From NCBI GenBank assembly GCA_015075175.1, contig JABTUV010000001.1, positions 1 through 64,000 of the forward strand: a stretch of DNA of 64,000 bases. The letters run 5' to 3'. This DNA comes from a bacterium (GTDB taxonomy: Bacteria > Hinthialibacterota > Hinthialibacteria > H5-UNCL2). A model generated the notes under the pieces. That model was not told where the DNA came from and made no database searches. It saw only the letters and a list, made by a program, of their open reading frames with translations. Position numbers and translations under genes: made by a program. Of this stretch, positions 1 through 64,000 are shown one piece after another (the first letter of the stretch is position 1; every line of letters begins with the position of its first letter).

Positions 1-1
1 C

Positions 2-637
2 GCCCACGAGGTCAAGAATCCCCTCGGCGCCATCGCCGGCGCCGTGCAGGTCCTCCAGCAGCAACTCCCCGACGACCAGGGCAGTCGCGAGTTCCTCGGT
101 ATGATCGCCGACGAGGTACGCCGCCTGGACCGCATCGTGCGCGACTATCTGCAATTCGCCAGGCCCCGTCCCCCCGAGCCGACTGCGGTTGAGCTGCGCC
201 CGCTCGTGCAAAGAATCCTCGCCGGCATGAAGACGCAGCCCGACTGGGCCGTCCAGGTTGAATGGGACTGGCCGGAGCCGGATCCGCCCGTTCTTGCGGA
301 CGCCGAGCAACTGGCCCAGGTCCTCCATAACCTGCTCAACAATGCCTTCGAGGCCATGAGCGGAGGGGGCAGGCTGCGCCTGCTAGGACGCATGGAAAAC
401 CTTGATGGAAGACCCGGTTTTCAACTAGAAATGAGCGACAGCGGCCGCGGCATGGATGCGGCGACCCTGGCGCGCGCCTTTGATCCGTTCTTTACGACTC
501 GCGCGCGGGGCAGCGGACTGGGCCTGGCCATCGCCCGCGACCTGGTCGAGGGCATGGGCGGCCGCATCTCCGTTTCATCCACACCTGGGGCGGGCACGAC
601 CGTGACGCTGTGGTTGCCCCGACAGGAGCCGGTATGA
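2..637 (+). CDS. Sensor histidine kinase, C-terminal part (5' end outside window)
   Basis: This is the C-terminal half of a two-component sensor kinase; the frame is open from base 2, so the gene starts before the window. The first visible residues are the H-box (AHEVKNPLGAIAGA) carrying the phospho-accepting His, followed by a HisKA dimerisation helix. The HATPase_c domain follows, with an N-box (HNLLNNAFEAM), a G1 box (DSGRGMD), an F-box (FDPFFTT) and a G2 box (GSGLGLA). It should autophosphorylate and pass phosphate to the regulator encoded immediately downstream, whose ATG overlaps this stop codon (ATGA at 634-637). The sensor region is not visible, so the stimulus is unknown. The tight coupling makes it an NtrB-type partner by inference. 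Confidence 0.93.
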   Translation, partial: AHEVKNPLGAIAGAVQVLQQQLPDDQGSREFLGMIADEVRRLDRIVRDYLQFARPRPPEPTAVELRPLVQRILAGMKTQPDWAVQVEWDWPEPDPPVLADAEQLAQVLHNLLNNAFEAMSGGGRLRLLGRMENLDGRPGFQLEMSDSGRGMDAATLARAFDPFFTTRARGSGLGLAIARDLVEGMGGRISVSSTPGAGTTVTLWLPRQEPV

Positions 638-1992
638 ACGCAAGCCCGCCCACCATCGGGCGCATCCTGGTCGTCGATGACGAGGCCAACATGCGCCGCA
701 TTCTCTCCACCCTGCTTTCCCAGGTGGGTTACGAGGTGGACGACGCGCCGTCCGGCGCGGCCGCCCTGGCGCTGGCCGGCCGCCGCCGGTTCGACGTGAT
801 CCTCTCGGATCTTTGCATGGAGGGCATGGACGGCCTGGAGTTGATGGAGGCCTTGCGCAAGCGGCGCATCAATGCGCCCTTTGTTTTGATTACCGCGCAC
901 GGCACGGTCGAGACTGCCGTCGAGGCGATGAAGAAGGGCTGCCTGGATTTCATTACCAAGCCGTTCGAGCGCGAGGAAATCCTGCGCGTGGTGGAAAAGG
1001 GCGTCGCAGAGAGTTGCGCGCAGGTCGAGCGCCCGCCCCTGGCGGAGGATGCGGGCATCGTGGGCAGGAGCACCGCCATGAACGCGCTCTTGGCCGACGC
1101 GCGCCGCCTGGCCGACCTTCCCACTACCGTGCTCCTGTGCGGTGAGACGGGCACCGGCAAGGAACTGTTGGCGCGGGCGCTACATTCGCAGGGGCGCCGG
1201 GTGGGTGGGCCGTTCGTCGCTGTCAACTGCGCCGCCTTGCCCGAGCACCTGGTCGAGAGCGAGCTCTTCGGTCACGAAAAGGGCGCCTTTACCGGCGCCA
1301 TCTGCGCCAAGCCGGGGCGCTTCGAGCTGGCCGACAGGGGGACCATCTTTCTGGACGAAGTCGGCGACCTGCCCGGCCCGGTGCAAATCAAGCTCCTGCG
1401 TGTGCTTCAAGAGCGCGTGGTGGAGCGCGTTGGGGGTGTCACCTCGCGCAAGGTGGACGTGCGCGTGGTCGCGGCCACCCACGTCGATCTGGCGGAAGCG
1501 GTCAAGGGCGGCTCGTTTCGCCAGGACCTCTACTATCGCTTGGCGGTTGTGCCCCTGCGCCTGCCCCCGCTGCGGGAACGTCCCGAGGACATCCTTCCCC
1601 TGTGGGAGCACTTCCAGCGTCATCTGTCGGCGCGCCTGGGCCGGCGACCGCTGGGACTGTCACCTGCGGCGGAACGCGCGCTCCTCGCTTACGACTGGCC
1701 GGGCAACGTCCGCGAACTGGCCAATCTGGCCGAACGCTGCCTGGCCTTGGCGACGAAAACGGTCCTGGAGCCGGAGGACCTGCCCTTGCCCGGACGACAA
1801 ACGGATCCGCAACAGGAACCGGGCGGCTCGCTGCTCTCCGCCGCCCATCATCGCGGCCTGGCGGTGCAAAAGGCCATGATCGAGGAGGCGCTGCGCAAGA
1901 CCGCCGGCAATCGCACCCACGCCGCGCGCATCCTCGAAATCAGCCGCAAGACGTTGCAGAATAAGATCAAGGAGCTGGGCATCGATCTGTAA
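634..1992 (+). CDS. NtrC-family sigma-54-dependent response regulator
   Basis: A 452-residue activator of sigma-54 promoters. Domains in order: receiver (about residues 8-120, phospho-acceptor Asp in ILSDLCMEG, conserved Lys in FITKPF), AAA+ domain (about 140-375) with Walker A GETGTGKELLARA, the sigma-54-contacting loop GAFTGA and Walker B FLDEVGD, then a Fis-type helix-turn-helix at the end (NRTHAARILEISRKTLQNK). The ATG at 634 is preferred over an in-frame ATG at 610 because AGGAG lies just upstream at 624-628 and it gives a 4-nt overlap with the kinase stop. Cognate partner of the upstream kinase by position. Target genes cannot be told from the window. Confidence 0.95.
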   Translation: MNASPPTIGRILVVDDEANMRRILSTLLSQVGYEVDDAPSGAAALALAGRRRFDVILSDLCMEGMDGLELMEALRKRRINAPFVLITAHGTVETAVEAMKKGCLDFITKPFEREEILRVVEKGVAESCAQVERPPLAEDAGIVGRSTAMNALLADARRLADLPTTVLLCGETGTGKELLARALHSQGRRVGGPFVAVNCAALPEHLVESELFGHEKGAFTGAICAKPGRFELADRGTIFLDEVGDLPGPVQIKLLRVLQERVVERVGGVTSRKVDVRVVAATHVDLAEAVKGGSFRQDLYYRLAVVPLRLPPLRERPEDILPLWEHFQRHLSARLGRRPLGLSPAAERALLAYDWPGNVRELANLAERCLALATKTVLEPEDLPLPGRQTDPQQEPGGSLLSAAHHRGLAVQKAMIEEALRKTAGNRTHAARILEISRKTLQNKIKELGIDL

Positions 1993-2090
1993 CGGCGACA
2001 TCTTGTCGCCAGTCCCGGCGGCGTCCCGTCGCCGGGCGCGCTTCGGTTCGCATGGCATCTCGCGCCTTTGCCGGCAATCGGCTGTCGATC

Positions 2091-2168
2091 AAGATTAAGA
2101 GCAAGATTAAGAGCAAGATTAAGAGCAAGATTAAGAGCAAGATTAAGAGCAAGATTAAGATTAAGATT
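2091..2168 (+). repeat. Tandem 12-bp repeat (AAGATTAAGAGC x5, then AAGATT x3)
   Basis: Five perfect head-to-tail copies of AAGATTAAGAGC (2091-2150) are followed by three copies of the 6-bp half-unit AAGATT. The array lies between the NtrC regulator and the GAF kinase. There is no spacer diversity, so it is not a CRISPR array. The hexamer is related to the TAATCG-type hexamer arrays elsewhere in this window (18064, 36121, 37782, 48956). Confidence 0.9.
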
Positions 2169-2221
2169 AAGAAACGATTGCATCGGGGTAACTGTGGGGC
2201 AGACAACCTAGGCTCGTTTCC

Positions 2222-3526
2222 ATGCACGATTCAGGTTTTTTTCACATTCGTCTGGATGAGCGGCTTTCCCGCCAGGAGCTGGAGGAGATCGTCGCCACGC
2301 TCCTGCGCCTGGACCACTTTCTGGGCCGCATCGACGACCTTCCCAGGCTCCTGGAACTGATCATCACTGAGGCGGAGAAGCTCCTGTGCGCGACCGCCAG
2401 TTCGCTCCTCTTGATCGATCCGGCGACGGGAGAGTTGTGCTTCGAGGTGGTGCGGGGGCCGGCGGCGGCCAAGCTTTTGGGCACGCGCGTGCCCAGCGGC
2501 GAGGGCATCTGCGGGCGCGTCGCGCGCACCCGCCAGTCGGAAATCGTCACCGACGTGGCCCACGATCCCAACTTCTACGCCAAGGCGGACCAGGAAACCA
2601 AATTTACGACCCGCTCCATGCTGGCTTCGCCCATGGTCCGCAAGGGCGAGCTGATCGGCGTCCTGGAAGTCATCAACAAGGTCGACCGGGAGCCCTTCAA
2701 CGCGCACGATCAGCGCATTTTGGAAGCGATCGCCGACCTGGCGGCGATCGCCATCGAGAACGCGCGCCTCTTGGAAGAAAACGTCAGGAAGGAGCGGCTG
2801 GCGGCGGTCGGCCAGGCCATGGCCGGCCTGGCCCACTACATCAAGAACATCCTCACCGGCCTGTCCAGCAGCGCCGCCGTCATCGACCATGCGCTGGAGG
2901 CGGGCGACCACGAAATGCTCACGCGCGCCTGGAAGACGCTGAAGGCCAGCAACGAAAAGGTCGCCGGCCTGGTCGCCGATCTTCTCTCCTACAGCGCGCC
3001 GCGCCGGCCCAAGCTGTCCCCCGTCCGCTTCGACGCGGAAGTCGCGCGCCTTGTGGACTCCATGCAAGCGCGCGCCGCCAAACTCGGCGTCACCCTCTCC
3101 TATCATCCTCCCGACAGCCCCATGTGGGTGGTGACGGATCCGGTCCCCCTGGAGCGATGCGTGCTCAACCTGCTCGTCAACGCCTTGGACGCTCTGGAGG
3201 AGATGGCCCTCTCCGAGGAACATCCCCGCCCCGGCCGGCTTGAGGTGCGGCTGACCAAGAGCGAAAACAACGCGGCCATCCTGGACGTTGAAGACAACGG
3301 GCCGGGCATTCCACCGGCCATTCAGGCCAGAATCTGGGAGATTTTTTACAGTACTAAGGGATCGCGCGGCAGCGGCATCGGACTGGCGGTGACCCAGAAG
3401 TTCATGCGTGAACTGGGAGGGCAGGTGCGCCTGGAGCGCACCGGCCCCGAGGGGACCTGTTTTCGTCTCAGCCTGCCGGGCGTCTCCGCGGTCTGTCCCA
3501 CTCCATTGCAAGAGGCGCAAGCATGA
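2222..3526 (+). CDS. GAF-domain sensor histidine kinase
   Basis: 434 residues, no signal peptide or membrane segment, so a cytosolic sensor. A GAF domain (about residues 40-185; GEGICGRVARTRQSEIV and VLEVINK are typical) should bind a small ligand. It is followed by a short HisKA-like helix pair with H-box AGLAHYIKNILTGL. The HATPase_c domain has an N-box (LNLLVNALDAL), a G1 box (DNGPGIPP) and a G2 box (GSGIGLAVTQKFM). The H-box is the divergent HYIKN type. No receiver gene follows, but the preceding NtrC regulator is on the same strand, so two kinases could feed one regulator (inference). No strong Shine-Dalgarno is seen before the ATG at 2222. The stop overlaps the next ATG (ATGA). Confidence 0.9.
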   Translation: MHDSGFFHIRLDERLSRQELEEIVATLLRLDHFLGRIDDLPRLLELIITEAEKLLCATASSLLLIDPATGELCFEVVRGPAAAKLLGTRVPSGEGICGRVARTRQSEIVTDVAHDPNFYAKADQETKFTTRSMLASPMVRKGELIGVLEVINKVDREPFNAHDQRILEAIADLAAIAIENARLLEENVRKERLAAVGQAMAGLAHYIKNILTGLSSSAAVIDHALEAGDHEMLTRAWKTLKASNEKVAGLVADLLSYSAPRRPKLSPVRFDAEVARLVDSMQARAAKLGVTLSYHPPDSPMWVVTDPVPLERCVLNLLVNALDALEEMALSEEHPRPGRLEVRLTKSENNAAILDVEDNGPGIPPAIQARIWEIFYSTKGSRGSGIGLAVTQKFMRELGGQVRLERTGPEGTCFRLSLPGVSAVCPTPLQEAQA

Positions 3527-4596
3527 GCTCCCAACCGACCCCGCCCAAAAACCCCGCCGGCAAGTGGGATGTGTGGCGCAAGCCCAAGCGTGGCAAGGAA
3601 ATCATCCCCTACATGGAAGAGGGGCTGATGCTGCTCAACGAGGACCACGTGGCGGAGGCCATTCCGCTGCTGGAGCGGGCGGTCGCCGAGCGGCCGCGCT
3701 ACGCCGACTATCACTATCATCTGGCGCGCGCCTATCATCGCGCCGAGCGCATCCCGGAGGCCATCGCTACGCTGCAGAAGGCGCTGGAGATCAATCCCAA
3801 CTACACCATGGCGCTCAACGACCTGGGGATACTCTACGGCTTGATCGGAGATTACGAGAAGGCGCGCGAGCAGCATCGGCTGGCGGCGCAGTCGTTCAGC
3901 TATCGCACCACGGAAAAGAACCCGTTTGCGGCCCAGGATGCGGCGACCGAGCGCTTCAATCAGGGTATCGAGCTGCACAGGCAGGGGCGGACCCAGGAGG
4001 CCAAGAAGGCGTTTCTGGAGGCGGCCAACCTGAAACCGGGCAGCTGGGATATCCGCTTCCACCTGGCCCTGGCGGATTACAGCGCGGGGCGGCTGCACGC
4101 GGCCGAGGCGCGCGCCCAGGATCTCCTCCTGGAGGACCCCCACAACGTCAAGGTTTTGGCCCTGGCCGCCGACGTGGCCATCGAGAAGCGCAACTTCACC
4201 CAGGCCCAGACCTGCCTGGAGCGCGCCATCCAGCACGCCCCCGACTATCCCGACCTGCACCTGCGCATGGGGGTGCTCTTTTTGGAGCAGGAGGTTTACG
4301 GCGAGGCGATGTGGTTCCTGGAGCGGGCGGTGGAACTCAACGACAACTACGCCGAGGCGTATTTCTACCTCAGCCAGGCCTATCTGGGACAGAACCTGTA
4401 CGCCGAGGCGCAGGACGCCCTGGAGCGCTGCATGCAACTGGCCCCAAAGCCGGACCCCTTCCATCATATCTGCCTGGCGGAGATATTCGAGAAGCGGGCC
4501 GAACGCGGCAAAGCCATGCACGAATACCAGAAGGTGGTCAACGATCCGGGCTGCGGCGAGTTCGCGCGCGAGAAGCTGAAGGCGCTGGGAGCGTAG
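3523..4596 (+). CDS. TPR-repeat protein
   Basis: 357 residues without a signal peptide, built almost wholly of tetratricopeptide repeats. Clear units include the segments starting AIPLLERAVAERPRYADYHY, AIATLQKALEINPNYTMALN and EAMWFLERAVELNDNYAEAY. The repeats form a superhelical protein-binding scaffold; the partner is unknown. The start overlaps the GAF kinase stop by 4 nt (ATGA), so the two are translationally coupled and probably work together, for example as an adaptor for the kinase. No catalytic motif is visible. Confidence 0.88.
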   Translation: MSSQPTPPKNPAGKWDVWRKPKRGKEIIPYMEEGLMLLNEDHVAEAIPLLERAVAERPRYADYHYHLARAYHRAERIPEAIATLQKALEINPNYTMALNDLGILYGLIGDYEKAREQHRLAAQSFSYRTTEKNPFAAQDAATERFNQGIELHRQGRTQEAKKAFLEAANLKPGSWDIRFHLALADYSAGRLHAAEARAQDLLLEDPHNVKVLALAADVAIEKRNFTQAQTCLERAIQHAPDYPDLHLRMGVLFLEQEVYGEAMWFLERAVELNDNYAEAYFYLSQAYLGQNLYAEAQDALERCMQLAPKPDPFHHICLAEIFEKRAERGKAMHEYQKVVNDPGCGEFAREKLKALGA

Positions 4597-4600
4597 ATGC

Positions 4601-4650
4601 GCGGCGCCTGGCCCCGAGTAGGCCCAAGGCCGCATCGAGGGGTGCTGCGC
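4601..4650 (+). repeat. Dispersed 50-bp element (GLGPTRG-type), copy 1
   Basis: The segment around CGCATCGAGGGGTGCTGCGC and the inner GGCCCCGAGT match, in reverse complement, the element at 40367-40416. The left terminal repeat is degraded in this copy. Confidence 0.65.
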
Positions 4651-4665
4651 CGGTCCTTATGGAGC

Positions 4666-4683
4666 GCGGCAGCTTGCTGCCGC
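4666..4683 (+). repeat. GCGGCAGC-TT-GCTGCCGC hairpin repeat
   Basis: Perfect 8-bp stem with a TT loop, preceded by GGAGC. It is one of about nine copies in the window and lies between the TPR gene and the MNT gene. Confidence 0.85.
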
Positions 4684-4711
4684 CAGCGAGTATCGAGTTG
4701 GGAGAATCGTC

Positions 4712-5035
4712 GTGTCACCTGAGAACGTACAACAACTGCTGGAGGAGTATCGTGAGGCGCTGTCGCAGGCGCTGGGCGACCAGTTGCGCGCAGTGTATCT
4801 CTACGGTTCGCGGGCGCGGGGGGAGGCCGCGCCCGACTCCGACGTGGACGTATTGTGCGTGGTGCGCCCTCCCTTGGATTACGGCCGGTTGATCGCCGTC
4901 ACCTCGCCCTCGACCGCCGCCCTCAGCCTGAAATTCGACGCGGCGCTTTCGCGCGTGTTCGTGGACGAAGCCACCTTCCAGACCGGGGCGACGCCGTTTC
5001 TCAGAAACGTCCGGCGCGAGGCGATTGCCCTGTGA
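4712..5035 (+). CDS. MNT-type minimal nucleotidyltransferase (toxin-antitoxin-like)
   Basis: 107 residues. It has the minimal nucleotidyltransferase signature YGSRARGEAAPDSDVDVLCV (GSxARG followed by SDxD, the metal-binding carboxylates). Start GTG at 4712, with GGGAG at 4700-4704 upstream. The stop overlaps the GTG start of a HEPN gene (GTGA at 5032-5035). Such MNT-HEPN pairs act as toxin-antitoxin modules in which the MNT partner modifies (AMPylates) and silences the HEPN RNase. That role is known for the family and inferred here from context. Confidence 0.85.
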   Translation: MSPENVQQLLEEYREALSQALGDQLRAVYLYGSRARGEAAPDSDVDVLCVVRPPLDYGRLIAVTSPSTAALSLKFDAALSRVFVDEATFQTGATPFLRNVRREAIAL

Positions 5036-5418
5036 CCGGCGAGGTCCCGGAACTGCTCGCCAAGGCGCGCGAGAGCCTGGCGGCGGCCGGCCTGCTGCGC
5101 CAGGGTGGATTCCATGCGTTCGCGGTCTCGCGCGCTTATTACAGCATGTTTTACGTTGCCGAGGCTCTGCTGGCATCCTTGGGGCAGTCTTATTCGAGCC
5201 ACGGCGGCGTGCTCTCCGCCTTCGGGAGGGAATTCGCCAAGACGGGCCGCATGGATCCCAAGTTCCATCGTTGGTTGATCGACGCGCAGGATTTCCGCAA
5301 CATCGGTGACTACGACATTGGAGCCGCCGTGACCCCGGCACAGTCCGGGGAGGTTTGCGCGTGGGCGCGCGACTTCATCGACGGTGCGGAATCCTATCTT
5401 CGTACGCAGCAATCGTAA
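5032..5418 (+). CDS. HEPN-domain protein (partner of MNT)
   Basis: 128 residues from a GTG start that overlaps the MNT stop by 4 nt. Four-helix HEPN domain, with the characteristic SRAYYSMFYVAEALL helix and a second polar segment FRNIGDYDIG. Members of this family are RNases or RNA-binding toxins. The classic RxxxxxH catalytic His is not obvious here, so this copy may belong to the RN..DY subgroup or be catalytically weak. Function in the pair is inferred from gene order and overlap. Codon use and GC look like the neighbours, so there is no sign of recent transfer. Confidence 0.82.
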   Translation: MTGEVPELLAKARESLAAAGLLRQGGFHAFAVSRAYYSMFYVAEALLASLGQSYSSHGGVLSAFGREFAKTGRMDPKFHRWLIDAQDFRNIGDYDIGAAVTPAQSGEVCAWARDFIDGAESYLRTQQS

Positions 5419-5469
5419 TGCGCCGGCGATTCGACGTCCCCCCGCCGTGAACGTTCATCCCCCATCCGG

Positions 5470-5498
5470 TTGACGGCGTCTCTTCCTGTCTCTATTGT
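5470..5498 (+). promoter_or_regulatory. Sigma-70-type promoter upstream of URO-D-family gene
   Basis: TTGACG (5470-5475), a 17-nt spacer, then TATTGT (5493-5498), 33 nt upstream of the ATG at 5532. Reasonable match and ideal spacing; read from sequence only. Confidence 0.5.
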
Positions 5499-5531
5499 GT
5501 CTCACTTGCAGCAAAGACGCGAGGAGTGAAC

Positions 5532-6635
5532 ATGATTCGCAGCCACGGCGCACCCGCCGGCATCACCTTCCATCCCAAGTGGTGGCATACCAACTTCGGA
5601 ACCAACTTCAACAAGCCCTTTTATTACGATCCCAAGTTCCGCATCGAGCAGGACATGACCATGCGCCGGCAGCTGTGGGAGAAGTTCGGCGACCTGGGTA
5701 TCGGCGAGAAGCACCCCGAGCCGCAGCCCATCATCGGCTCCAAGTTCACCGCCATGGGCTGGATGATCGCCGCCACCCTGGGCGCGCAGATTCGCTACCT
5801 GGACGACGCGCCCCCCTGGCCCATCTGCGCCGAGTGGGACGACGACTACGCCGACCACGTCAAGGTCCCCGACATCACCACCGCCCCCTTCATGTCCGAC
5901 GTGCTGCGGCAGATGGACTGGCTGGAGAAGGAGTACGGTTACATCGACGGCGACATCAACCTGCAAGGGGTGCTGAACGTGGCCATCGAGACGCGCGGGC
6001 AGATGATCTTCATCGACATGATCGAGCATCCCGAGCGCGCCCACCACATCTTCGACGTGATCGCCGACACCATCATCGCCTGCGCCGGGGCCATCCGCGA
6101 GCGCAGCCGGTCCACCAGCATCGGCGTGACCACCATGGCCATGCTCTACGACCGCGTCAGCGGCTTCGAGCGCGGGGTCACGGTGGTCTCCAACTGCACG
6201 GTGGAAATGATCTCCAACGAGCACTACGAGGAGTTCATTCTGCCCTACGACACGCGCATCTCCGAGACGCTGCGCCCCTTCGGCGTGCACCACTGCGGCT
6301 TCAACCTGGATCACGTGACCAAGGGTTACAGCAAGATTCCGAACCTGGACTTCATCGAGATCGGGTACGGCTCGGGCCTGAAGACCTGCCGGCGGATTTT
6401 CGCCGACAAGTACGTGAACGCGCGTTACGGGCCGGTGAAGATGCGCAACAGCACCTGCGAGGAGATCGACTTCGACGTGGCGGAAATCTGCGCCTGCCGG
6501 CCGGACAGCATGTCGGTGGTGGCGGTGGACGATCACGTGACCGACGAGCAAGTGCGGGCGTACTTCAACGCGGCGGACAAGTGGTGGAACAACGCGGACC
6601 ACATCCAGCCGCGCGACGTCATCCCGCCCAAGTGA
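5532..6635 (+). CDS. Uroporphyrinogen decarboxylase (URO-D) superfamily protein, methyltransferase-like
   Basis: 367 residues from the ATG at 5532, chosen over a GTG at 5526 because GAGGAG at 5521-5526 then sits at good spacing. The fold family covers true uroporphyrinogen decarboxylases and the corrinoid methyltransferases MtaA/MtbA/CmuA. The segment FGVHHCGFNLDHV carries an HxC-type motif like the zinc ligands of the MtaA group, and the typical heme-enzyme N-terminus is absent. No heme genes are nearby. A zinc-dependent methyl transfer or demethylation role is therefore more likely than heme synthesis (inference); the substrate is unknown. Monocistronic, with its own promoter-like sequence. 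Confidence 0.75.
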   Translation: MIRSHGAPAGITFHPKWWHTNFGTNFNKPFYYDPKFRIEQDMTMRRQLWEKFGDLGIGEKHPEPQPIIGSKFTAMGWMIAATLGAQIRYLDDAPPWPICAEWDDDYADHVKVPDITTAPFMSDVLRQMDWLEKEYGYIDGDINLQGVLNVAIETRGQMIFIDMIEHPERAHHIFDVIADTIIACAGAIRERSRSTSIGVTTMAMLYDRVSGFERGVTVVSNCTVEMISNEHYEEFILPYDTRISETLRPFGVHHCGFNLDHVTKGYSKIPNLDFIEIGYGSGLKTCRRIFADKYVNARYGPVKMRNSTCEEIDFDVAEICACRPDSMSVVAVDDHVTDEQVRAYFNAADKWWNNADHIQPRDVIPPK

Positions 6636-6648
6636 TCCCGTAGGAATT

Positions 6649-6698
6649 GCGGCTGCTTGCTGCCGCGCGGCATGTGGAGTGCGGCTGCTTGCTGCCGC
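6649..6698 (+). repeat. Two GCGGCTGC-TT-GCTGCCGC hairpin repeats
   Basis: Copies at 6649-6666 and 6681-6698, each with one stem mismatch, the second with a GGAGT leader. They lie between the URO-D-family gene and the epimerase gene. Confidence 0.8.
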
Positions 6699-6711
6699 GC
6701 GCATCATCCCC

Positions 6712-6736
6712 CCCCGCCCCCCCTTGTTAAGGGGGG
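6712..6736 (+). repeat. CCCCCTTGTTAAGGGGGG palindromic repeat
   Basis: C-run / TTGTTAA / G-run hairpin. Related copies occur at 21411, inside a coding sequence at 46714, and at 47047. Confidence 0.75.
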
Positions 6737-6822
6737 AGCGGAGGCCGCCTTCGCAACGGCCCTTGTGGCGAGGCGTCCGCCGTCGTAACATGCTCCTCGA
6801 CTGACGCAGCGAGGCGTGGTCC

Positions 6823-8202
6823 ATGCCCATCTTCACGATCGAGTGCGTATTGCCGGCTTCGGCGGACGAGGCCTTCGCTTGGCACGCGCGTCCCGGCGCC
6901 CTGGAGCGTTTGACGCCTCCCTGGGAGCGCGTCCAGGTTCTTTCCCATCGAGGTCTCGGCATCATGGACGGCGCGCGCGTCGAATTGGCCGTCCGGTTCG
7001 GTCCCTTCACCCGCCGCTGGCTGGCCCTGCACGAGAATTACGTCGTGGGACGCCAGTTCGGCGACCGGCAACTCTCCGGCCCCTTTCACAAGTGGGTGCA
7101 TCTGCGCCGCTTCATCCCCATCGACGATCACTCCTGCCGCCACGTGGAGGAGATCGAGTACCAGCTGCCGACCGGGCGGCTGGCGCAACGGCTCCTGGGC
7201 GGTTGGGTGGAACGAAGGCTGGCGCGCGCATTTACCTATCGCCACGAGACGCTGGCCCGCGACCTCCGCCGCCACGGCGATTTTCCCGAACCCTCGCGGC
7301 TGCGCGTCGCCGTCACGGGCGCGACCGGACTCATCGGCGGCCGGCTGTGCGACTTTCTTTCCACCGGCGGACACGAGGTCCTGCGGATCGTGCGGCGTCC
7401 CAGCGGGCGGGCGGACGAGGTGCTCTGGGAGCCGGCGCGCGGCTCCATCGACGCCGACCGGCTGGAGGGCGTGGACGCGGTCGTGCATCTGGCGGGCGAA
7501 ATCATCGCGGCTGGCCGCTGGACGCCCGAGCGCAAGCGGCGCCTGCGCGACAGCCGCGTGGAAGTCACGCGCCTCCTGTGCGAGACGCTGGCGGGACTGC
7601 GCCGCCCGCCGCGCGCGTTGATCGCCGCCTCCGCCATCGGTTACTACGGAGATCGCGGCGAAGATTGGGTGGATGAGGAGAGTCCGCCGGGGGAGGGATT
7701 TCTGCCCGAGATGTGCGTGGCGTGGGAGGCGGCGGCGGAGCCGGCGCGCCGCGCCGGCCTGCGCGTGGCGCAGCTGCGCATCGGCGTCGTCCTCTCCGGC
7801 GCGGGCGGCGCGCTGGCCGCCCTGCGGCCCCTCTTCCGGCTGGGTCTGGGCGGACGGCTCGGCAGCGGCCGACAGTACTTCAGTTGGATCGAGATCGATG
7901 ATCTCCTGGGCGCGATTCACTTTCTCCTGGCGCGGGATGATCTGGCGGGCGCATTCAACGCAACCGCGCCGGAGGCGGTCAGCAACGCCGACTTCACGCG
8001 CGCTCTGGCGCGCGCGCTGCGGCGGCCTGTAGGACCGCCCGCACCGGGCGTGCTGCTGCGACTGGCGCTGGGCGAACTGGGCGCCGAGCTCTTGCGCGGC
8101 GCCCGCGTGCGCCCCGCTCGCCTCACCGCCGCCGGCTTCCGCTTCGACTATCCCGCGCTCGCGCCCGCCCTCCGGCGGCAATTGGGCGCAGCAGAGCAAT
8201 GA
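6823..8202 (+). CDS. SRPBCC domain fused to TIGR01777-type NAD-dependent epimerase
   Basis: 459 residues. The N-terminal ~150 residues form a SRPBCC (START-like) ligand-binding domain with the typical PASADEAFAWHARPGALERL start and FGPFTRRWLALHE. Residues from about 163 are a short-chain epimerase domain with the NAD-binding motif VTGATGLIGGRL, followed by SAIGYYGDRGEDWVDEESPP, which is characteristic of this family. The same fusion is known in many bacteria, often misannotated as a SulA-like cell-division inhibitor. The true substrate is unknown. The gene stands alone on the plus strand between repeat clusters. Confidence 0.88.
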   Translation: MPIFTIECVLPASADEAFAWHARPGALERLTPPWERVQVLSHRGLGIMDGARVELAVRFGPFTRRWLALHENYVVGRQFGDRQLSGPFHKWVHLRRFIPIDDHSCRHVEEIEYQLPTGRLAQRLLGGWVERRLARAFTYRHETLARDLRRHGDFPEPSRLRVAVTGATGLIGGRLCDFLSTGGHEVLRIVRRPSGRADEVLWEPARGSIDADRLEGVDAVVHLAGEIIAAGRWTPERKRRLRDSRVEVTRLLCETLAGLRRPPRALIAASAIGYYGDRGEDWVDEESPPGEGFLPEMCVAWEAAAEPARRAGLRVAQLRIGVVLSGAGGALAALRPLFRLGLGGRLGSGRQYFSWIEIDDLLGAIHFLLARDDLAGAFNATAPEAVSNADFTRALARALRRPVGPPAPGVLLRLALGELGAELLRGARVRPARLTAAGFRFDYPALAPALRRQLGAAEQ

Positions 8203-8295
8203 GACCTATGCGACCTATGGGATCCATGCGACGCCAGCGCGGCGTGGCGGGATCGCGCGCGTCCCATAGGTCCCATGGGGCCCATTCGTCCCATT
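8200..8295 (+). repeat. CCCATAGGTCCCAT-type inverted repeat element, copy 1
   Basis: Arms ACCTATGCGACCTATGGGAT (8204-8223) and GTCCCATAGGTCCCATGGGG (8261-8280) are inverted and flank a GC-rich centre. A related element sits at 9790-9875, so the two bracket speD-speE. It occupies the start of the 324-nt gap before speD and may serve as a bidirectional terminator for the epimerase gene. Confidence 0.75.
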
Positions 8296-8480
8296 CCCCC
8301 CGCGAGAAAAATACTTGCAACCCGAAAAAAAAGTTGCCAGAATCACCAAAGTGGATAATATCCCGCGTCGCCACGGAGATTGTCGGGAGTAGATCGTCCA
8401 CCGAAATCTGGCAGGGGGCCGATGCGCCCCAGGGTGAATACTGAGTTTATGGTCATCGACATAGCACAACTGGCGCCCAC

Positions 8481-8510
8481 TTGACGCCGCATTTCACACA
8501 TAGTGTGTAG
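8481..8510 (+). promoter_or_regulatory. Possible promoter/operator upstream of speD
   Basis: TTGACG (8481-8486) is followed by the palindrome ACACATAGTGTGT (8496-8508), which overlaps the expected -10 region. No good -10 hexamer is present, so this could be an operator rather than a complete promoter. Confidence 0.3.
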
Positions 8511-8526
8511 GATTGGGAGTAATCGA

Positions 8527-8913
8527 ATGAAAAACCTCGGTACTCATCTCATCATGGACGCCTGGCAGTGTCCACCAGACCTTCTCAACGACTCCGAGCT
8601 GATCCGGCAGGCCGTCGCGTCGGCGGTCGCGGCCGGCGGCGCCACACTCATCCATTTGCACGTTCATCCGTTCAGTCCTCACGGTGTGACCGCCACGGCC
8701 ACGCTGGCGGAATCTCACATTGCCGTCCATACCTGGCCGGAATACGGCTACTTTGCGGCCGACGCCTTTTTCTGCGGGCGGGGCGATCCGCGCCGGGCGC
8801 TCGAACTCCTGCGCGACGCCCTGCAGGCCGGAACCGTCCGCATCAAGCGCATGACGCGCGGCTTCGATGCCGCCGCCGCGCAACTGCCGGAGCGCCTGCA
8901 TGAAGTCGCCTGA
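8527..8913 (+). CDS. speD: S-adenosylmethionine decarboxylase proenzyme
   Basis: 128 residues, the prokaryotic class 1B size. It makes decarboxylated SAM, the aminopropyl donor for spermidine. The self-cleavage motif LAESHIAVHTWPE is intact: Glu62-Ser63, where Ser63 becomes the pyruvoyl cofactor, and His64. The conserved Cys83 (FFCG) is present. The ATG at 8527 is chosen because GGGAG lies at 8515-8519; an upstream GTG at 8503 would add eight unconserved residues. It overlaps the next gene by 14 nt, so speD and speE form an operon. Confidence 0.96.
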   Translation: MKNLGTHLIMDAWQCPPDLLNDSELIRQAVASAVAAGGATLIHLHVHPFSPHGVTATATLAESHIAVHTWPEYGYFAADAFFCGRGDPRRALELLRDALQAGTVRIKRMTRGFDAAAAQLPERLHEVA

Positions 8914-9778
8914 CGCCGCTCCGTCCGCCCCCGCGGGCCTGGAGTGGTATTCCGAATGGGACTTCGACGTCGGAGTCGCCCAGGCCATTTTCGCCCGCAA
9001 ACTCCACGAAGAAGAGACGCCCTACCAGAAACTGCTGGTCTATGAGCACGCCTTCCTGGGGCGGCTCTTGGTTTTGGACGACATCATCCAGACCACGCAG
9101 TACGACGAGTTCATCTATCACGAGATGCTGACGCACGTGCCGCTCCTGGGGCGGCCCGCGGCGGCCGCCCAGACCGACGCCTCCGTCCTGATCGTGGGCG
9201 GCGGGGACGGCGGCATGTTGCGCGAGGTGCAAAAGCACGACTGGATCAGCCGCATCGTGATGGTGGAACTGGACGAGGCCGTGATTCGCGTGTGTAAGGA
9301 GTACCTGGGCTTTCACGGCGATTACAGCGATCCGAGGCTGGAGCTCCTGATCGCCGACGGGGCTGCCTACATGCGCGATCCGGCGACCCGGGCGCGGCCC
9401 TTCGACGTGATCATTCTCGACATCACCGATCCCCGCGGGCCGTCCGAGGCGCTCTATACGGAAGCATTCTGCGCCGACATCCGCGCGTGCTTGAAGCCCG
9501 ATGGCGCCGTGGTCCGGCACCTGGGCGTCCCCGGCCACCAGACCCCCGAGATTCTCGCCCAGGGCGTCGCAGTGCATCGGGCGGCCTTCGGCAACGCCCA
9601 GGTTTATCGCGCCGCCACGCCCGCCTACATCGGCGGGGACATGGCCTTCGTGGTTTCGACCATGGATGGGGCCAGCTGCCGCCATCCGCAACGCCAACTG
9701 GAAGCCCGCTATTACAATCCCGATATCCACCAAGCGGCCTTCGCCCTTCCCCGCTGGTGGAAGGAACAAGGCGCATAA
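8900..9778 (+). CDS. speE: Spermidine synthase
   Basis: 292 residues. Transfers the aminopropyl group from decarboxylated SAM to putrescine. The SAM-binding motif VGGGDGGMLREVQKHD, the acidic VELDEAVI, and the active-site loop DITDPRGPSEALYTEAFC are all present. The family usually has DSSDP; Ile and Thr replace the serines here, within normal variation. The ATG at 8900 overlaps the speD 3' end, with GGAG at 8889-8892. Putrescine-making enzymes are not in this window. A hairpin-rich repeat follows the stop. Confidence 0.95.
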   Translation: MKSPDAAPSAPAGLEWYSEWDFDVGVAQAIFARKLHEEETPYQKLLVYEHAFLGRLLVLDDIIQTTQYDEFIYHEMLTHVPLLGRPAAAAQTDASVLIVGGGDGGMLREVQKHDWISRIVMVELDEAVIRVCKEYLGFHGDYSDPRLELLIADGAAYMRDPATRARPFDVIILDITDPRGPSEALYTEAFCADIRACLKPDGAVVRHLGVPGHQTPEILAQGVAVHRAAFGNAQVYRAATPAYIGGDMAFVVSTMDGASCRHPQRQLEARYYNPDIHQAAFALPRWWKEQGA

Positions 9779-9789
9779 CCCGCGGCGGA

Positions 9790-9875
9790 TAGGCCCTATA
9801 GGGCCCATAAGACCTATACGACGCAGAGGCGCCTTGGCCGGGTCTTATAGGTCTTCTAGGTCCTGTTGGTCCCAT
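9790..9875 (+). repeat. CCCATAGGTCCCAT-type inverted repeat element, copy 2
   Basis: GGGCCCATAAGACCTATACG (9801-9820) and GGGTCTTATAGGTCTTCTAG (9839-9858) form inverted arms related to the element at 8200. The rest of the 9779-10026 gap is an AT-rich tract (around 9890-9930) that may carry the promoter of the pseudopilin gene. Confidence 0.7.
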
Positions 9876-10026
9876 TCTTCCGTGCACGAATCGTACATTT
9901 TTATGATATGTGACATTTTTTTGTGATTCGCAAGAGCACCATCCGGTTTTGTTGGACTCAAGCACTAAGGGCGTTTAACTTATTTGTTGAGTCGTGCCCA
10001 TTATCACGGAGGAGGGACCCACCACC

Positions 10027-10641
10027 ATGTCGCAACACCGGGGTTTCACACTCATCGAGCTTCTAATCGTGGTCGCCATTATTGCCATTCTGGCGGCGAT
10101 CGCCGTGCCCAATTTTCTGCACGCGCAATTGCGTGCGCGCATCGCCCGCGTGGAAGAAGACATGCGCAACCTGGCCATCGCCATCGAGGCCTACCGCGTG
10201 GACCACTACGACTACCCCCCGGCCATCGGTTACGCCCGAGTCGAAGAACTGAATTGCGTAACGACTCCGGTACCTTACATCAAGCGACTGCCGTTGGACT
10301 TCTTCAAGCCGTGGGATGTCTGCCCGCGCGACGCGGACCGTGACGGCAAGTGCGGCGCCCCAGGAAGCTTCCTGGTTTCGTCGCAGAACGTCTACTATGA
10401 TTTCATCCGGTTCACCTCGTCATCGAGTCCGGTCGTGCACAACCCCAACTACTGGTTCTTGTTCAGCTTGGGGCCGGACAAGGATGAGGAGCGAGGGTAC
10501 AGCCCGAGCAACTATCCGTTGACACAGGCCATCATCGCCGAACTGCGCGGCTTCACGTTCGATGTGTCCAACGGACTCGTTTCGAGCGGCGAAATCTATC
10601 GCTTCGGACCCGGCGAGCCGCCGGGATACCGGCGACCGTAG
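10027..10641 (+). CDS. Type II secretion / type IV pilin-like pseudopilin
   Basis: 204 residues. The N-terminus MSQHRG/FTLIELLIVVAII is a textbook prepilin peptidase site: cleavage after Gly6, N-methylated Phe as new residue 1, Glu at mature position 5, and a ~20-residue hydrophobic helix. Start at 10027 (M of MSQHRG) rather than an earlier GTG at 9994. GGAGGAGGG lies at 10006-10014. The C-terminal globular part resembles GspG-like minor pseudopilins found singly in large numbers in such genomes. No other T2SS gene is adjacent. The large exported protein downstream is a conceivable cargo, though nothing proves it. Confidence 0.9.
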   Translation: MSQHRGFTLIELLIVVAIIAILAAIAVPNFLHAQLRARIARVEEDMRNLAIAIEAYRVDHYDYPPAIGYARVEELNCVTTPVPYIKRLPLDFFKPWDVCPRDADRDGKCGAPGSFLVSSQNVYYDFIRFTSSSSPVVHNPNYWFLFSLGPDKDEERGYSPSNYPLTQAIIAELRGFTFDVSNGLVSSGEIYRFGPGEPPGYRRP

Positions 10642-10754
10642 TCGCTGGGCTCATTTTCGCGGCAACGCGAGAAGTTTTGCTTCTGGCTTACGTTGCGAAC
10701 TGTTCTCAATCGCGGCGTGCGCAGAAAAATGGGGGACGAGAAAGAAAATTCCTC

Positions 10755-10782
10755 TTGACATCTGCCCTATGCGGCGTATAGT
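10755..10782 (+). promoter_or_regulatory. Strong sigma-70-type promoter for the 1368-aa secreted protein
   Basis: Perfect -35 TTGACA (10755-10760), 16-nt spacer, -10 TATAGT (10777-10782). The start codon lies 54 nt downstream, preceded by GAGGGG. One of the best promoter matches in the window. Confidence 0.65.
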
Positions 10783-10835
10783 GATAAATGTCCGTGCCTC
10801 GTGCGACACCTCATTAATTCGCGAGGGGTCGCATC

Positions 10836-13800
10836 ATGTCTACTCTCCTTCGTTTTCCAGCAGTCTGGTCGGGAATTATCGTTTGGGCTTGCCTTTTGTT
10901 CGCGCAACAATCCAGCGCGCGTCCAGCGCACGTGCGGGAGCTTGTTACGGAAAGAAGTGCGAACACCCGCGTTTACCAGGTCGTCCATCCCCCAGCGGAA
11001 GGCCTTGCCAATGTGGCTGACTGCAGCAGGGCGAGCTACATCTTCGAGAAAGGGACTGGGATCAACCATAGGACACCGAATGGAACGTGGGAAAAAACTG
11101 ATACCACCTTCACCCCGGCTTCCGACGACGGTTTCCTAGTCGAGGCGTTCCGCCAACGCGCGCCGGTCCGGCTACGCCGTTTCGGTGGTTTCAACGTCGA
11201 ATACCGAGTGGGCGGTATCAGAATCCTTCTTGGTTTGGAATCCGTCGGGTATTTCTACCGGTCGACAAAGCAATATTCTCCAGTGCACCGGGTAAGGGAG
11301 GTTCCGGCCCTAGCGACCGGCGACTGTGTAACATTCCGAGATGCTTTCCCCGGGGCAGACGTGCAATATCGGAACCGCCCCGCGGCATTCAAGCAGGACG
11401 TCGTCATCAAGGACGTGACGGCGTTTCTTCCTCTGCCTCCACGCTCTTCTCCCGACGCTGTGTTCGTTGTCGCCACCAGGATCTCGATTGAGGATTCCAG
11501 TGGACCGCTGCCGTTCGTGTGCGCGGGTCTCGAATCCGTCATCGTCGGGGGCGCACCTCAGTTCACTTTTGTCGACCGCGACGGTTGGCCCGTGTCGTTC
11601 CTGGCTCGCGCCAATGCTTATGACTCTACCGAACCCGTTTCGCAGACTCTTTCTGTTGAAAAGCACGTCGTCCGCGAGGCAGGGGGATACCTCCTTTTGG
11701 AGGGTATACCGCTGAATAGGCTGCAAAAAATGCAGCTTCCCCTTGTGCTAGATTACATTCTGCGCCCGTGTACAACGCTCCAATCAACGCCGAAGGATGT
11801 CAACGCCAAGGAGGTTTGGAGCAACCGTCACACGTACTGGGTAAGCGCCCCTTTGCAGGTCACCTCGGGTGACGAGTTATGCATCGAACCAGGGACGGTC
11901 GTTAAACTCGGCGCACCGAATAACAACGATGACGAATGTATCGAGGCCTTGCCGGTTTCCGACCAAACTTTTGGCCTGAACCTCTATGTCACGGGGCTAC
12001 GCCAATTACCCATCGTATTCACGTCCTATGCCGACGACGGCTACGGGGAAGACATCGATACCGGTGAAGGCGGAATGCCCCCAGAAACGAGTCCCGCCCG
12101 CGGAGATTACGCCGCAGCCATCAAGATAACTTGCTTCACGCATGGCATCTTCTCATCTCCGCATAGCGCACCGGTCAGAGACTGCCGAGTCCGGTACGCT
12201 GCCAATGCGATCGTAGACAATTTTCACGTCCAGGTCTCTAATAACGTGGTTCGGGACTGTTCCGTCGCGATTTGGGCCGAGAAAATCGACACGCCACCAT
12301 TTTCCGAAAACGGCTCCTCATCCGTCTATTTGAATAACTTGATCGTGGATTGCCCGGTTGGCGTAGTCCATGCAAAGACCGAACACTATCTCTTAATGTA
12401 CATGATCAACAACACCATTGACGGAGCGGTGTTCGGCTTCCTCGGATGGAACGACGGTATCCAGGGAGGCATACTCTTTGCTCGGAATAATCTCCTGACG
12501 AATTGCACCGTTTGTGGCTTTTATGATTACCCGTGGGTCCACAACATCTACGACAACCTCCCTCTTTTCACCGTCGAGGAGGAAGAGGGAGGCGGCAACG
12601 AAGTCGAATTTAACTCTTTCTACGCCGTCGGAAGCGGCGCCGGCGACGCGTATTGGGGCGAGAAACGCCCGCAGATGAATCCGGTCGACTTGGCACTTTT
12701 CGATCAGTATCTCGCGAACAACCCATACGACCTAAACAACACGGACAACGGCGCGCATTATTTGTCTCCGACATATGGACCCCTTGACAACATCGACGTG
12801 CAAGAATTCCCCTTTCCATATGCGGAATTTCTCGCACTCAACACCACTCTCGCACCCGTCCCCAAGGCGACAGGCGCAATCTCTTCTAACCAGACTTGGA
12901 GCACGACGGTTTCGCTCGATTCGGATGGTTATGTTGACGGCGGGTACCACCATGCGCCTGTCGACTACGTGGTCGGGACCGGCGCCACCTCGCAGAACTA
13001 CCGCGTTTATCTCGATGCCGACGTCACCATCGACGACGGGGTCATCGTCGCTTTCTACCGGCCTGCCGATGCGTGCGTCAAACCGGAGATTTACGTGCGG
13101 GATGGCAGCCTGAACGCGACGTCGGCCGAACCCGATCCCATCGTCTTCGATTCGTCCTACTACCTGGGGACCCACTTCTTTGATTCGACGGATGGTTCCG
13201 CCCCGGGCGAGCGGGAGGGCGGGGGCATTTACGTCGAAGCTGGCGGCGGTACGACCCTCGTCGAGTATTGCCACTTCCGCCACATGGACCAGGCCATTTA
13301 CATCGACGGATGGGACGAATTCACCCTGAAGAACAATATCTTCGAAGACTGCTACAACGGCGTTTACGCGGTCGGGAACGACGAACTGACGATCGTCAAC
13401 AACGCTATCCTGGGCGGCCACGGCAAGGCGTTGGCCCTGTACGACAGCGTGGTTTCCATGTTTTGCAACACGATCAGGAATTACACCGTGGGCGTGGATA
13501 TCAAGGATTACGCCGAGGTAACCGCCTTTCTCAACATAGTGGAGGGCTGCAAACAAGCAGGTATTCAGTGCGTAGAAGAAGGCGAATTTTCCCCGGGGTA
13601 CTTGATTCTGAACCCCCTGGCTTCAGGGGGCGACTCAAACGTCTACTTCAATAACGGTACGGCGGACAACCGCGACGTGGTATCCCAGTCGGGCGGGTGG
13701 GTTTCGGGCTACCCTGCCGGTCCTGCCAACCCGTGGTTGGTAGCGAAATCGCCGTTGAGTGGAAACCCCTATTACATGCCCTGGCACTACGCGGACCACG

Positions 13801-14942
13801 TGGCGTTGGCTCAGAACGCCCCGATCGAGGTGGCGACGTACCAGTCCCGCATTCCTTTCCGTTTCAGCCACCTCAGCACGACCGCGTCGGTGGCCATTTC
13901 GGCCGTTGAGAATTGGCCGACGGGTACGTGGGAGGTTTGGATTGCCAGTCTCGACAACCCCGGCGACGCCTCCACGCGCAGCGTGAAAGCCTATGCGAAG
14001 TTGATCAATGGTAATTTCAATACGCGCACCGTTTATCCGAACGAAACGGCGGAAGGCGATCTGCTGGTACTTATCAAGCGCTACGACAACGAGACCGTGA
14101 CTTTCGGCGACGGGCCGACCTTCCTCACCATCGGTTTGCGGAACGGCTCGAACCTGAAAATGCGCATGAGCAAGGCGGAATTCCTGGCGGCGGCCCAGGG
14201 GGAGGGATTCGGACGCTGGGTCAGCAGCGACGGCAGCACCTGGCACGCTAACGAGACCGGTCCTCAACCGCCGGGAAGCGAATGGGACTCAGTAGTCGAC
14301 AACAACGCGCGATACGCGATATGGACCAACAATCACGACACCCTCATCAATCCGTTCATAGCGAGCGTCGGCGACGGCGCGGCCGTCTTCCGCGAGAGCA
14401 CGGGCCGCATTCACGGCCACGCAGGGTATTACTCGCTCGGGACCACGATGCCGAAGTTCAATTACGACGCCTCGGGTGAACCGACGATGACTCCTGACGC
14501 GCTTGAATACGATTTCCAGTTTCCCGACTATTTCCCGCTTGACGCCGGGTACCATCGGGGCGGGAAGATCCTGACGGACTTCATCGCCCCCAGCGGCGTG
14601 TCGCTATGGCCTGGTACCGACATGGAAGTCGAGTTCAGCGAGGTTCCGGAGCAGGGATACACGCTTTCCGGCAACAGCATCGGGGATACGGGCGGCAGCG
14701 GAATGCACGCTTACGGCATCGCCTTCTTCTGTTGGAGTGACGACGGCGAAGTCTCCTCGGAGGAGGTTGTCTCCTGTGGCGAAATCAGCGGCGGCGCGGT
14801 GCAGGCCGTGTGGCATCCATTGGAAGAGGAGGTTGGAACGGGGCGGTCCGGGCGCATCTACCTTGTCGTCCGGGACAACGCCGGCAATTACGGCATTCAT
14901 CCCAGCGACGGGACGCTCACCATCAACAACTCGGCGAAATAG
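10836..14942 (+). CDS. Large secreted right-handed beta-helix protein
   Basis: 1368 residues. Signal peptide at 1-28 (SGIIVWACLLFAQQSSARP, cleavage near SSA). After an N-terminal domain of unknown fold, two stretches (about residues 350-630 and 780-930) show parallel beta-helix coils, for example LKNNIFEDCYNGVYAVGNDE, LTIVNNAILGGHGKALALYD and NVVRDCSVAIWAE. These are the NosD/pectate-lyase-like coils that present Asn ladders. The C-terminal third has no recognised motif. No catalytic residues can be named; surface polysaccharide binding or cleavage is typical of the fold. Its first half has visibly lower GC and more A/T-ending codons than neighbours, suggesting acquisition or relaxed codon selection. 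It follows a pseudopilin gene on the same strand with its own promoter. Confidence 0.8.
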   Translation: MSTLLRFPAVWSGIIVWACLLFAQQSSARPAHVRELVTERSANTRVYQVVHPPAEGLANVADCSRASYIFEKGTGINHRTPNGTWEKTDTTFTPASDDGFLVEAFRQRAPVRLRRFGGFNVEYRVGGIRILLGLESVGYFYRSTKQYSPVHRVREVPALATGDCVTFRDAFPGADVQYRNRPAAFKQDVVIKDVTAFLPLPPRSSPDAVFVVATRISIEDSSGPLPFVCAGLESVIVGGAPQFTFVDRDGWPVSFLARANAYDSTEPVSQTLSVEKHVVREAGGYLLLEGIPLNRLQKMQLPLVLDYILRPCTTLQSTPKDVNAKEVWSNRHTYWVSAPLQVTSGDELCIEPGTVVKLGAPNNNDDECIEALPVSDQTFGLNLYVTGLRQLPIVFTSYADDGYGEDIDTGEGGMPPETSPARGDYAAAIKITCFTHGIFSSPHSAPVRDCRVRYAANAIVDNFHVQVSNNVVRDCSVAIWAEKIDTPPFSENGSSSVYLNNLIVDCPVGVVHAKTEHYLLMYMINNTIDGAVFGFLGWNDGIQGGILFARNNLLTNCTVCGFYDYPWVHNIYDNLPLFTVEEEEGGGNEVEFNSFYAVGSGAGDAYWGEKRPQMNPVDLALFDQYLANNPYDLNNTDNGAHYLSPTYGPLDNIDVQEFPFPYAEFLALNTTLAPVPKATGAISSNQTWSTTVSLDSDGYVDGGYHHAPVDYVVGTGATSQNYRVYLDADVTIDDGVIVAFYRPADACVKPEIYVRDGSLNATSAEPDPIVFDSSYYLGTHFFDSTDGSAPGEREGGGIYVEAGGGTTLVEYCHFRHMDQAIYIDGWDEFTLKNNIFEDCYNGVYAVGNDELTIVNNAILGGHGKALALYDSVVSMFCNTIRNYTVGVDIKDYAEVTAFLNIVEGCKQAGIQCVEEGEFSPGYLILNPLASGGDSNVYFNNGTADNRDVVSQSGGWVSGYPAGPANPWLVAKSPLSGNPYYMPWHYADHVALAQNAPIEVATYQSRIPFRFSHLSTTASVAISAVENWPTGTWEVWIASLDNPGDASTRSVKAYAKLINGNFNTRTVYPNETAEGDLLVLIKRYDNETVTFGDGPTFLTIGLRNGSNLKMRMSKAEFLAAAQGEGFGRWVSSDGSTWHANETGPQPPGSEWDSVVDNNARYAIWTNNHDTLINPFIASVGDGAAVFRESTGRIHGHAGYYSLGTTMPKFNYDASGEPTMTPDALEYDFQFPDYFPLDAGYHRGGKILTDFIAPSGVSLWPGTDMEVEFSEVPEQGYTLSGNSIGDTGGSGMHAYGIAFFCWSDDGEVSSEEVVSCGEISGGAVQAVWHPLEEEVGTGRSGRIYLVVRDNAGNYGIHPSDGTLTINNSAK

Positions 14943-15143
14943 GGCGGGATTGCGCAACCTGTTCAAGTCGGTACTTGCGCACAGGATTTACCGGAGGGCC
15001 GAGACGAGGCGTGCTGGTCCACCTGCAAAGCAGACGCAGTCTCACGTTTGTCCCTGTGCACCCAATCAGGCGCTCAGGATGGTGCTTCCCTCCGAGTTGC
15101 ACCGATCCAGTAGGGCTCGTCGAGCCGCACTCCCGTTCTTGCG

Positions 15144-15968
15144 CTACGCTTTGCGGCGTTTCCGACCGCCCCGGCGTCCGCGCTTGCGGGTGGACTTGGC
15201 CTGGAGGCTCTCCAGGCGCTTCTTGACTTCGCCGGCGCCCATGCGCTGCACGGCGGCCAGCCGCGCGCGGGCGTCGCCGCGGAACTGCAGCGGGCCGGGC
15301 TTGTGCTCCCATTGATAGACCGTCTGCGTGTGCAGGTCCAGGAGGCGGGCCAGGTCGGCCTGGGAGAGGCCCAGTTGCCCGCGCAGGCGGCGGACCGTCT
15401 TGCCCGTGATGGGCGCGTCGGAAGCGGCCTCGGCGCGGGGCCGGCCGGGTCCTCGTTTGGCCGCCGGCGCGGGCCCCGCGGCGCGACGGCGACGCCCATT
15501 GCCGGTCCCGGGCGCGGGCGTTCCCTTCAACTCCTCCACGCGCCGCCGCGCCTCGCGCACCCCCATGCGCCGCGCGGCCAGCACCGCACTCTTGGCGTTG
15601 CCGCGGAACTGCAGGCGCCCCGGCTTCTGCTCCCACTGGTAGACCGTCTGCGCGGTCACCCCGACCAGGCGCGCGAAATCGGCCTGCGAGAGGCCCAGCT
15701 TGCCGCGGATGCGGCGGACCATGGCGCCGGTAATGCGCGCGCGGTCCGCCTCCTCGGGCGCCGGCGTGCGGGCCGCCTCCAACTGCGGCTCGACCACCTT
15801 CAGCGTCTGCCGGGTGCTGCGCTCCAGCGCCGCGATGCGCTTGCGGTAGTCGGCCACGCTGCGCTTGAGCGCCACGCTGTCCCGATGCAACCCGGCCAGA
15901 GCCGCCTTGACGACCTTGCGCGCCAGCCGCTGGATTTCCTCCTTCAGCATCTTGCCGATGTTGGCCAT
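15144..15968 (-). CDS. Double helix-turn-helix DNA-binding protein with AT-hook-like linker
   Basis: 274 residues. An N-terminal basic coiled region (1-65) precedes two near-identical ~69-residue modules (79-147 and 187-255). Each module has an XRE-type HTH: LGLSQADFARLVGVTAQTVY and LGLSQADLARLLDLHTQTVY. Each HTH is followed by QWE.KPG.LQFRG and a helical arm. Between the modules lies KRGPGRPR (171-178), an AT-hook-like GRP core, and the C-terminus is a run of Lys/Arg (KRGRRGGRKRRKA). It should bind two sites at once or act as a chromatin-like architectural factor (inference). Two TTATATAA boxes lie upstream at 15988 and 16043. The spacing of HTH modules and boxes suggests autoregulation. Confidence 0.8.
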   Translation of the reverse strand: MANIGKMLKEEIQRLARKVVKAALAGLHRDSVALKRSVADYRKRIAALERSTRQTLKVVEPQLEAARTPAPEEADRARITGAMVRRIRGKLGLSQADFARLVGVTAQTVYQWEQKPGRLQFRGNAKSAVLAARRMGVREARRRVEELKGTPAPGTGNGRRRRAAGPAPAAKRGPGRPRAEAASDAPITGKTVRRLRGQLGLSQADLARLLDLHTQTVYQWEHKPGPLQFRGDARARLAAVQRMGAGEVKKRLESLQAKSTRKRGRRGGRKRRKA

Positions 15969-15987
15969 GAGAGCGTCCTTTCTTTGG

Positions 15988-16050
15988 TTATATAAGTTGG
16001 AAATTGTGTCCGAACCATTCCCGACAGGCAGTCTTTCACTGATTATATAA
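15988..16050 (-). promoter_or_regulatory. Twin TTATATAAG boxes upstream of the double-HTH gene
   Basis: TTATATAAG occurs at 15988-15996 and again at 16043-16051, 55 bp apart, in an AT-rich patch inside the 376-nt gap 15969-16344. Palindromic TTATATAA cores could be -10 elements or operators for the two-headed regulator downstream. The rest of the gap holds a dispersed repeat arm and nothing else recognisable. Confidence 0.4.
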
Positions 16051-16247
16051 GCATGTCAACGTTAATTATTCAGGTCCATCCATGACTGACATAGGATGCG
16101 AACTCCCGCTTCTGCGCCCAGCCGCCGGCTTCGTTTTTTCCAGCTTACCTGCTTGCGGGCGCTTGTGCAGAGAGGAATACGGAGTGCCGGCGGGCGCTGC
16201 CGCCCGCAGCAGCAGCCGGTTGGGTTATCGCCCACCCACGAGCGCAG

Positions 16248-16274
16248 CTGTCATTTCGACCGAAGGGAGAAATC
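16248..16274 (+). repeat. GACCGAAGGGAGAAATC repeat, single arm
   Basis: One arm of the inverted-repeat family seen complete at 49023-49113 and 56649-56740. No opposite arm is found nearby, so this is a solo or truncated copy. Confidence 0.75.
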
Positions 16275-16344
16275 TTGCGTCACGCGCCCCTTCTTGCTAT
16301 CGTGCAGCTGCCTTCACGCCATCCACGTCGACCGGAGGAACATC

Positions 16345-18018
16345 ATGCCGAAGCGATACAGCCTGGGACTGGACTTTGGTACCGAATCGGGACGCGCCGT
16401 GCTGGTGGACATCGAAACCGGCCAGGAGACGGCGACCGCGGTCTGTCCCTACCGGCACGGAGTTCTGGATGAATGCCTGCCGGACGGCACGCGACTGCCT
16501 CACGACTGGGCGCTGCAACATCCCGCGGACTGGCTGGAAGTGGTAGCGGAGATCGTGCCCAGCGTGCTGCGCCAGGCGGGCGCCGCGCCCGAGCAGGTCG
16601 TCGGCATCGGCAGCGACTTCACCTCGTGCACTGTGCTGCCCATCGACAAGAAGGGCCAGCCGCTCTGCCTGTCGCCCAAGTGGGCCAAGCGTCCCCATGC
16701 CTGGCCCAAACTGTGGAAGCATCACGCCGCGCAACCGGAGGCGGACCGCATCAACGCCCTGGCCAAGAAGCGCCGCGAGAAATGGCTGCCCCGCTATGGA
16801 GGAAAGATTTCCTCCGAATGGCTCTTTTCCAAGCTGCTGCAAATCCTGGATGAAGACCCCGAGATTTATCACGAAATGGACCGCTTCATCGAGGCCTCGG
16901 ACTGGATCGTCATGCAGATGACCGGCGCCGAGCGACGCAACTCCTGCTGCGCGGGCTACAAGGCGATGTGGCACGCGCGCGACGGCTATCCCAGCAAGGC
17001 CTACTTCCGCGCGCTGCACCCCCAACTGGAGAACGTGGTCGAGGAGAAGCTCTCCAAGGACATCTACCCCTTGGGTTCGGTCGGGGGACGCCTGGTCGGC
17101 GAGTTGGCCCGTCACATGGGCCTGGCCACAGCCTCGCCGGTCGCGGTGGGCATGATCGACGCCCACACCGCGGTACCCGCCTGCGGCGTCACGGCTCCCG
17201 GCACGCTGGTCATGATCATGGGCACCTCCACCTGCCACATGCTCCTGTCGCGCCGCGAGAAACTGGTCGAGGGCATCTCCGGCGTGGTCAAGGACGGCAT
17301 CGTGCCCGGCTATTACGGCTACGAAGCCGGCCAGGCGGGCGTCGGCGACATCTTCGCCTGGTGCGTCGGCAACGGCGTGCCCGAGTCGTACTATGACGAG
17401 GCCCGAAAGCGCGGCATGAGCATGCACCAGTATCTCACCAGCCTGGTGCAGGACCAGAAGCCGGGCCAGTCGGGTCTCCTGGCGCTCGATTGGTGGAACG
17501 GCTGTCGCTCGGTTCTCGTCAACGCCGATCTGACGGGGCTGCTCGTGGGGGCGTCGCTCACCACGCGCCCGGAGGAGATTTACCGCGCCTTGATCGAGGC
17601 GACCGCATTTGGAACCCGCAAGATCATCGAGACCTTCGTGTCGCAGGGCGTGCCCATCAAGGAGATTTGCGCCTGCGGCGGACTGGCGGACAAGAATCCC
17701 TTGCTGATGCAGATTTACGCGGACGTGACGGGCCGCGAGTTGAAGGTCTCCGCCAGCTCGCAGACGGTCGCGCTGGGCAGCGCGCTCTTCGGAGCGGTCG
17801 TCGCCGGCAAGGCGGGCGGCGGCTACGACTCCATCGCCGACGCGGCCAAGAAAATGGCGCGGCTGAAGGACAGGAGCTACGTCCCCAACAAGGAGAATCA
17901 CAAGATATACAAACAACTCTACGCGGAGTACGAGAAACTGCACGACTACTTCGGCCGCGGCAGGAATCCCGTAATGAAGACGCTGAAGGAGATTCGCGCC
18001 CGGGTACTGGCGTCATAG
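16345..18018 (+). CDS. araB: Ribulokinase (FGGY family)
   Basis: 557 residues, the normal size of AraB-type ribulokinase. It phosphorylates L-ribulose on the way to the pentose phosphate pathway. The N-terminal phosphate motif is [17 protein letters not shown], the family-specific [10 protein letters not shown] follows, and the catalytic Asp lies in [17 protein letters not shown]-site motifs [10 protein letters not shown] and [12 protein letters not shown] are present. Start at 16345 with GGAGGAA at 16334-16340; a much longer in-frame extension upstream runs through a dispersed repeat and is rejected. No araA or araD is adjacent, so the pathway genes are elsewhere or the substrate differs slightly. 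Confidence 0.92.
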
Positions 18019-18034
18019 CATCATAACGTGGACT

Positions 18035-18100
18035 GCGGCAGCTTGCTGCCGCGACTCGCAGTCTTAATCCTAATCGTAATCGATTACGGTCAGGATTACG
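18035..18100 (+). repeat. GCGGCAGC hairpin plus TAATCG hexamer hairpin
   Basis: GCGGCAGCTTGCTGCCGC at 18035-18052 is followed by TAATCGTAATCGATTACG (about 18074-18091), whose core CGTAATCGATTACG is a perfect palindrome. The pair fills the gap between convergent genes (araB and the 117-aa gene), where a bidirectional terminator would be useful. Confidence 0.75.
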
Positions 18101-18109
18101 AACGCGGCG

Positions 18110-18463
18110 CTAGACCCGCGACAAGAAATCATCCATCACAAATATCGTCCTCACCCGAAACCGCAGCGGACTCTCCGCCAGCGCGATGGCCTTGAAATTC
18201 TCGACTCCCGACACGAACCACGGATCGCGGCACGGCGGCGCTTCCAGGAGCCATTCCGGCGGCTCTTCTCCCAGCTCGTCGCACAGCGACTCCGCCGTCG
18301 AGGCCAGGATGGCGTCCATGCGCTCATCACCGCGCGGATACGGCTCCGCCAGCGCGCTCATATCTTTATAATAGCGGAAATCATCCACGAAGTTCATCAG
18401 GTGAATCAGCCAGTGCTCGCGGTCCTCGTCCATGAGACGACGCGTAATGCGAGTGCTGATCAT
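18110..18463 (-). CDS. Small conserved-type protein of unknown function overlapping polX
   Basis: 117 residues, acidic, no signal peptide. The middle (GDERMDAILASTAESL) and end (ESPLRFRVRTIFVMDDFLSR) resemble, from memory, a small family usually encoded beside DUF6036 nucleotidyltransferases in toxin-antitoxin-like pairs. No such partner is next to it here. Its ATG overlaps the polX stop by 4 nt (ATGA at 18460-18463), so it is co-translated with PolX. The link between a nucleotidyltransferase-associated gene and a PolX nucleotidyltransferase may be meaningful or accidental. Function not assigned. Confidence 0.6.
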   Translation of the reverse strand: MISTRITRRLMDEDREHWLIHLMNFVDDFRYYKDMSALAEPYPRGDERMDAILASTAESLCDELGEEPPEWLLEAPPCRDPWFVSGVENFKAIALAESPLRFRVRTIFVMDDFLSRV

Positions 18464-20173
18464 GGCCGCTTTCGCCGTTCATGGAGATACTTTCGTATCT
18501 CCGCCAGCGTGCGCGTGTTGAGCACTCCCTGCTTGCTCCAGCCGCCGCGTCGCGCCGCGTACACTCCATAGCGCGTGTCGGTGCAGGCCGAGGGCGAATG
18601 CGCGTCAGGATTGATCGCCGCCAAGACCCCAGGCTCGCGCGCGCGCCCAGCTCCAGTCCAGGTCCAGCCGCTGCGGATGCGCGTTGATCTCGACGACTAC
18701 CCTGCCTCCCGCACGCCTGCAACACCGCGTCCATGTTGACCGGATAAGCCTCGCGCGAGAGTAACAGCCGTCCGGTCGGATGCCCCAGCATGGTGCAAAA
18801 CGGGTTTGCACCGCCGCGATGATGCGTTTCGTTTGCTCCGCCTCGCTCAGATTAAACCGGCTGTGCACGCTGGCCGACGAAATCAAACAGCGCCAGCGTA
18901 TCAGGATCAAGTCCAGCGATCCGTCGGCCAGGATGTCCGATTCGATCCCGGAAAGCAGCGTGCAGCCGAGTTTTTTCGCATTGACGCGCGCCAGCTCCGC
19001 TTGTTGCTGCCGCACCCGTTCGGGCGAGAGTCCGCGCGCGTAGGCGGCGCTTTTTGAGTGGTCGGCGACGCCCAAATACTCATAGCCGGCCGCCGCTCCC
19101 GCGTGCGCCAGCTCCTCCAGCGTACCCCGTCCGTCGCTGTACTCGCTGTGCACGTGGAATACCCCGCGGATGTCCTTCTCTTCGATCAATTCCGGCAGGT
19201 CGCCCGTCTCCGCCAACTCGATTTCGTCTAGACCCTCCCTGAGTTCCGGGGGAATGTACGCCAGGCCCAGCACCTCGAAGATTTCCGGCTCGTCCGCGCA
19301 CAGGATCAACTTGTCGCCGCGAAACAGGCCGTACTCGCTCATCTTCAACCCCTGCGCCTTGGCGCGGGTGCGCATGAGCACGTTATGCTCCTTGCTGCCG
19401 GTGAAGTGGTGCAGCGCGAAGGGATACTCCCGGTCCGAGACCGCGCGCACGTCGATCTGCATCCCCGACTCGGTGCGAATCGAGGTCTTGGTGTCGCCGT
19501 GGCCCAGCACCTCGCGGGCGAGGGAGAGGCCGGCCACGTGCGCCATCAGCGCCTTGGCATCGCCGGTCGCGGCGACGATGTCGATGTCGGCCACCGTCTC
19601 GCGGCGGCGGCGCAGGCTGCCGGCCACGGCGGCGCGCAAGCACGCCTTGTGTTTCTCGATCAGGGGAAAGACCTCGCCGGCGACCTTCTCGGCCACCGGA
19701 TAGAGCACGCGCCCGGCGTGCCGGCGCAGGAACTCGATCCCCGCCAGCACTTTGTCCTGCGTCTTCTCTCCGAAGCCGGGCAGGTGCACGAGCCGGTTCT
19801 CGCGGCAGGCGTACTCCAGTTCGCCAATGGTTGTAACCCCCAGCTCCTCCCACACCGCCTTGGCCTTCTTGGGGCCGAAGCCTGGGATGGCCAGCATCTC
19901 CAGAAGCCCGGAGGGGACCCGGGCGGCCAGCTCGTCGTAGTACGGCAGTTTTCCGGTGCGCGCAAGGGTCGTGATCTTCTCTTCCAGCGCGGCGCCGATG
20001 CCTTTCATCCTGCCCAACTGGCCGCTTTCCACCAGTTCTCCCAGCGACTGCGGCGCCGCCGCCAGCATGCGCGCGGCGTTCTGATAAGCGAGACACTTGA
20101 ACTTGTTCTCGCCCAATATTTCCAGCATCTCGCCGATGCGTTCCAAGACGGCGACGACTTCGGCCTTTTCCAT
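18460..20173 (-). CDS. polX: DNA polymerase X with C-terminal PHP domain (frameshifted in this sequence)
   Basis: PolX gap-filling repair polymerase, about 570 residues when repaired. Start ATG 20173 with GGAG just upstream. Order: 8-kDa-like N-terminus with HhH motifs (IPGFGPKKAKAVW, LPGFGEKTQDKV), the polymerase motif AGSLRRRRETVADIDIVAAT with two catalytic Asp, then the PHP domain (FHVHSEYSDGRG, GVADHSKSAAYARG) that supplies 3'-5' exonuclease activity. After GSLDL (about 18915) the reading frame changes several times. ASVHSRFNLSEAEQTKR, GHPTGRLLLSREAYPVNMD, VVEINAHPQRLDLDWSW and AAINPDAHS lie in different frames, and the end resumes as ARRGGWSKQGVLNTRTLAEI. Losses are single bases (for example TTGATCC for TTGGATCC). 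Sequence error is likelier than decay. Confidence 0.85.
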
Positions 20174-20264
20174 GTCTCCAGAATACCACATGCGCGGGGG
20201 ACATGCAGCAGGAAGGTGCGGATTCGCCTTGTTCTCAAGCCGTGGCCGGGGATAGAGTGCGGCG

Positions 20265-21371
20265 ATGAAAATCCTGGTCCTAAATTACGAGTGGCCGCCG
20301 CTGGGCGGGGGCGCGGCGCCGGTCTCGCGCGCGCTGGCCGTGGAGTATCGCGCCGCGGGCCACGCCGTCCACGTGGCGACCATGCGCTACCGCGGCCAGC
20401 CCGCCTTCGCAATCGAGGACGGCCTCTCCATCCGGCGCATCGCCTGCCTGCGCCGCCGCATGGACCTCTGCTCGACTCCCGAGATGCTCTCGTTCGTACT
20501 CGCCGCCTTCCCCGTGGTTGCGCGCATGATCCGCCGCGAGCGCTACGACGTGGCGCACTGCCATTTCCTCGTGCCCACGGGACTGTTGGCGGCGGCGCTG
20601 GACGCGACCGTGGGCTGCCCCTATCTCGTCACGGTGCACGGCTCGGACCTGCCGGGTTACAACCCGGACCGCTTCCTGGCCATGCATCGGCTGATCTCGC
20701 CGTGGCTGCCGCGGGCCGTGGCGCGGCGAGCGAAAGCCATCGTCGCGCCGTCCCGATACCTGGCCGAGCATGTGAGAAGCACGCTCGGTGACCTGCCCGT
20801 GGAGATCATTCCGCACGGCATCGACCCGGGCAGGTTCACGCCGGGCCGAAAGCGTCCGTGGATCGTCATGAGCGGGCGGCTGTTGCCGCGCAAGGGTTTT
20901 TCGCATGTGCTGGCCGCGCTGGAGGACGTCCGCGGTGATTGGGAAGTGCACGTGGCCGGCGACGGTCCGGCGCGGAGCGAGTTGGAGGCGCTGGCCGCCC
21001 GCTGCGCTCTGCCCGTGCATTTCCACGGGTGGCTGCCGCACCACAGCGACCAACTGCGGCGGCTCTACGAAGAGGGCGGCATCTTCTGCCTGCCGTCGGC
21101 GGGCGAGAGCTTCGGCATGGCGCTCCTGGAGGCGATGCTGGCGGGCATGGCTGTCGTCACCTCGGATCGCACCGCCTGTCCGGAGACGGTGGGCGAGGCC
21201 GGCGTCGTGGTCCCTTACGGCGAGCCGGCGGCGCTACGCACCGCGCTCGCTTCGCTCCTGGCTTCTCCCGAACGCGTGGCCGAACTGGGGCGCGCCGCGC
21301 GCGCCCGCGTGCTCTCACACTTCAGCCTCCAAGCCTCCACCCGACGCTACCTGCAACTGCTGGAGGCATGA
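20265..21371 (+). CDS. Glycosyltransferase family 4
   Basis: 368 residues, GT-B fold. The N-terminal acceptor domain starts MKILVLNYEWPPLGGGAAP, with the glycine-rich loop typical of GT4. The donor-site region includes VMSGRLLPRKGF and the E-x7-E motif in PSAGESFGMALLEAMLAGM, which contacts the nucleotide sugar. It should transfer a sugar in surface polysaccharide or glycolipid synthesis; the donor is unknown. It is divergent from polX, with 91 nt between the two starts. No other sugar genes are adjacent, so pathway placement is open. Confidence 0.9.
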   Translation: MKILVLNYEWPPLGGGAAPVSRALAVEYRAAGHAVHVATMRYRGQPAFAIEDGLSIRRIACLRRRMDLCSTPEMLSFVLAAFPVVARMIRRERYDVAHCHFLVPTGLLAAALDATVGCPYLVTVHGSDLPGYNPDRFLAMHRLISPWLPRAVARRAKAIVAPSRYLAEHVRSTLGDLPVEIIPHGIDPGRFTPGRKRPWIVMSGRLLPRKGFSHVLAALEDVRGDWEVHVAGDGPARSELEALAARCALPVHFHGWLPHHSDQLRRLYEEGGIFCLPSAGESFGMALLEAMLAGMAVVTSDRTACPETVGEAGVVVPYGEPAALRTALASLLASPERVAELGRAARARVLSHFSLQASTRRYLQLLEA

Positions 21372-21383
21372 CGCATGTGGACC

Positions 21384-21427
21384 GCGGCAGCTTGCTGCCG
21401 CGCGCCATCCTTCCCTTCTCAAGGGGG
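21384..21427 (+). repeat. GCGGCAGC hairpin followed by CCCTTCTCAAGGGGGGG palindrome
   Basis: Hairpin at 21384-21401, and C-run/TTCTCAA/G-run at 21411-21427. The second repeat supplies the TGA stop (21419-21421) and last residues (VAPP) of the giant minus-strand gene. Confidence 0.8.
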
Positions 21428-24400
21428 GGCGACTGGGAGCACGACGCTTTCCACAACACGCGTGGGCGCATCGCGGAAATCGCGCGACAGGATCACGGGC
21501 TGATAGCCCTCGCAAAACAGCGTCAGCGTGTACGCCTCGCGGCCCAGCGGCACGCTGTAGCGGGCGCCGGTCTTGTTGATCAGCCCGCTTTCTTCCAACG
21601 GCAGGGTGAAATCCGCCGCGTTGCGCACCGCGATATGCGCGTGCTCGACGGGATGACCCTCGTCATCCACTACGGACAGTTCCAGCACGATGCCCGGCTG
21701 CATGGCGATGTCCAGGGTAGTCGTTTCGCCGTCGCGGATGGTCGCAGGGAGCATCTGGGGCGCCAGGCCCATGCCGAGCGCCAGCACCAGCACGTCGCCG
21801 GCGGGCAGCCCGTCGATGCGGTATCTGCCGTCCGCCTCGGTCGGGACGATGTTGAGGCCCGGCAGGGCGGGCGATCCGTCGGGCCGGAAGAGCTTGAGCA
21901 TCTTGCCGGGAAACGGCTCGGCGGCGCCGTCCGCGCGCGCGATGCGTCCCGCCAGAACGCCGCCGCCTCCCAAGTGGAGCACCACGTCTTCTGTAACTTC
22001 ACCTTCCGCCAGCCTGACTTCGACCTCGTCCTGGCCGTGGCCTTCCGCGCGCGCGGTAACGAGAACCACTCCGCCGGCCAGCTCGCCTTTCTCGAAGCGG
22101 CCCTCCGCGTCGCTGCGTACCATACTGGGAAACGCCGGCATTCCGGCCGCGGGGGCGCCGGTCAGTTTGAAGTACACCTCGGCTCCGGCAATCGGCCGTC
22201 CGCCCGAGCGAGTGACCACGCGCCCGCGGATCACGCCCTCGGGCCAGGTAAAGTTGAGTTCTTTCTCCTCCTCGCGCCCCAGCGCGACCTCGGAGAAACG
22301 CAGGACCGAGAAGCCCATCGCCGTGCCTTGCAGCGTGACGTGGTACTTGCCCGCATCCAGGCCCACGAACTCATAGCGGCCCGCTTCGTCGGTCTGCGCG
22401 CTCGCCATGACGGCGTGGTTGTCCACGCCGGTGAGCATGAGGCGCGCGCCGCGCACGGGTTCCATTTCTTCGTAGTTGCGCAGCGTGCTGCGCGCGCGCT
22501 TGACAAAGCCCCATAGGCGCGCCCCCTTTTCGTCGAAATTGACTTCGGTAATCATCCCCTCTTCGACCACGGCGGTCTTGGAACCGATACCCGAGCCGCC
22601 CCCCAGCATCCCGAAGAGGTTGCGCATCACCACGTAGGTTCCCGCGGGCAGGTGGCCGCGGAAGTAATGACCCTGCCCGTCCGTTTCGACCATGCCCATC
22701 TCGGACGGCATCCCGAAACCCGAAGTGTTGGACAGGATGGTGATGCTCTCGCCGGCGATGGGGTTTCCGGCGCGGTCGCGCACGTGGCCCTCCAGGATGC
22801 CGCCCGAGAGCATCTCGACGGGAAGCTCGACCGTCCGGCCCTCCTGGACGGTCGTCTCGGCGCGGGTCGGCGCGAACCTGGGATGGAGCACGCGAAAGGC
22901 GACCTGCCCGGGAGGCAGGTACGATACGGTAGAGTAGCCCTGCGCGTTGGTGGTGGGCCCGCGCGCGCCCGCGGCGGGATCCCCGCCGGACAGAAACGCC
23001 TGCACCAGTTGCCGCATGTCTCCCTCGTCGCGGGTAATGCGGGCGCCCTCGACCGCTCCCCGCCCGCCCGCGTCACGTGGAGTCGCACCGCGCCGCCGCC
23101 CGTGAGATGAACGGTCACGTCGCGCGTCACCTGCCCGGACTTCACTTCGATGGGTTCGCTGGTGCGCGGCGCGAAGCCGTCCGCTTCGACCTTGAGTCGA
23201 TACGAACCGGCCTCCAGGTCCGTGACCTCGAATACGCCCTCGCGGCTGGAAAAGAGCTGCCCCTCGCGCGACTCGAAGGGATTGTACTGCCAGGGGTTGG
23301 GTTCATTGGCGAGGGGCGCGAGGCGGAATGAGGCGACCGGCTCGCCGCGAGAACCCACGACTTTTCCCGCGATGCAGCCCCGGGCCTCCAGTGTGATGGT
23401 GTAATCCTCCTGCGGCACATCCACGTTCGGGAAACTGCGCCGCTGCCGCTGGCCCTCAAACACCATCACCGTGTACTTGCCCGGCTTGATGTTTCTGATC
23501 TCGTAGCGACCGTCCGGCCCGCTGGTAGCGTCGCCCTGCCGCTTGTCCAGATCGGTCAGGTCCACGTTGAAGGGCTGCACCATGCCGGTAGCCAGAATGC
23601 GCGTGTTGGGCACGGAACGTCCCTCGCCGTCCACCACGCGGCCTTTCAGATACCCTTCGGCGGGGACCTCGATGGGGAGTTTCAACACCACGTCGGTGGT
23701 GTCGGCGTCGGCGGAAAGTTCGACGGTCGTCGCGCCGCCGCCGAACATGAGGCGGAGCGGATTGCGCTCGCGGGCCGCCAGGAGGTCGTAGGTCCCCGGC
23801 GGCAGCTTGGCCAGCGTGAAGCGGCCTGCCTCGTCGGTCTCGGCGGAGAGCGACGCCTCCATCTGCTCCATGCGCAGGGCGGAGGCCATGAAGTCGCCGC
23901 CGGTGCGTCCCGACACCCAGACCTTGGGCGCGGGCCTGCCTTCACCATCGAGAACCACGCCGGAGATGGAGCGGCCGCGGGACAGGCGAATCTCCACGTC
24001 GGTCCGGCTTTGGCCGGGCAGGAGATCGAAAACCTCGCTCTCGCCCAGCGCGTAATCGCGATGCCAGGCCGACAGCTTCAACGCCGATCCGGGCGAGAGG
24101 TTCTTGATCAGGAAGGCGCCGTCGGCGTCGCTGGTGGTGGGCCGGGCCTCGATCATGCGCATCACGTCGCCCATGCCCCGGCCCAGGGGACGAATCAAGG
24201 CTCCGGCGACGGGAGCGCCGGTCTCGGCATCCACCACGCGCCCCGAGGCGCACGCCCCCGTCCGCAATGCGATGCGATAGTCCGTAACGTCCTGGTCCAC
24301 GATCTCGACCACGGGCCGGTTCATGGCGCCGGGCAGGAGGTAAACGGGACTCGGATGATCCGGTTCATACTCGAGCCGAATGCGATAGAGGCCGGGCGCC

Positions 24401-25935
24401 AGGTTGGATACTTTGAACGCGCCGGACTCGTCGCTGCGGCTGTCCGCGGCGGGAATGCCTTGCCCATCCAAGCCCACCAGGAGTCCCTCGATGGGCCTAT
24501 CGGTTCCTTCCTCGACGATGATGCCTGAGAAGGAATAGCCCGGCGTAAGCACGAGGTCGGGCGCGAGACGCCTGGAGCCATCCTCCACGATCAGGCCCTC
24601 CATGAGCTTGGAGATTTCTCCCGTGGCCGTCGCTTGAAGGCCGTAACGGCCGGGGACGAGGTTCTGGAATTGGTAGCGGCCATCTTCATGCGCGGTCGCG
24701 GGTGCAGGGCTGCCGAGCTCTCGGGGCGAGCCGGCGCTGGCGAAGTCGCGGCGGTCGGGCGTGAGGACCACGGTCGCGCCGGGCGCGGGCGCGCCGTCGG
24801 CGTGGACCACGCGCCCCTCGATGGCCCCGCCACGTCGCAGCGTGATAACAACTTCTCCCGAGGCGATTGAGACATCGCGCGCTTCGCCCGTGGCGTAACC
24901 CGGCTTGGCGGCCGTCAGTCGCAATCCGCGCTCCCGGTCCACCTCCAGTTCAAAAAAGCCCGTCGCGCTCGTGACCGTCGAGCATCCTGTGGAATGCGGC
25001 TGCTTGCTGCCGCCGAGAATGCGCCGCGCATCATCCGAGCACGTGACGGTCGCGTCCGCGACGCCCGCGCCTTTCGCGTCCACGACCCGCCCGCGCACGA
25101 CCGGCAGCGGCAAGAGTTGCACGGTCGTGGCCGCGTCGAGCGCGGCGGACGGCGTGAGCGTGACGGCCTTGCTCCGGTATCCGGTCGCTGCGATCACGAG
25201 GGCCGCGTCCCACGGCGGCAGCAGTTCCAAGGTCAGGCGTCCGCCGCTGGCGTGATGGACGCGAGGCGACCAGGGCAGGGGTTCGGCCAACTCGAGGTCG
25301 GCGTCCAGCATCCGCCGGCTGCGGGCGTCTCTGATCGTGATTTCAACGCTGCGTGCGGGCACGAGCCGCAGGGGCGGCGCCTCCGTCCGGCGCGCGACGC
25401 GCACCTGCACTTTTTCAGCCGGCTTCTTTTCCGGGACCCGGCTGTCCGTCCAAGCGACGGGCGCGCCCCAGGAGTTCCCCAGGCCGCCGAGGCGGTACTC
25501 TCCCGAGGCATCCGTCACGGCGCGCCTGCCCAGGTACTCCACGGTTGCCGCGGCGATGGGTACGGCATGGCCGGCGGCGACGACTCTTCCCGCCAGCATG
25601 CCTTCACGCTGCAGGATCAGGCGCAGCGGCTCTGGACCGGCGGTGAACTTGCCCGAATAGGGCGCAAAGCCGGTCGCCTCGATGGAGAGCGCGTACTCCC
25701 CGCCGGGCGCGAGCTCTTCAAAACGGAACACACCCTCCTCGTCGGAAGTCGCCGCGCGCGCCGGTCCGGCGGGCCTGCCGAGGGGCCTCGCGACCAACCT
25801 GGCTTCGACTACCGGCTGGCCGGTAATCGTCGCTACCAGGCGCCCCTCCACGCGGGTCGAGAGCGAAGGCGGGGATTGCGCTCCGGCAAACAGCGAGAGA
25901 CCTACCAGAAGCAGCGAGAGAACGATGCGTAACAT
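21419..25935 (-). CDS. Giant secreted protein with tandem carboxypeptidase-regulatory-like (CnaB-like) domains
   Basis: About 1505 residues if one lost base is restored. Start ATG 25935, signal peptide MLRIVLSLLLVGLSLFAGAQ. The body is at least a dozen repeats of an ~80-90-residue beta-sandwich of the CarboxypepD_reg type. Each begins with a G-x-V-x-D-x-x-G-x-P motif, such as GRVVDAETGAPVAGALIRPL, SGVVLDGEGRPAPKVWVSGR and GRVVDGEGRSVPNTRILATG, and ends near F-x-x-x-x-L-x-P-G-x-Y. No peptidase domain is present. Likely a surface adhesion or stalk protein (inference). The frame breaks near 23062: one G is missing from a G-run between VTVHLTGGGAVRLHVTRAGG and ARITRDEGDMRQLV. A GCGGCTGC hairpin repeat is inserted in frame (24996-25013, encoding part of GGSKQPHSTG). 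Confidence 0.8.
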
Positions 25936-25956
25936 GCCCCGACCCCCTGTTGGAGT

Positions 25957-25974
25957 GCGGCAGCTTGCTGCCGC
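25957..25974 (+). repeat. GCGGCAGC-TT-GCTGCCGC hairpin repeat
   Basis: Perfect copy with a GGAGT leader, between the giant secreted-protein gene and the winged-helix regulator. Confidence 0.85.
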
Positions 25975-26048
25975 GTTGCGGCGTGCAGCGGCGCAACATG
26001 GATGGCCGCCTTCCCGTTCGCGCCGGCAAGCCGGCGCAGTCCACATCA

Positions 26049-26342
26049 TCACGGTTGCGCCGAAAGGCCGCGGATGGCGTCCAACTGCCGCCAGTATTCC
26101 GCCAGCGCCTCCCGACCCGCCATGGTACACCTGTAGACGGTGTGCGGTATCTTTCCGTTGAACCCCTTTTCTATCGCGACGTACCCCGCCTGCTCCAGCT
26201 TGTCCATGTGCGCGGAGAGATTGCCGCGCGACAAGCCAAGCGTGGACAGAAGAAAGTTGAAGTCCGCCTCGTCGACGCCGGACAAGACCATCAAGATGCG
26301 CAGCCGCGCCGGTTCATGAATCACGCGGTCCAGTTCAGGCAT
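26049..26342 (-). CDS. Winged-helix transcriptional regulator (ArsR/MarR-like)
   Basis: 97 residues forming a single winged HTH: HEPARLRILMVLSGVDEADF, recognition helix region LSRGNLSAHMDKLEQAGYV and wing IEKGFNGKIPHTVYR. This matches the small stand-alone HTH type often paired with a membrane protein. It starts within the last codons of the membrane-protein gene (8-nt overlap), so it is translated with it. It probably represses its own operon through the direct repeats at 27091-27115 (inference). Confidence 0.85.
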   Translation of the reverse strand: MPELDRVIHEPARLRILMVLSGVDEADFNFLLSTLGLSRGNLSAHMDKLEQAGYVAIEKGFNGKIPHTVYRCTMAGREALAEYWRQLDAIRGLSAQP

Positions 26343-27066
26343 GGTCGCTCCTGGCGGCCTCCTTCAGCCGCCGCAGGGCATGACGGTTGTATAGATGCGC
26401 AACCAGTCCGGCTACAAGCCCGTACCCTGCCGTGGGGATGAGCAGGTTGAGTTCGTCCAGTGAGTCGGGCAAGAGAATCGGCGCGCCGGCCACGATCAGT
26501 AGCGCGTGCAATCCATATAATAACGGCCAGAGCAGTACCAGGGGATGCACCTGGGCGTGCAGCAGAAAGTAGAGAAACACCAGAAACGGCACGACGTACA
26601 AGGCCGAGACGGGCTGCATGTAATCGTTGGGGATGTGGCCGGCGATGCCCAGCACGACCGCGACCAGGTTGCAGAAACCGAAAATGACTGCGGCGGCGAG
26701 CCCGAGCAGCTTGCGCGACCCGGCCGGCGGGGCGAATGCGACGTGCCCCTCCGCGCCGTACAACTTCTCCCGCAACACCCGGTCCAACCACCGCCCGCCC
26801 CAGCGCGGAACCGACAGGGCCACCGCGCCGATCACGATCGCCAAGGCCAGAATCGCCGCTCCCGCCGCCAGAATCGTCCCCGATAGATAGCGGCCGGTGC
26901 GAAACTGCACCCCGGCGAAATGCGACAACGCATACAGTGAAATGAAAATAACAATAAAACCAATCATAAACCAAACGGCGGGCAACGCCCGGGACTGCGC
27001 ATACCGCCGCGTCCACTTGGGGATGTCGGCTACCGGGTCGGGCTGGCGCTTCTCATGCCTTTGCAT
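26335..27066 (-). CDS. Multi-pass membrane protein, function unknown
   Basis: 243 residues with about six hydrophobic segments, including VWFMIGFIVIFISLYALSHF, LAAGAAILALAIVIGAVALS, LLGLAAAVIFGFCNLVAVVL, ALYVVPFLVFLYFLLHAQVH and LVLLWPLLYGLHALLIVAG. No transport or enzyme signature is recognised. The gene heads a two-gene operon with the winged-helix regulator, a layout in which the regulator usually controls the membrane partner. AGGTTCC precedes the ATG at 27066. Function not assigned. Confidence 0.75.
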   Translation of the reverse strand: MQRHEKRQPDPVADIPKWTRRYAQSRALPAVWFMIGFIVIFISLYALSHFAGVQFRTGRYLSGTILAAGAAILALAIVIGAVALSVPRWGGRWLDRVLREKLYGAEGHVAFAPPAGSRKLLGLAAAVIFGFCNLVAVVLGIAGHIPNDYMQPVSALYVVPFLVFLYFLLHAQVHPLVLLWPLLYGLHALLIVAGAPILLPDSLDELNLLIPTAGYGLVAGLVAHLYNRHALRRLKEAARSDHA

Positions 27067-27090
27067 TGATTGGAACCTCCGAATTCAATT

Positions 27091-27128
27091 ACAGACTAGT
27101 TTGTGATACAGACTAATTGGCATGTCAA
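27091..27128 (-). promoter_or_regulatory. Direct repeats ACAGACTA and -35-like TTGACA upstream of membrane protein/regulator operon
   Basis: ACAGACTA occurs at 27091-27098 and 27108-27115, 17 bp apart, in an AT-rich promoter region (27067-27210). On the minus strand a TTGACA lies at 27128-27123. The direct repeats are good candidates for the operator of the wHTH regulator. No clear -10 is seen. Confidence 0.4.
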
Positions 27129-27210
27129 GAAAAAATCAGGGACTTGGCTGGATCGTCGCAGCTATGATCGATTTGATATTATTAATATAATAGGTGCCGG
27201 AGAAACGTCG

Positions 27211-27984
27211 TCAGGCGCCCGATCGTCCCAGCAGGCGGGCCAGCGTCCGCCGCCAGCGCGGCGGGCGCCGCGTCCGATCCGAGTAGGCGAAGCGTGTGAT
27301 GTCCCCTGGCATGGGGCCGTGCAGCCCGAAGATGCGCGGCTCGAACACAAACCGCAGGCCCAATTCCTCTTTGAGCCTGTGTTGGAACTGCTTGGCCTTG
27401 TCGAATCCGTAGGCCACGTTGTCGCGCGGCAGCCCGCCGACTGTCAGGGCATGGCGGCGCAGAAGCCCCATCTGCGCCGAATGGACCATGGCGACGGGCA
27501 GGTCGTACCGGTTCTCAAGCAGTTGCCGGAGTTTCTCGTTGCGTCCCACGTCGAGTCGATAGTCGTAGGATTCCAACCGCAGGCGGCGCAGGAAGCGGTT
27601 GTCCTTCCACCAGCCGCGCACCAAGACGTCCTCGCCGCGCCGCCGCCAGGCCTCCAGCGTCGCCACGAGCCATTCCAACGCATCCGGTTTGAGCAGCATG
27701 TCGTCGTCCAAAAAGAAGACGTACTCGCCCGTGGCGTGTTCCAACCCCAGGTTCATGGCCCAGGTCACGCCGTTGACCACGGCCGGTGAGCCGGTCTCCA
27801 GGACGACCAGCCGGTAGGGAACCGGCATGGAGCGGAGCATTTCAAGGGCGCCGTCCGTGGACCCGTCGTCACCGACTAGCACCTCGAGACGGTCCAAGGG
27901 AAGCGTTTGCCGGGCGAGGAGCCTGAGATTGTATTGCAGCGTCCGCCGGCGGTTGAAGGTGGGAATAATCACGGACAATTTCAT
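27211..27984 (-). CDS. Glycosyltransferase family 2
   Basis: 257 residues, GT-A fold. N-terminal MKLSVIIPTFNRRRTLQYNL and LVGDDGSTDGALEML bind the nucleotide, and FFLDDDMLLKPDALEWL carries the metal-binding DxD. Single-domain, no membrane helices, so it acts at the cytoplasmic face. Acceptor and donor unknown. No operon partner; the 242 nt between it and the divergent TPR gene hold a possible promoter only. Confidence 0.9.
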   Translation of the reverse strand: MKLSVIIPTFNRRRTLQYNLRLLARQTLPLDRLEVLVGDDGSTDGALEMLRSMPVPYRLVVLETGSPAVVNGVTWAMNLGLEHATGEYVFFLDDDMLLKPDALEWLVATLEAWRRRGEDVLVRGWWKDNRFLRRLRLESYDYRLDVGRNEKLRQLLENRYDLPVAMVHSAQMGLLRRHALTVGGLPRDNVAYGFDKAKQFQHRLKEELGLRFVFEPRIFGLHGPMPGDITRFAYSDRTRRPPRWRRTLARLLGRSGA

Positions 27985-28025
27985 GGTGGCAGCATAGCGA
28001 GGGCCATCCCGGCGGGCAAGGGGCG

Positions 28026-28054
28026 TTGAAAACCAGCACGCTTTATGCTAGGCT
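28026..28054 (+). promoter_or_regulatory. Possible promoter for the TPR-amidase-mreB cluster
   Basis: TTGAAA (28026-28031), 17-nt spacer, TAGGCT (28049-28054). Good -35 and spacing, weak -10. Confidence 0.3.
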
Positions 28055-28226
28055 ACAGCCGATTTAGGTGTTGGACCCCACCTGTCTCGCGTGGAGCCCG
28101 GTTCCCGGGAATCCTCAACTTTCTCTTGCAGAAGTGATTGGAGTGGCGTAACTTAGGTGGGTAACTTTCACACAAATCGTCAATATCGCGAGATAACTCT
28201 CGTGGATCGAGGGGAGTAAGCAGTAC

Positions 28227-28703
28227 ATGGAGTCGCATGTCTTGGGTCATTCGGTGGCTGGGTTTATGGAAGAACACGATCTGTACGCGACGGAGCTGCA
28301 GAAGTTTCAGCAACTTCTGGCCGAGAAGCCGAACGAGGCTTATCGACGCTATGGGTTGTGCCTGTTTTACGGACTGCCGGACGACGTGCTGGTACGGGAG
28401 CGGGCGCGGCTGCAGTTTCCGCCGCGCGATGCCCTGGATCATTACAACCAGGGGGCGCTGGAGAGCGCGGCGGGCAATCATCGCGAGGCGCTGGCCCACT
28501 ATCGCAAGGCCATGAGCGCCGGCGCCGACCTGCCGGAACTCTACTACAACCTGGCGCTCACCTACCGCGAACTGGGCGAAACACGCGAGGCCAAGAAGAA
28601 TTTCCAACGCTACCTGGCCATCATCCAGGAATGGGAGGATGAATGGAACCAGGAGGAGTTGGAAACCGCCGAAGAAGTGCGGGCATACTTGGAGAGCAGC
28701 TGA
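28227..28703 (+). CDS. Small TPR protein at head of the mreB cluster
   Basis: 158 residues, no signal peptide. Two or three TPR units, for example ALDHYNQGALESAAGNHREA and LPELYYNLALTYRELGETRE. The start is supported by GGGGAG at 28209-28214. It heads a co-directional run of amidase, two small membrane proteins and mreB, so a scaffold role in cell-wall growth is possible but not shown. 114 nt separate it from the amidase gene. Confidence 0.8.
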   Translation: MESHVLGHSVAGFMEEHDLYATELQKFQQLLAEKPNEAYRRYGLCLFYGLPDDVLVRERARLQFPPRDALDHYNQGALESAAGNHREALAHYRKAMSAGADLPELYYNLALTYRELGETREAKKNFQRYLAIIQEWEDEWNQEELETAEEVRAYLESS

Positions 28704-28817
28704 GAGAAAAACTCCTGGGAGGTACCACCCGAGGATTGGCGCGGGCCTTCCTGCCCGTGCCCGTCAGGTTGGAAGACCTGACCCACTTCAAGGGATGGCC
28801 AGGCAAGGGAGGAAGGT

Positions 28818-30263
28818 ATGAGGCGCGCCGGGCGCGGGCAAGGGCAAAGGGAGCGTCTGGGCGCGCTGACGGTACTGTCGGTCGTGCTGGCGGCGTGGAT
28901 CGCGCCGGTACACGGCGCGCGCACGCCTCCCGCCGCCCTCTATCGCGCAGGCTATGAAATGGCCCCCGAGGTCACCCGCATCTGGGTGACCGTCAATCGC
29001 AGCAACTGGCCGGCCGCGCCTCGCCCCAGCATCTCCGACGGCGCCGTGGTCGTCGTCTTTCCCGGCTTGGAAGTTCACGACCAGCTGGACAACCTGAGCA
29101 TTCCCAACGACACGCTGGTGCGCGAAGTGCGCTTCTCGCGCGCCTCCGGGGGCGCGGTGATGCGCATCCTGTGCCGGCCCGGCGTGACGCCGCAGGCTAC
29201 TTACCTGTCGGAACGCGACGCCTTCTTCGTGGAAATCGCCCGCCCCAGCGCCCTGCGTCCCCCGCCTCAGGTCACGGCCGAGGAATTGCGGCGGCTGAAG
29301 GAGTCGGGCGTCAAGATCGTGGTCCTGGACCCCGGCCACGGCGGCCGCGATCCGGGTACCCGCGGCCACGGCATGATCGAGAAAACCGAAGTGCTGGAGC
29401 TCTGCCGCGTGCTGCAGAAACGCATCGAGGAGATGGGAGCCGGGCGCGTGCGCGTCTTTCTCACCCGCACCGGCGACTACAACCTGGGCAGCCTCTCCGA
29501 CGACCGCCTGCTTCTGCGCATCAAGAAGGCGGCCGAACTCTCCGGCGACCTCTTTCTCTCCGTGCATCTCAACCAGTTCTCCAAGCCGTCCGTGTCCGGC
29601 TGGGAGATTCACGTCCCCCAGAGCTACGCCGACAGCCGGCTGGCGGGTATGCTGCAGCGCGATCCCGCCGCCATCACCGACCACGCGGTCACCGGCGAGA
29701 TGCAGGGCGACGACGCCGAGCTGAAGCACATCATGCTCAAGCAACTGCAGGACTACAACGAGGCCTACGATCCCTCCGGCCAGTGGGCGGACGTGTTGGC
29801 GGGGGAATTGCGCAAGTTGACGGAGATTTCGGCGCGGGGCAAGCGCACCACCAACAAGTTCGTAACCGGCAACCTGGGCATGCCCTCGGTGCTTTTGGAA
29901 GTGGCCTACCTGTCCAACGCGGGCGACGCGCGGTTGGTGCGCAACGAGCGCTTCCGACAGCGGTTGGCCACGGCGGTGGGCGCGGCCGTCCTCAAGTATC
30001 TTTTCGAGGGGCACGCGCAGCTGGCGCAGGCGCCGCCGCCGGCGGCGGTCAAGGTCAGCGCCGCTGCGTCCTCTTCGGCTCGCCAGAAGCCGTCCCCGCC
30101 CGCGCCCGCTCGGCCGGCGTATCACAAGGTCAAGAAGGGGGAGACCATTTCCGAGATCGCCGGCAAGTACGGCGTCAGCGCGACCGCGCTCCTGCGCGCC
30201 AATGGCCTGACGCCCCGCAGCGCCCGCCGCCTGCAGGAGGGGCAGAAAGTCAGAATCCCCTGA
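28818..30263 (+). CDS. N-acetylmuramoyl-L-alanine amidase (AmiC type) with AMIN-like and LysM domains
   Basis: 481 residues. A signal peptide is followed by an AMIN-like beta domain (about 50-150) for septal targeting, and an Amidase_3 catalytic domain. Zn ligands and catalytic residues are seen as His in VVLDPGHGGRDPGTRG, Glu in MIEKTEVLEL, His in LFLSVHLNQFS and Glu in VLLEVAYLSNAGDARL. After a Pro/Ala linker a LysM motif (YHKVKKGETISEIAGKYGVS) binds peptidoglycan. It cleaves the stem peptide from glycan in the periplasm during cell separation. AAGGGAGGAAGG upstream supports the start at 28818. First of four tightly packed genes leading to mreB. Confidence 0.92.
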   Translation: MRRAGRGQGQRERLGALTVLSVVLAAWIAPVHGARTPPAALYRAGYEMAPEVTRIWVTVNRSNWPAAPRPSISDGAVVVVFPGLEVHDQLDNLSIPNDTLVREVRFSRASGGAVMRILCRPGVTPQATYLSERDAFFVEIARPSALRPPPQVTAEELRRLKESGVKIVVLDPGHGGRDPGTRGHGMIEKTEVLELCRVLQKRIEEMGAGRVRVFLTRTGDYNLGSLSDDRLLLRIKKAAELSGDLFLSVHLNQFSKPSVSGWEIHVPQSYADSRLAGMLQRDPAAITDHAVTGEMQGDDAELKHIMLKQLQDYNEAYDPSGQWADVLAGELRKLTEISARGKRTTNKFVTGNLGMPSVLLEVAYLSNAGDARLVRNERFRQRLATAVGAAVLKYLFEGHAQLAQAPPPAAVKVSAAASSSARQKPSPPAPARPAYHKVKKGETISEIAGKYGVSATALLRANGLTPRSARRLQEGQKVRIP

Positions 30264-30269
30264 ACCAGC

Positions 30270-30706
30270 ATGGAACCAACCGGCCCCATCGACCTCAGCA
30301 TGTTCTACAAGACGCCGGCGCAGAACGCGGTGCTGTGGGCGGTGGTGACGATCGGGGTGCTGGTGGTCGGGGGGATCGCCTTGCACCGGTTCTTCCTGTG
30401 GTGGCATGCGCGGCGGGAAGAGAAGGTGTTCTTTTCCCGGTTGGCGGCGCGGGGTGTGGACGCCGCCGGCGAGGACGCGCTCGTCGACCTGGTCAATCAC
30501 AACCTTGACATTTTGGGCCGTCCGACCGAGATTTTTCGATCCCTGCGCGTGTTCGACCGCGCCGCCAGCGAGGAGATCATCCGGCTCTTGTCGTCCCAGC
30601 TGCCCCCGGTCGCCAAACAGGAGCAGTTAGACCGTCTCTATCTTCTGCGCCGGCAGATGTTCCCCGCCGAGAGCGGGACGGTTCCCGAGGGGCGGGGAGA
30701 GGACGC

Positions 30707-30710
<4 letters not shown>
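30270..30710 (+). CDS. Single-pass membrane protein of unknown function (mreB cluster)
   Basis: 146 residues. One transmembrane helix (AVLWAVVTIGVLVVGGIALH, residues ~19-38), then a charged cytosolic part with helices such as GRPTEIFRSLRVFDRAASEE and KQEQLDRLYLLRRQMFP. No family recognised. It begins 7 nt after the amidase stop and overlaps the next gene by 4 nt (ATGA at 30707-30710). Its fixed place between an amidase and MreB suggests a link between wall hydrolysis and the MreB filament (inference). Confidence 0.75.
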
Positions 30711-32012
<1,302 letters not shown>

Positions 32013-32299
32013 GTAGGCTGCAGGCTGGAGAATGGAGGCAGGGGGATCGACAACGGGAGGAGATACAGTTTCTTGAGACATCTGCCTTGGGCACCATCCT
32101 TCACATTTCTGAAGGTTGATACGTGAAAGGCGAGGCAAATGCGATGTGGTAACTTTCACCAGGAGTTGAGAGGATGATGAGCATCTCAAGGAGGCAAGCC
32201 CACGCCGGAGGATTGCGTGGCCATCTTGTTTGTTACCCACAGGAAATGAAGTTATTTACGGGGGCGAGGAGCCGCCGCAAGGCACCCTTGCCGACACCA

Positions 32300-32480
32300 G
32301 GGACGGCCCCCTTGCAGAAGGTCAAGGCTCTCCGAAACGGCCAGAACTGCAACGGCTGGACGAACATGTTCATCTTCGGTGATGACCTCCAGGACTGCAA
32401 CACCCTCTGTCAGATGAAGGAAAAGGCGAAGATCAAGAATGCCGATGAAACGCCAGGGTGTCAAGCAGTACGATCGGCGT
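32300..32480 (+). pseudogene. Possible remnant of a type III-like adenine methyltransferase (mod) gene
   Basis: A short open stretch encodes NGWTNMFIFGDDLQDCNTL followed by KNADETPG. This resembles the SAM-binding region of beta-class methyltransferases (GWxNRLIxGDNLxxLxxL, followed normally by IYIDPPF). The DPPY motif is lost and no full gene surrounds it, so it would be a decayed relic. Nothing else is recognised between mreB and the Dam-like gene. Assignment is tentative. Confidence 0.35.
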
Positions 32481-32605
32481 TATGCGCCGGCGGGAGCAAA
32501 GACTCTGGAATCGCGGAGTGGAATTTCCTTATGGATGACCGGGGCAAAAAGTCCGTCGGGCCGCTGGGTACTCCGAAACACCGGCCGCCTAGAATCAACG
32601 AAGCC

Positions 32606-33464
32606 ATGAAGCGAAAACTGCATCCCCTTCGGATGGTACGGAGGAAAATTCTCCCATCTCGCCTGGCTTCTACCATTGCTCCCGAAGTGCCATCACTACT
32701 GCGAACCGTTTGCGGGGTCGGGAGCCGTCTTGCTGAACCGCGCTCCCTCCCCGATTGAGACCTACAATGATCTTGACGGCGAAGTCGTCAACTTCTTTCG
32801 GGTCTTGCGGGATCAAAGGGACAAATTGATCGAGGCCATCGGTCTAACGCCGTTCTCGCGCGAGGAATTCGCCCTGGCCTGCAAGCTCGATCCCAAAGTC
32901 CCTCCTTTAGAACGCGCCCGACGCTTTTACGTCCGCGCCCGACAAGTAAGGACGGGATTGGCGCAAACCGCTTCACTTGGCCGATGGGCCAATTGTAAGA
33001 ACACATCGCGAGCTGGCATGAGTGGCGTGATTAGTCGATGGCTCGGGGCCATCGACCAGTTGCCAAAGATCGCAGAACGGCTCTTGCGCGTTCAGATCGA
33101 AAACCGTCCCGCTATCGACGTGATCCGCTTGTATGACTCGCCCGATACGCTTTTCTATTGTGACCCGCCGTATGTCCACGACACACGGGCGACGCCAACG
33201 CATACGGCTACGAGATGACAAATCGGCAGCACGCGGAGCTGGCCGAGCTGCTCAACAAAGTTTGCGGAATGGTCGCGGTATCCAACTATCAGTGCGACTT
33301 GATGGACGAACAGTACCCGCGTCCGAAATGGCACAAGACCGTGAGCAGCGCACGCACGAACCACGCTAGAAGGGCACCGTGTGGAAGTCCTGTGGACGAA
33401 CTATGACCCGCAAGTGGTGGCGATGAAGTCAAATGGTGAAGCATTCCTATTCGGAGATTCTTGA
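32606..33464 (+). pseudogene. Dam-like (D12 class) adenine-N6 DNA methyltransferase, frameshifted
   Basis: Motifs of a D12-class N6-adenine methyltransferase appear in order but in different frames: FGWYGGKFSHLAWLLPLLP (the WxGGK motif), CEPFAGSGAVLLNRAPSPIE (SAM binding), TLFYCDPPYVHDTR (catalytic DPPY). Then NAYGYEMTNRQHAELAELL and the end VEVLWTNYDPQVVAMKSNG with stop at 33464. Breaks: an extra C near 32627 and lost base(s) near 33190 and 33360. Lower GC than flanks marks it as imported. It overlaps the nuclease gene by 32 nt, the usual restriction-modification arrangement. It is either decayed or a victim of the same sequence errors seen around it. Confidence 0.8.
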
Positions 33465-34565
33465 AATAGCTTACCGGACCGCAGCGGCTCACCTAGAGAA
33501 GAGCTTCGTTTCGGATGCAGAACTGGCCGACAAGATTGCGTATGCGGCGCTGTGCCCTGGCAGCCGGGGCCGGTGCGCGGTTCCTGTTGGCCGCAACGTT
33601 TCAAAGGTCCATAAACCCGCCGTTGACATCCGCAAGCCATTCATCCAAGCATACCCGAACGAGAAAGGCCGATGCCTACGGGGCGCTACTACGACGAGCA
33701 ATACGTCTTTGACTTCATTACGAGGTGGAAGCTGCCGTGCACTTCCACCACAGCATTCCTGACGCCCGCTTTCGCACAAAACATCGTCCTCGATCTGAAT
33801 CAACGCCTTCGGGGTCGGCCTGCCGGCTTATACCCGGCGATTTTGGAAATTCTCGACGCCATTCAGTCTGGAAAGGTCTCGGCGACTGCGGTTCTCAACG
33901 AATTGCTACGCGTTCTTATCATCGAGCGCGATGACCGCCAAGCGCGCTTGGAGAGTCTCAAGAAAGGGCTCCGAGAGCAGGCCAATGATCTGCCACTGTC
34001 GTCGGAAGATACCGTTCAGCTGATCGAGCAGCATCTTGCTCTCAAGCACTCGTCACGGCTCCCGGTCCTGGTTGTCGCCGCAGCGTATCGTGCGGCTTCC
34101 GAAAGACTCGGCGAAAAGGTGTTGCGGCTTCATGCCCACACGGCTGCCGACAAGCAAACTGGCGCGATCGGCGATGTGGAAATCACGCTATTGGGCGACA
34201 ACAAGGTGGTCACGACTTACGAGATGAAGGATAAACCGGTGACCACCGGCGATGTTGACATCGCTATCCAGAAAATCGCGAATTGCGCGGAAGTGCAGAA
34301 CTACATCTTTGTAACCACTGCGCCGATTGACCCGTCCATCCGGGAATACGCAAACCAACGATACAGAGAACTGGGCGGCGTCGAAGTCGCAGTGCTCGAT
34401 TGCATCGAGTTCTTGCGCCATTTCCTTCATCTTTTCCATCGCCTTCGCACTAGCTTTCTGGATGAGTACCAGGACTTGGTCCTTTCTCAGGCGGAGAGTG
34501 CGGTGAATCAGGCATTGAAGGAGGCGTTTCTTGCGCTTCGGAGGGCTGCGCAAGCGGGTGAGTAG
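33433..34565 (+). pseudogene. Putative PD-(D/E)XK restriction endonuclease, frameshifted
   Basis: About 375 residues once a break near 33670 is repaired. The N-terminal part (MVKHSYSEILEIAYRTAAAH) joins YYDEQYVFDFITRW after the break, and the C-terminal 290 residues are continuous. The segment IGDVEITLLGD, eleven residues, then YEMKDK gives an Asp...ExK pattern typical of PD-(D/E)XK nucleases. From memory it is like SacI-type endonucleases, which is unverified. Position directly after a DNA methyltransferase supports a type II R-M role. Codon use is AT-richer than hosts on either side, consistent with horizontal gain. Recognition site unknown. Confidence 0.65.
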
Positions 34566-34722
34566 TCGGACAGCGCGCCCAACGAAGCGGCGGGTACCAC
34601 CCCATGTGTCCTCAAGTAGGTGCACGGCAGCGACATCGACCATGAGCAGTCAGTGCTCACTAATTTCCCCAGGCTGTCTCAAAGGGTCGACACGCGTCAC
34701 CAGGAAGTGGGACCGTTGAGCG

Positions 34723-36096
34723 CTACAATATAAACTTCCGCGTGTCGGCGGCCTCGACCACGTCGGAGAGTTTCTCCTTCACCATGTCCGCGTCGACCAC
34801 GATTCGTTGTCCCGCCAGGTCGGGCGCGTCGAAGGAGACGTCCTCCAGCAGCTTCTCGACCACGGTCTGCAGGCGGCGGGCGCCGATGTCCTCCATCTCC
34901 TCGTTCATGCGCCAGGCGACGTGGGCGATGGCGTCGATGGCCTCGTCGGTGAATTCGAGCCGCACGCCTTCGGTCAAGAGCAGCGCCGCCGCCTGCGAGA
35001 GGAGCGAGTTCTGCGGCTCGCGCAGAATCCGCCGGAAGTCGTTCTCGTCCAGGCTGGACAGTTCGGTGCGAATGGGGAAGCGGCCCTGCAGGCTCGGGGA
35101 TGAGGTCCTGGGGGCTGGAGCCGTGAAACGCGCCGGCGGCGATGAAGAGCACGTGATCGCTCCTGACCATGCCGTACTTGGTGAGTACCGTGGAACCCTC
35201 GACCAGGGGCAGGATGTCGCGCTGCACGCCCTCGCGCGAGACGTCCGGCCCGGCGCCGCCGTCGCGGCCGATGATCTTGTCGATTTCGTCCAAAAAGACG
35301 ATGCCCATCTGCTCGACGCGCTCGCGCGCTCCGCCGACCGCGTCCTCATCCACCAGGTTGCCGGCCTCCTCGGCTTCCAGAAGCGGGCGGGCGTCGCTTG
35401 ACTTTCATGCGGTTCCTTTCTTCTTGCCGGGCATCATCTTCCATCATCTCTTTCAGGCCAGCGTCAGCTCCTCCATGCCCGCGCCGCCGATGGGCATGCC
35501 CATAATGGAGACGGCGTTGCCGGGCGCGGTCGTCTCCAACTCGACCTCGTGCTCCTCCAGCTTGCCCTCGGCCAGCAATTTGCGGAATTTCTCGCGCGCG
35601 GCCGCGCCCCTCGCCCGGCCCTCTCCCGCCGGGAGAGGGTGTCGCTCGTCGCCTTCGGCGAGCGTGTATTCGTAGGGGGGCACGAGCAGGTCCAGGAGCC
35701 GCTCCTCCGCCAGGGCGACCGCGCGCTCGCGCCTCCTCCATCTTGCGATGCTTGACCTGGTTGACCGCCTGTTCCATCAGGTCGCGGATCATGCTGTCCA
35801 CGTCGCGGCCCACGTAACCCACTTCCGTGAACTTCGCCTCCACCTTGATGAACGGCGTCCACCAGCCGCGCCAGCCGCCGCGCAATCTCCGTCTTGCCCA
35901 CGCCGGTGGAACCGATCATCAGGATGTTCTTGGATAGATTTCCTCCTGCTCCTCGGGGGCAGGGCGCGTCGTCGCGCCCGGTTGCGCAGGGCAATCGCTG
36001 CCGCCCGCTTGGCGTCCGCCTGGCCCACGATATACTGGTCCAGATGCTCCACGATCCTGCGCGAGTCAATTCATCCAACAAAGGATTCTCGCTCAT
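34723..36096 (-). CDS. hslU: HslU (ClpY) ATPase of the HslUV protease, multiple frameshifts
   Basis: Unfoldase ring for HslV. Start ATG 36096 ([12 protein letters not shown]). Recognisable pieces in order but in changing frames: [20 protein letters not shown], Walker [42 protein letters not shown]-domain, Walker [33 protein letters not shown], sensor-2 region [20 protein letters not shown] and the terminal RKFIL, which inserts into HslV. The total length stays a multiple of three. A CCCTCTCCC repeat (35619-35639) sits in the I-domain coding part, giving [14 protein letters not shown]. Last gene of topA-xerC-hslV-hslU. Indels are probably sequence errors. Confidence 0.88.
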
Positions 36097-36120
36097 TTCA
36101 ACTTCTTCTCTGTCTTTTTT

Positions 36121-36165
36121 CATCGTCATCCTAATCGTAACTCGTAATCGATTCTCGATTACGAC
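36121..36165 (+). repeat. TAATCG hexamer hairpin repeat
   Basis: Copies of TAATCG/TAACTCG lead into the palindrome GTAATCGATTCTCGATTAC, between hslU and hslV. The hslV stop codon TAA (36161-36159) lies in this repeat. Confidence 0.7.
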
Positions 36166-36787
36166 TTGCGAGCCGGGTTTTTCTCCGGCGCAAGCACCTC
36201 GACCTGCAGCGAACGATTGGTGTAGATGCAGATGTCGGCGGCGATGTCCAGCGCCACGCGCACGATGGCCTCGGCGTCCAACTGCGTGTGAGCGAGCAGC
36301 GCCTGGGCGGCCGCCTGCGCGTAGGGACCGCCCGAGCCGATGGCCAAGACCCCCTTCTCCGGCTCGATCACGTCCCCGCTGCCGGAGATGATATAGGCGC
36401 CCGCCTCGTCGGCCACCACCATCATCGCCTCCAGCCGCCGCAGCATCCGGTCGGTGCGCCAATCCTTCGCCAGTTCCACCGCGCTGCGCGCCAGGTTGCC
36501 CTTGTATTCGTCCAGGCCTCAAGTTTCCAAGGCGCAAAAGCGTCCGCCGCCGCGCCCGCGAATCCACCAGCACCCGGTCGTGGTACAGTCGGCGAATCTT
36601 GGTCGCCGTATGCTTGACCACCGTCTCTCCGAAGGTCACCTGCCCGTCGCCGCCGATGGCCGTCACCCCGTCGCGACGCACGCAGACGATGGTCGTACTC
36701 TGGACCCTCTCCCTGGGGAGAGCGCGCCTTCAACCCTCTCCCCTGGGGAGAGGGCAGTGAGGGGCGTTGCGTACGCCGGCGTGTCAT
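36159..36787 (-). CDS. hslV: HslV (ClpQ) peptidase with repeat-derived propeptide, frameshifted
   Basis: Threonine peptidase subunit of HslUV. The mature start [20 protein letters not shown], the segment [20 protein letters not shown], and the C-terminal half ([40 protein letters not shown]) are normal. Between VLV and [20 protein letters not shown] bases are lost near 36510-36590. Upstream of the catalytic Thr the ATG at 36787 is followed by about 30 residues encoded largely by two CCCTCTCCC...GGGAGAGGG repeats (36704-36753). This would be an unusually long propeptide removed on activation; one base is also lost before STTIV. Normal HslV has little or no propeptide. Confidence 0.85.
36704..36753 (+). 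repeat. Two CCCTCTCCC/GGGAGAGGG hairpin repeats
   Basis: ACCCTCTCCCTGGGGAGAG (36704-36722) and ACCCTCTCCCCTGGGGAGAG (36732-36751). They lie within the hslV 5' coding part; related copies are at 35619 and 54218-54477. Confidence 0.8.
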
Positions 36788-36876
36788 GGTTGTCCTTTCC
36801 GCGCGTCCGTGTGGAGATTCGCGCCAAGGCAAACTGAAGTTTGTACCCGGACACATCCTGGGCGCGCGATGCGCCT

Positions 36877-37781
36877 CTAGACAGGCGCGGCGCAGCCGCT
36901 CCGCGTCGACCTGCGTGTATTTCTGCGTGGTGGACAGACTGGAGTGGCCCAGAAGTTCCTGGATCGAGCGCAAATCCGCTCCCGCCGACAGGAGATGCGT
37001 GGCGAAGGTATGCCGGAAGGTATGCGGGGTCGTACGCCGCATGCCCCGTCCCATCGTATGCAGGCGCACGCGTCCTGCACCCAGCGAACGGAGACGCGCG
37101 CCGCCCGCCGAGGACGAAGGCGCGGCGGGTTCGGGCGAGCTGGGCCGCAGTCCGCGCGCCGGCATGGCCGCGATCTCCCACGCCGAGGATACTCCGACAG
37201 CGCGCCGCGCCGCGCCGATGGGCAATACCTGTTCCTTTCCACCTTTCCCGTCACCCGCACCCAGTCGAGCGCGGCGGAAAGATGGTCGAGGATCGATGCC
37301 CACCAGCGTGCCCACGCGCATGCCGGTGGGTATAAGGTTCCATGATCGCCCAGTCGCGAGAAAGAGCGGGTGGCGGCGGGGCGCTGATCGAGCAGACTCT
37401 TGACATCATCCTCGGCCAGAACGCGGGGCACGCGGCGCGGCACGCCCGCAGGCGGATGCCGTCGGTCGGCGCCGCCTCCGCCCCGTCGCCTTGCAGTAAT
37501 GCCGATAGAACGCCTTCAGCGCCCCAGCTGCGATTGAGCGAGGGGCGAGAGGAAGCTCCGACAGGGCGGAGGAAGCCGCGCACGTCCAGCCGTTGTACCG
37601 CCTCCACTTCCACTTCCGGCCACTCTCCCTCGATATGCGCGGGAATCCGGCCGGCATAGGAACCCGCGTAGTAATTGAAGAACTGCGCCAGGTCGCGGCG
37701 ATGGGCGGCCAGCGTATGCGGCGAGGCGCCCCGCGTGCGCCATCTGCGCCAGGAAATCTTCACCGCGTTCTCAGCCTTCAT
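36877..37781 (-). CDS. xerC: XerC-type tyrosine recombinase, frameshifted
   Basis: Chromosome dimer resolution recombinase by synteny (topA-xerC/codV-hslV-hslU is a classic order). Fragments in several frames: core-binding part [19 protein letters not shown] and [22 protein letters not shown], then the catalytic box [20 protein letters not shown] with R and [19 protein letters not shown] with the nucleophile Tyr, and [12 protein letters not shown]. The catalytic residues visible are intact. At least four indels are needed. The 3' end is uncertain; after LRR the reading runs into a CAAACTGAAGTTTG repeat at 36830-36843. Confidence 0.82.
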
Positions 37782-37834
37782 CGTAATCGTGCTCGTAATC
37801 GTGCTCGTAATCGTAATCGATTACGATTACGAGA
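37782..37834 (+). repeat. TAATCG/TGCTCG hexamer array with hairpin
   Basis: Alternating TAATCG and TGCTCG hexamers end in CGTAATCGATTACG, a perfect palindrome extending to CGTAATCGTAATCGATTACG. It fills the topA-xerC gap. Confidence 0.8.
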
Positions 37835-40318
37835 TCAGGAGCAGACAGGCTGAAGCCTGTACTCCGTTAGGACTTCTCCGCGGCCACGCCGATGGCGCGC
37901 CTGTACTGCGCAGCCCTTCGTCGCGCAGGCCAGGTGCGGACCGTCCTTCTTGGTGTTCTTCTCCACCAGATACGGCGCGCCGCAGTCCGGGCACTTCTCC
38001 AGTACCGGCTTGTTCCAGGCTACGAAGTCGCAGTCGGGATAACGATTGCAGCCGTAGAACACTTTGCCAAATCGTGATCGCCGCTCCGCCAGCTGTCCCG
38101 TACAGCCTTGCTTCGGGCACGGCACGCCGATGCTGATGCCCTTGGTGTTCTTGCACTTGGGATAGGCCGAGCAGGCCAGGAAGCGCCCGCCCTTCCAGGT
38201 GCGCACGACCATGGGCGAACCGCACTTGTCGCAGACTTCGTCGCTCGGTTCGACGACGGCGACCGGCGCCGCATGGAACAGCCCCTCCGTCTCCTCGGCG
38301 GTGGCCGGCCGGCGGAAGCCGTCCTCGGGACACTCCAGGACGAAGCGATAGCGCTCCCAGCGCCGCACCAGCTTGTGCCCGTCTCTGGGGCAGCGCGCCT
38401 CCACCAGCTCCGGCTCCACTTTCACCGGATGCGCGATGTTCCGGGTCTCCTTGCAGTCGGGATAGCCCATGCAAGACAGAAAAAAACCGTTCTTGCCCCA
38501 CTTGACCTGTAAATGCTTGCCGCAGGAGGGGCAGACCTCGTCGGTGGGCGTCTCCAACTGCGTGACGGCGGCGTGAATCTTCTCGCGCGCCTCCTCGACC
38601 GCCTGCTTGAAGTGGCCGTGATAGAACTCGTCCAGCGTCTCCTGCCAGGCGATGCGGCCCTGCTCGACGTCGTCCAGTTCGTCCTCCATGTGGGCGGTGA
38701 ACTCGACCTGCACGGTCTCGGGAAACGCCTTGCGCAGCACCGCGTCCGTGACTTCTCCCAGATCGGTGCAACGGTAGGCCTTGTTCTCGCGGGTCACGTA
38801 TTTCTTGTCCAAGAGCGTCTTGATGATGGTGGCGTAGGTGCTGGGGCGGCCGATGTCGCGCTCCTCCAGCTCCTTGATGAGGGAGGCGTCGTTGTAGCGC
38901 GCGGGCGGGCGCGTGAAGTGCTGTTTAGGCTCGATGCCCGCGGTCGAAAGCACCTGCCCTTCCGACACTGCCGGCAGGAGGCGATCCTCGCGCTCCATCT
39001 CGTATACCCGCGTGAAACCGTCGAACTCGACTACCAATCCGTTGGCCCGCAGCTTCATGCCGTCCATGCTGAAGTCGATGGAGGTCGCCGTCTGCCGGCA
39101 CTCGGCCATCTGGGTAGCCACGAAGCGCTGCCAGATGAGCGTGTAGAGCGCCAGCTGATCCTTGGTGAGGTGTCGCTTGAGCTTGTCGGGCGTGCGCGAC
39201 ACGTCGGTGGGACGGATGGCCTCGTGCGCGTCCTGGGCGGTGGACTTGACCTTGAAGCGCCGCTCGGAGGGAGAAAGATATTTCTCGCCGTAGGCCTTCT
39301 TGACGTGGGCGCGGGCGGCGGCGATGGCCTCCTCCGCCATGCGCACCGAGTCGGTACGCATGTAGGTAATCAGGCCGACGGCCTCCTGGTCCAAGTCCAC
39401 GCCTTCATACAGCGACTGAGCGACGCGCATGGTCCGATCGCCGGAGAAGCCCAACCGCCGCGCGGCGTCCTGCTGCAGGGTGCTCGTGATATAGGGCGGC
39501 AGCGGCTGGCGGCGCTTGGGGGTGGTGGTGATTTTGTCCACCGTGGCGCGGCCGGTGGCCAGGCGGGCCGCCAGCGCGCGCGCCTCGTCCTCGGAGGCGA
39601 TGACATGATAGCCCTTCTTGCCGACCTCCTCGGCGCGGTCGGCGACCTTGCGCCCGTCCACCTCGACGAGATCGGCGACGACCGTTTCGCCGCCGTCGGT
39701 CGCCAGATGCGCCTCCAGCGACCAGTACTCCTCGGGGGTGAACTGCAGGATTTCCTCCTCGCGGTCGCGGATGAGGCGGAGGGCCACGCTCTGCACGCGC
39801 CCGGCCGACAGCCCCTGCTTGATGCGGCGCCAGAGAAGCGGGCTGATCTGATAGCCCACCAGCCGGTCCAGGATGCGCCGCGCCTGCTGGGCGTAGACTT
39901 TGTTCATGTTGATCTTGCCGGGATGTTGGATTCCGCGCAGGATGGCGTCGCGGGTGATCTCGTTGAACATGATGCGATGCACCGCGCCGCCGTTTCCCCG
40001 CGCCGCGGACGACAGCATCTCCGCCAGGTGCCAGCTGATGGCCTCGCCCTCGCGGTCGGGGTCGGTCGCCAGGAAGATGTCGCCGCATTCCCGCGCCGAC
40101 TTTTTCAGCGCCTCCACGGACTTTTTCTTGTCCGGGCTGACTTCGTAGACCGGCTCGTAGCCGCGCTCCAGGTCGACGCCCAGCTGCCGCGGCGGCAGGT
40201 CGCGCACGTGTCCGTTGCAGCTGACGACCTTGTAATCCTTGCCCAGAATGCCGTTGATGGTGTGGGCCTTGGCCTTCGACTCCACGATCACCAGCGACTT
40301 TTGCTTGCCTGCAGCCAA
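37835..40318 (-). CDS. topA: DNA topoisomerase I
   Basis: 827 residues, type IA topoisomerase that relaxes negative supercoils. TOPRIM at the start (SLVIVESKAKAHTINGILG, ATDPDREGEAISWHLAEM), active-site Tyr in LITYMRTDSVRMAEEAI, and three to four C-terminal zinc ribbons (CPSCGKHLQVKWGKNGFFLS, CDKCGSPMVVRTWKGGRFLA, CPKQGCTGQL, CPDCGAPYLVEK). Start is TTG at 40318 with GGAGGAG (40328-40322), giving MAAGKQKS. The last residues (EYRLQPVCS) are encoded by a CAGGCTGAAGCCTG dispersed repeat, so the C-terminus was extended or replaced by the repeat. Intact frame, unlike its operon partners downstream. Confidence 0.96.
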   Translation of the reverse strand: MAAGKQKSLVIVESKAKAHTINGILGKDYKVVSCNGHVRDLPPRQLGVDLERGYEPVYEVSPDKKKSVEALKKSARECGDIFLATDPDREGEAISWHLAEMLSSAARGNGGAVHRIMFNEITRDAILRGIQHPGKINMNKVYAQQARRILDRLVGYQISPLLWRRIKQGLSAGRVQSVALRLIRDREEEILQFTPEEYWSLEAHLATDGGETVVADLVEVDGRKVADRAEEVGKKGYHVIASEDEARALAARLATGRATVDKITTTPKRRQPLPPYITSTLQQDAARRLGFSGDRTMRVAQSLYEGVDLDQEAVGLITYMRTDSVRMAEEAIAAARAHVKKAYGEKYLSPSERRFKVKSTAQDAHEAIRPTDVSRTPDKLKRHLTKDQLALYTLIWQRFVATQMAECRQTATSIDFSMDGMKLRANGLVVEFDGFTRVYEMEREDRLLPAVSEGQVLSTAGIEPKQHFTRPPARYNDASLIKELEERDIGRPSTYATIIKTLLDKKYVTRENKAYRCTDLGEVTDAVLRKAFPETVQVEFTAHMEDELDDVEQGRIAWQETLDEFYHGHFKQAVEEAREKIHAAVTQLETPTDEVCPSCGKHLQVKWGKNGFFLSCMGYPDCKETRNIAHPVKVEPELVEARCPRDGHKLVRRWERYRFVLECPEDGFRRPATAEETEGLFHAAPVAVVEPSDEVCDKCGSPMVVRTWKGGRFLACSAYPKCKNTKGISIGVPCPKQGCTGQLAERRSRFGKVFYGCNRYPDCDFVAWNKPVLEKCPDCGAPYLVEKNTKKDGPHLACATKGCAVQARHRRGRGEVLTEYRLQPVCS

Positions 40319-40366
40319 AATCTCCTCCGAAAACGTATTTTTCCGTTCCGCCGTACCACGGGCGCG

Positions 40367-40416
40367 CGCAGCACCCCTCGATACGGTCTCCGACCAACTC
40401 GGGGCCGGGTGCTGCG
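40367..40416 (-). repeat. Dispersed 50-bp element with perfect 10-bp terminal inverted repeats
   Basis: CGCAGCACCC (40367-40376) and GGGTGCTGCG (40407-40416) bound a centre with TCGATACGGTCTCCGACC. Inverted copy of the element at 4601-4650. Size and ends suit a tiny non-autonomous (MITE-like) unit. Lies upstream of topA. Confidence 0.75.
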
Positions 40417-40438
40417 CAACTGCAACCTCAGGCCTGCT

Positions 40439-40749
40439 TCACCAGTCCTTTTGGACGGGAAAGGCGAAACCCGCGTACAACACGATGGTGATGAGCATCA
40501 AGCCCGCCGCCAACGGCAACTCGTTGCCGCCGCGCAAGCGCTGCCCGTTCTCAATAATATTGAAGGCGTCCTTCAACCAGAACCATCGGTTCAGAATCAA
40601 CGGGAACATGATCAGGTGGAAAATGGTCGACCAGTCGCCATCTTGTAACAGAAGAAGATCCACGAGATCGCTCCCAACGCATACCACCAATGGTGCCCCT
40701 GCTCCCAGTAGTAGCCGGTGGCGCGAAAGAAGTTGTCAAAGCCCCACAT
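40439..40749 (-). CDS. Small membrane protein, frameshifted
   Basis: About 103 residues if one base lost near 40650 is restored. It begins MWGFDNFFRATGYYWEQGHH and continues WWYALGAISWIFF, LLQDGDWSTIFHLIMFPLIL, ending LITIVLYAGFAFPVQKDW. Two to three hydrophobic segments rich in Trp; no family recognised. Its ATG lies inside the end of the extended rluB frame (14-nt overlap), so it would follow rluB in the scpA-scpB-rluB operon. The change of frame without a stop in the joined reading supports sequence error. Confidence 0.6.
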
Positions 40750-41539
40750 GATCGAACCTCCCCGGGATCGGTTGCGGGGGATGTATGGCCACTTCTCGGT
40801 AGAGCCGACGGAGCAGGGGAGGCGAGAGCGGCTCGATCATCCCCGGTAAAAGCCCGCCCAACGATACCGGACCGTAATCGGTCCGGAGCAAGTCCACCAC
40901 TTCGTAACCGGCGGCGGCGCAAAGTCGACGAATCTCGCGCTTGCGGCCCTAACAGATGACGATGCGGACGACGGTCGTAGCCGGTTCGTGCCGGAGGACC
41001 TCGACCGCCTCGGGGCGGGCGCGGCGCCCGTCGATTTCGACTCCCGCCGTCAAGATGGGCAGCAGCCCGGCGTGGAGAGGGCCGGCCAGCGTCGCTTCGT
41101 AAACCCGTCGCACCGCGTAACGCGGATGGGTCAGCCGATGGGTCAGCTCGCCATCGTTGGATAGGAGCAAAAGCCCCCGGCTGTCCCGGTCCAGGCGTCC
41201 CACCGGCCGCAGTCCCAACCGGTCGCCCTCCGACCCCCACAGGTCGCGGAGGGTACGGCGGGCGTGTCGATCCTCCAACGTGCAGGTAACGCCGACCGGC
41301 TTGTGGAGCTTCCAAACACCGACCGGGGGTGGACTGGGAAGCGGCCGGCCGTCGACCCGGATGTCGTGGCCCGCGGCGTCCAGGCAAAGACCCTGTCGGC
41401 GCACGATCTCGCCGTCGACGGAGACGCGCCCGGCGGCGATCCACGCTTCGGCCTTGCGGCGCGAAGTCAAACCCGCCTCGGCCAGAATGACCTGCAGGCG
41501 CCTCGGGCGGGATTCAATCTTCGCTGCGGGCGCGTCCAT
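40736..41539 (-). CDS. rluB: RluB-type 23S rRNA pseudouridine synthase with an in-frame TAG
   Basis: Start ATG 41539 (MDAPAAKIESRPRRL). N-terminal S4 RNA-binding domain (LQVILAEAGLTSRRKAEAWI), then the catalytic domain with the Asp in RPVGRLDRDSRGLLLLSNDG. A TAG at 40951-40949 interrupts the frame after VVRIVIC. The same frame continues at once with GRKREIRRLCAAAGYEVVDL and YGPVSLGGLLPGMIEPLSP to a TGA at 40736. The family normally has an acidic or polar residue at the TAG position before GR/K-N/K-R, so a single change from GAG or CAG would explain it. Last gene after scpA-scpB, a well-known order. Confidence 0.85.
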
Positions 41540-42149
41540 CCTCTTCTTCCCCTTCCAGCACGCCCTCTTCACGCTCCTCGTCGGACGAAAACAGTTCGCC
41601 CTCCTCCGCATCCGAGAGTGCCCGCGCCAATTCATCAATTTTCGGCAAATCCAGCAAGCTGTTCAAGCCGAAATACTCCAGGAACTGCCGGGTCGTCCGG
41701 TACAGGAACGGCCGGCCAGGCACGTCCTTGCGCCCGGCGATCTTAATCATCCTCTTTTCCAAGAGATTATGCAACACGCCTTCGGAGCTGACCCCCCGGA
41801 TGGCCTCGATTTCGGCGCGCGAGATGGGCTGCCGATAGGCGACGATGGCCAGCGTCTCCAAGGCTGCGCCGGAGATGGCCGCCTTCTTGCGCTTGTCGAT
41901 CATACGCCGAACGAATTCGCCATTTTGTGGTTTTGTATAGAATTGATAGCCCCCTGCGACTTCAACCAGCGAGACTCCCCTCCCGGGCTGGGTGCAGTCC
42001 TGCAAGAGCTCGGCGAGCGCCGCCGCCACATCCTCACGGGACACGCGGTCGCCGAAGAGCTCGGTCAACCGTGCCAAGGGGAGGGGATCGTCGGAGACGA
42101 ACAGCACCGCCTCCAGGGCGCTCTTGATCGGGTCCAGATTTTCGCTCAT
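41514..42149 (-). CDS. scpB: Segregation and condensation protein B
   Basis: 211 residues. Kleisin-associated winged-helix protein of the SMC-ScpAB condensin. Typical segments SALEAVLFVSDDPLPLARLT, LETLAIVAYRQPISRAEIEA and IRGVSSEGVLHNLLEKRMIK are present. The C-terminus is an acidic tail (EEREEGVLEGEEEDGRARSE). Start ATG 42149 overlaps the scpA stop (ATGA) and its own 3' end overlaps rluB. Acts with SMC (not in the window) in chromosome compaction. Confidence 0.94.
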   Translation of the reverse strand: MSENLDPIKSALEAVLFVSDDPLPLARLTELFGDRVSREDVAAALAELLQDCTQPGRGVSLVEVAGGYQFYTKPQNGEFVRRMIDKRKKAAISGAALETLAIVAYRQPISRAEIEAIRGVSSEGVLHNLLEKRMIKIAGRKDVPGRPFLYRTTRQFLEYFGLNSLLDLPKIDELARALSDAEEGELFSSDEEREEGVLEGEEEDGRARSED

Positions 42150-43045
42150 GACTCCAGTTCCGTTTCCGCGTCCAGGCCGCCGTTCCAACGCAAGAGTCGC
42201 TCCAGGCGCACCAGCCGAATCTCTCCGCCCGCCGCCGGCTGCCGCGCCGAGACCAGCCGCAGCCGCATCATCTCCAGGATGGCCAGAAAAGTCACGATGA
42301 TCTCCAATTTGCTTCTCAGTCGCGCCAGGTATTCCGAGAGCACGAGGTGGCTTTGCCGCAAGAGGAACAGCCGCAGCTCCTCGATTTTCTCATCCACGGT
42401 GTAATCCTCATCCTCGATGACGGGAATCTCCAAGCCGGGGCCGGGGCCGAGGTCCGCCATCACCTTCTTGAAGGCGTTGTAGAGCGCGTAGATGTCGACT
42501 TCGATGTACTCGACTTCCTCCTCGCGCAGTTCGGCGAGTTCACGGGGCGGCTTTTCGCGCGCGTAGAGGTCGGCCATGTCGGCCTCCTTGGTGCGCAGGA
42601 TGCCGGCGACCTCCTTGAAGACCTGGTACTCCTTCAGGCGCTCCAGGGCGACGCCCGGGTCCACTTCCTCTTCGCCTTCGTCTTCCGTCGGGGACGGCAG
42701 GAGGGCGCGGCTCTTCATGCGCACGAGCGTACCCGCCACGACCAGGAACTCGCCCGCCACGTCCAGGTCCAGTTTCTGCATGGCTGCGATGATGGCGCAG
42801 AACTGGTCGGCGATGGACGCGATGGACACCTTGAAGATGTCCAGCGAATTTTTGCGCACGAGAAAGAGGAGGAGATCCAAGGGGCCCTCGAACTCGTCCA
42901 GCCTGATGGTATAGGGCGACAGGGCGCTCTTGGGACGCTCCTCCTCGGACGGCGGCGCCGGCGGCCCGCCGGCGGCGCGCGCCACCTCCGCCAGCGACGG
43001 GTCGGCCGGCAGGTCGTTGAACGTGTTCGACTCAGGCTCGTTCAT
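42146..43045 (-). CDS. scpA: Segregation and condensation protein A
   Basis: 299 residues, kleisin subunit bridging the SMC dimer. N-terminal helical region YTIRLDEFEGPLDLLLFLVR and NSLDIFKVSIASIADQF are diagnostic, as is the C-terminal winged helix KLEIIVTFLAILEMMRLRLV. An extra ~40-residue polar extension precedes the conserved start. AAGGGAAG lies just before the ATG. First gene of scpA-scpB-rluB. Confidence 0.95.
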   Translation of the reverse strand: MNEPESNTFNDLPADPSLAEVARAAGGPPAPPSEEERPKSALSPYTIRLDEFEGPLDLLLFLVRKNSLDIFKVSIASIADQFCAIIAAMQKLDLDVAGEFLVVAGTLVRMKSRALLPSPTEDEGEEEVDPGVALERLKEYQVFKEVAGILRTKEADMADLYAREKPPRELAELREEEVEYIEVDIYALYNAFKKVMADLGPGPGLEIPVIEDEDYTVDEKIEELRLFLLRQSHLVLSEYLARLRSKLEIIVTFLAILEMMRLRLVSARQPAAGGEIRLVRLERLLRWNGGLDAETELES

Positions 43046-43067
43046 CTTCCCTTGTTGGCGACTCTCG

Positions 43068-43113
43068 GAGTACAGGCTTCAGCCTGCAGAAGCAAACTAA
43101 AGTTTGTACTCCG
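43068..43113 (+). repeat. Composite GGAGTAC hairpin pair
   Basis: GGAGTACAGGCTTCAGCCTG (43068-43087), a short linker, then CAAACTAAAGTTTGTACTCC (43093-43112) make head-to-head copies of two stem variants, the whole being a large palindrome. Sits between scpA and guaA. Confidence 0.85.
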
Positions 43114-43122
43114 CGTCGCTCC

Positions 43123-44730
43123 TCACTCCCACTCGATCGTGCTGGGCGGTTTGCTCGAAATATCGTACACGACCCGGTTGATCTCGCGCACCTCATTAAT
43201 GATGCGGTTCGAGATGGCCCGCAGCACCGGCCGCGGCATGTCGAACCAGTCGGCGGTCATGAAATCCACCGTCTCGACCGCGCGCACCGCGCACACGCGC
43301 TCGTAGCTGCGGCTGTCGCCCATCACGCCCACCGACTTGACGGGCAGGAGCACGGCGAAGGCTTGGCCGATCCGGTCGTAGAGGCCCGCTTTGCGAATCT
43401 CCTCGATCACGATGGCGTCGGCGCGGCGCAGGATCTCCAGGTCCTTGCGCGTGCAGGCGCCGATGAGTCGCACCGCCAGACCGGGGCCGGGGAAGGGATG
43501 GCGTCCCACCAGCGCTGCGTCGATGCCCAGCTCATGGCCGAGCGCGCGGATCTCGTCCTTGAAGAGCTCGCGGAACGGCTCGATCAGCTTGAGATTGAGC
43601 GTCTGTTTCAGCATCCCGCCCACGTTGTGGTGGGACTTGATGGTCGCGGACGGCCCCTTGACCGAGCGGCTCTCGATCACGTCGGGATAGATGGTCCCCT
43701 GCATCAACCAGTCGATCTTGCCGTGTTCGGACAACCGCGCCGCCTCGTCGCGGAAGACTTCGCAGAACACGCGCCCGATGATCTTGCGCTTGCGCTCGGG
43801 CGACTTCACGCCCGAAAGGGCGGAGAGAAAGCGATCGGTCGCGTCCACGTAAACCAGCGGGACGCGAAGAATCTCGGCGAAGCGGGCCTGCACCTCGTCC
43901 GCTTCGCCCGCGCGCAGGAGGCCGTTGTTGACAAAGACGGGGACCGCCCGCTCGCCGATGGCGTGGTGCAGCAACATCGCGCCCACGGTGCTGTCTACGC
44001 CGCCGGAAACCGCACAGAGCACGCGACCGGAAGGGCCGACGGTTTTGCGGATCGCCTCCGTCTGGCGCGCCAGGAAGTTCTGCATGGTCCAATCGCGCCC
44101 GCAGCCGCAGACCTTATGGACGAAGTTGGAGAGCATTTCCGCCCCGCGCGGGGTATGGACCACTTCGGGATGGAACTGGATGCCTGCCAGTCGAGGCTCG
44201 GACGCGTTCGGTTTCGCCGTCTGTATACTCCCCGCGGCAAATCCTGCCGTAGCGATTGCAGCGTAGGGGGCGTTGGCTGTGTAGGCCACCCTTTTGAATC
44301 CTGGGGGCAATTCCGTTATTGCGTCGCCGTGGCTCATCCAGACGTCGGCGGATCCATCGAAACCTTCAAACAGCGCGACCGGTTCGTCTACGGACAGTCG
44401 GGCATGGCCATACTCGCGTTTCGAACTTCCTTTGACCTTGCCTCCGAGTTGGTGCGCCATCACCTGCTGGCCGTAGCAGATGCCCAGAATCGGGATGCCC
44501 AACTCGTAGATGCCGGCATCCGGCAAGGGGGCGTCAGGCTCGTAAACACTGGCAGGTCCGCCGGAGAGGATGATCCCCCTGGGCTTCCAACGCCTGATCT
44601 TGTTGAGGCTAATGTTGTACGGATGCAGTTCGCAGTAGACCTGCGACTCGCGCACGCGCCGGGCGATCAATTGGTTGTACTGGGACCCGAAGTCCAGGAT
44701 GAGAATCCAGTCGCGCTTGGGCCGACCCAC
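43123..44730 (-). CDS. guaA: GMP synthase (glutamine-hydrolysing)
   Basis: 535 residues. N-terminal class I glutamine amidotransferase (ILILDFGSQYNQLIARRVRE, nucleophile Cys in LGICYGQQVMAHQLGG, catalytic His in IQFHPEVVHT), then the ATP pyrophosphatase domain (PP-loop CAVSGGVDSTVGAMLL) and dimerisation domain (HPFPGPGLAVRLIG). It converts XMP to GMP. GTG at 44730 is chosen because a G-rich Shine-Dalgarno precedes it, and the family starts close to the DFGSQ motif; an ATG at 44778 would add 16 residues. About 18 extra residues (TAGFAAGSIQTAKPNASEPR) lie before the catalytic His compared with the usual family length. Confidence 0.95.
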   Translation of the reverse strand: MGRPKRDWILILDFGSQYNQLIARRVRESQVYCELHPYNISLNKIRRWKPRGIILSGGPASVYEPDAPLPDAGIYELGIPILGICYGQQVMAHQLGGKVKGSSKREYGHARLSVDEPVALFEGFDGSADVWMSHGDAITELPPGFKRVAYTANAPYAAIATAGFAAGSIQTAKPNASEPRLAGIQFHPEVVHTPRGAEMLSNFVHKVCGCGRDWTMQNFLARQTEAIRKTVGPSGRVLCAVSGGVDSTVGAMLLHHAIGERAVPVFVNNGLLRAGEADEVQARFAEILRVPLVYVDATDRFLSALSGVKSPERKRKIIGRVFCEVFRDEAARLSEHGKIDWLMQGTIYPDVIESRSVKGPSATIKSHHNVGGMLKQTLNLKLIEPFRELFKDEIRALGHELGIDAALVGRHPFPGPGLAVRLIGACTRKDLEILRRADAIVIEEIRKAGLYDRIGQAFAVLLPVKSVGVMGDSRSYERVCAVRAVETVDFMTADWFDMPRPVLRAISNRIINEVREINRVVYDISSKPPSTIEWE

Positions 44731-44876
44731 CCGGCTACCCCCCTTCCGGCGGTTGCGTGAAAGCGAAAGAGGATACAACCGGACGGGAGCCTGTCAAGCG
44801 GGAAGGCGGGAAGCGGCTCAGGATGGGGAGATTCCGATCAGGTTTTCCATGCGTTCATGTTACCCTGCCGACGATC

Positions 44877-45668
44877 ATGCATGAGAGACTTCACGGCAGG
44901 AAAGCGTGCGCGGCGGTGGCGCCGGCGGTAGGGATCATGCTCTGCGCCCTGGCGGCTTGTAACGCCGGTTCCGCCCCGCCGCACTCCACCGCTTCGGAGA
45001 AAGCCATGTCCCACGTTTCCGACCCAGCGCAGAAAAACTGGAAGGATACCGACCTGGTCCCTCTCGCCGAGGTCGATCCCACGCTCGTGATCGACCTGCC
45101 CCTCAGCCGCGCGGAGAATCCGTGGGGATTTGTCTTCTACCGCGAGAATCAGGCTTATCTGCGCTACGGCACGGCCCGAAAGCTGGCCGCGGCGCAGAAG
45201 GACTTCGCCGAACGGGGACTGCGCCTGAAAATCTGGGACGCCTACCGCCCCTTCGCCGTGCAGGTCAAGATGTTCCTGGCGGTCGGCGGCAACGGCGACT
45301 GGGTCAGCGATCCGTGGAAGGCCTCGGGCAAGAAGACGCACGTGCGCGGCGTCGCCATCGACTGCACGCTCATCGACCAAGATGGGAACGAGCTGTCCAT
45401 GCCGACGCCCTATCTCGACTTCCAGCACGGCGCGGAGAAGATGAAGCACGGCTACATGAAACTCCCGCAGGAAGTTCTGGCCCATCGCAAACTCCTGCGC
45501 GAGACGATGGAGAAGCATGGGTTGGAAGCTTATCCCGGAGAGTGGTGGCATTATCAGGACAAGAACTGGGAGCGCTATCCGGTCGTGGCCATGAAGGACC
45601 AGCCCGAATTGCACCGGCGGATGCTCGTGCCCGAGCTGCTGTCGGAGGAGTTCGACGAAGAGCGGTAG
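44877..45668 (+). CDS. ddpX: D-alanyl-D-alanine dipeptidase, lipoprotein (VanX/DdpX family)
   Basis: 263 residues. The ATG at 44877 gives a lipoprotein signal peptide with lipobox LAAC; longer starts would bury it. The zinc dipeptidase motifs are complete: THVRGVAIDCTLID (SxHxxGxAxD type, His and Asp ligands) and EWWHYQD (Glu base and His ligand). KIWDAYRPFAVQVKM carries the conserved Arg. It hydrolyses D-Ala-D-Ala; chromosomal DdpX-type enzymes recycle wall dipeptide. No vanHA partners, so a resistance role is not implied. Divergent from guaA. Confidence 0.92.
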   Translation: MHERLHGRKACAAVAPAVGIMLCALAACNAGSAPPHSTASEKAMSHVSDPAQKNWKDTDLVPLAEVDPTLVIDLPLSRAENPWGFVFYRENQAYLRYGTARKLAAAQKDFAERGLRLKIWDAYRPFAVQVKMFLAVGGNGDWVSDPWKASGKKTHVRGVAIDCTLIDQDGNELSMPTPYLDFQHGAEKMKHGYMKLPQEVLAHRKLLRETMEKHGLEAYPGEWWHYQDKNWERYPVVAMKDQPELHRRMLVPELLSEEFDEER

Positions 45669-45689
45669 GAGCAGCGCAGCGTACCGGAC

Positions 45690-45707
45690 GCGGCAGCAAG
45701 CTGCCGC
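45690..45707 (-). repeat. GCGGCAGC hairpin repeat, reverse orientation
   Basis: GCGGCAGCAAGCTGCCGC followed by ACTCC, that is the GGAGT leader on the minus strand. Between convergent genes. Confidence 0.85.
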
Positions 45708-45723
45708 ACTCCCTAGGGCGCGC

Positions 45724-47682
45724 TCAGCGAGGCGGAGGGGCCAGGTTGCCCTCGAGCGCGGCGCGGGGCTGCAGGTACGGATCGTAGAGATAGAAGCCAT
45801 CCAGCGCCAGCGGCGGCCCGCCGCCCGGCGCCGTCCACTCGATCAGCACGATGCCGGCCTTGACCGTCCCCACGGGAACCTCGTGGAGGCGCCAGTGCTC
45901 CATGCGACTCCCGTCGCCGCCGGTCGATTCAAGAAGCAGCGGGTGCTCGACTTCGCCGCCCGGATGGGTGAGGCGCAGCACGAGATGGGCCGGGCCGGTG
46001 GCGTCCAGGGCATAGCGGAGCGCCAACCGCAGGCCGTCGCGGGTCGCCGGGAAACGCAGAGCGGCCAGCGCCAGCGCGCCGGGATGCTGGAAACCCCAGA
46101 GACACGCGCCGCGCGAAGTGGTGGACGCGAAGTCGGGCAAACTGAAGTTTGTACTCCAAGTACTCAGGGAAGCGCCCGTCACGTCGGCGCAGTCTTCCGC
46201 TTCCATCCAGAGCCAGCCGGGTCCGCGATGCGGCGGCTCCTCCACGCGCGCCAGCTCCTCGCCGGTGGGTCGGCGGCGCGTAGGCACATCCGGGTCCAAC
46301 GGCGCGGGATCGTCCGAATCGAGCACCCCGTCGCCGTCGCTGTCGGCGAGAAAAGGGTTGGTTCCGCGCAGAAGTTCGAGCGCGGTCGGCCAGGCGTCGC
46401 CGTCGTCGCGCTCCGGCCAGTCGGAGGGAGCCGGCGTCTGCCACCAGTGACCGCGTTCGCGCGCCAGCAGAATCGCGCCCGTCGCGCTGCGAACCGCCCG
46501 CGGCGCGACGTTGGCCAGCGAAGCCACGCCCAGACTGGCCCGCCCGCGCCCATCGACCGAGACCGAGAGACTTGCGGGTTGGTGGGGGATGAAGGTTATT
46601 CCCTCGGTTGAGGAGAGACCGACCAGAAAGGCGGAGACGCCCGAGACAGGGTCCAGGGTCTTGCCGGCAGCCAGAGGTGCGACGTGGACGCCGGGAAGCG
46701 CAAATCCCCCCCGGACCCCCTTGTCAAGGGGGGGGAGGACGCCGGCGTCGCCGGGGCCGCCGCCGTGCCAGGTGAGGGTTCTGGGTCCGACCACCCCGAC
46801 CGCCGTTCCCCAGCGCGCCAGCATCCCATCGTCGCGTCCCAGGTAGGTGTGCGCGTAATGGATGGTCAACCGGCCCTCGCGGTCCAGCGCGATGCGCTGG
46901 GCGGAGAGGAACTCGACGTAGGCGGGCCAGCCCGAGCGGGAGAAGCGCCACGAAGTGCGCCAGACGCCGCCGACTTCGGCCGGTTCGTCGATGACCCGTT
47001 CGAGTACCGTTTGCGGCGGCTCGGCCTCGCCGAGCTCCAATCCGCGCCCCTCCCTTAACAAGGGGGGATGGGGGGGATGAAAAGCGTCGAACCGGCCGAG
47101 CGGCGCGACCTCGAGCGCGGGTCCGAACAGGTTGAGCAGGCCGCCTTCGTACTCGAGGCGGAGCAGTTGGCCGGTGTCGCGATTCAGCGTGAAGGTGACG
47201 CCGGCGGCGGAGAGGCGCCATTGATCGCCGACTTGCGCGCGCCGGGGCGGCGGGCGCCGGGATGCGACCGGCCGATCCTGCGAGGAGAGGACGGGAAGCG
47301 AACAAGTCCCCACGACTTCGTGAGAGGGATTGCGGATGGTCAGATGCACAAAGGCGGCGTCGGTCGCGTAGTCGTCGCGCGCGCGCAGCGTGAGGCGGGC
47401 GCGCCCTCCCGGCGGAGTCGCCGGCAAGGCCAGCGTCTCGCCGCCGATTTCCGCGCCGTCCTTGCCGTCGCGCCAACTTATTTGCAGGTAATAACCCAGA
47501 AGGTCCAGGCTATCGTGGCGGTTCTCGATCTCGATGGGTTGTGGAGTGCGGCTGCCGGCCGCCGCGTCGGGAGCGCCGTAAAAGCGCACCGCCTCGTCCA
47601 GGATGCGCACGGGGCAGCCGTGCGCGCCCGCCGCGCCGGCAAGCCAACCCACCAGGCTGAGAAGAAGACAGAAAAGCCGCAT
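45724..47682 (-). CDS. Large secreted protein with calcium-binding repeat and three embedded DNA repeats
   Basis: 652 residues from ATG 47682, signal peptide MRLFCLLLSLVGWLAGAAGA. The segment LADSDGDGVLDSDDPAPLDP is a thrombospondin-3-like calcium site. The remaining beta-rich sequence has no recognised family. At least three dispersed repeats are read in frame: C-run palindrome at 47047 (HPPHPPLLREGRG), another at 46714 (PPLDKGVRGGF), and CAAACTGAAGTTTG at 46138-46151 (WSTNFSLP). The protein has no frameshift, so the insertions were of in-frame length. Probably exported to the surface; role unknown. Confidence 0.75.
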   Translation of the reverse strand: MRLFCLLLSLVGWLAGAAGAHGCPVRILDEAVRFYGAPDAAAGSRTPQPIEIENRHDSLDLLGYYLQISWRDGKDGAEIGGETLALPATPPGGRARLTLRARDDYATDAAFVHLTIRNPSHEVVGTCSLPVLSSQDRPVASRRPPPRRAQVGDQWRLSAAGVTFTLNRDTGQLLRLEYEGGLLNLFGPALEVAPLGRFDAFHPPHPPLLREGRGLELGEAEPPQTVLERVIDEPAEVGGVWRTSWRFSRSGWPAYVEFLSAQRIALDREGRLTIHYAHTYLGRDDGMLARWGTAVGVVGPRTLTWHGGGPGDAGVLPPLDKGVRGGFALPGVHVAPLAAGKTLDPVSGVSAFLVGLSSTEGITFIPHQPASLSVSVDGRGRASLGVASLANVAPRAVRSATGAILLARERGHWWQTPAPSDWPERDDGDAWPTALELLRGTNPFLADSDGDGVLDSDDPAPLDPDVPTRRRPTGEELARVEEPPHRGPGWLWMEAEDCADVTGASLSTWSTNFSLPDFASTTSRGACLWGFQHPGALALAALRFPATRDGLRLALRYALDATGPAHLVLRLTHPGGEVEHPLLLESTGGDGSRMEHWRLHEVPVGTVKAGIVLIEWTAPGGGPPLALDGFYLYDPYLQPRAALEGNLAPPPR

Positions 47683-47769
47683 GGCGGGAGCATAAGCCGA
47701 CGCCCGCGCCTCCGCAAGCCGGACCGCGGGAATGAGACCCATGCGATGCGCGGGACCCACTTAAAGAAG

Positions 47770-47800
47770 AAGCCCCCGGCCGTTGGGGGCCAGGGGCTTT
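47770..47800 (-). terminator. Rho-independent terminator downstream of pyrD-like/nifJ genes
   Basis: Minus-strand hairpin AAGCCCCTGGCC / GGCCGGGGGCTT with one mismatch and a short loop, followed by CTTCTTCTTT. It lies after the pyrD-like gene and before the secreted-protein gene. Confidence 0.6.
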
Positions 47801-47940
47801 CGAACAGGAAGCACGGCAGGTGTTTTCAGGGTAGAGGCGTAGGTAGAGGTCAAGCCGGACGACTTCCTTCGAGTCATCCACGGGCCGGGGTGTGCGTATC
47901 GTAACTCTCTCGACGCTTCGCTGATATGAGGTTCGCATCT

Positions 47941-48941
47941 TCACGTCGTCGACGGCGAATAGCTCTGCAGCGTCTTCATGTAATTAGCGCGCTCGAAGGC
48001 GGAAGGCTCGGCGCAGTGCCGCTGCGAGAGGCTGCCGCGCATCTGCGCGACCGACTCGTATTCGTGTTCCACCATCCACTCGTTCATCTCGGCCTGGGGC
48101 ACCGATTTACGCGGCCCTGGCGCAGCAGGGCGGACGCCATCTGCACCGCGGAGGCGCCCGCCATCACCATCTTGAGGGCGTCCTCGACTGTGTGCACGCC
48201 GCCGGTTGCGGCCAGGTCCGCCTGGATGCGCCCGTACATGAGCGCGATCCAGCGCAGCAGCAGCCGCGAGTCGTAACTGGTGGAAAGCACCAGGTGCGGC
48301 TTGACTTCCAGCTCCTCCAGGTCGATGTCCGGCTGGTAGAAGCGGTTGAAGAGCACCAGCCCGCGCGCGCCGGCGTCGACCAGGCGCTTGGCCAGGTTCA
48401 CGGGCGCGGAAAACTGCGATCCGATCTTGACGGCGACCGGAATACCGACGCGTCCCGCCACCGCGGCGACCACGTCCACGTACATCTGCTCGACGACCTG
48501 ACTGGTCATCATGGGGTCGGTAGGCAGGTAGTAAATATTGAGTTCCAGGGCGTCGGCGCCGGCCTCTTCGATGGACTGGGCGAACGTCACCCAGCCGCCG
48601 GCGGAGGCGCCGTTCAGACTGGCGATCACGGGTACGCCCACGGCCGCCTTGGCCTTGCGGATGTGGTCCAGATACTCGTCCGGCCCCGAGAAGAAGCTGT
48701 CCGGCTCGGGAAAGTAGGTGACCGCTTCCTGGTAGCTCTCGGCGCCCTGGGTGAGGAAATGGTCCAGCGCCGCCGCCTCGTGGGACAGCTGTTCCTCGAA
48801 AAGCGAGGCGAGCACGATGGCCGCCGCGCCGCCGTCCTCCAGCTGCCGGATGCCGCCGATCTCGTGCGACAGCGGCGAAGCCCCCGCGATCAAGGGATGC
48901 TTCAGCGTCAGGCCGAGATAGGTGCTTTGCAGGTTGGTCAT
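47941..48941 (-). CDS. Dihydroorotate dehydrogenase-like flavoprotein next to nifJ (one frameshift)
   Basis: About 333 residues after restoring one base near 48105. TIM-barrel FMN enzyme of the PyrD family: [73 protein letters not shown], and the phosphate-binding [20 protein letters not shown]. The C-terminus resumes in another frame with [20 protein letters not shown] and SYSPST. This PyrD-like group is repeatedly found beside pyruvate:ferredoxin oxidoreductase genes (known context) and may not make pyrimidines. No other pyr genes nearby. Confidence 0.85.
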
Positions 48942-48955
48942 GGCATGGGGTCCTT

Positions 48956-49018
48956 GTCGTAATCTTGATCTTAATCGTGATCTTAATCTTGTTCGTGCTG
49001 GTAATCGAGCACGAGCAA
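48956..49018 (+). repeat. TAATCTT/TAATCG hexamer array with hairpin
   Basis: GTAATCTTGATCTTAATCG-type hexamers, then inverted arms CTTGTTCGTGCT and AGCACGAGCAAG. Directly upstream of the pyrD-like start. Confidence 0.7.
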
Positions 49019-49022
49019 GCAG

Positions 49023-49113
49023 CTGTCATTTCGACCGAAGGGAGAAATCCTCCCCCGCGCTTCCAGCAGCGCCCGGCCGGTATCGCAGGATTTCTCCCTT
49101 CGGTCGAAATGAC
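49023..49113 (+). repeat. Complete GACCGAAGGGAGAAATC inverted-repeat element
   Basis: Left arm 49023-49049 and right arm 49088-49113 (GATTTCTCCCTTCGGTCGAA) are near-perfect inverted copies around a GC-rich 38-nt centre, in the nifJ/pyrD-like gap. Confidence 0.9.
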
Positions 49114-49156
49114 ATACGATCACGATGACGAATCGTAATCGGTTGCGCCTTGTATC

Positions 49157-52732
<3,576 letters not shown>

Positions 52733-53125
52733 CAGGTTCCTTTCTTGCCGACTCCGGCGCGCCTGTCCGTGAATGGGTGGGGGACCCTCCAGGCAGGGCG
52801 CGGCGTCCGTTGGCCCACGGACCCGACGGGAGCAGGACGTATCGCAGTGTTACGACCTCTTTATTACAAGAAGCGTGCCAGACCCGGCAGCCGTCGCAAG
52901 TGGCCAAACGGCGGCATTTTGAGGCCGGTAGCAGGCGGGCAGTCGTGATCGAGGGGCAAGATTCCACGCCACCTTGGACGCTTTGAGACAGGATGTCCCG
53001 ACACTCCAAGCCCAGCGGAGCCTTTGTTTCAATTTGTACGTTTGAATTTTAATTAAAAGCATGAGATTCGATCTCGTTAACGATCAGTCTGTTGCGAACG
53101 CCTGGAGAAGGTGGCGAAATCGCTA
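52733..53125. other. Gene-free region between nifJ and tRNA-Asn
   Basis: About 390 nt with no convincing coding sequence. The part from 53030 to 53090 is AT-rich (TTTAATTAAAAGC) and may hold the nifJ promoter on the minus strand. No hairpin repeat family is present, unusual for this window. Confidence 0.5.
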
Positions 53126-53153
53126 TTGACAAAAAGGTCCGGAATTGTAGATT
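53126..53153 (+). promoter_or_regulatory. Promoter of tRNA-Asn
   Basis: Perfect TTGACA (53126-53131), 16-nt spacer, TAGATT (53148-53153), 39 nt before the tRNA. Confidence 0.5.
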
Positions 53154-53192
53154 GTACGGCTTCCGGTCGGGAAGAGCCGTCCGGTTGACGAT

Positions 53193-53267
53193 TCCTCGGT
53201 AGCTCAATGGTAGAGCAACCGGCTGTTAACCGGTTGGTTGTAGGTTCGAGTCCTACCCGAGGAGCCA
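53193..53267 (+). tRNA. tRNA-Asn (GTT)
   Basis: 75 nt with an encoded CCA. Acceptor stem TCCTCGG/CCGAGGA with discriminator G, D-arm GCTCAATGGTAGAGC, anticodon stem ACCGG/CCGGT with loop CTGTTAA (anticodon GTT at 53225-53227), T-arm GTAGGTTCGAGTCCTAC. All stems pair. It reads AAC and AAU. Confidence 0.97.
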
Positions 53268-53274
53268 GCTAGCA

Positions 53275-54201
53275 TCATTTCTCCGTCACTTGTCTGCCTG
53301 ATTTCCACTTGACAAACGGATGCTCGCGCAACGCGGGAGGCAGGGCGTCATCGGTCGTCGATGCAGCCGCGTCCAACCACCGCAGCGCTTCGGCCAGGTA
53401 GCCGAGCGCGACGGGGTCGGTCTCGCGCGCGGCTGCGGCGCGCAGGGCGGGCTGGGCTTCGGCGATGGCCCCTTTGCCGAGGACATAAGCGGCCAGGGCG
53501 CGCGTACGCGCCTCCGTTGCGGAAAGAAGCGGGGTCAACGCGGCCTGTACGGACCCCTGGTGGTCGCGCTTGCACAGACCGACCAGCCCGTGGGCGGCAT
53601 CCCAGCGCACCGGCCAACTGGGGTCCGAAAGGCGTCCCGAAAGCGGGGCGATCACGCCTTCGTCGCCCCAGGTCCCCAGCGCCAGCGCCGCCCACTTGCG
53701 CAACGCCGGAGAAGTCGCCTCCAGCACGGCCAAGAGCGCCGCCTGCGCCTCCGTATCGCCCAGCGTCGCCGCGCCCACGAGTCCCCGCGCCGCCAGCACT
53801 CGTAACGTCTCATCCGGGTCGTTCAGGAAGGACAGGAAAACGTCGCGGTCGGTTGCGCTGCCGATTTCGGCAAGAAAACCCATCGCCGTGCGGCGGGTTC
53901 GGACGTCCGCGCTCTCCAGGCCCAAGCGCAGGCCGGGACTGGCCTTTTCTTTCATGTCGACGTAGGCGTCGCGCAGCGTGATGGTGACGGTCGTCACTTT
54001 GCTGGGCAGATACCTGGCCATGGCGATACCGCCGGCCTCGCCCAGCGCGACCAGCTCCTTGACGGCGGCGCGCTGGCTCGCCTCCAGCACCAGGTTGCCG
54101 GAGAGGATGGCGCGGACGCGGTGCTCCATAGTCGGCGTCGCGGAAGACGGCGCCTCCGCTGCGATGGCCGCCGTCGCCACGAGCAGGCACAATGCCGCCA
54201 T
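53275..54201 (-). CDS. Secreted HEAT-repeat protein
   Basis: 308 residues from ATG 54201; signal peptide MAALCLLVATAAIAAEA. The body is a series of HEAT-like helical pairs, for example DPDETLRVLAARGLVGAATL, TSPALRKWAALALGTWGDEG and DPSWPVRWDAAHGLVGLCKR, a protein-interaction scaffold in the periplasm. Longer in-frame starts are possible but would read the CCCTCTCCC repeat cluster (PHPNPLPQGEG) upstream, so the shorter start is preferred. Function unknown; the stop lies 8 nt after the convergent tRNA. Confidence 0.8.
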   Translation of the reverse strand: MAALCLLVATAAIAAEAPSSATPTMEHRVRAILSGNLVLEASQRAAVKELVALGEAGGIAMARYLPSKVTTVTITLRDAYVDMKEKASPGLRLGLESADVRTRRTAMGFLAEIGSATDRDVFLSFLNDPDETLRVLAARGLVGAATLGDTEAQAALLAVLEATSPALRKWAALALGTWGDEGVIAPLSGRLSDPSWPVRWDAAHGLVGLCKRDHQGSVQAALTPLLSATEARTRALAAYVLGKGAIAEAQPALRAAAARETDPVALGYLAEALRWLDAAASTTDDALPPALREHPFVKWKSGRQVTEK

Positions 54202-54217
54202 GAGCGCCTTCTTCAAC

Positions 54218-54477
54218 TCTCCCCGTGGGAGAGGTGTTGTCCCCTCTCCCTGAGGGAGAGGGTTAGGGTGAGGGGGCGCGACGCGCAACGGCTTCCCCTC
54301 ACCCGGCGCTTGCGCCGACCTCCCGTGGAGAGGTGAAGATGCGCGCTTCGCGCCGACCTCTCCCGTGGAGAGGTGTTGTCCCTCTCCTGAGGAGGGTTAG
54401 TGAGGGCGCGACGCTGGCAAGCTCCCTCACCGGCGCTTCGGCCGACCTCTCCCGTGGGAGAGGTGAAGATGCGCGCA
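54218..54477 (+). repeat. Cluster of CCCTCTCCC/GGGAGAGG repeats
   Basis: At least four hairpins of CTCTCCCGTGGGAGAGG or CCCTCTCCCTGAGGGAGAGG type in tandem, separated by related spacers (GAAGATGCGCGC and CACCGGCGCTT recur). They fill the 295-nt gap between the HEAT and GND-repeat genes. The second half repeats the first with small deletions. Confidence 0.85.
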
Positions 54478-54496
54478 GCACGCTGCGCAACCGCAC

Positions 54497-56404
54497 TCAC
54501 TCATCGATGCCCCTCCAGTCGCCGTTGGCCAGACGCGTCGTTGCCGCGCGGATGGCCGTACAGGTCCCGGCCGCCGCCCAAATCGAAAAGAAACCCAGGC
54601 CTGCTGCCGCCGCCGCTGGAAGTAATCGCCCCAACCGTGATGAATCATGCGATTGTAGGGTGTTCTTGATCTGATAGGCGTCGTCGCCGCCTGCATCGTA
54701 GAAGATGCCGATGCCGTTGGTGTTGCCGCCGCCCAGCGTCAACCACTCGCTGGTGTAGGAGTCGTTGCCGCCGCCGTCATAGAACAGGCCGACGGCCAGA
54801 TCATGGCCGCAGCCCATGCCCACGCCCCAGGTCTGGTAGCGGTCGTCGCCGGACTGGTCCCACAGCACGGCGTTGGAGAGGTGGATGCCGGCGCCCTGGC
54901 TGTAGCGCACGCTGACGTACACGTCGTCGCCGCCGCGATCGCCCAGAATCCCCAGGGCGTACCAGTAACTCGTGCCCTGGCAAAAGTAGCCGCCGTAGTA
55001 GATGTCGTTGCCCGCGCGGTCGGCGAGCACTCCCACGCCGCCGGAGGCGTACTGGCGGATGCCGAAGCCGCAGCCCTGGCTCATGCTGATGTAGCCGGGC
55101 GGGGTGCGTCCGACGGTGTCGCCGAACTCGGTTCCGGTCTGGTAGAGGTCCATGCCGGTGTGGTCGACGAGCGCGCCGAAACCGGCCACGCCGCCGAAAC
55201 CCTGGCTGTACACCTGGGCGAGATAGCGGTCGTTGCCGGCGACGTCCAGGAGCAGACCGGCGCCCGCCAGCGCCGCGCCCATGACCAGCGACTTGCCCTC
55301 GTAAGTATCATTGCCGGCGGCGTCATAGAGCAACCCCACGCCCAGGCAGGCCGCGCCCAGCCCGTCGTAGTCGGCACGATAGCGGTCGTCGCCGCCGAAA
55401 TCCAAGAGCATCGAAATCCCATCGCAGGCCCCCGCCAGCGCAAATGGCGCCTTTCCCTCATAAACGTCGTTGCCGCTCAGGTCGACAATGAGCGAAATCG
55501 TTCCGCTGGCCGAACCGGCGAGTCGATACGCGTCGTCGCCGCCCGGGTCGAAGATCAGAAGCGGCGCCGCGGTGCAATCGAACACGTCCGGGCCGGTCGT
55601 GCCGATCCAGACTTCGCCGGCCGGCGAGCACCAGCGCACGACCTGGGCCGGGCCGGTCGGCTCGGCGATCAGGGGCGCCAGCGCGGGCAGATGCTCGAGT
55701 TGCCGGCAGAGTACGCGCGCGCGGTCGAAGTAGGGCTGCAGGTTGGTCTTGAACAGGAGCTCGGTCGTGCGGTCCAGCGCCGGATCGGAGAGGAGCGCGG
55801 CCACGTCCGCCGCGGCGGGATTGTCCGTGTCGCGATCTAGGAGCCGGGGCAGGAGGTCGGCCAGTTCGCGCCGTTCAGAGGCGGAGAGATCGACGTTCAT
55901 GTCGGCGGGCACGGCCCAATGCAGATACATGAGCAGGGTTTCGACCGCCTCGCGGCAGCGCGGGGGAAGCGCCTGTTGCAGGTGGGCGGGCAGCGCCGCA
56001 CTTTTGAGGTTGAACGAGACGGGCGGCACCGCGCCGGCGCGATAGCCGGTCATGTCCAGCACGCGCGCACCGTGGACGACCAGCTCCGACCAACGCTCCG
56101 CCGACCAGAGGGCGTCGCACAGCTCCTGCGCTTCCGTGGCCAGCGAGACGGGCGCGGCGAAGGTGCGCGTGACGATGGGCAGGCGCCACGGGTCGTCGTC
56201 CAGACGCCCCGTCTTCATTCGCAGCTCGTCGGTACTCAGGAGAATCATGGCCAGCGCCCGCTCGACGGCTTCCGGCGACACCGACGGAACAGGCCCCATC
56301 GCCTGTGCTTGCGAGCGGGTGTTGACGAACGCGAAACCTACGAGGAGGCACAACTGGACCGCGGCGGAAACACGGAAGAGCTGCGGGACGGCGACCACGG
56401 TCAT
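54497..56404 (-). CDS. Secreted protein with tandem G-N-D-x-Y repeats
   Basis: 635 residues from ATG 56404, N-terminal signal (VSAAVQLCLLVGFAFVNTRS). The N-terminal half is helical without known family. From about residue 265 there are about ten ~35-residue repeats ending D-x-x-G-N/D-D-x-Y: DPGGDDAYRL, DLSGNDVYEG, DFGGDDRYRA, DAAGNDTYEG, DVAGNDRYLA, DRAGNDIYYG, DRGGDDVYVS, DQSGDDRYQT, DGGGNDSYTS, DAGGDDAYQI. This looks like a beta-solenoid resembling RTX or SGNx rolls, possibly metal-binding (inference). Near the end the frame slips at about 54600 and back near 54530; LFDLGGGRDLYGHPRGND in the other frame is a last repeat. Exported; role unknown. Confidence 0.75.
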   Translation of the reverse strand: MTVVAVPQLFRVSAAVQLCLLVGFAFVNTRSQAQAMGPVPSVSPEAVERALAMILLSTDELRMKTGRLDDDPWRLPIVTRTFAAPVSLATEAQELCDALWSAERWSELVVHGARVLDMTGYRAGAVPPVSFNLKSAALPAHLQQALPPRCREAVETLLMYLHWAVPADMNVDLSASERRELADLLPRLLDRDTDNPAAADVAALLSDPALDRTTELLFKTNLQPYFDRARVLCRQLEHLPALAPLIAEPTGPAQVVRWCSPAGEVWIGTTGPDVFDCTAAPLLIFDPGGDDAYRLAGSASGTISLIVDLSGNDVYEGKAPFALAGACDGISMLLDFGGDDRYRADYDGLGAACLGVGLLYDAAGNDTYEGKSLVMGAALAGAGLLLDVAGNDRYLAQVYSQGFGGVAGFGALVDHTGMDLYQTGTEFGDTVGRTPPGYISMSQGCGFGIRQYASGGVGVLADRAGNDIYYGGYFCQGTSYWYALGILGDRGGDDVYVSVRYSQGAGIHLSNAVLWDQSGDDRYQTWGVGMGCGHDLAVGLFYDGGGNDSYTSEWLTLGGGNTNGIGIFYDAGGDDAYQIKNTLQSHDSSRLGRLLPAAAAAGLGFFSIWAAAGTCTAIRAATTRLANGDWRGIDE

Positions 56405-56648
56405 GTTTCTCTTGGTCTCAGCGCGGGCATGACGCGCGAAGCCGGGCAAAGAAAAAAAAGGAGCCGCTGGATCATGGACGTTCCCGTCGGCAGCGCACTC
56501 CGGCCCTTTTAGACCTTTGCGAAGTTAGTCACGGCCTCTCCGATTGTCAATTGGAATTGCGGTGTGGGAGCGGCTGCAAGCAAACGCGGCCGCGAATGCG
56601 GTGGTACGCAAGTCCGTCGCTTGGCGCCTGAGGATGGGCCAAACGTCG

Positions 56649-56740
56649 CTGTCATTTCGACCGAAGGGAGAAATCTTACCCCGCATCTCTCGATCGCCCG
56701 GAGCCAGACCCCGGACTTCTCCCTTCGGTCGGAATGACAG
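56649..56740 (+). repeat. Complete GACCGAAGGGAGAAATC inverted-repeat element
   Basis: Left arm 56649-56675; right arm (ACTTCTCCCTTCGGTCGGAA) 56714-56740. The right arm and centre form the 3' coding end of the DUF971 gene. Confidence 0.88.
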
Positions 56741-57041
56741 CGTCAGCCCAGTCGCGGAGCATCTGGAAGGTGTAGATGCCCGCGTCGTGGCCGTCGCTCC
56801 AGAAGATTTTGATTCCGTAACGGCCCACGGGTGCGGTGCGTTGAACGTGCACCTTTTCGAGAATGGAGGGGGGAATGAAGCGATCCGGCCCCAGTTCCTC
56901 GCGTTGCCGGCGGCAGACGGCGCAGGGGCAGGCGCGCCGCAGCGCCGTCTGTTGAAAGACCGTCTCGCGTCCGTCGCTCCAGGTGATCCTCAAGAGCTCG
57001 CTGCCGGTGTAGTCCACGCTGCGGGGAGGGGGGGCGGGCAT
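56676..57041 (-). CDS. DUF971-domain protein with repeat-derived C-terminus
   Basis: 121 residues from ATG 57041. DUF971 (gamma-butyrobetaine-hydroxylase-like N-terminal) signature: LLRITWSDGRETVFQQTALR, ACPCAVCRRQ with paired Cys, GRYGIKIFWSDGHDAGIYTF. Such proteins bind metal or Fe-S clusters and are linked to Fe-S and polyamine-like metabolism; the precise role is not known. The domain ends at MLRDWAD; the following AVIPTEGRSPGSGSG and beyond is encoded by the inverted repeat. Start overlaps the leuD 3' region closely (stop 57046 to start 57041), so co-translated. Confidence 0.85.
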   Translation of the reverse strand: MPAPPPRSVDYTGSELLRITWSDGRETVFQQTALRRACPCAVCRRQREELGPDRFIPPSILEKVHVQRTAPVGRYGIKIFWSDGHDAGIYTFQMLRDWADAVIPTEGRSPGSGSGRSRDAG

Positions 57042-57045
57042 GGCC

Positions 57046-57609
57046 TCACTCCGGCAAGAGTCCCGCCTGGCGCGCGTAGGCGAAGATGTCGCCGGCGGCG
57101 ATGATGGCGGCCACGTCGCCGATGGGCCGGAGGGGGTGCTCCGTGCCCTGCGTCCGGTTGACCAGCAGGTTGCGCTCCGCGTCGATCTCGACCCGGTCGC
57201 CGGTGCGCACCGTCTCGCACAACCTTTCTTCACATTCAAAGGGGACGAGATAGCCGCCGTTGACGGCGTTGCGGAAGAAGATGCGGGCGTAGGACTCGGC
57301 CACCACGGCCAAGACGCCGGCCTCGCGCAGGGCGAAGGGGGCGTGCTCGCGGCTGCTGCCGCAGCCGAAGTTGCGCCCCGCGATGATGATCTGATAGTCC
57401 GAAACGTACTCGTTCTCGCGCACGAAGGGGATGTCGCCTTCCGGCAGGCCCGACTGCGTCATGGGCACGGACGACAGGCAGCGCCGCCCGTACTCACGCC
57501 GCTCCTCCGGCTTCTCCAGGCTGTAGACCAGGTATTGCGCCGGGATGATCTGGTCGGTGTCAACGTCGTCTCCCAGGACGAAGGCCTTTCCGGGGGTGAT
57601 CTTCTGCAT
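57046..57609 (-). CDS. leuD: 3-isopropylmalate dehydratase small subunit-like
   Basis: 187 residues. Swivelling domain of the aconitase superfamily: FVLGDDVDTDQIIPAQYLV, GRNFGCGSSREHAPFALREA, FFRNAVNGGYLVPFE. With a large subunit it isomerises 2- to 3-isopropylmalate in leucine synthesis; related pairs act on homoaconitate or methylmalates, which cannot be separated from sequence alone. LeuC is not in the window. It starts 4 nt after the vapC-like stop, so it is transcribed with a toxin-antitoxin pair. Confidence 0.88.
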   Translation of the reverse strand: MQKITPGKAFVLGDDVDTDQIIPAQYLVYSLEKPEERREYGRRCLSSVPMTQSGLPEGDIPFVRENEYVSDYQIIIAGRNFGCGSSREHAPFALREAGVLAVVAESYARIFFRNAVNGGYLVPFECEERLCETVRTGDRVEIDAERNLLVNRTQGTEHPLRPIGDVAAIIAAGDIFAYARQAGLLPE

Positions 57610-57613
57610 CGTA

Positions 57614-58032
57614 TCATTCTCCCTCTGCCGCGAAGTCGCGGGCGAAATCGTGCATCGAGCGGGCCAAGCGGGGTAAGGCGGCGAGCAACTGGTGGTCCGA
57701 GGTGACCAGAGAAACGCCCAACGGCTCCGCCAAAGCCACAAACTCACAGTCATACGACGTACGGTTGAACGCGCCGCCAGTTCAAGCACGCGGCGGGAAT
57801 CCACGTCATGCTGCCTGTCGCCGATCAACTCCTCGGCGGCGGCGACAGTTCGAGCCTCGGCAAGCGACCTCAATTGACGGCGGAGAAAAAGGGACGCGGC
57901 GCTGCGCAGTTCACTTCTCCAAAGGGGAGGCGCCGTCCAATCCGGATCCGCCTTGTACAGGGATCGAGCGAGGTCTGTATGGACGCCGACCACGAGGAAG
58001 TGCACCAGGATATTGGTGTCTCCCACGATCAC
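57614..58032 (-). CDS. VapC-like PIN-domain toxin, one frameshift
   Basis: 139 residues if one base near 57777 is restored. PIN RNase fold: VIVGDTNILVHFLV with the first catalytic Asp, PPLWRSELRS with the conserved Glu, then after the break SYDCEFVALAEPLGVSLVTS with the third acidic pair. GTG start at 58032 overlaps the antitoxin stop (GTGA). The family cleaves tRNA or rRNA when released from its antitoxin. The frame break would inactivate it unless it is a sequence error; the conserved downstream sequence argues for error or a very recent mutation. Confidence 0.8.
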
Positions 58033-58268
58033 AAGCGTCCCTCGGGCTTGGCCTCGTTGATCATCTCGTCTTCGACCGGCGGCATTCGGAGACGGGCGCG
58101 GAAGCGGTCGGCATGGGCGAGAATCGCCTCCGGGCTGCGCCGCCCCTGCGCCGCCTCGGCGACGCACTGCAGCACTTCAGCGGGCACGGTTCGTCCATGC
58201 TCGGCGGCGCGGGCCAGCAGCCGCCGGTACAGGTCCTCGGGAATGTTGGTCAACAGGACCTCCGCCAC
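58029..58268 (-). CDS. VapB/FitA-like antitoxin
   Basis: 79 residues. Ribbon-helix-helix start (AEVLLTNIPEDLYRRLLARA) of the Arc/CopG type for DNA binding and dimerisation, then a C-terminal tail to wrap the toxin (MPPVEDEMINEAKPEGRL). GTG at 58268 follows GAGAGAGGGG. It directly precedes and overlaps the PIN toxin gene and probably autorepresses the operon. Confidence 0.78.
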   Translation of the reverse strand: MAEVLLTNIPEDLYRRLLARAAEHGRTVPAEVLQCVAEAAQGRRSPEAILAHADRFRARLRMPPVEDEMINEAKPEGRL

Positions 58269-58433
58269 GAAACGCCCCTCTCTCTTTATGCTTTGATTCT
58301 GCCACGCCGTCCCCCCTGGCGTCAATTGCCGCGGGCGTTGTTTCCCTCTTGCCAGGCGCCCTTTGCCGCGCGACAATGGGGTGGTGCCGCAACGCTATCC
58401 GCTCGATCAATTCACCCCAAGGAGGAGTGGATC

Positions 58434-58718
58434 ATGGCGACGTTCATGATGTTCGGCAAGTACAGCGCGGAGGGGTTGAAGGAGGCCAGCGCGGACCGCA
58501 CCAAGAAGGCGGTCAAGCTCGCCAAAAAGTACGACGGCAAAATCACCGCCATGTACGCGCTCTTGGGCGAGCACGACCTTCTGCTCATCACCGACTTCCC
58601 CGACGGGGTGGCGGCGATGAAGGCGTCGATTGCGCTGGGCAAGATGACGGGCATCTCGTTTTCCACCCTGCCCGCCGTGCCGGTGGAAGAGTTCGACAAG
58701 ATGCTGGAAGAAGCGTAG
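58434..58718 (+). CDS. GYD-domain protein
   Basis: 94 residues, a single dimeric alpha-beta barrel-like GYD domain: MATFMMFGKYSAEGLKEASA, YALLGEHDLLLITDFPDGVA. Function of GYD proteins is unknown. Very strong Shine-Dalgarno AAGGAGGA (58419-58426) suggests high expression. Monocistronic. Confidence 0.88.
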   Translation: MATFMMFGKYSAEGLKEASADRTKKAVKLAKKYDGKITAMYALLGEHDLLLITDFPDGVAAMKASIALGKMTGISFSTLPAVPVEEFDKMLEEA

Positions 58719-58832
58719 GGTGCGCACCGCGCACCAACGCGCAGTCCCGGCTATTCCGAAGCACAGGCGACCTTAGGTAGCACGGGCATTGCTGCCCGTG
58801 TCGGAGAGGGAGGCCCGTGCCGCCACCGGCGC

Positions 58833-58850
58833 GCGGCAGCAAGCAGCCGC
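58833..58850 (-). repeat. GCGGCAGC hairpin variant, reverse orientation
   Basis: GCGGCAGCAAGCAGCCGC followed by AGTCC; one stem mismatch. Downstream of queA. Confidence 0.75.
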
Positions 58851-58858
58851 AGTCCATA

Positions 58859-59896
58859 TCAGACGATCAACATGGCGTCGCCGTAGGAGTAGAAGCGATA
58901 GCCGGCGGCGATGGCCGCCCGGTAGGCGGCCAGCACGCGCTCGCGGCCCGCGAACGCGGCGACCATGGCCAGGAGCGTGGTGCGCGGCAGATGGAAATTG
59001 GTCAGCATCGCGTCGACGCCGCAAAAGCGGCGCCCGGGCAGGATGTAGAGGCGCGTGCGCCCGGCGGAGGGGTGAAAAACGCCCTCTTCATCCACGACTG
59101 TCTCCAGGGCGCGCGTGGTAGTCGTGCCGACGGCGACGATGCGCCCGCCGGCCGCCCGCGTCTCCGATAAAGCTGCAACCGCCTCTTCGCTCACTTCGTA
59201 GCGTTCGGAATGGATGACGTGATCCTCCATTTCTTCGGTCAGGACGGGCCGGAAGGTGTCCAAACCGACGTGAAGGGTGATCTCGACCAGGCGCACGCCG
59301 CGGCGCGTCAGGGCGGAGAGTATCTCGGGCGAGAAGTGGAGTCCCGCCGTGGGCGCGGCGGCGGAGCCGGGCACGCGCGCAAACACCGTCTGGTAGCGCT
59401 CACGGTCGCGGGCATGGTCCCGCCCCGCCGGACGCCGGATGTAGGGCGGCAGCGGCACGCGGCCCACGCGCGACAACAGCTCCATCCAGTTGCCGTGAAG
59501 CGTGAAGCGTACGGCGAACTGGCCGTCGCCCAGCTCTTCTTCGACCGTGGCCGTCACGTGGGAGTCGATGTCGATCTCTGCGCCGGGCCGCAGGCGGCGC
59601 GCGCGCTGCGCCAGCACCTTCCAGCGCTGTTCGCCCAAGTCCTCCAGCAGCAGCATCTCGATGCGCGCCCGTCCGCCGCGCTTGTGTCCGAACAACCGCG
59701 CCGGTATCACCTGCGTGTTGTTGAGGACGAGCGCGTCCCCCGGCTGCAATAGTTGCGGCAGGTCGCAAAAGACTCGATGTTGCAGCGAGCCGTCGGCGCG
59801 CGACAGGACCAAGAGCCGCGACTGCCCACGGTCGGGCGTCGGCTCCTGCGCGATCGCGCCTTCGGGCAGCTCGTAATCAAAGAGCGAAACCTTCAT
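58859..59896 (-). CDS. queA: tRNA preQ1(34) S-adenosylmethionine ribosyltransferase-isomerase
   Basis: 345 residues. Transfers and isomerises the ribosyl group of SAM to preQ1 in tRNA, giving epoxyqueuosine. Typical start FDYELPEGAIAQEPTPDRGQ, ALVLNNTQVIPARLFGHK, AAPTAGLHFSPEILSAL, HVGLDTFRPV and TNFHLPRTTLLAMVAAFAG. ATG 59896 overlaps the upstream gene stop (ATGA), so queA is coupled to a secreted-protein gene, an odd partner. Other queuosine genes are not in the window. Confidence 0.95.
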   Translation of the reverse strand: MKVSLFDYELPEGAIAQEPTPDRGQSRLLVLSRADGSLQHRVFCDLPQLLQPGDALVLNNTQVIPARLFGHKRGGRARIEMLLLEDLGEQRWKVLAQRARRLRPGAEIDIDSHVTATVEEELGDGQFAVRFTLHGNWMELLSRVGRVPLPPYIRRPAGRDHARDRERYQTVFARVPGSAAAPTAGLHFSPEILSALTRRGVRLVEITLHVGLDTFRPVLTEEMEDHVIHSERYEVSEEAVAALSETRAAGGRIVAVGTTTTRALETVVDEEGVFHPSAGRTRLYILPGRRFCGVDAMLTNFHLPRTTLLAMVAAFAGRERVLAAYRAAIAAGYRFYSYGDAMLIV

Positions 59897-60870
59897 CGTT
59901 CCCCGCGCCCGCCGGTGGAGAAGCTGCACTCCACCCGTTCCTCGACGACGACCGGCTGCGGTCCCAGTTCTCCCGGCTTGAAGCGGATCACGAAGACCTC
60001 GCGCTCCAGGTAGATCAGCATGGTCGAGGGGTCCAAGATGCGCTCGCCCCAACCGGTGATTTCCGACTCCTTAACCTGCGTCGGGGGAATGAAGGGAATC
60101 TCCCAGGTCGCCGAACGGGGTTCGGGCGTACTGTGATAGAAGAATTCGAGCCGCACGCAGTCGTGGTCGGCGCAGCGGAGTTTTTCCACCAGTTTTGTCG
60201 TAATGTGAAAGACCAGCCGGCGGTCGCCGGGCAGAAGGTATTCGTCGGAGACGCGCCAGCTGTCGCCCAGCTTGCCGCGCTTGCCGACCATGCGGCCGTA
60301 GCGCTGGTCCCAGGCCTCCCGCCGCTCGCGGCGGTAGTTCTCTTCGCGCACCACCAGCGGCACGCGGGGATCGTCCGGTTGCATGGAACGCGCGCGCACC
60401 ACCAGCGCCGCCAGGCCGTCGATCTCCCGGAGGCGTCCCACCATGTCCAAGTGGTACTGGAGGGGAACCTGGTTAAACAAGGCCAGCCTCAGATCGAAGG
60501 TCGGGGTGCCGTCGCGCGCGGCTTGGTAGGCGACCTGAGTAGCGGCGTAGACGTAGCCCGTAGGTTGGCTGTGATAGGCGACCTCGGTGAGCGTCTCTTT
60601 GCGGTCCACGTGGCCGCCCGCGTCGGGCCGCTCCGCCCGCCGATGGGAGATCAGCCGCTCCTGGCGCACCAGCCCGTCGGGCGGGTTCCAGCGGAAGAAG
60701 ACCTCGTCCTCTCCCCGGGCCGCCAGGCACAGGCACAACCAACATGCGGCCAGGCTGAAGCCTGTACTCCGGAGTACAAACTTCAGTTTGCGTCCGAGCA
60801 GGCTGAAGCCTGTACTCCGGAGGCGTTGCGCCGGAGCGCCCGGCCTACGGCGAAAGCATGGTAGCTTCAT
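59893..60870 (-). CDS. Secreted WNPPDG-family protein, signal peptide built on DNA repeats
   Basis: 325 residues. Start ATG 60870 with AAGGGA. The N-terminal 55 residues (PGAPAQRLRSTGFSLLGRKL, KFVLRSTGFSLAACWLCLC) are largely encoded by three GGAGTAC hairpin repeats, yet still make a basic then hydrophobic export signal ending LAARG. The mature part starts FFRWNPPDGLVRQERLISHR and is a paralogue of the next gene (same FxWNPPDG start and GERxxDPxTxxIYxERE end). Family not recognised. Coupled to queA by ATGA. Confidence 0.75.
   Translation of the reverse strand: MKLPCFRRRPGAPAQRLRSTGFSLLGRKLKFVLRSTGFSLAACWLCLCLAARGEDEVFFRWNPPDGLVRQERLISHRRAERPDAGGHVDRKETLTEVAYHSQPTGYVYAATQVAYQAARDGTPTFDLRLALFNQVPLQYHLDMVGRLREIDGLAALVVRARSMQPDDPRVPLVVREENYRRERREAWDQRYGRMVGKRGKLGDSWRVSDEYLLPGDRRLVFHITTKLVEKLRCADHDCVRLEFFYHSTPEPRSATWEIPFIPPTQVKESEITGWGERILDPSTMLIYLEREVFVIRFKPGELGPQPVVVEERVECSFSTGGRGER
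60751..60812 (-). repeat. Three GGAGTAC hairpin repeats in a coding sequence
   Basis: CAGGCTGAAGCCTG at 60751-60764 and 60799-60812, CAAACTTCAGTTTG at 60777-60790, joined by TACTCCGGAGTAC. Both stem variants stand side by side in alternate orientation. Confidence 0.9.
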
Positions 60871-61666
60871 ATTCCCTTCTTTCAACCAGCGTGGCAGGAT
60901 CGACGGAGAGCGTGCGGGCCGCCAGGCGCGCCCGCCGCTCCTCGCGCTCATGATAGATGAAAAGCGTGTCCGGGTCGATTAGGCGCTCGCCGTGGCCGGT
61001 CACCTTGCCCGGCGCCCGTGGCTCGTCGCGCGGGCGAAAGCGCGTCTCGATGCGGTAGCAGGGACGGCCCCGGTACGTCGTATAACCCGCGTAGTGCGTG
61101 GAGACGGTGAAGGGAAGCGTGATCTCGGGCGTGGGACGGAAGCGACCGTCCGCCTCCCAGATTTCTCCGGTCTCCACGGTGACTCCGGAAAGGGCGCCGC
61201 GCAGGGCCTGCCAGCGGTCGCGGTCGCGCTGTGCGAACTCGCGCATGTCGAACTCGATGGGCTTGCCCATGCGCGCCGCCATGGCCGCCAGTTCCGCGGC
61301 GGCTCTTGCGTATCCGACCACTTTGACCGCCTTGCCCTCCGGGTCCAGAATGAAGTCGAGGGCGACCTTGCGCAAGGGTTCGAGTACCGGCGGATCGACC
61401 TTGCGTCCGTTGAGCGTGAAGACGTGCGCCAGCGGGGTGCTCGAGACGATCCAACCCGTGGCGGTGCGACGCACGCTGACTTCCGCCGTGGTCTCAGTGA
61501 TCTCGGTGCGCACCGGTTCTTCCATACGCAGGCGCTGTTTGGTCGCGACCGTGTGCTCCAGCCAGCGCGCGCCGTCGGGGGGATTCCAGTGAAACGTGAC
61601 GGATTCCTGCGCCCCTGCCCATTGGGAGAGGACGAAAAGGGCGGCGGGCCAGAAACGCGGGGTCAC
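60845..61666 (-). CDS. Secreted WNPPDG-family protein, paralogue
   Basis: 273 residues, signal peptide MTPRFWPAALFVLSQWAGAQ. Mature start VTFHWNPPDGARWLEHTVAT; end GHGERLIDPDTLFIYHERE, matching the downstream paralogue. Mostly beta-strand pattern, no catalytic signature. Overlaps the paralogue by 26 nt, so a tandem duplication in one operon that ends with queA. Role unknown. Confidence 0.75.
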   Translation of the reverse strand: MTPRFWPAALFVLSQWAGAQESVTFHWNPPDGARWLEHTVATKQRLRMEEPVRTEITETTAEVSVRRTATGWIVSSTPLAHVFTLNGRKVDPPVLEPLRKVALDFILDPEGKAVKVVGYARAAAELAAMAARMGKPIEFDMREFAQRDRDRWQALRGALSGVTVETGEIWEADGRFRPTPEITLPFTVSTHYAGYTTYRGRPCYRIETRFRPRDEPRAPGKVTGHGERLIDPDTLFIYHEREERRARLAARTLSVDPATLVERREYEATMLSP

Positions 61667-61667
61667 G

Positions 61668-62900
61668 TCAGAACTCCGGCGGCAGTTCGACCTTCACGCC
61701 GCTCCGGGTCGCCTCGCGCGCCAGTTCGTAGGCTCGCAGGTAGTGCCGGACCACCACCTCCCACGAGACCACTTCCTCCAGGTAGCGGCGGAGGTTCTCG
61801 CCGAGTTTGAGGCGCAGTTTCTCATCGGTCGCCAACTGGACGACCTTCTGGCGCAGGCCCTCCTTGGTCGTAAAAAGCAGGCCGCCTTCGCTCTCGATGG
61901 TTTCGGCGGTGAGCGCCTCCATGGGGGCGATGGTGATGAAGGGCTTGTTAAGGGCGATGATGCGGGAGAGCGTGCCGGACTGGGTTTCATCCACCGAGGG
62001 GAGAACGACGAAGTCGCATACGGCCAGCATCTTGTAGTAGACGTCGTCGCGGGGGGTGAACTCATAGTAATGAGCCAAGCCCTTGCGTTCGAGGACTTCG
62101 ATCTGGCCGCGCCAGGCGCCGTCGGCGTCGTCGGGGGCGTGGCTGGCGGCGGCGCCCGCCGCCAAGAGATCCCAGCGCTGTCCGCTGCGGGCGCGGATGT
62201 CCGCCGCGCACTGCTCCCACATCGAGGTGAGGATGTCCCAGCGCTGGTTGGCGCCGGTCCAGCCGATCAGGCCCACCAGGTGCTGGGCGAGGCCGGGAAG
62301 CTTGTCCAGGCCCAGTTCGTCGCGCAGCCGCGGCACGTCCTCCACGCTCCAGCGATAGTCGGGCCGCGCCCCGTGCGGCACGACCATGATGTTCTTGGGC
62401 GTCGGCCAGCCGAAGCCGCGGCAGGTCCAGTCGAACCGCCAGTGCTGATAGGCCGCCTTCAGGATCACCACGTCCGCGTACTGGCTGGTCTGGTAGATGA
62501 AGTCGGCCTCCTCGTCGCGCAGCCGTCCGTGGACCGTGTGCAGCTCGACGACCAGCGGATAGTCGCTGGCCAGTTGCTCCAGGAGCGACAGGAATCCCGC
62601 GTTGTTGTCGGAATGGCCGCGCTCGTCGCGATACTCGTAGAGGGGATAATCGTGCTGGAGATGGATGGCTTCAGGGCCCAGTTCCCGAACCTTGGCCACG
62701 ACCGGCTTCCACCAACCGCGACGGGAGAGGTGGATGAGGGGGAAGACGCCTTCACCCTCGCCCTCGCGATGGCAGATGACGAGAACGTCGCGTTCGGGGA
62801 GGGCGCGGGCCAGGAACTCGCGCGCCTCCTCGGTAAAGCCGGCGACCGTGTCGGCGCGGGGAGGATAGGAACTGATGAGCAGAATCGGGGCTTGTGGCAA
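61668..62900 (-). CDS. Glycosyltransferase (GT4-like)
   Basis: 410 residues, GT-B fold. N-terminal ILLISSYPPRADTVAGFTEE and HLQHDYPLYEYRDE (acceptor domain); C-terminal VVLPSVDETQSGTLSRIIAL with the E-x7-type donor motif. Resembles bacterial mannosyl/glucosyl transferases using nucleotide sugars. The upstream neighbour makes GDP-mannose, so GDP-mannose is a plausible donor (inference). Confidence 0.85.
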   Translation of the reverse strand: MPQAPILLISSYPPRADTVAGFTEEAREFLARALPERDVLVICHREGEGEGVFPLIHLSRRGWWKPVVAKVRELGPEAIHLQHDYPLYEYRDERGHSDNNAGFLSLLEQLASDYPLVVELHTVHGRLRDEEADFIYQTSQYADVVILKAAYQHWRFDWTCRGFGWPTPKNIMVVPHGARPDYRWSVEDVPRLRDELGLDKLPGLAQHLVGLIGWTGANQRWDILTSMWEQCAADIRARSGQRWDLLAAGAAASHAPDDADGAWRGQIEVLERKGLAHYYEFTPRDDVYYKMLAVCDFVVLPSVDETQSGTLSRIIALNKPFITIAPMEALTAETIESEGGLLFTTKEGLRQKVVQLATDEKLRLKLGENLRRYLEEVVSWEVVVRHYLRAYELAREATRSGVKVELPPEF

Positions 62901-62943
62901 GAGCGGTTCCTCCAGCGATCGTCACAACCTGTCTTCTCCACCC

Positions 62944-64000
62944 TCACAGTTGGGGCGCGTCGCGCTGGCGCAGGCGGCGCACCGCCTCGCGCACCTCCTG
63001 CGCGCGCGCCTTGGGCGTTACCAGCACGGCGTCGTCGGTGACGATAATCGCCAGCTCCGACACGCCCACGGCGCATACCGCGATACGCTCCCCGGCGTCA
63101 TTATAGACCAGGCAATCGCGCGCGCCAACCAGCACCGGATCGCCGACCGCCACGTTGCCGTCGGGATCGTGGGCGAAGCTGCGCATGAGGGCGTCCCAGG
63201 CGCCCACGTCGTCCCAGGGAAAGGTGCCGCGCACCAGCCGCACGCACTGCGCGCGTTCCATGAGGGCATGGTCGATGGAGATGTCGGGCAGGCGCCGGAA
63301 GAGCTCGACCGCCTGGGACTCGTCCCCGCGTGCAAGCGAGGCCGCCAACGCCGCGGCGATTTCCGCCAGCTCGGGCGCCGCGGCCGCCAGCTCGGAAATG
63401 AACCGCGACAGCCGCCAGAAGAACATGCCGCTGTTCCACAGGAACCGCCCCGAAGCCACGAACGCCTCGGCGGTCGCCGCATCGGGTTTCTCCCTAAAGC
63501 GAACCACGGGCAGGACGGGCAGGCCCTCGCGAACCGCCACGGCGCCTTTCGCTTCGTCCAGCTCCAGGTAGCCGTAGCCGGTCTCGGGACGACTGGGCGG
63601 GATGCCGATGACCACGAGCGACTCGCCGGTGGCGGCCTCTGCGAGGCAGGCGGAGAGGGTCGCGGCGAATCGCTCGGGCTGCCCGATGTGGTGGTCGGCG
63701 GTGAGGACGGCGAGCACGGGATCGGCGCCTTGGCCCAGGCGGGCGCGCAGGGCGGCGGCGACGAAGATGAGGGCGCCGGCGGTGTTGCGGCGGTCCGGCT
63801 CGGCCAGCACGTTTTCAGGCGGCACTCCCAGGCGGGCATCCACGATGGCCGACCGCAGCGCCGCGGTCGTAGCGATGAAGGTGCGCTCGGGAGGAAAGAC
63901 GCGCCGCGCCCGCGCTACCGCCTGCTCCAAGAGCGAGCCGCCCGATTCCGAGAGCGTCAGGAGTTGCTTGGGGCGATGCCGCCGCGACAGCGGCCAGAAG
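62944..64000 (-). CDS. manC: Mannose-1-phosphate guanylyltransferase, 5' end outside window
   Basis: Nucleotidyltransferase forming GDP-mannose. The frame is open to the window edge; visible N-terminal part PLSRRHRPKQLLTL is the end of the GGxGxRLxPxSRxxxPKQ signature. NVLAEPDRRNTAGALIFVAA, AVLTADHHIGQPERFA, VIGIPPSRPETGYGYLELDE, VVRFREKPD, FLWNSGMFFWR and GTFPWDDVGAWDAL are diagnostic. No C-terminal isomerase domain, so single-function. It leads toward the GT4 gene on the same strand. Confidence 0.93.
   Translation of the reverse strand, partial: FWPLSRRHRPKQLLTLSESGGSLLEQAVARARRVFPPERTFIATTAALRSAIVDARLGVPPENVLAEPDRRNTAGALIFVAAALRARLGQGADPVLAVLTADHHIGQPERFAATLSACLAEAATGESLVVIGIPPSRPETGYGYLELDEAKGAVAVREGLPVLPVVRFREKPDAATAEAFVASGRFLWNSGMFFWRLSRFISELAAAAPELAEIAAALAASLARGDESQAVELFRRLPDISIDHALMERAQCVRLVRGTFPWDDVGAWDALMRSFAHDPDGNVAVGDPVLVGARDCLVYNDAGERIAVCAVGVSELAIIVTDDAVLVTPKARAQEVREAVRRLRQRDAPQL

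Follow-up and report, generated by a model that had tools for sequence, protein, structure and literature searches.

GGAG-headed hairpin repeats in a Hinthialibacterota genome: probable REP elements, with a RAYT gene flanked by one family

The 64,000-nucleotide stretch analysed here (positions 1 to 64,000 of contig JABTUV010000001.1, assembly GCA_015075175.1, phylum Hinthialibacterota; "the window" below) carries many short dispersed hairpins, and the question they raise is whether they are mobile DNA and, if so, whether one transposase serves them all. The sequence-only reading had proposed a single superfamily with the leader GGAGTRC, paired changes in its stems and a REP-like mode of life that depends on a Y1 transposase. 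All of the hairpins that it listed are present at their positions, and they fall into two groups, families A and B. The genome sample that we analysed comprises 1.66 Mb, taken in stretches, and the assembly is 84% complete.

Family A hairpins have the head GGAGTA, a 6-bp stem (CAAACT, CAGGCT or CAAGCT) and a 2-nt loop (TY). The window contains two complete, intergenic, heterodimeric pairs of them: at 43067..43112 GGAGTACAGGCTTCAGCCTG (+) is followed by a 6-nt spacer and an inverted GGAGTACAAACTTTAGTTTG (-), and at 60771..60818 GGAGTACAAACTTCAGTTTG (+, 60771-60790) is followed by an 8-nt spacer and an inverted GGAGTACAGGCTTCAGCCTG (-, 60799-60818). A single copy with the CAGGCT stem (60751..60770, -) abuts the second pair, giving a small BIME-like cluster, and singlets lie within called ORFs at 37846..37865 (CAGGCT stem, -) and 46138..46157 (CAAACT stem, -). 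The combination of GGAGTAC leader, stem and 2-nt loop attributed to these sites is found at 37846, 43067/43073, 43093, 46138, 60751, 60771/60777 and 60799, and is broken at 36830..36849 (-), where an intact CAAACT stem follows a decayed leader, GGGTAC.

Genome-wide there are 145 matches to the family A pattern GGAGTRCNNRCTTNAGYNNG and 0 to a reversed control pattern, and each of 60 other genomes has 0-1 matches. The suggested search for GGAGTR followed by a perfect stem of at least 6 bp, run over 864 kb of the genome, gave a clear excess over expectation for both versions of the leader (25 observed and 0.8 expected for GGAGTA; 9 and 1.0 for GGAGTG), and GGAGT[AGT] stands directly ahead of 57 of 71 family A stems. 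Pairing was measured at sites picked by GGAGT and CT..AG alone, which left the four remaining stem positions unselected; all four pair at 61 of 81 family A sites as against 3 of 174 sites with permuted leaders, so the chance-level pairing that had been named as the outcome speaking against selection on the fold is not seen in this family. Two-sided stem changes number 30, a value equalled in 0 of 500 shuffles. The stem covariation of family A is real: its stem letters vary while pairing is kept. These differences are not free drift, however, since the paired units are heterodimeric, as follows.

All 19 heads-out inverted pairs of family A are heterodimers (P about 2e-4), in which CAAACT is partnered with CAGGCT or CAAGCT, and their spacers are 8 nt (12 pairs), 9 nt (three), 6 nt (two) or of other lengths (two). 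Such pairs correspond to REPINs, which consist of two inverted REPs with outward heads and a near-constant short spacer and can fold as a unit (Bertels and Rainey 2011, PMC3116915); they differ from that description in that all 19 have unlike stems and 17 have spacers of 6-9 nt. The heterodimer rule was also seen in 27 of 30 pairs of an unrelated genome and 10 of 11 of another, but heterodimery is not obligatory everywhere, because the CAAGCT variant makes homodimers in another genome. Differing stems would weaken the collapse of a REPIN into one long hairpin: the mean long-hairpin energy is -9.9 for the real REPINs and about -24 for artificial homodimers (computed with 5-bp stems and 4-nt loops, 2-nt loops being outside the folding model's scoring), and even for heterodimeric REPINs the lowest-energy fold is usually still the long hairpin. 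Both homodimers and heterodimers have been described among GTAG- and CGTC-tagged REPs of bacteria that include Verrucomicrobia and Planctomycetes, and heterodimers were suggested to escape hairpin nucleases (Di Nocera 2013, PMC3733652).

The Y1 (RAYT) transposase that had been predicted was found on contig C5 (G000:C5:16318-16974, 219 aa) inside a nest of family A hairpins; both sides of the gene carry family A copies, GGAGTWCAAACT and GGAGTACAAGCT hairpins and REPINs, and the flanking hairpins are of family A only. The protein has NHYH at 103-106, W144 and NYIHNN around Y164, scores above the cut-off of Pfam Y1_Tnp, and matches NCBIfam REP_Tyr_transpos at 74.3 bits (E 9e-21), slightly under the curated cut-off of 80. 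Its best PDB sequence match is 4ER8, the E. coli RAYT (E 0.0014), which is also the best fold match of its AF2 model (pLDDT 85; Z 15.5, with IS608 next at 9.3). A Y1 HuH domain with the HuH, W and Y---N motifs and a RAYT fold make it a RAYT/TnpA_REP, and the locus is a textbook REPtron. Family A has very probably been spread by the C5 single-strand DNA transposase.

Two more REP families, C and D, both GTAG-headed and absent from the sequence-only reading, occur in the genome. In the window, family C has a canonical copy at 22472..22493 (+; GTAGTT, GCGCAGC, GT, GCTGCGC) and a copy with the same stem and a decayed head, GCGGTT, at 54473..54494 (-), and family D has a canonical copy at 58715..58735 (+; GTAGGGTGCGCACCGCGCACC). 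A further Y1 gene, L170, is flanked by family D REPs, a second case in this genome of one RAYT going with one REP type. The 84%-complete assembly yielded no family C RAYT, so it is the GTAG head that links family C to such an enzyme. By our own gene calls the intergenic share is 84-93% across the families (61/71 copies for A, 43/51 for B, 37/43 for C and 55/59 for D) in sequence that is about 80% coding.

Family B has 58 exact copies genome-wide, a conserved leader T-N-T-G-G-A-(G/C)-T (54 copies) and, in about half of the copies, a T·T stem mismatch (GCGGCTGC...GCTGCCGC). Perfect stems are found at 4658..4683 (+, GCGGCAGC stem, leader TATGGAGC), 18027..18052 (+, leader CGTGGACT), 21376..21401 (+, leader TGTGGACC, within a called ORF), 25949..25974 (+, leader GTTGGAGT) and 45690..45715 (-, leader TAGGGAGT); T·T mismatches at 6641..6666 (+, decayed leader TAGGAATT), 6673..6698 (+, leader TGTGGAGT), 24988..25013 (+, leader TGTGGAAT, within a called ORF) and 58833..58858 (-, leader TATGGACT); and a diverged family B-like copy, GGAGTGCGGCTGCCGGCCGCCGC, at 47543..47565 (+). 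The leader GGAGTGC ascribed to this family is exact at three of the nine listed sites (6681, 25957, 45690), and the others have GGAGC, GGACT, GGACC, GGAAT or GAATT. Owing to the T·T mismatches pairing is kept only in part, and we rejected covariation of family B inside this genome, as A and T alternate on one side only.

Could A and B nevertheless be variants of one superfamily, both mobilised by the C5 RAYT? Both begin GGAG-T, both are abundant, and a profile search of the 84%-complete assembly found no clade-B RAYT. Upstream of GGAG, however, the leaders diverge (TWT in B; C or GTTY in A), the C5 gene is flanked by A and not B, and the RAYTs flanked by A-type hairpins in other genomes form a clade well separated from that of the RAYTs flanked by B-type hairpins (support 98). 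We therefore consider a single superfamily improbable: A and B are alike in design yet are separate families, each with a RAYT lineage of its own. Hairpins with TWTGGAGTGCG, resembling family B, flank RAYT genes in at least 13 phyla, and because the assembly holds no RAYT of its own for this family, its link to one runs through these relatives in other genomes, while A and D flank RAYTs in their own. Family B (TNTGGASTGCGGC) is probably a REP family that is older or has been orphaned; it would belong to a second lineage of RAYTs, one that occurs widely in other phyla.

Intergenic, hairpin-forming copies would also be expected of elements that act in RNA, as intrinsic terminators or as stabilisers of mRNA, and are kept for the sake of transcripts, and too few copies lie between divergent genes (5/61 for A, where such spacers make up 22% of spacer bases, and 2/55 for D). 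Downstream of the stem there is neither a T-run nor another conserved tract, on which ground we rejected the terminator reading; the conserved leader lies upstream instead, Rfam matched nothing in the window except a tRNA, and terminators would not be expected to come in heads-out inverted pairs or to flank a Y1 transposase gene. An RNA-level origin is accordingly very unlikely, though a secondary role of that kind is possible. The least credible alternative, that these dispersed, genome-specific inverted pairs are MITE-like elements dependent on an ordinary DDE transposon, their palindromes serving as terminal inverted repeats, is largely contradicted by stems that vary without losing their pairing next to a fixed head and loop, by single REPs with an asymmetric leader that stand alone and in tandem, and by the Y1 HuH, not DDE, nature of the enzyme that family A flanks.

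With high confidence, then, we read the hairpins as REP elements that would be recognised, cut and rejoined by RAYT/TnpA_REP enzymes, with several families coexisting and the cognate RAYT of family A on C5. REPs are short non-autonomous repeats that would fold in single-stranded DNA before recognition; the transposase presumably reads three things, namely a head that serves as guide sequence, the CT-TY-AG that never varies beside the loop, and whether a stem is there, and the outer stem letters would be free provided that pairing holds. The replicating unit of family A would be the REPIN, two heads-out REPs with unlike stems and, in most cases, 8 nt between them.

REPs, REPINs, RAYTs and heterodimers are already known. 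The REP head is defined as GT(A/G)G (Nunvar 2010, PMC2817692; Nunvar 2013, PMC3686654) and is most often GTAG (Corneloup 2021, PMC8266576). The present families share with those systems a 5' tetranucleotide, a variable palindromic stem, a short loop, high copy number, intergenic location, flanking of a Y1 transposase and one RAYT per REP type. Families C and D fit the narrow head definition; A and B behave like REPs yet lie outside it, with GGAG (position 2 changed from T to G) and TNTGGAST, respectively. GGAG matches neither GT(A/G)G nor CGTC, the consensus heads in print (Nunvar 2010, 2013; Di Nocera 2013); Di Nocera (2013) reports GTAG and CGTC tags only, GGAG being absent from the text, and a literature string search for GGAGTGCGG returned nothing relevant.

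Homologous RAYTs occur in many phyla, with flanking hairpins that keep the leader and differ in their paired stems. By description, the C5 protein, with its HYH and YIHNN motifs, resembles TnpA_REP subclass 2.8 (NHYH, about 199 aa, a YIH-NP-like motif), which was restricted to Cyanobacteria in the sample of Quentin 2018 (PMC6006769), with GT[AG]G heads and a mention that other phyla have related sequences; cyanobacterial relatives (L064, L066-L068) lie beside the C5 RAYT clade, and cyanobacterial rows share its well-supported 22-row clade. Where the heads published for subclass 2.8 are GT[AG]G, those seen here are GGAG, GTAG and GGTG, and the hosts are Acidobacteriota, Verrucomicrobiota and Planctomycetota. 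D-R-x-x-R, at residues equivalent to E. coli 100/101/104, is present in 10 of 10 GTAG-headed and 2 of 42 GGAG-headed RAYTs; these raw counts are striking, but they comprise only 2-3 independent tree contrasts, and we do not take the link to the head as proven. We tentatively suggest, at slightly under even chances, that GGAG REPs make up a third, unlisted superfamily in addition to the GTAG and CGTC ones, that HYH-type RAYTs drive it in at least 13 phyla, that head base 2 is read by those residues, and that unlike REPIN stems let the two hairpins fold separately.

The published automatic surveys that we consulted sought GTAG/GTGG (or CGTC) heads, which may have left a widespread class of REPs, with their transposases, unnoticed. 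Heterodimeric REPINs make it testable why REPINs survive and are not removed as long palindromes, and the natural switches among GTAG, GGAG and GGTG heads within one clade of related RAYTs make the reading of guide sequences by this domesticated transposase directly testable.

The hairpins listed by the sequence-only reading are present in the window, and a scan of 864 kb of the window's genome found a perfect stem of at least 6 bp after GGAGTA at 25 of 289 sites (0.8 expected) and after GGAGTG at 9 of 380 (1.0 expected), where the expected counts are averages over all hexamers. The pattern GGAGTRCNNRCTTNAGYNNG has 145 matches genome-wide and its reversed form has none, and 60 other genomes, none from the window genome's family, have 0–1 each. 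Sites for the pairing test were picked by GGAGT and the loop-proximal CT..AG alone, which avoids circularity. All four other stem pairs were formed at 61 of 81 such sites versus 3 of 174 with permuted leaders, two-sided changes occurred in 30 cells (34 distinct rows), a number reached by 0 of 500 shuffles, and pairing, 81% in register, was no higher than 54% once the stem partners were slid by 1–3 columns; the stems thus covary, as had been claimed. A cross-species alignment of the same hairpin plan, in which five rows from the window's genome were hand-picked as typical types and the rest were found in RAYT flanks, has 95% of cells paired and 51 two-sided changes.

The Y1 transposase gene that the same reading suggested looking for was found on contig C5 (G000:C5:16318-16974). 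Its 219 aa product scores above the Pfam Y1_Tnp cut-off and at 74 bits against NCBIfam REP_Tyr_transpos (cut-off 80), its sequence matches the RAYT structure 4ER8 (E 0.0014), and the nearest fold to its AF2 model (pLDDT 85) is 4ER8 (Z 15.5, 2.8 Å over 153 residues), then IS608 and ISDra2. It appears similar to RAYT subclass 2.8 (NHYH, YIHYNP), which was reported for cyanobacteria and has relatives outside them. Family A hairpins (GGAGTA head, 6-bp stem, 2-nt loop) lie on both sides of the gene, several as complete inverted pairs. Three Y1 genes were found in the genome, two by Pfam Y1_Tnp search and one by profile search. The product of L170 (G000:C3:4202-4660, minus strand) is a Y1 transposase of 205 aa bearing E. 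coli-like motifs (RFWEHTLR, YIHYNP); the gene has family D REPs (GTAGGGTGCGC...) on both flanks and is another REPtron; at least two REP families here therefore sit with their own RAYT. The remaining gene, L001 (G000:C46:238062-238388), is flanked by long inverted AAAATTAGGGTCAGCGCCTAATTTT repeats, an arrangement similar to the TIR-associated type in Di Nocera 2013.

Family A forms 19 heads-outward pairs in 1.66 Mb, with spacers of 8 nt (12 pairs), 9 nt (3), 6 nt (2), 30 nt and 60 nt. All 19, at 14 separate places, join different stems, chiefly CAAACT with CAGGCT, and CAAACT with CAAGCT around the C5 RAYT; random pairing gives a mean of 12.4 heterotypic pairs and reaches 19 with P about 2e-4. 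Among neighbours in the same orientation, 9 of 10 have matching stems. The different-stem rule was also seen in a genome reached via a RAYT relative (27/30, P < 1e-5), in another genome (10/11, P 0.02) and at 21 of the 31 RAYT loci where pairs could be scored. The rule has exceptions: in one Verrucomicrobiota genome CAAGCT pairs with itself, and CAAACT mostly with CAGGCT. The long-hairpin energy of real REPINs averages −9.9 versus −24 to −25 for artificial homodimers, and the separately folded form has about −5 to −6 in every case. Separate folding may be the purpose of the different stems. In the Verrucomicrobiota genome G069 there are 52 REPs of the GGAGTTCARRCT type whose stems match those of family A, some of them in CAAACT/CAGGCT heterodimers, yet the RAYT found there (L056) has GTAG-headed flanks.

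Family B, the second hairpin family of the window, has the conserved leader T-N-T-G-G-A-(G/C)-T over 54 copies, about half with a T·T mismatch; its two main forms occur as 58 exact copies in the window's genome and 0 in 20 other genomes. Scanning GTDB genomes with a RAYT alignment gave 80 loci, and most of those in one strongly supported clade (98) have TWTGGAGTGCG hairpins on their flanks, whose stems are diverse yet paired; several of the clade's genomes contain such hairpins in many copies. These RAYTs span at least 13 phyla, among them Chloroflexota, Verrucomicrobiota, Lentisphaerota, Armatimonadota, Hydrogenedentota, Zixiibacteriota, Acidobacteriota and Pseudomonadota, and a flank of L079 (Hydrogenedentota) has exactly GGAGTGCGGCAGCTTGCTGCCGC. 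A RAYT of this clade was not found in the window's assembly, which is 84% complete. Because B-like hairpins flank the clade's RAYTs elsewhere, the preferred reading of family B is that it belongs, as a REP family, to this lineage and that its RAYT either has been lost or falls in the portion that the assembly lacks.

The leaders GTAGTT, CGTAGG and GGTAGG also showed strong stem enrichment in the 864 kb scan and proved to be additional REP families. The GTAG-headed families C and D lie at window 22472-22493, 54473-54494 and 58715-58735; in 1.66 Mb there are 43 copies of C (GTAGTT, then GCGCAGC) and 43 of D (GTAGG, then GTGCGC), plus 16 of its paired-change variant GTGGGT. Other repeats were also seen in the window. 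TGTCATTTCGACCGAAGGGAGAAATC (16244-16285, 49019-49114, 56645-56742) is a different family, and at 49024/49087 and 56647/56714 it forms MITE-like or REPIN-like units, inverted pairs whose 28–29 nt arms are separated by 35–38 nt. Palindromic TCGTAATCGTAATCGATTACGATTACGA repeats (36142-36164, 37768-37833, 18055-18106) are an AT-richer separate family, and CCCTCTCCC(n)GGGAGAGGG palindromes (35619-35639, 36734-36754, 54217-54464, clustered at 54.2–54.5 kb) are another dispersed family, seen elsewhere on C1 too. A tandem 12-nt repeat, GAGCAAGATTAA, of about 7 units lies between ORFs at 2075-2182. Genes of the window's genome were called with a simple home-made caller. Outside the window, a record titled Candidatus Nealsonbacteria (G068, locus L063) is a 9.1 Mb bin that holds a Planctomycetota-like RAYT and 81 REP copies; the record is probably mislabelled or of mixed content.

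In the clade holding the C5 RAYT, the head of the flanking hairpins differs among loci and is GTAG, GGAG or GGTG. Residues 100/101/104 of the E. coli RAYT are named among those contacting GTAG (Quentin 2018, PMC6006769), and their equivalents are D-R-R in 10 of 10 GTAG-headed and only 2 of 42 GGAG-headed RAYTs, with heads assigned from six candidates and some resting on two copies only. That these residues may be linked to the head is put forward only as a hypothesis, since there are just 2–3 independent contrasts. Corneloup 2021 (PMC8266576) put forward, and tested, that head bases determine which dinucleotide is cleaved, with CT specified by A3G4, so a GGAG head should still permit CT cutting. 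Published definitions of REPs give a GT(A/G)G head (PMC2817692, PMC3686654, PMC6006769), alternatively a CGTC tag (PMC3733652), and CnGA for class 3 (PMC6006769); GGAG is unmentioned in these four papers, which, being open-licence literature only, do not prove novelty. In all, this is very probably a known kind of REP/REPIN/RAYT system whose head is unlisted, and several REP families share the genome.
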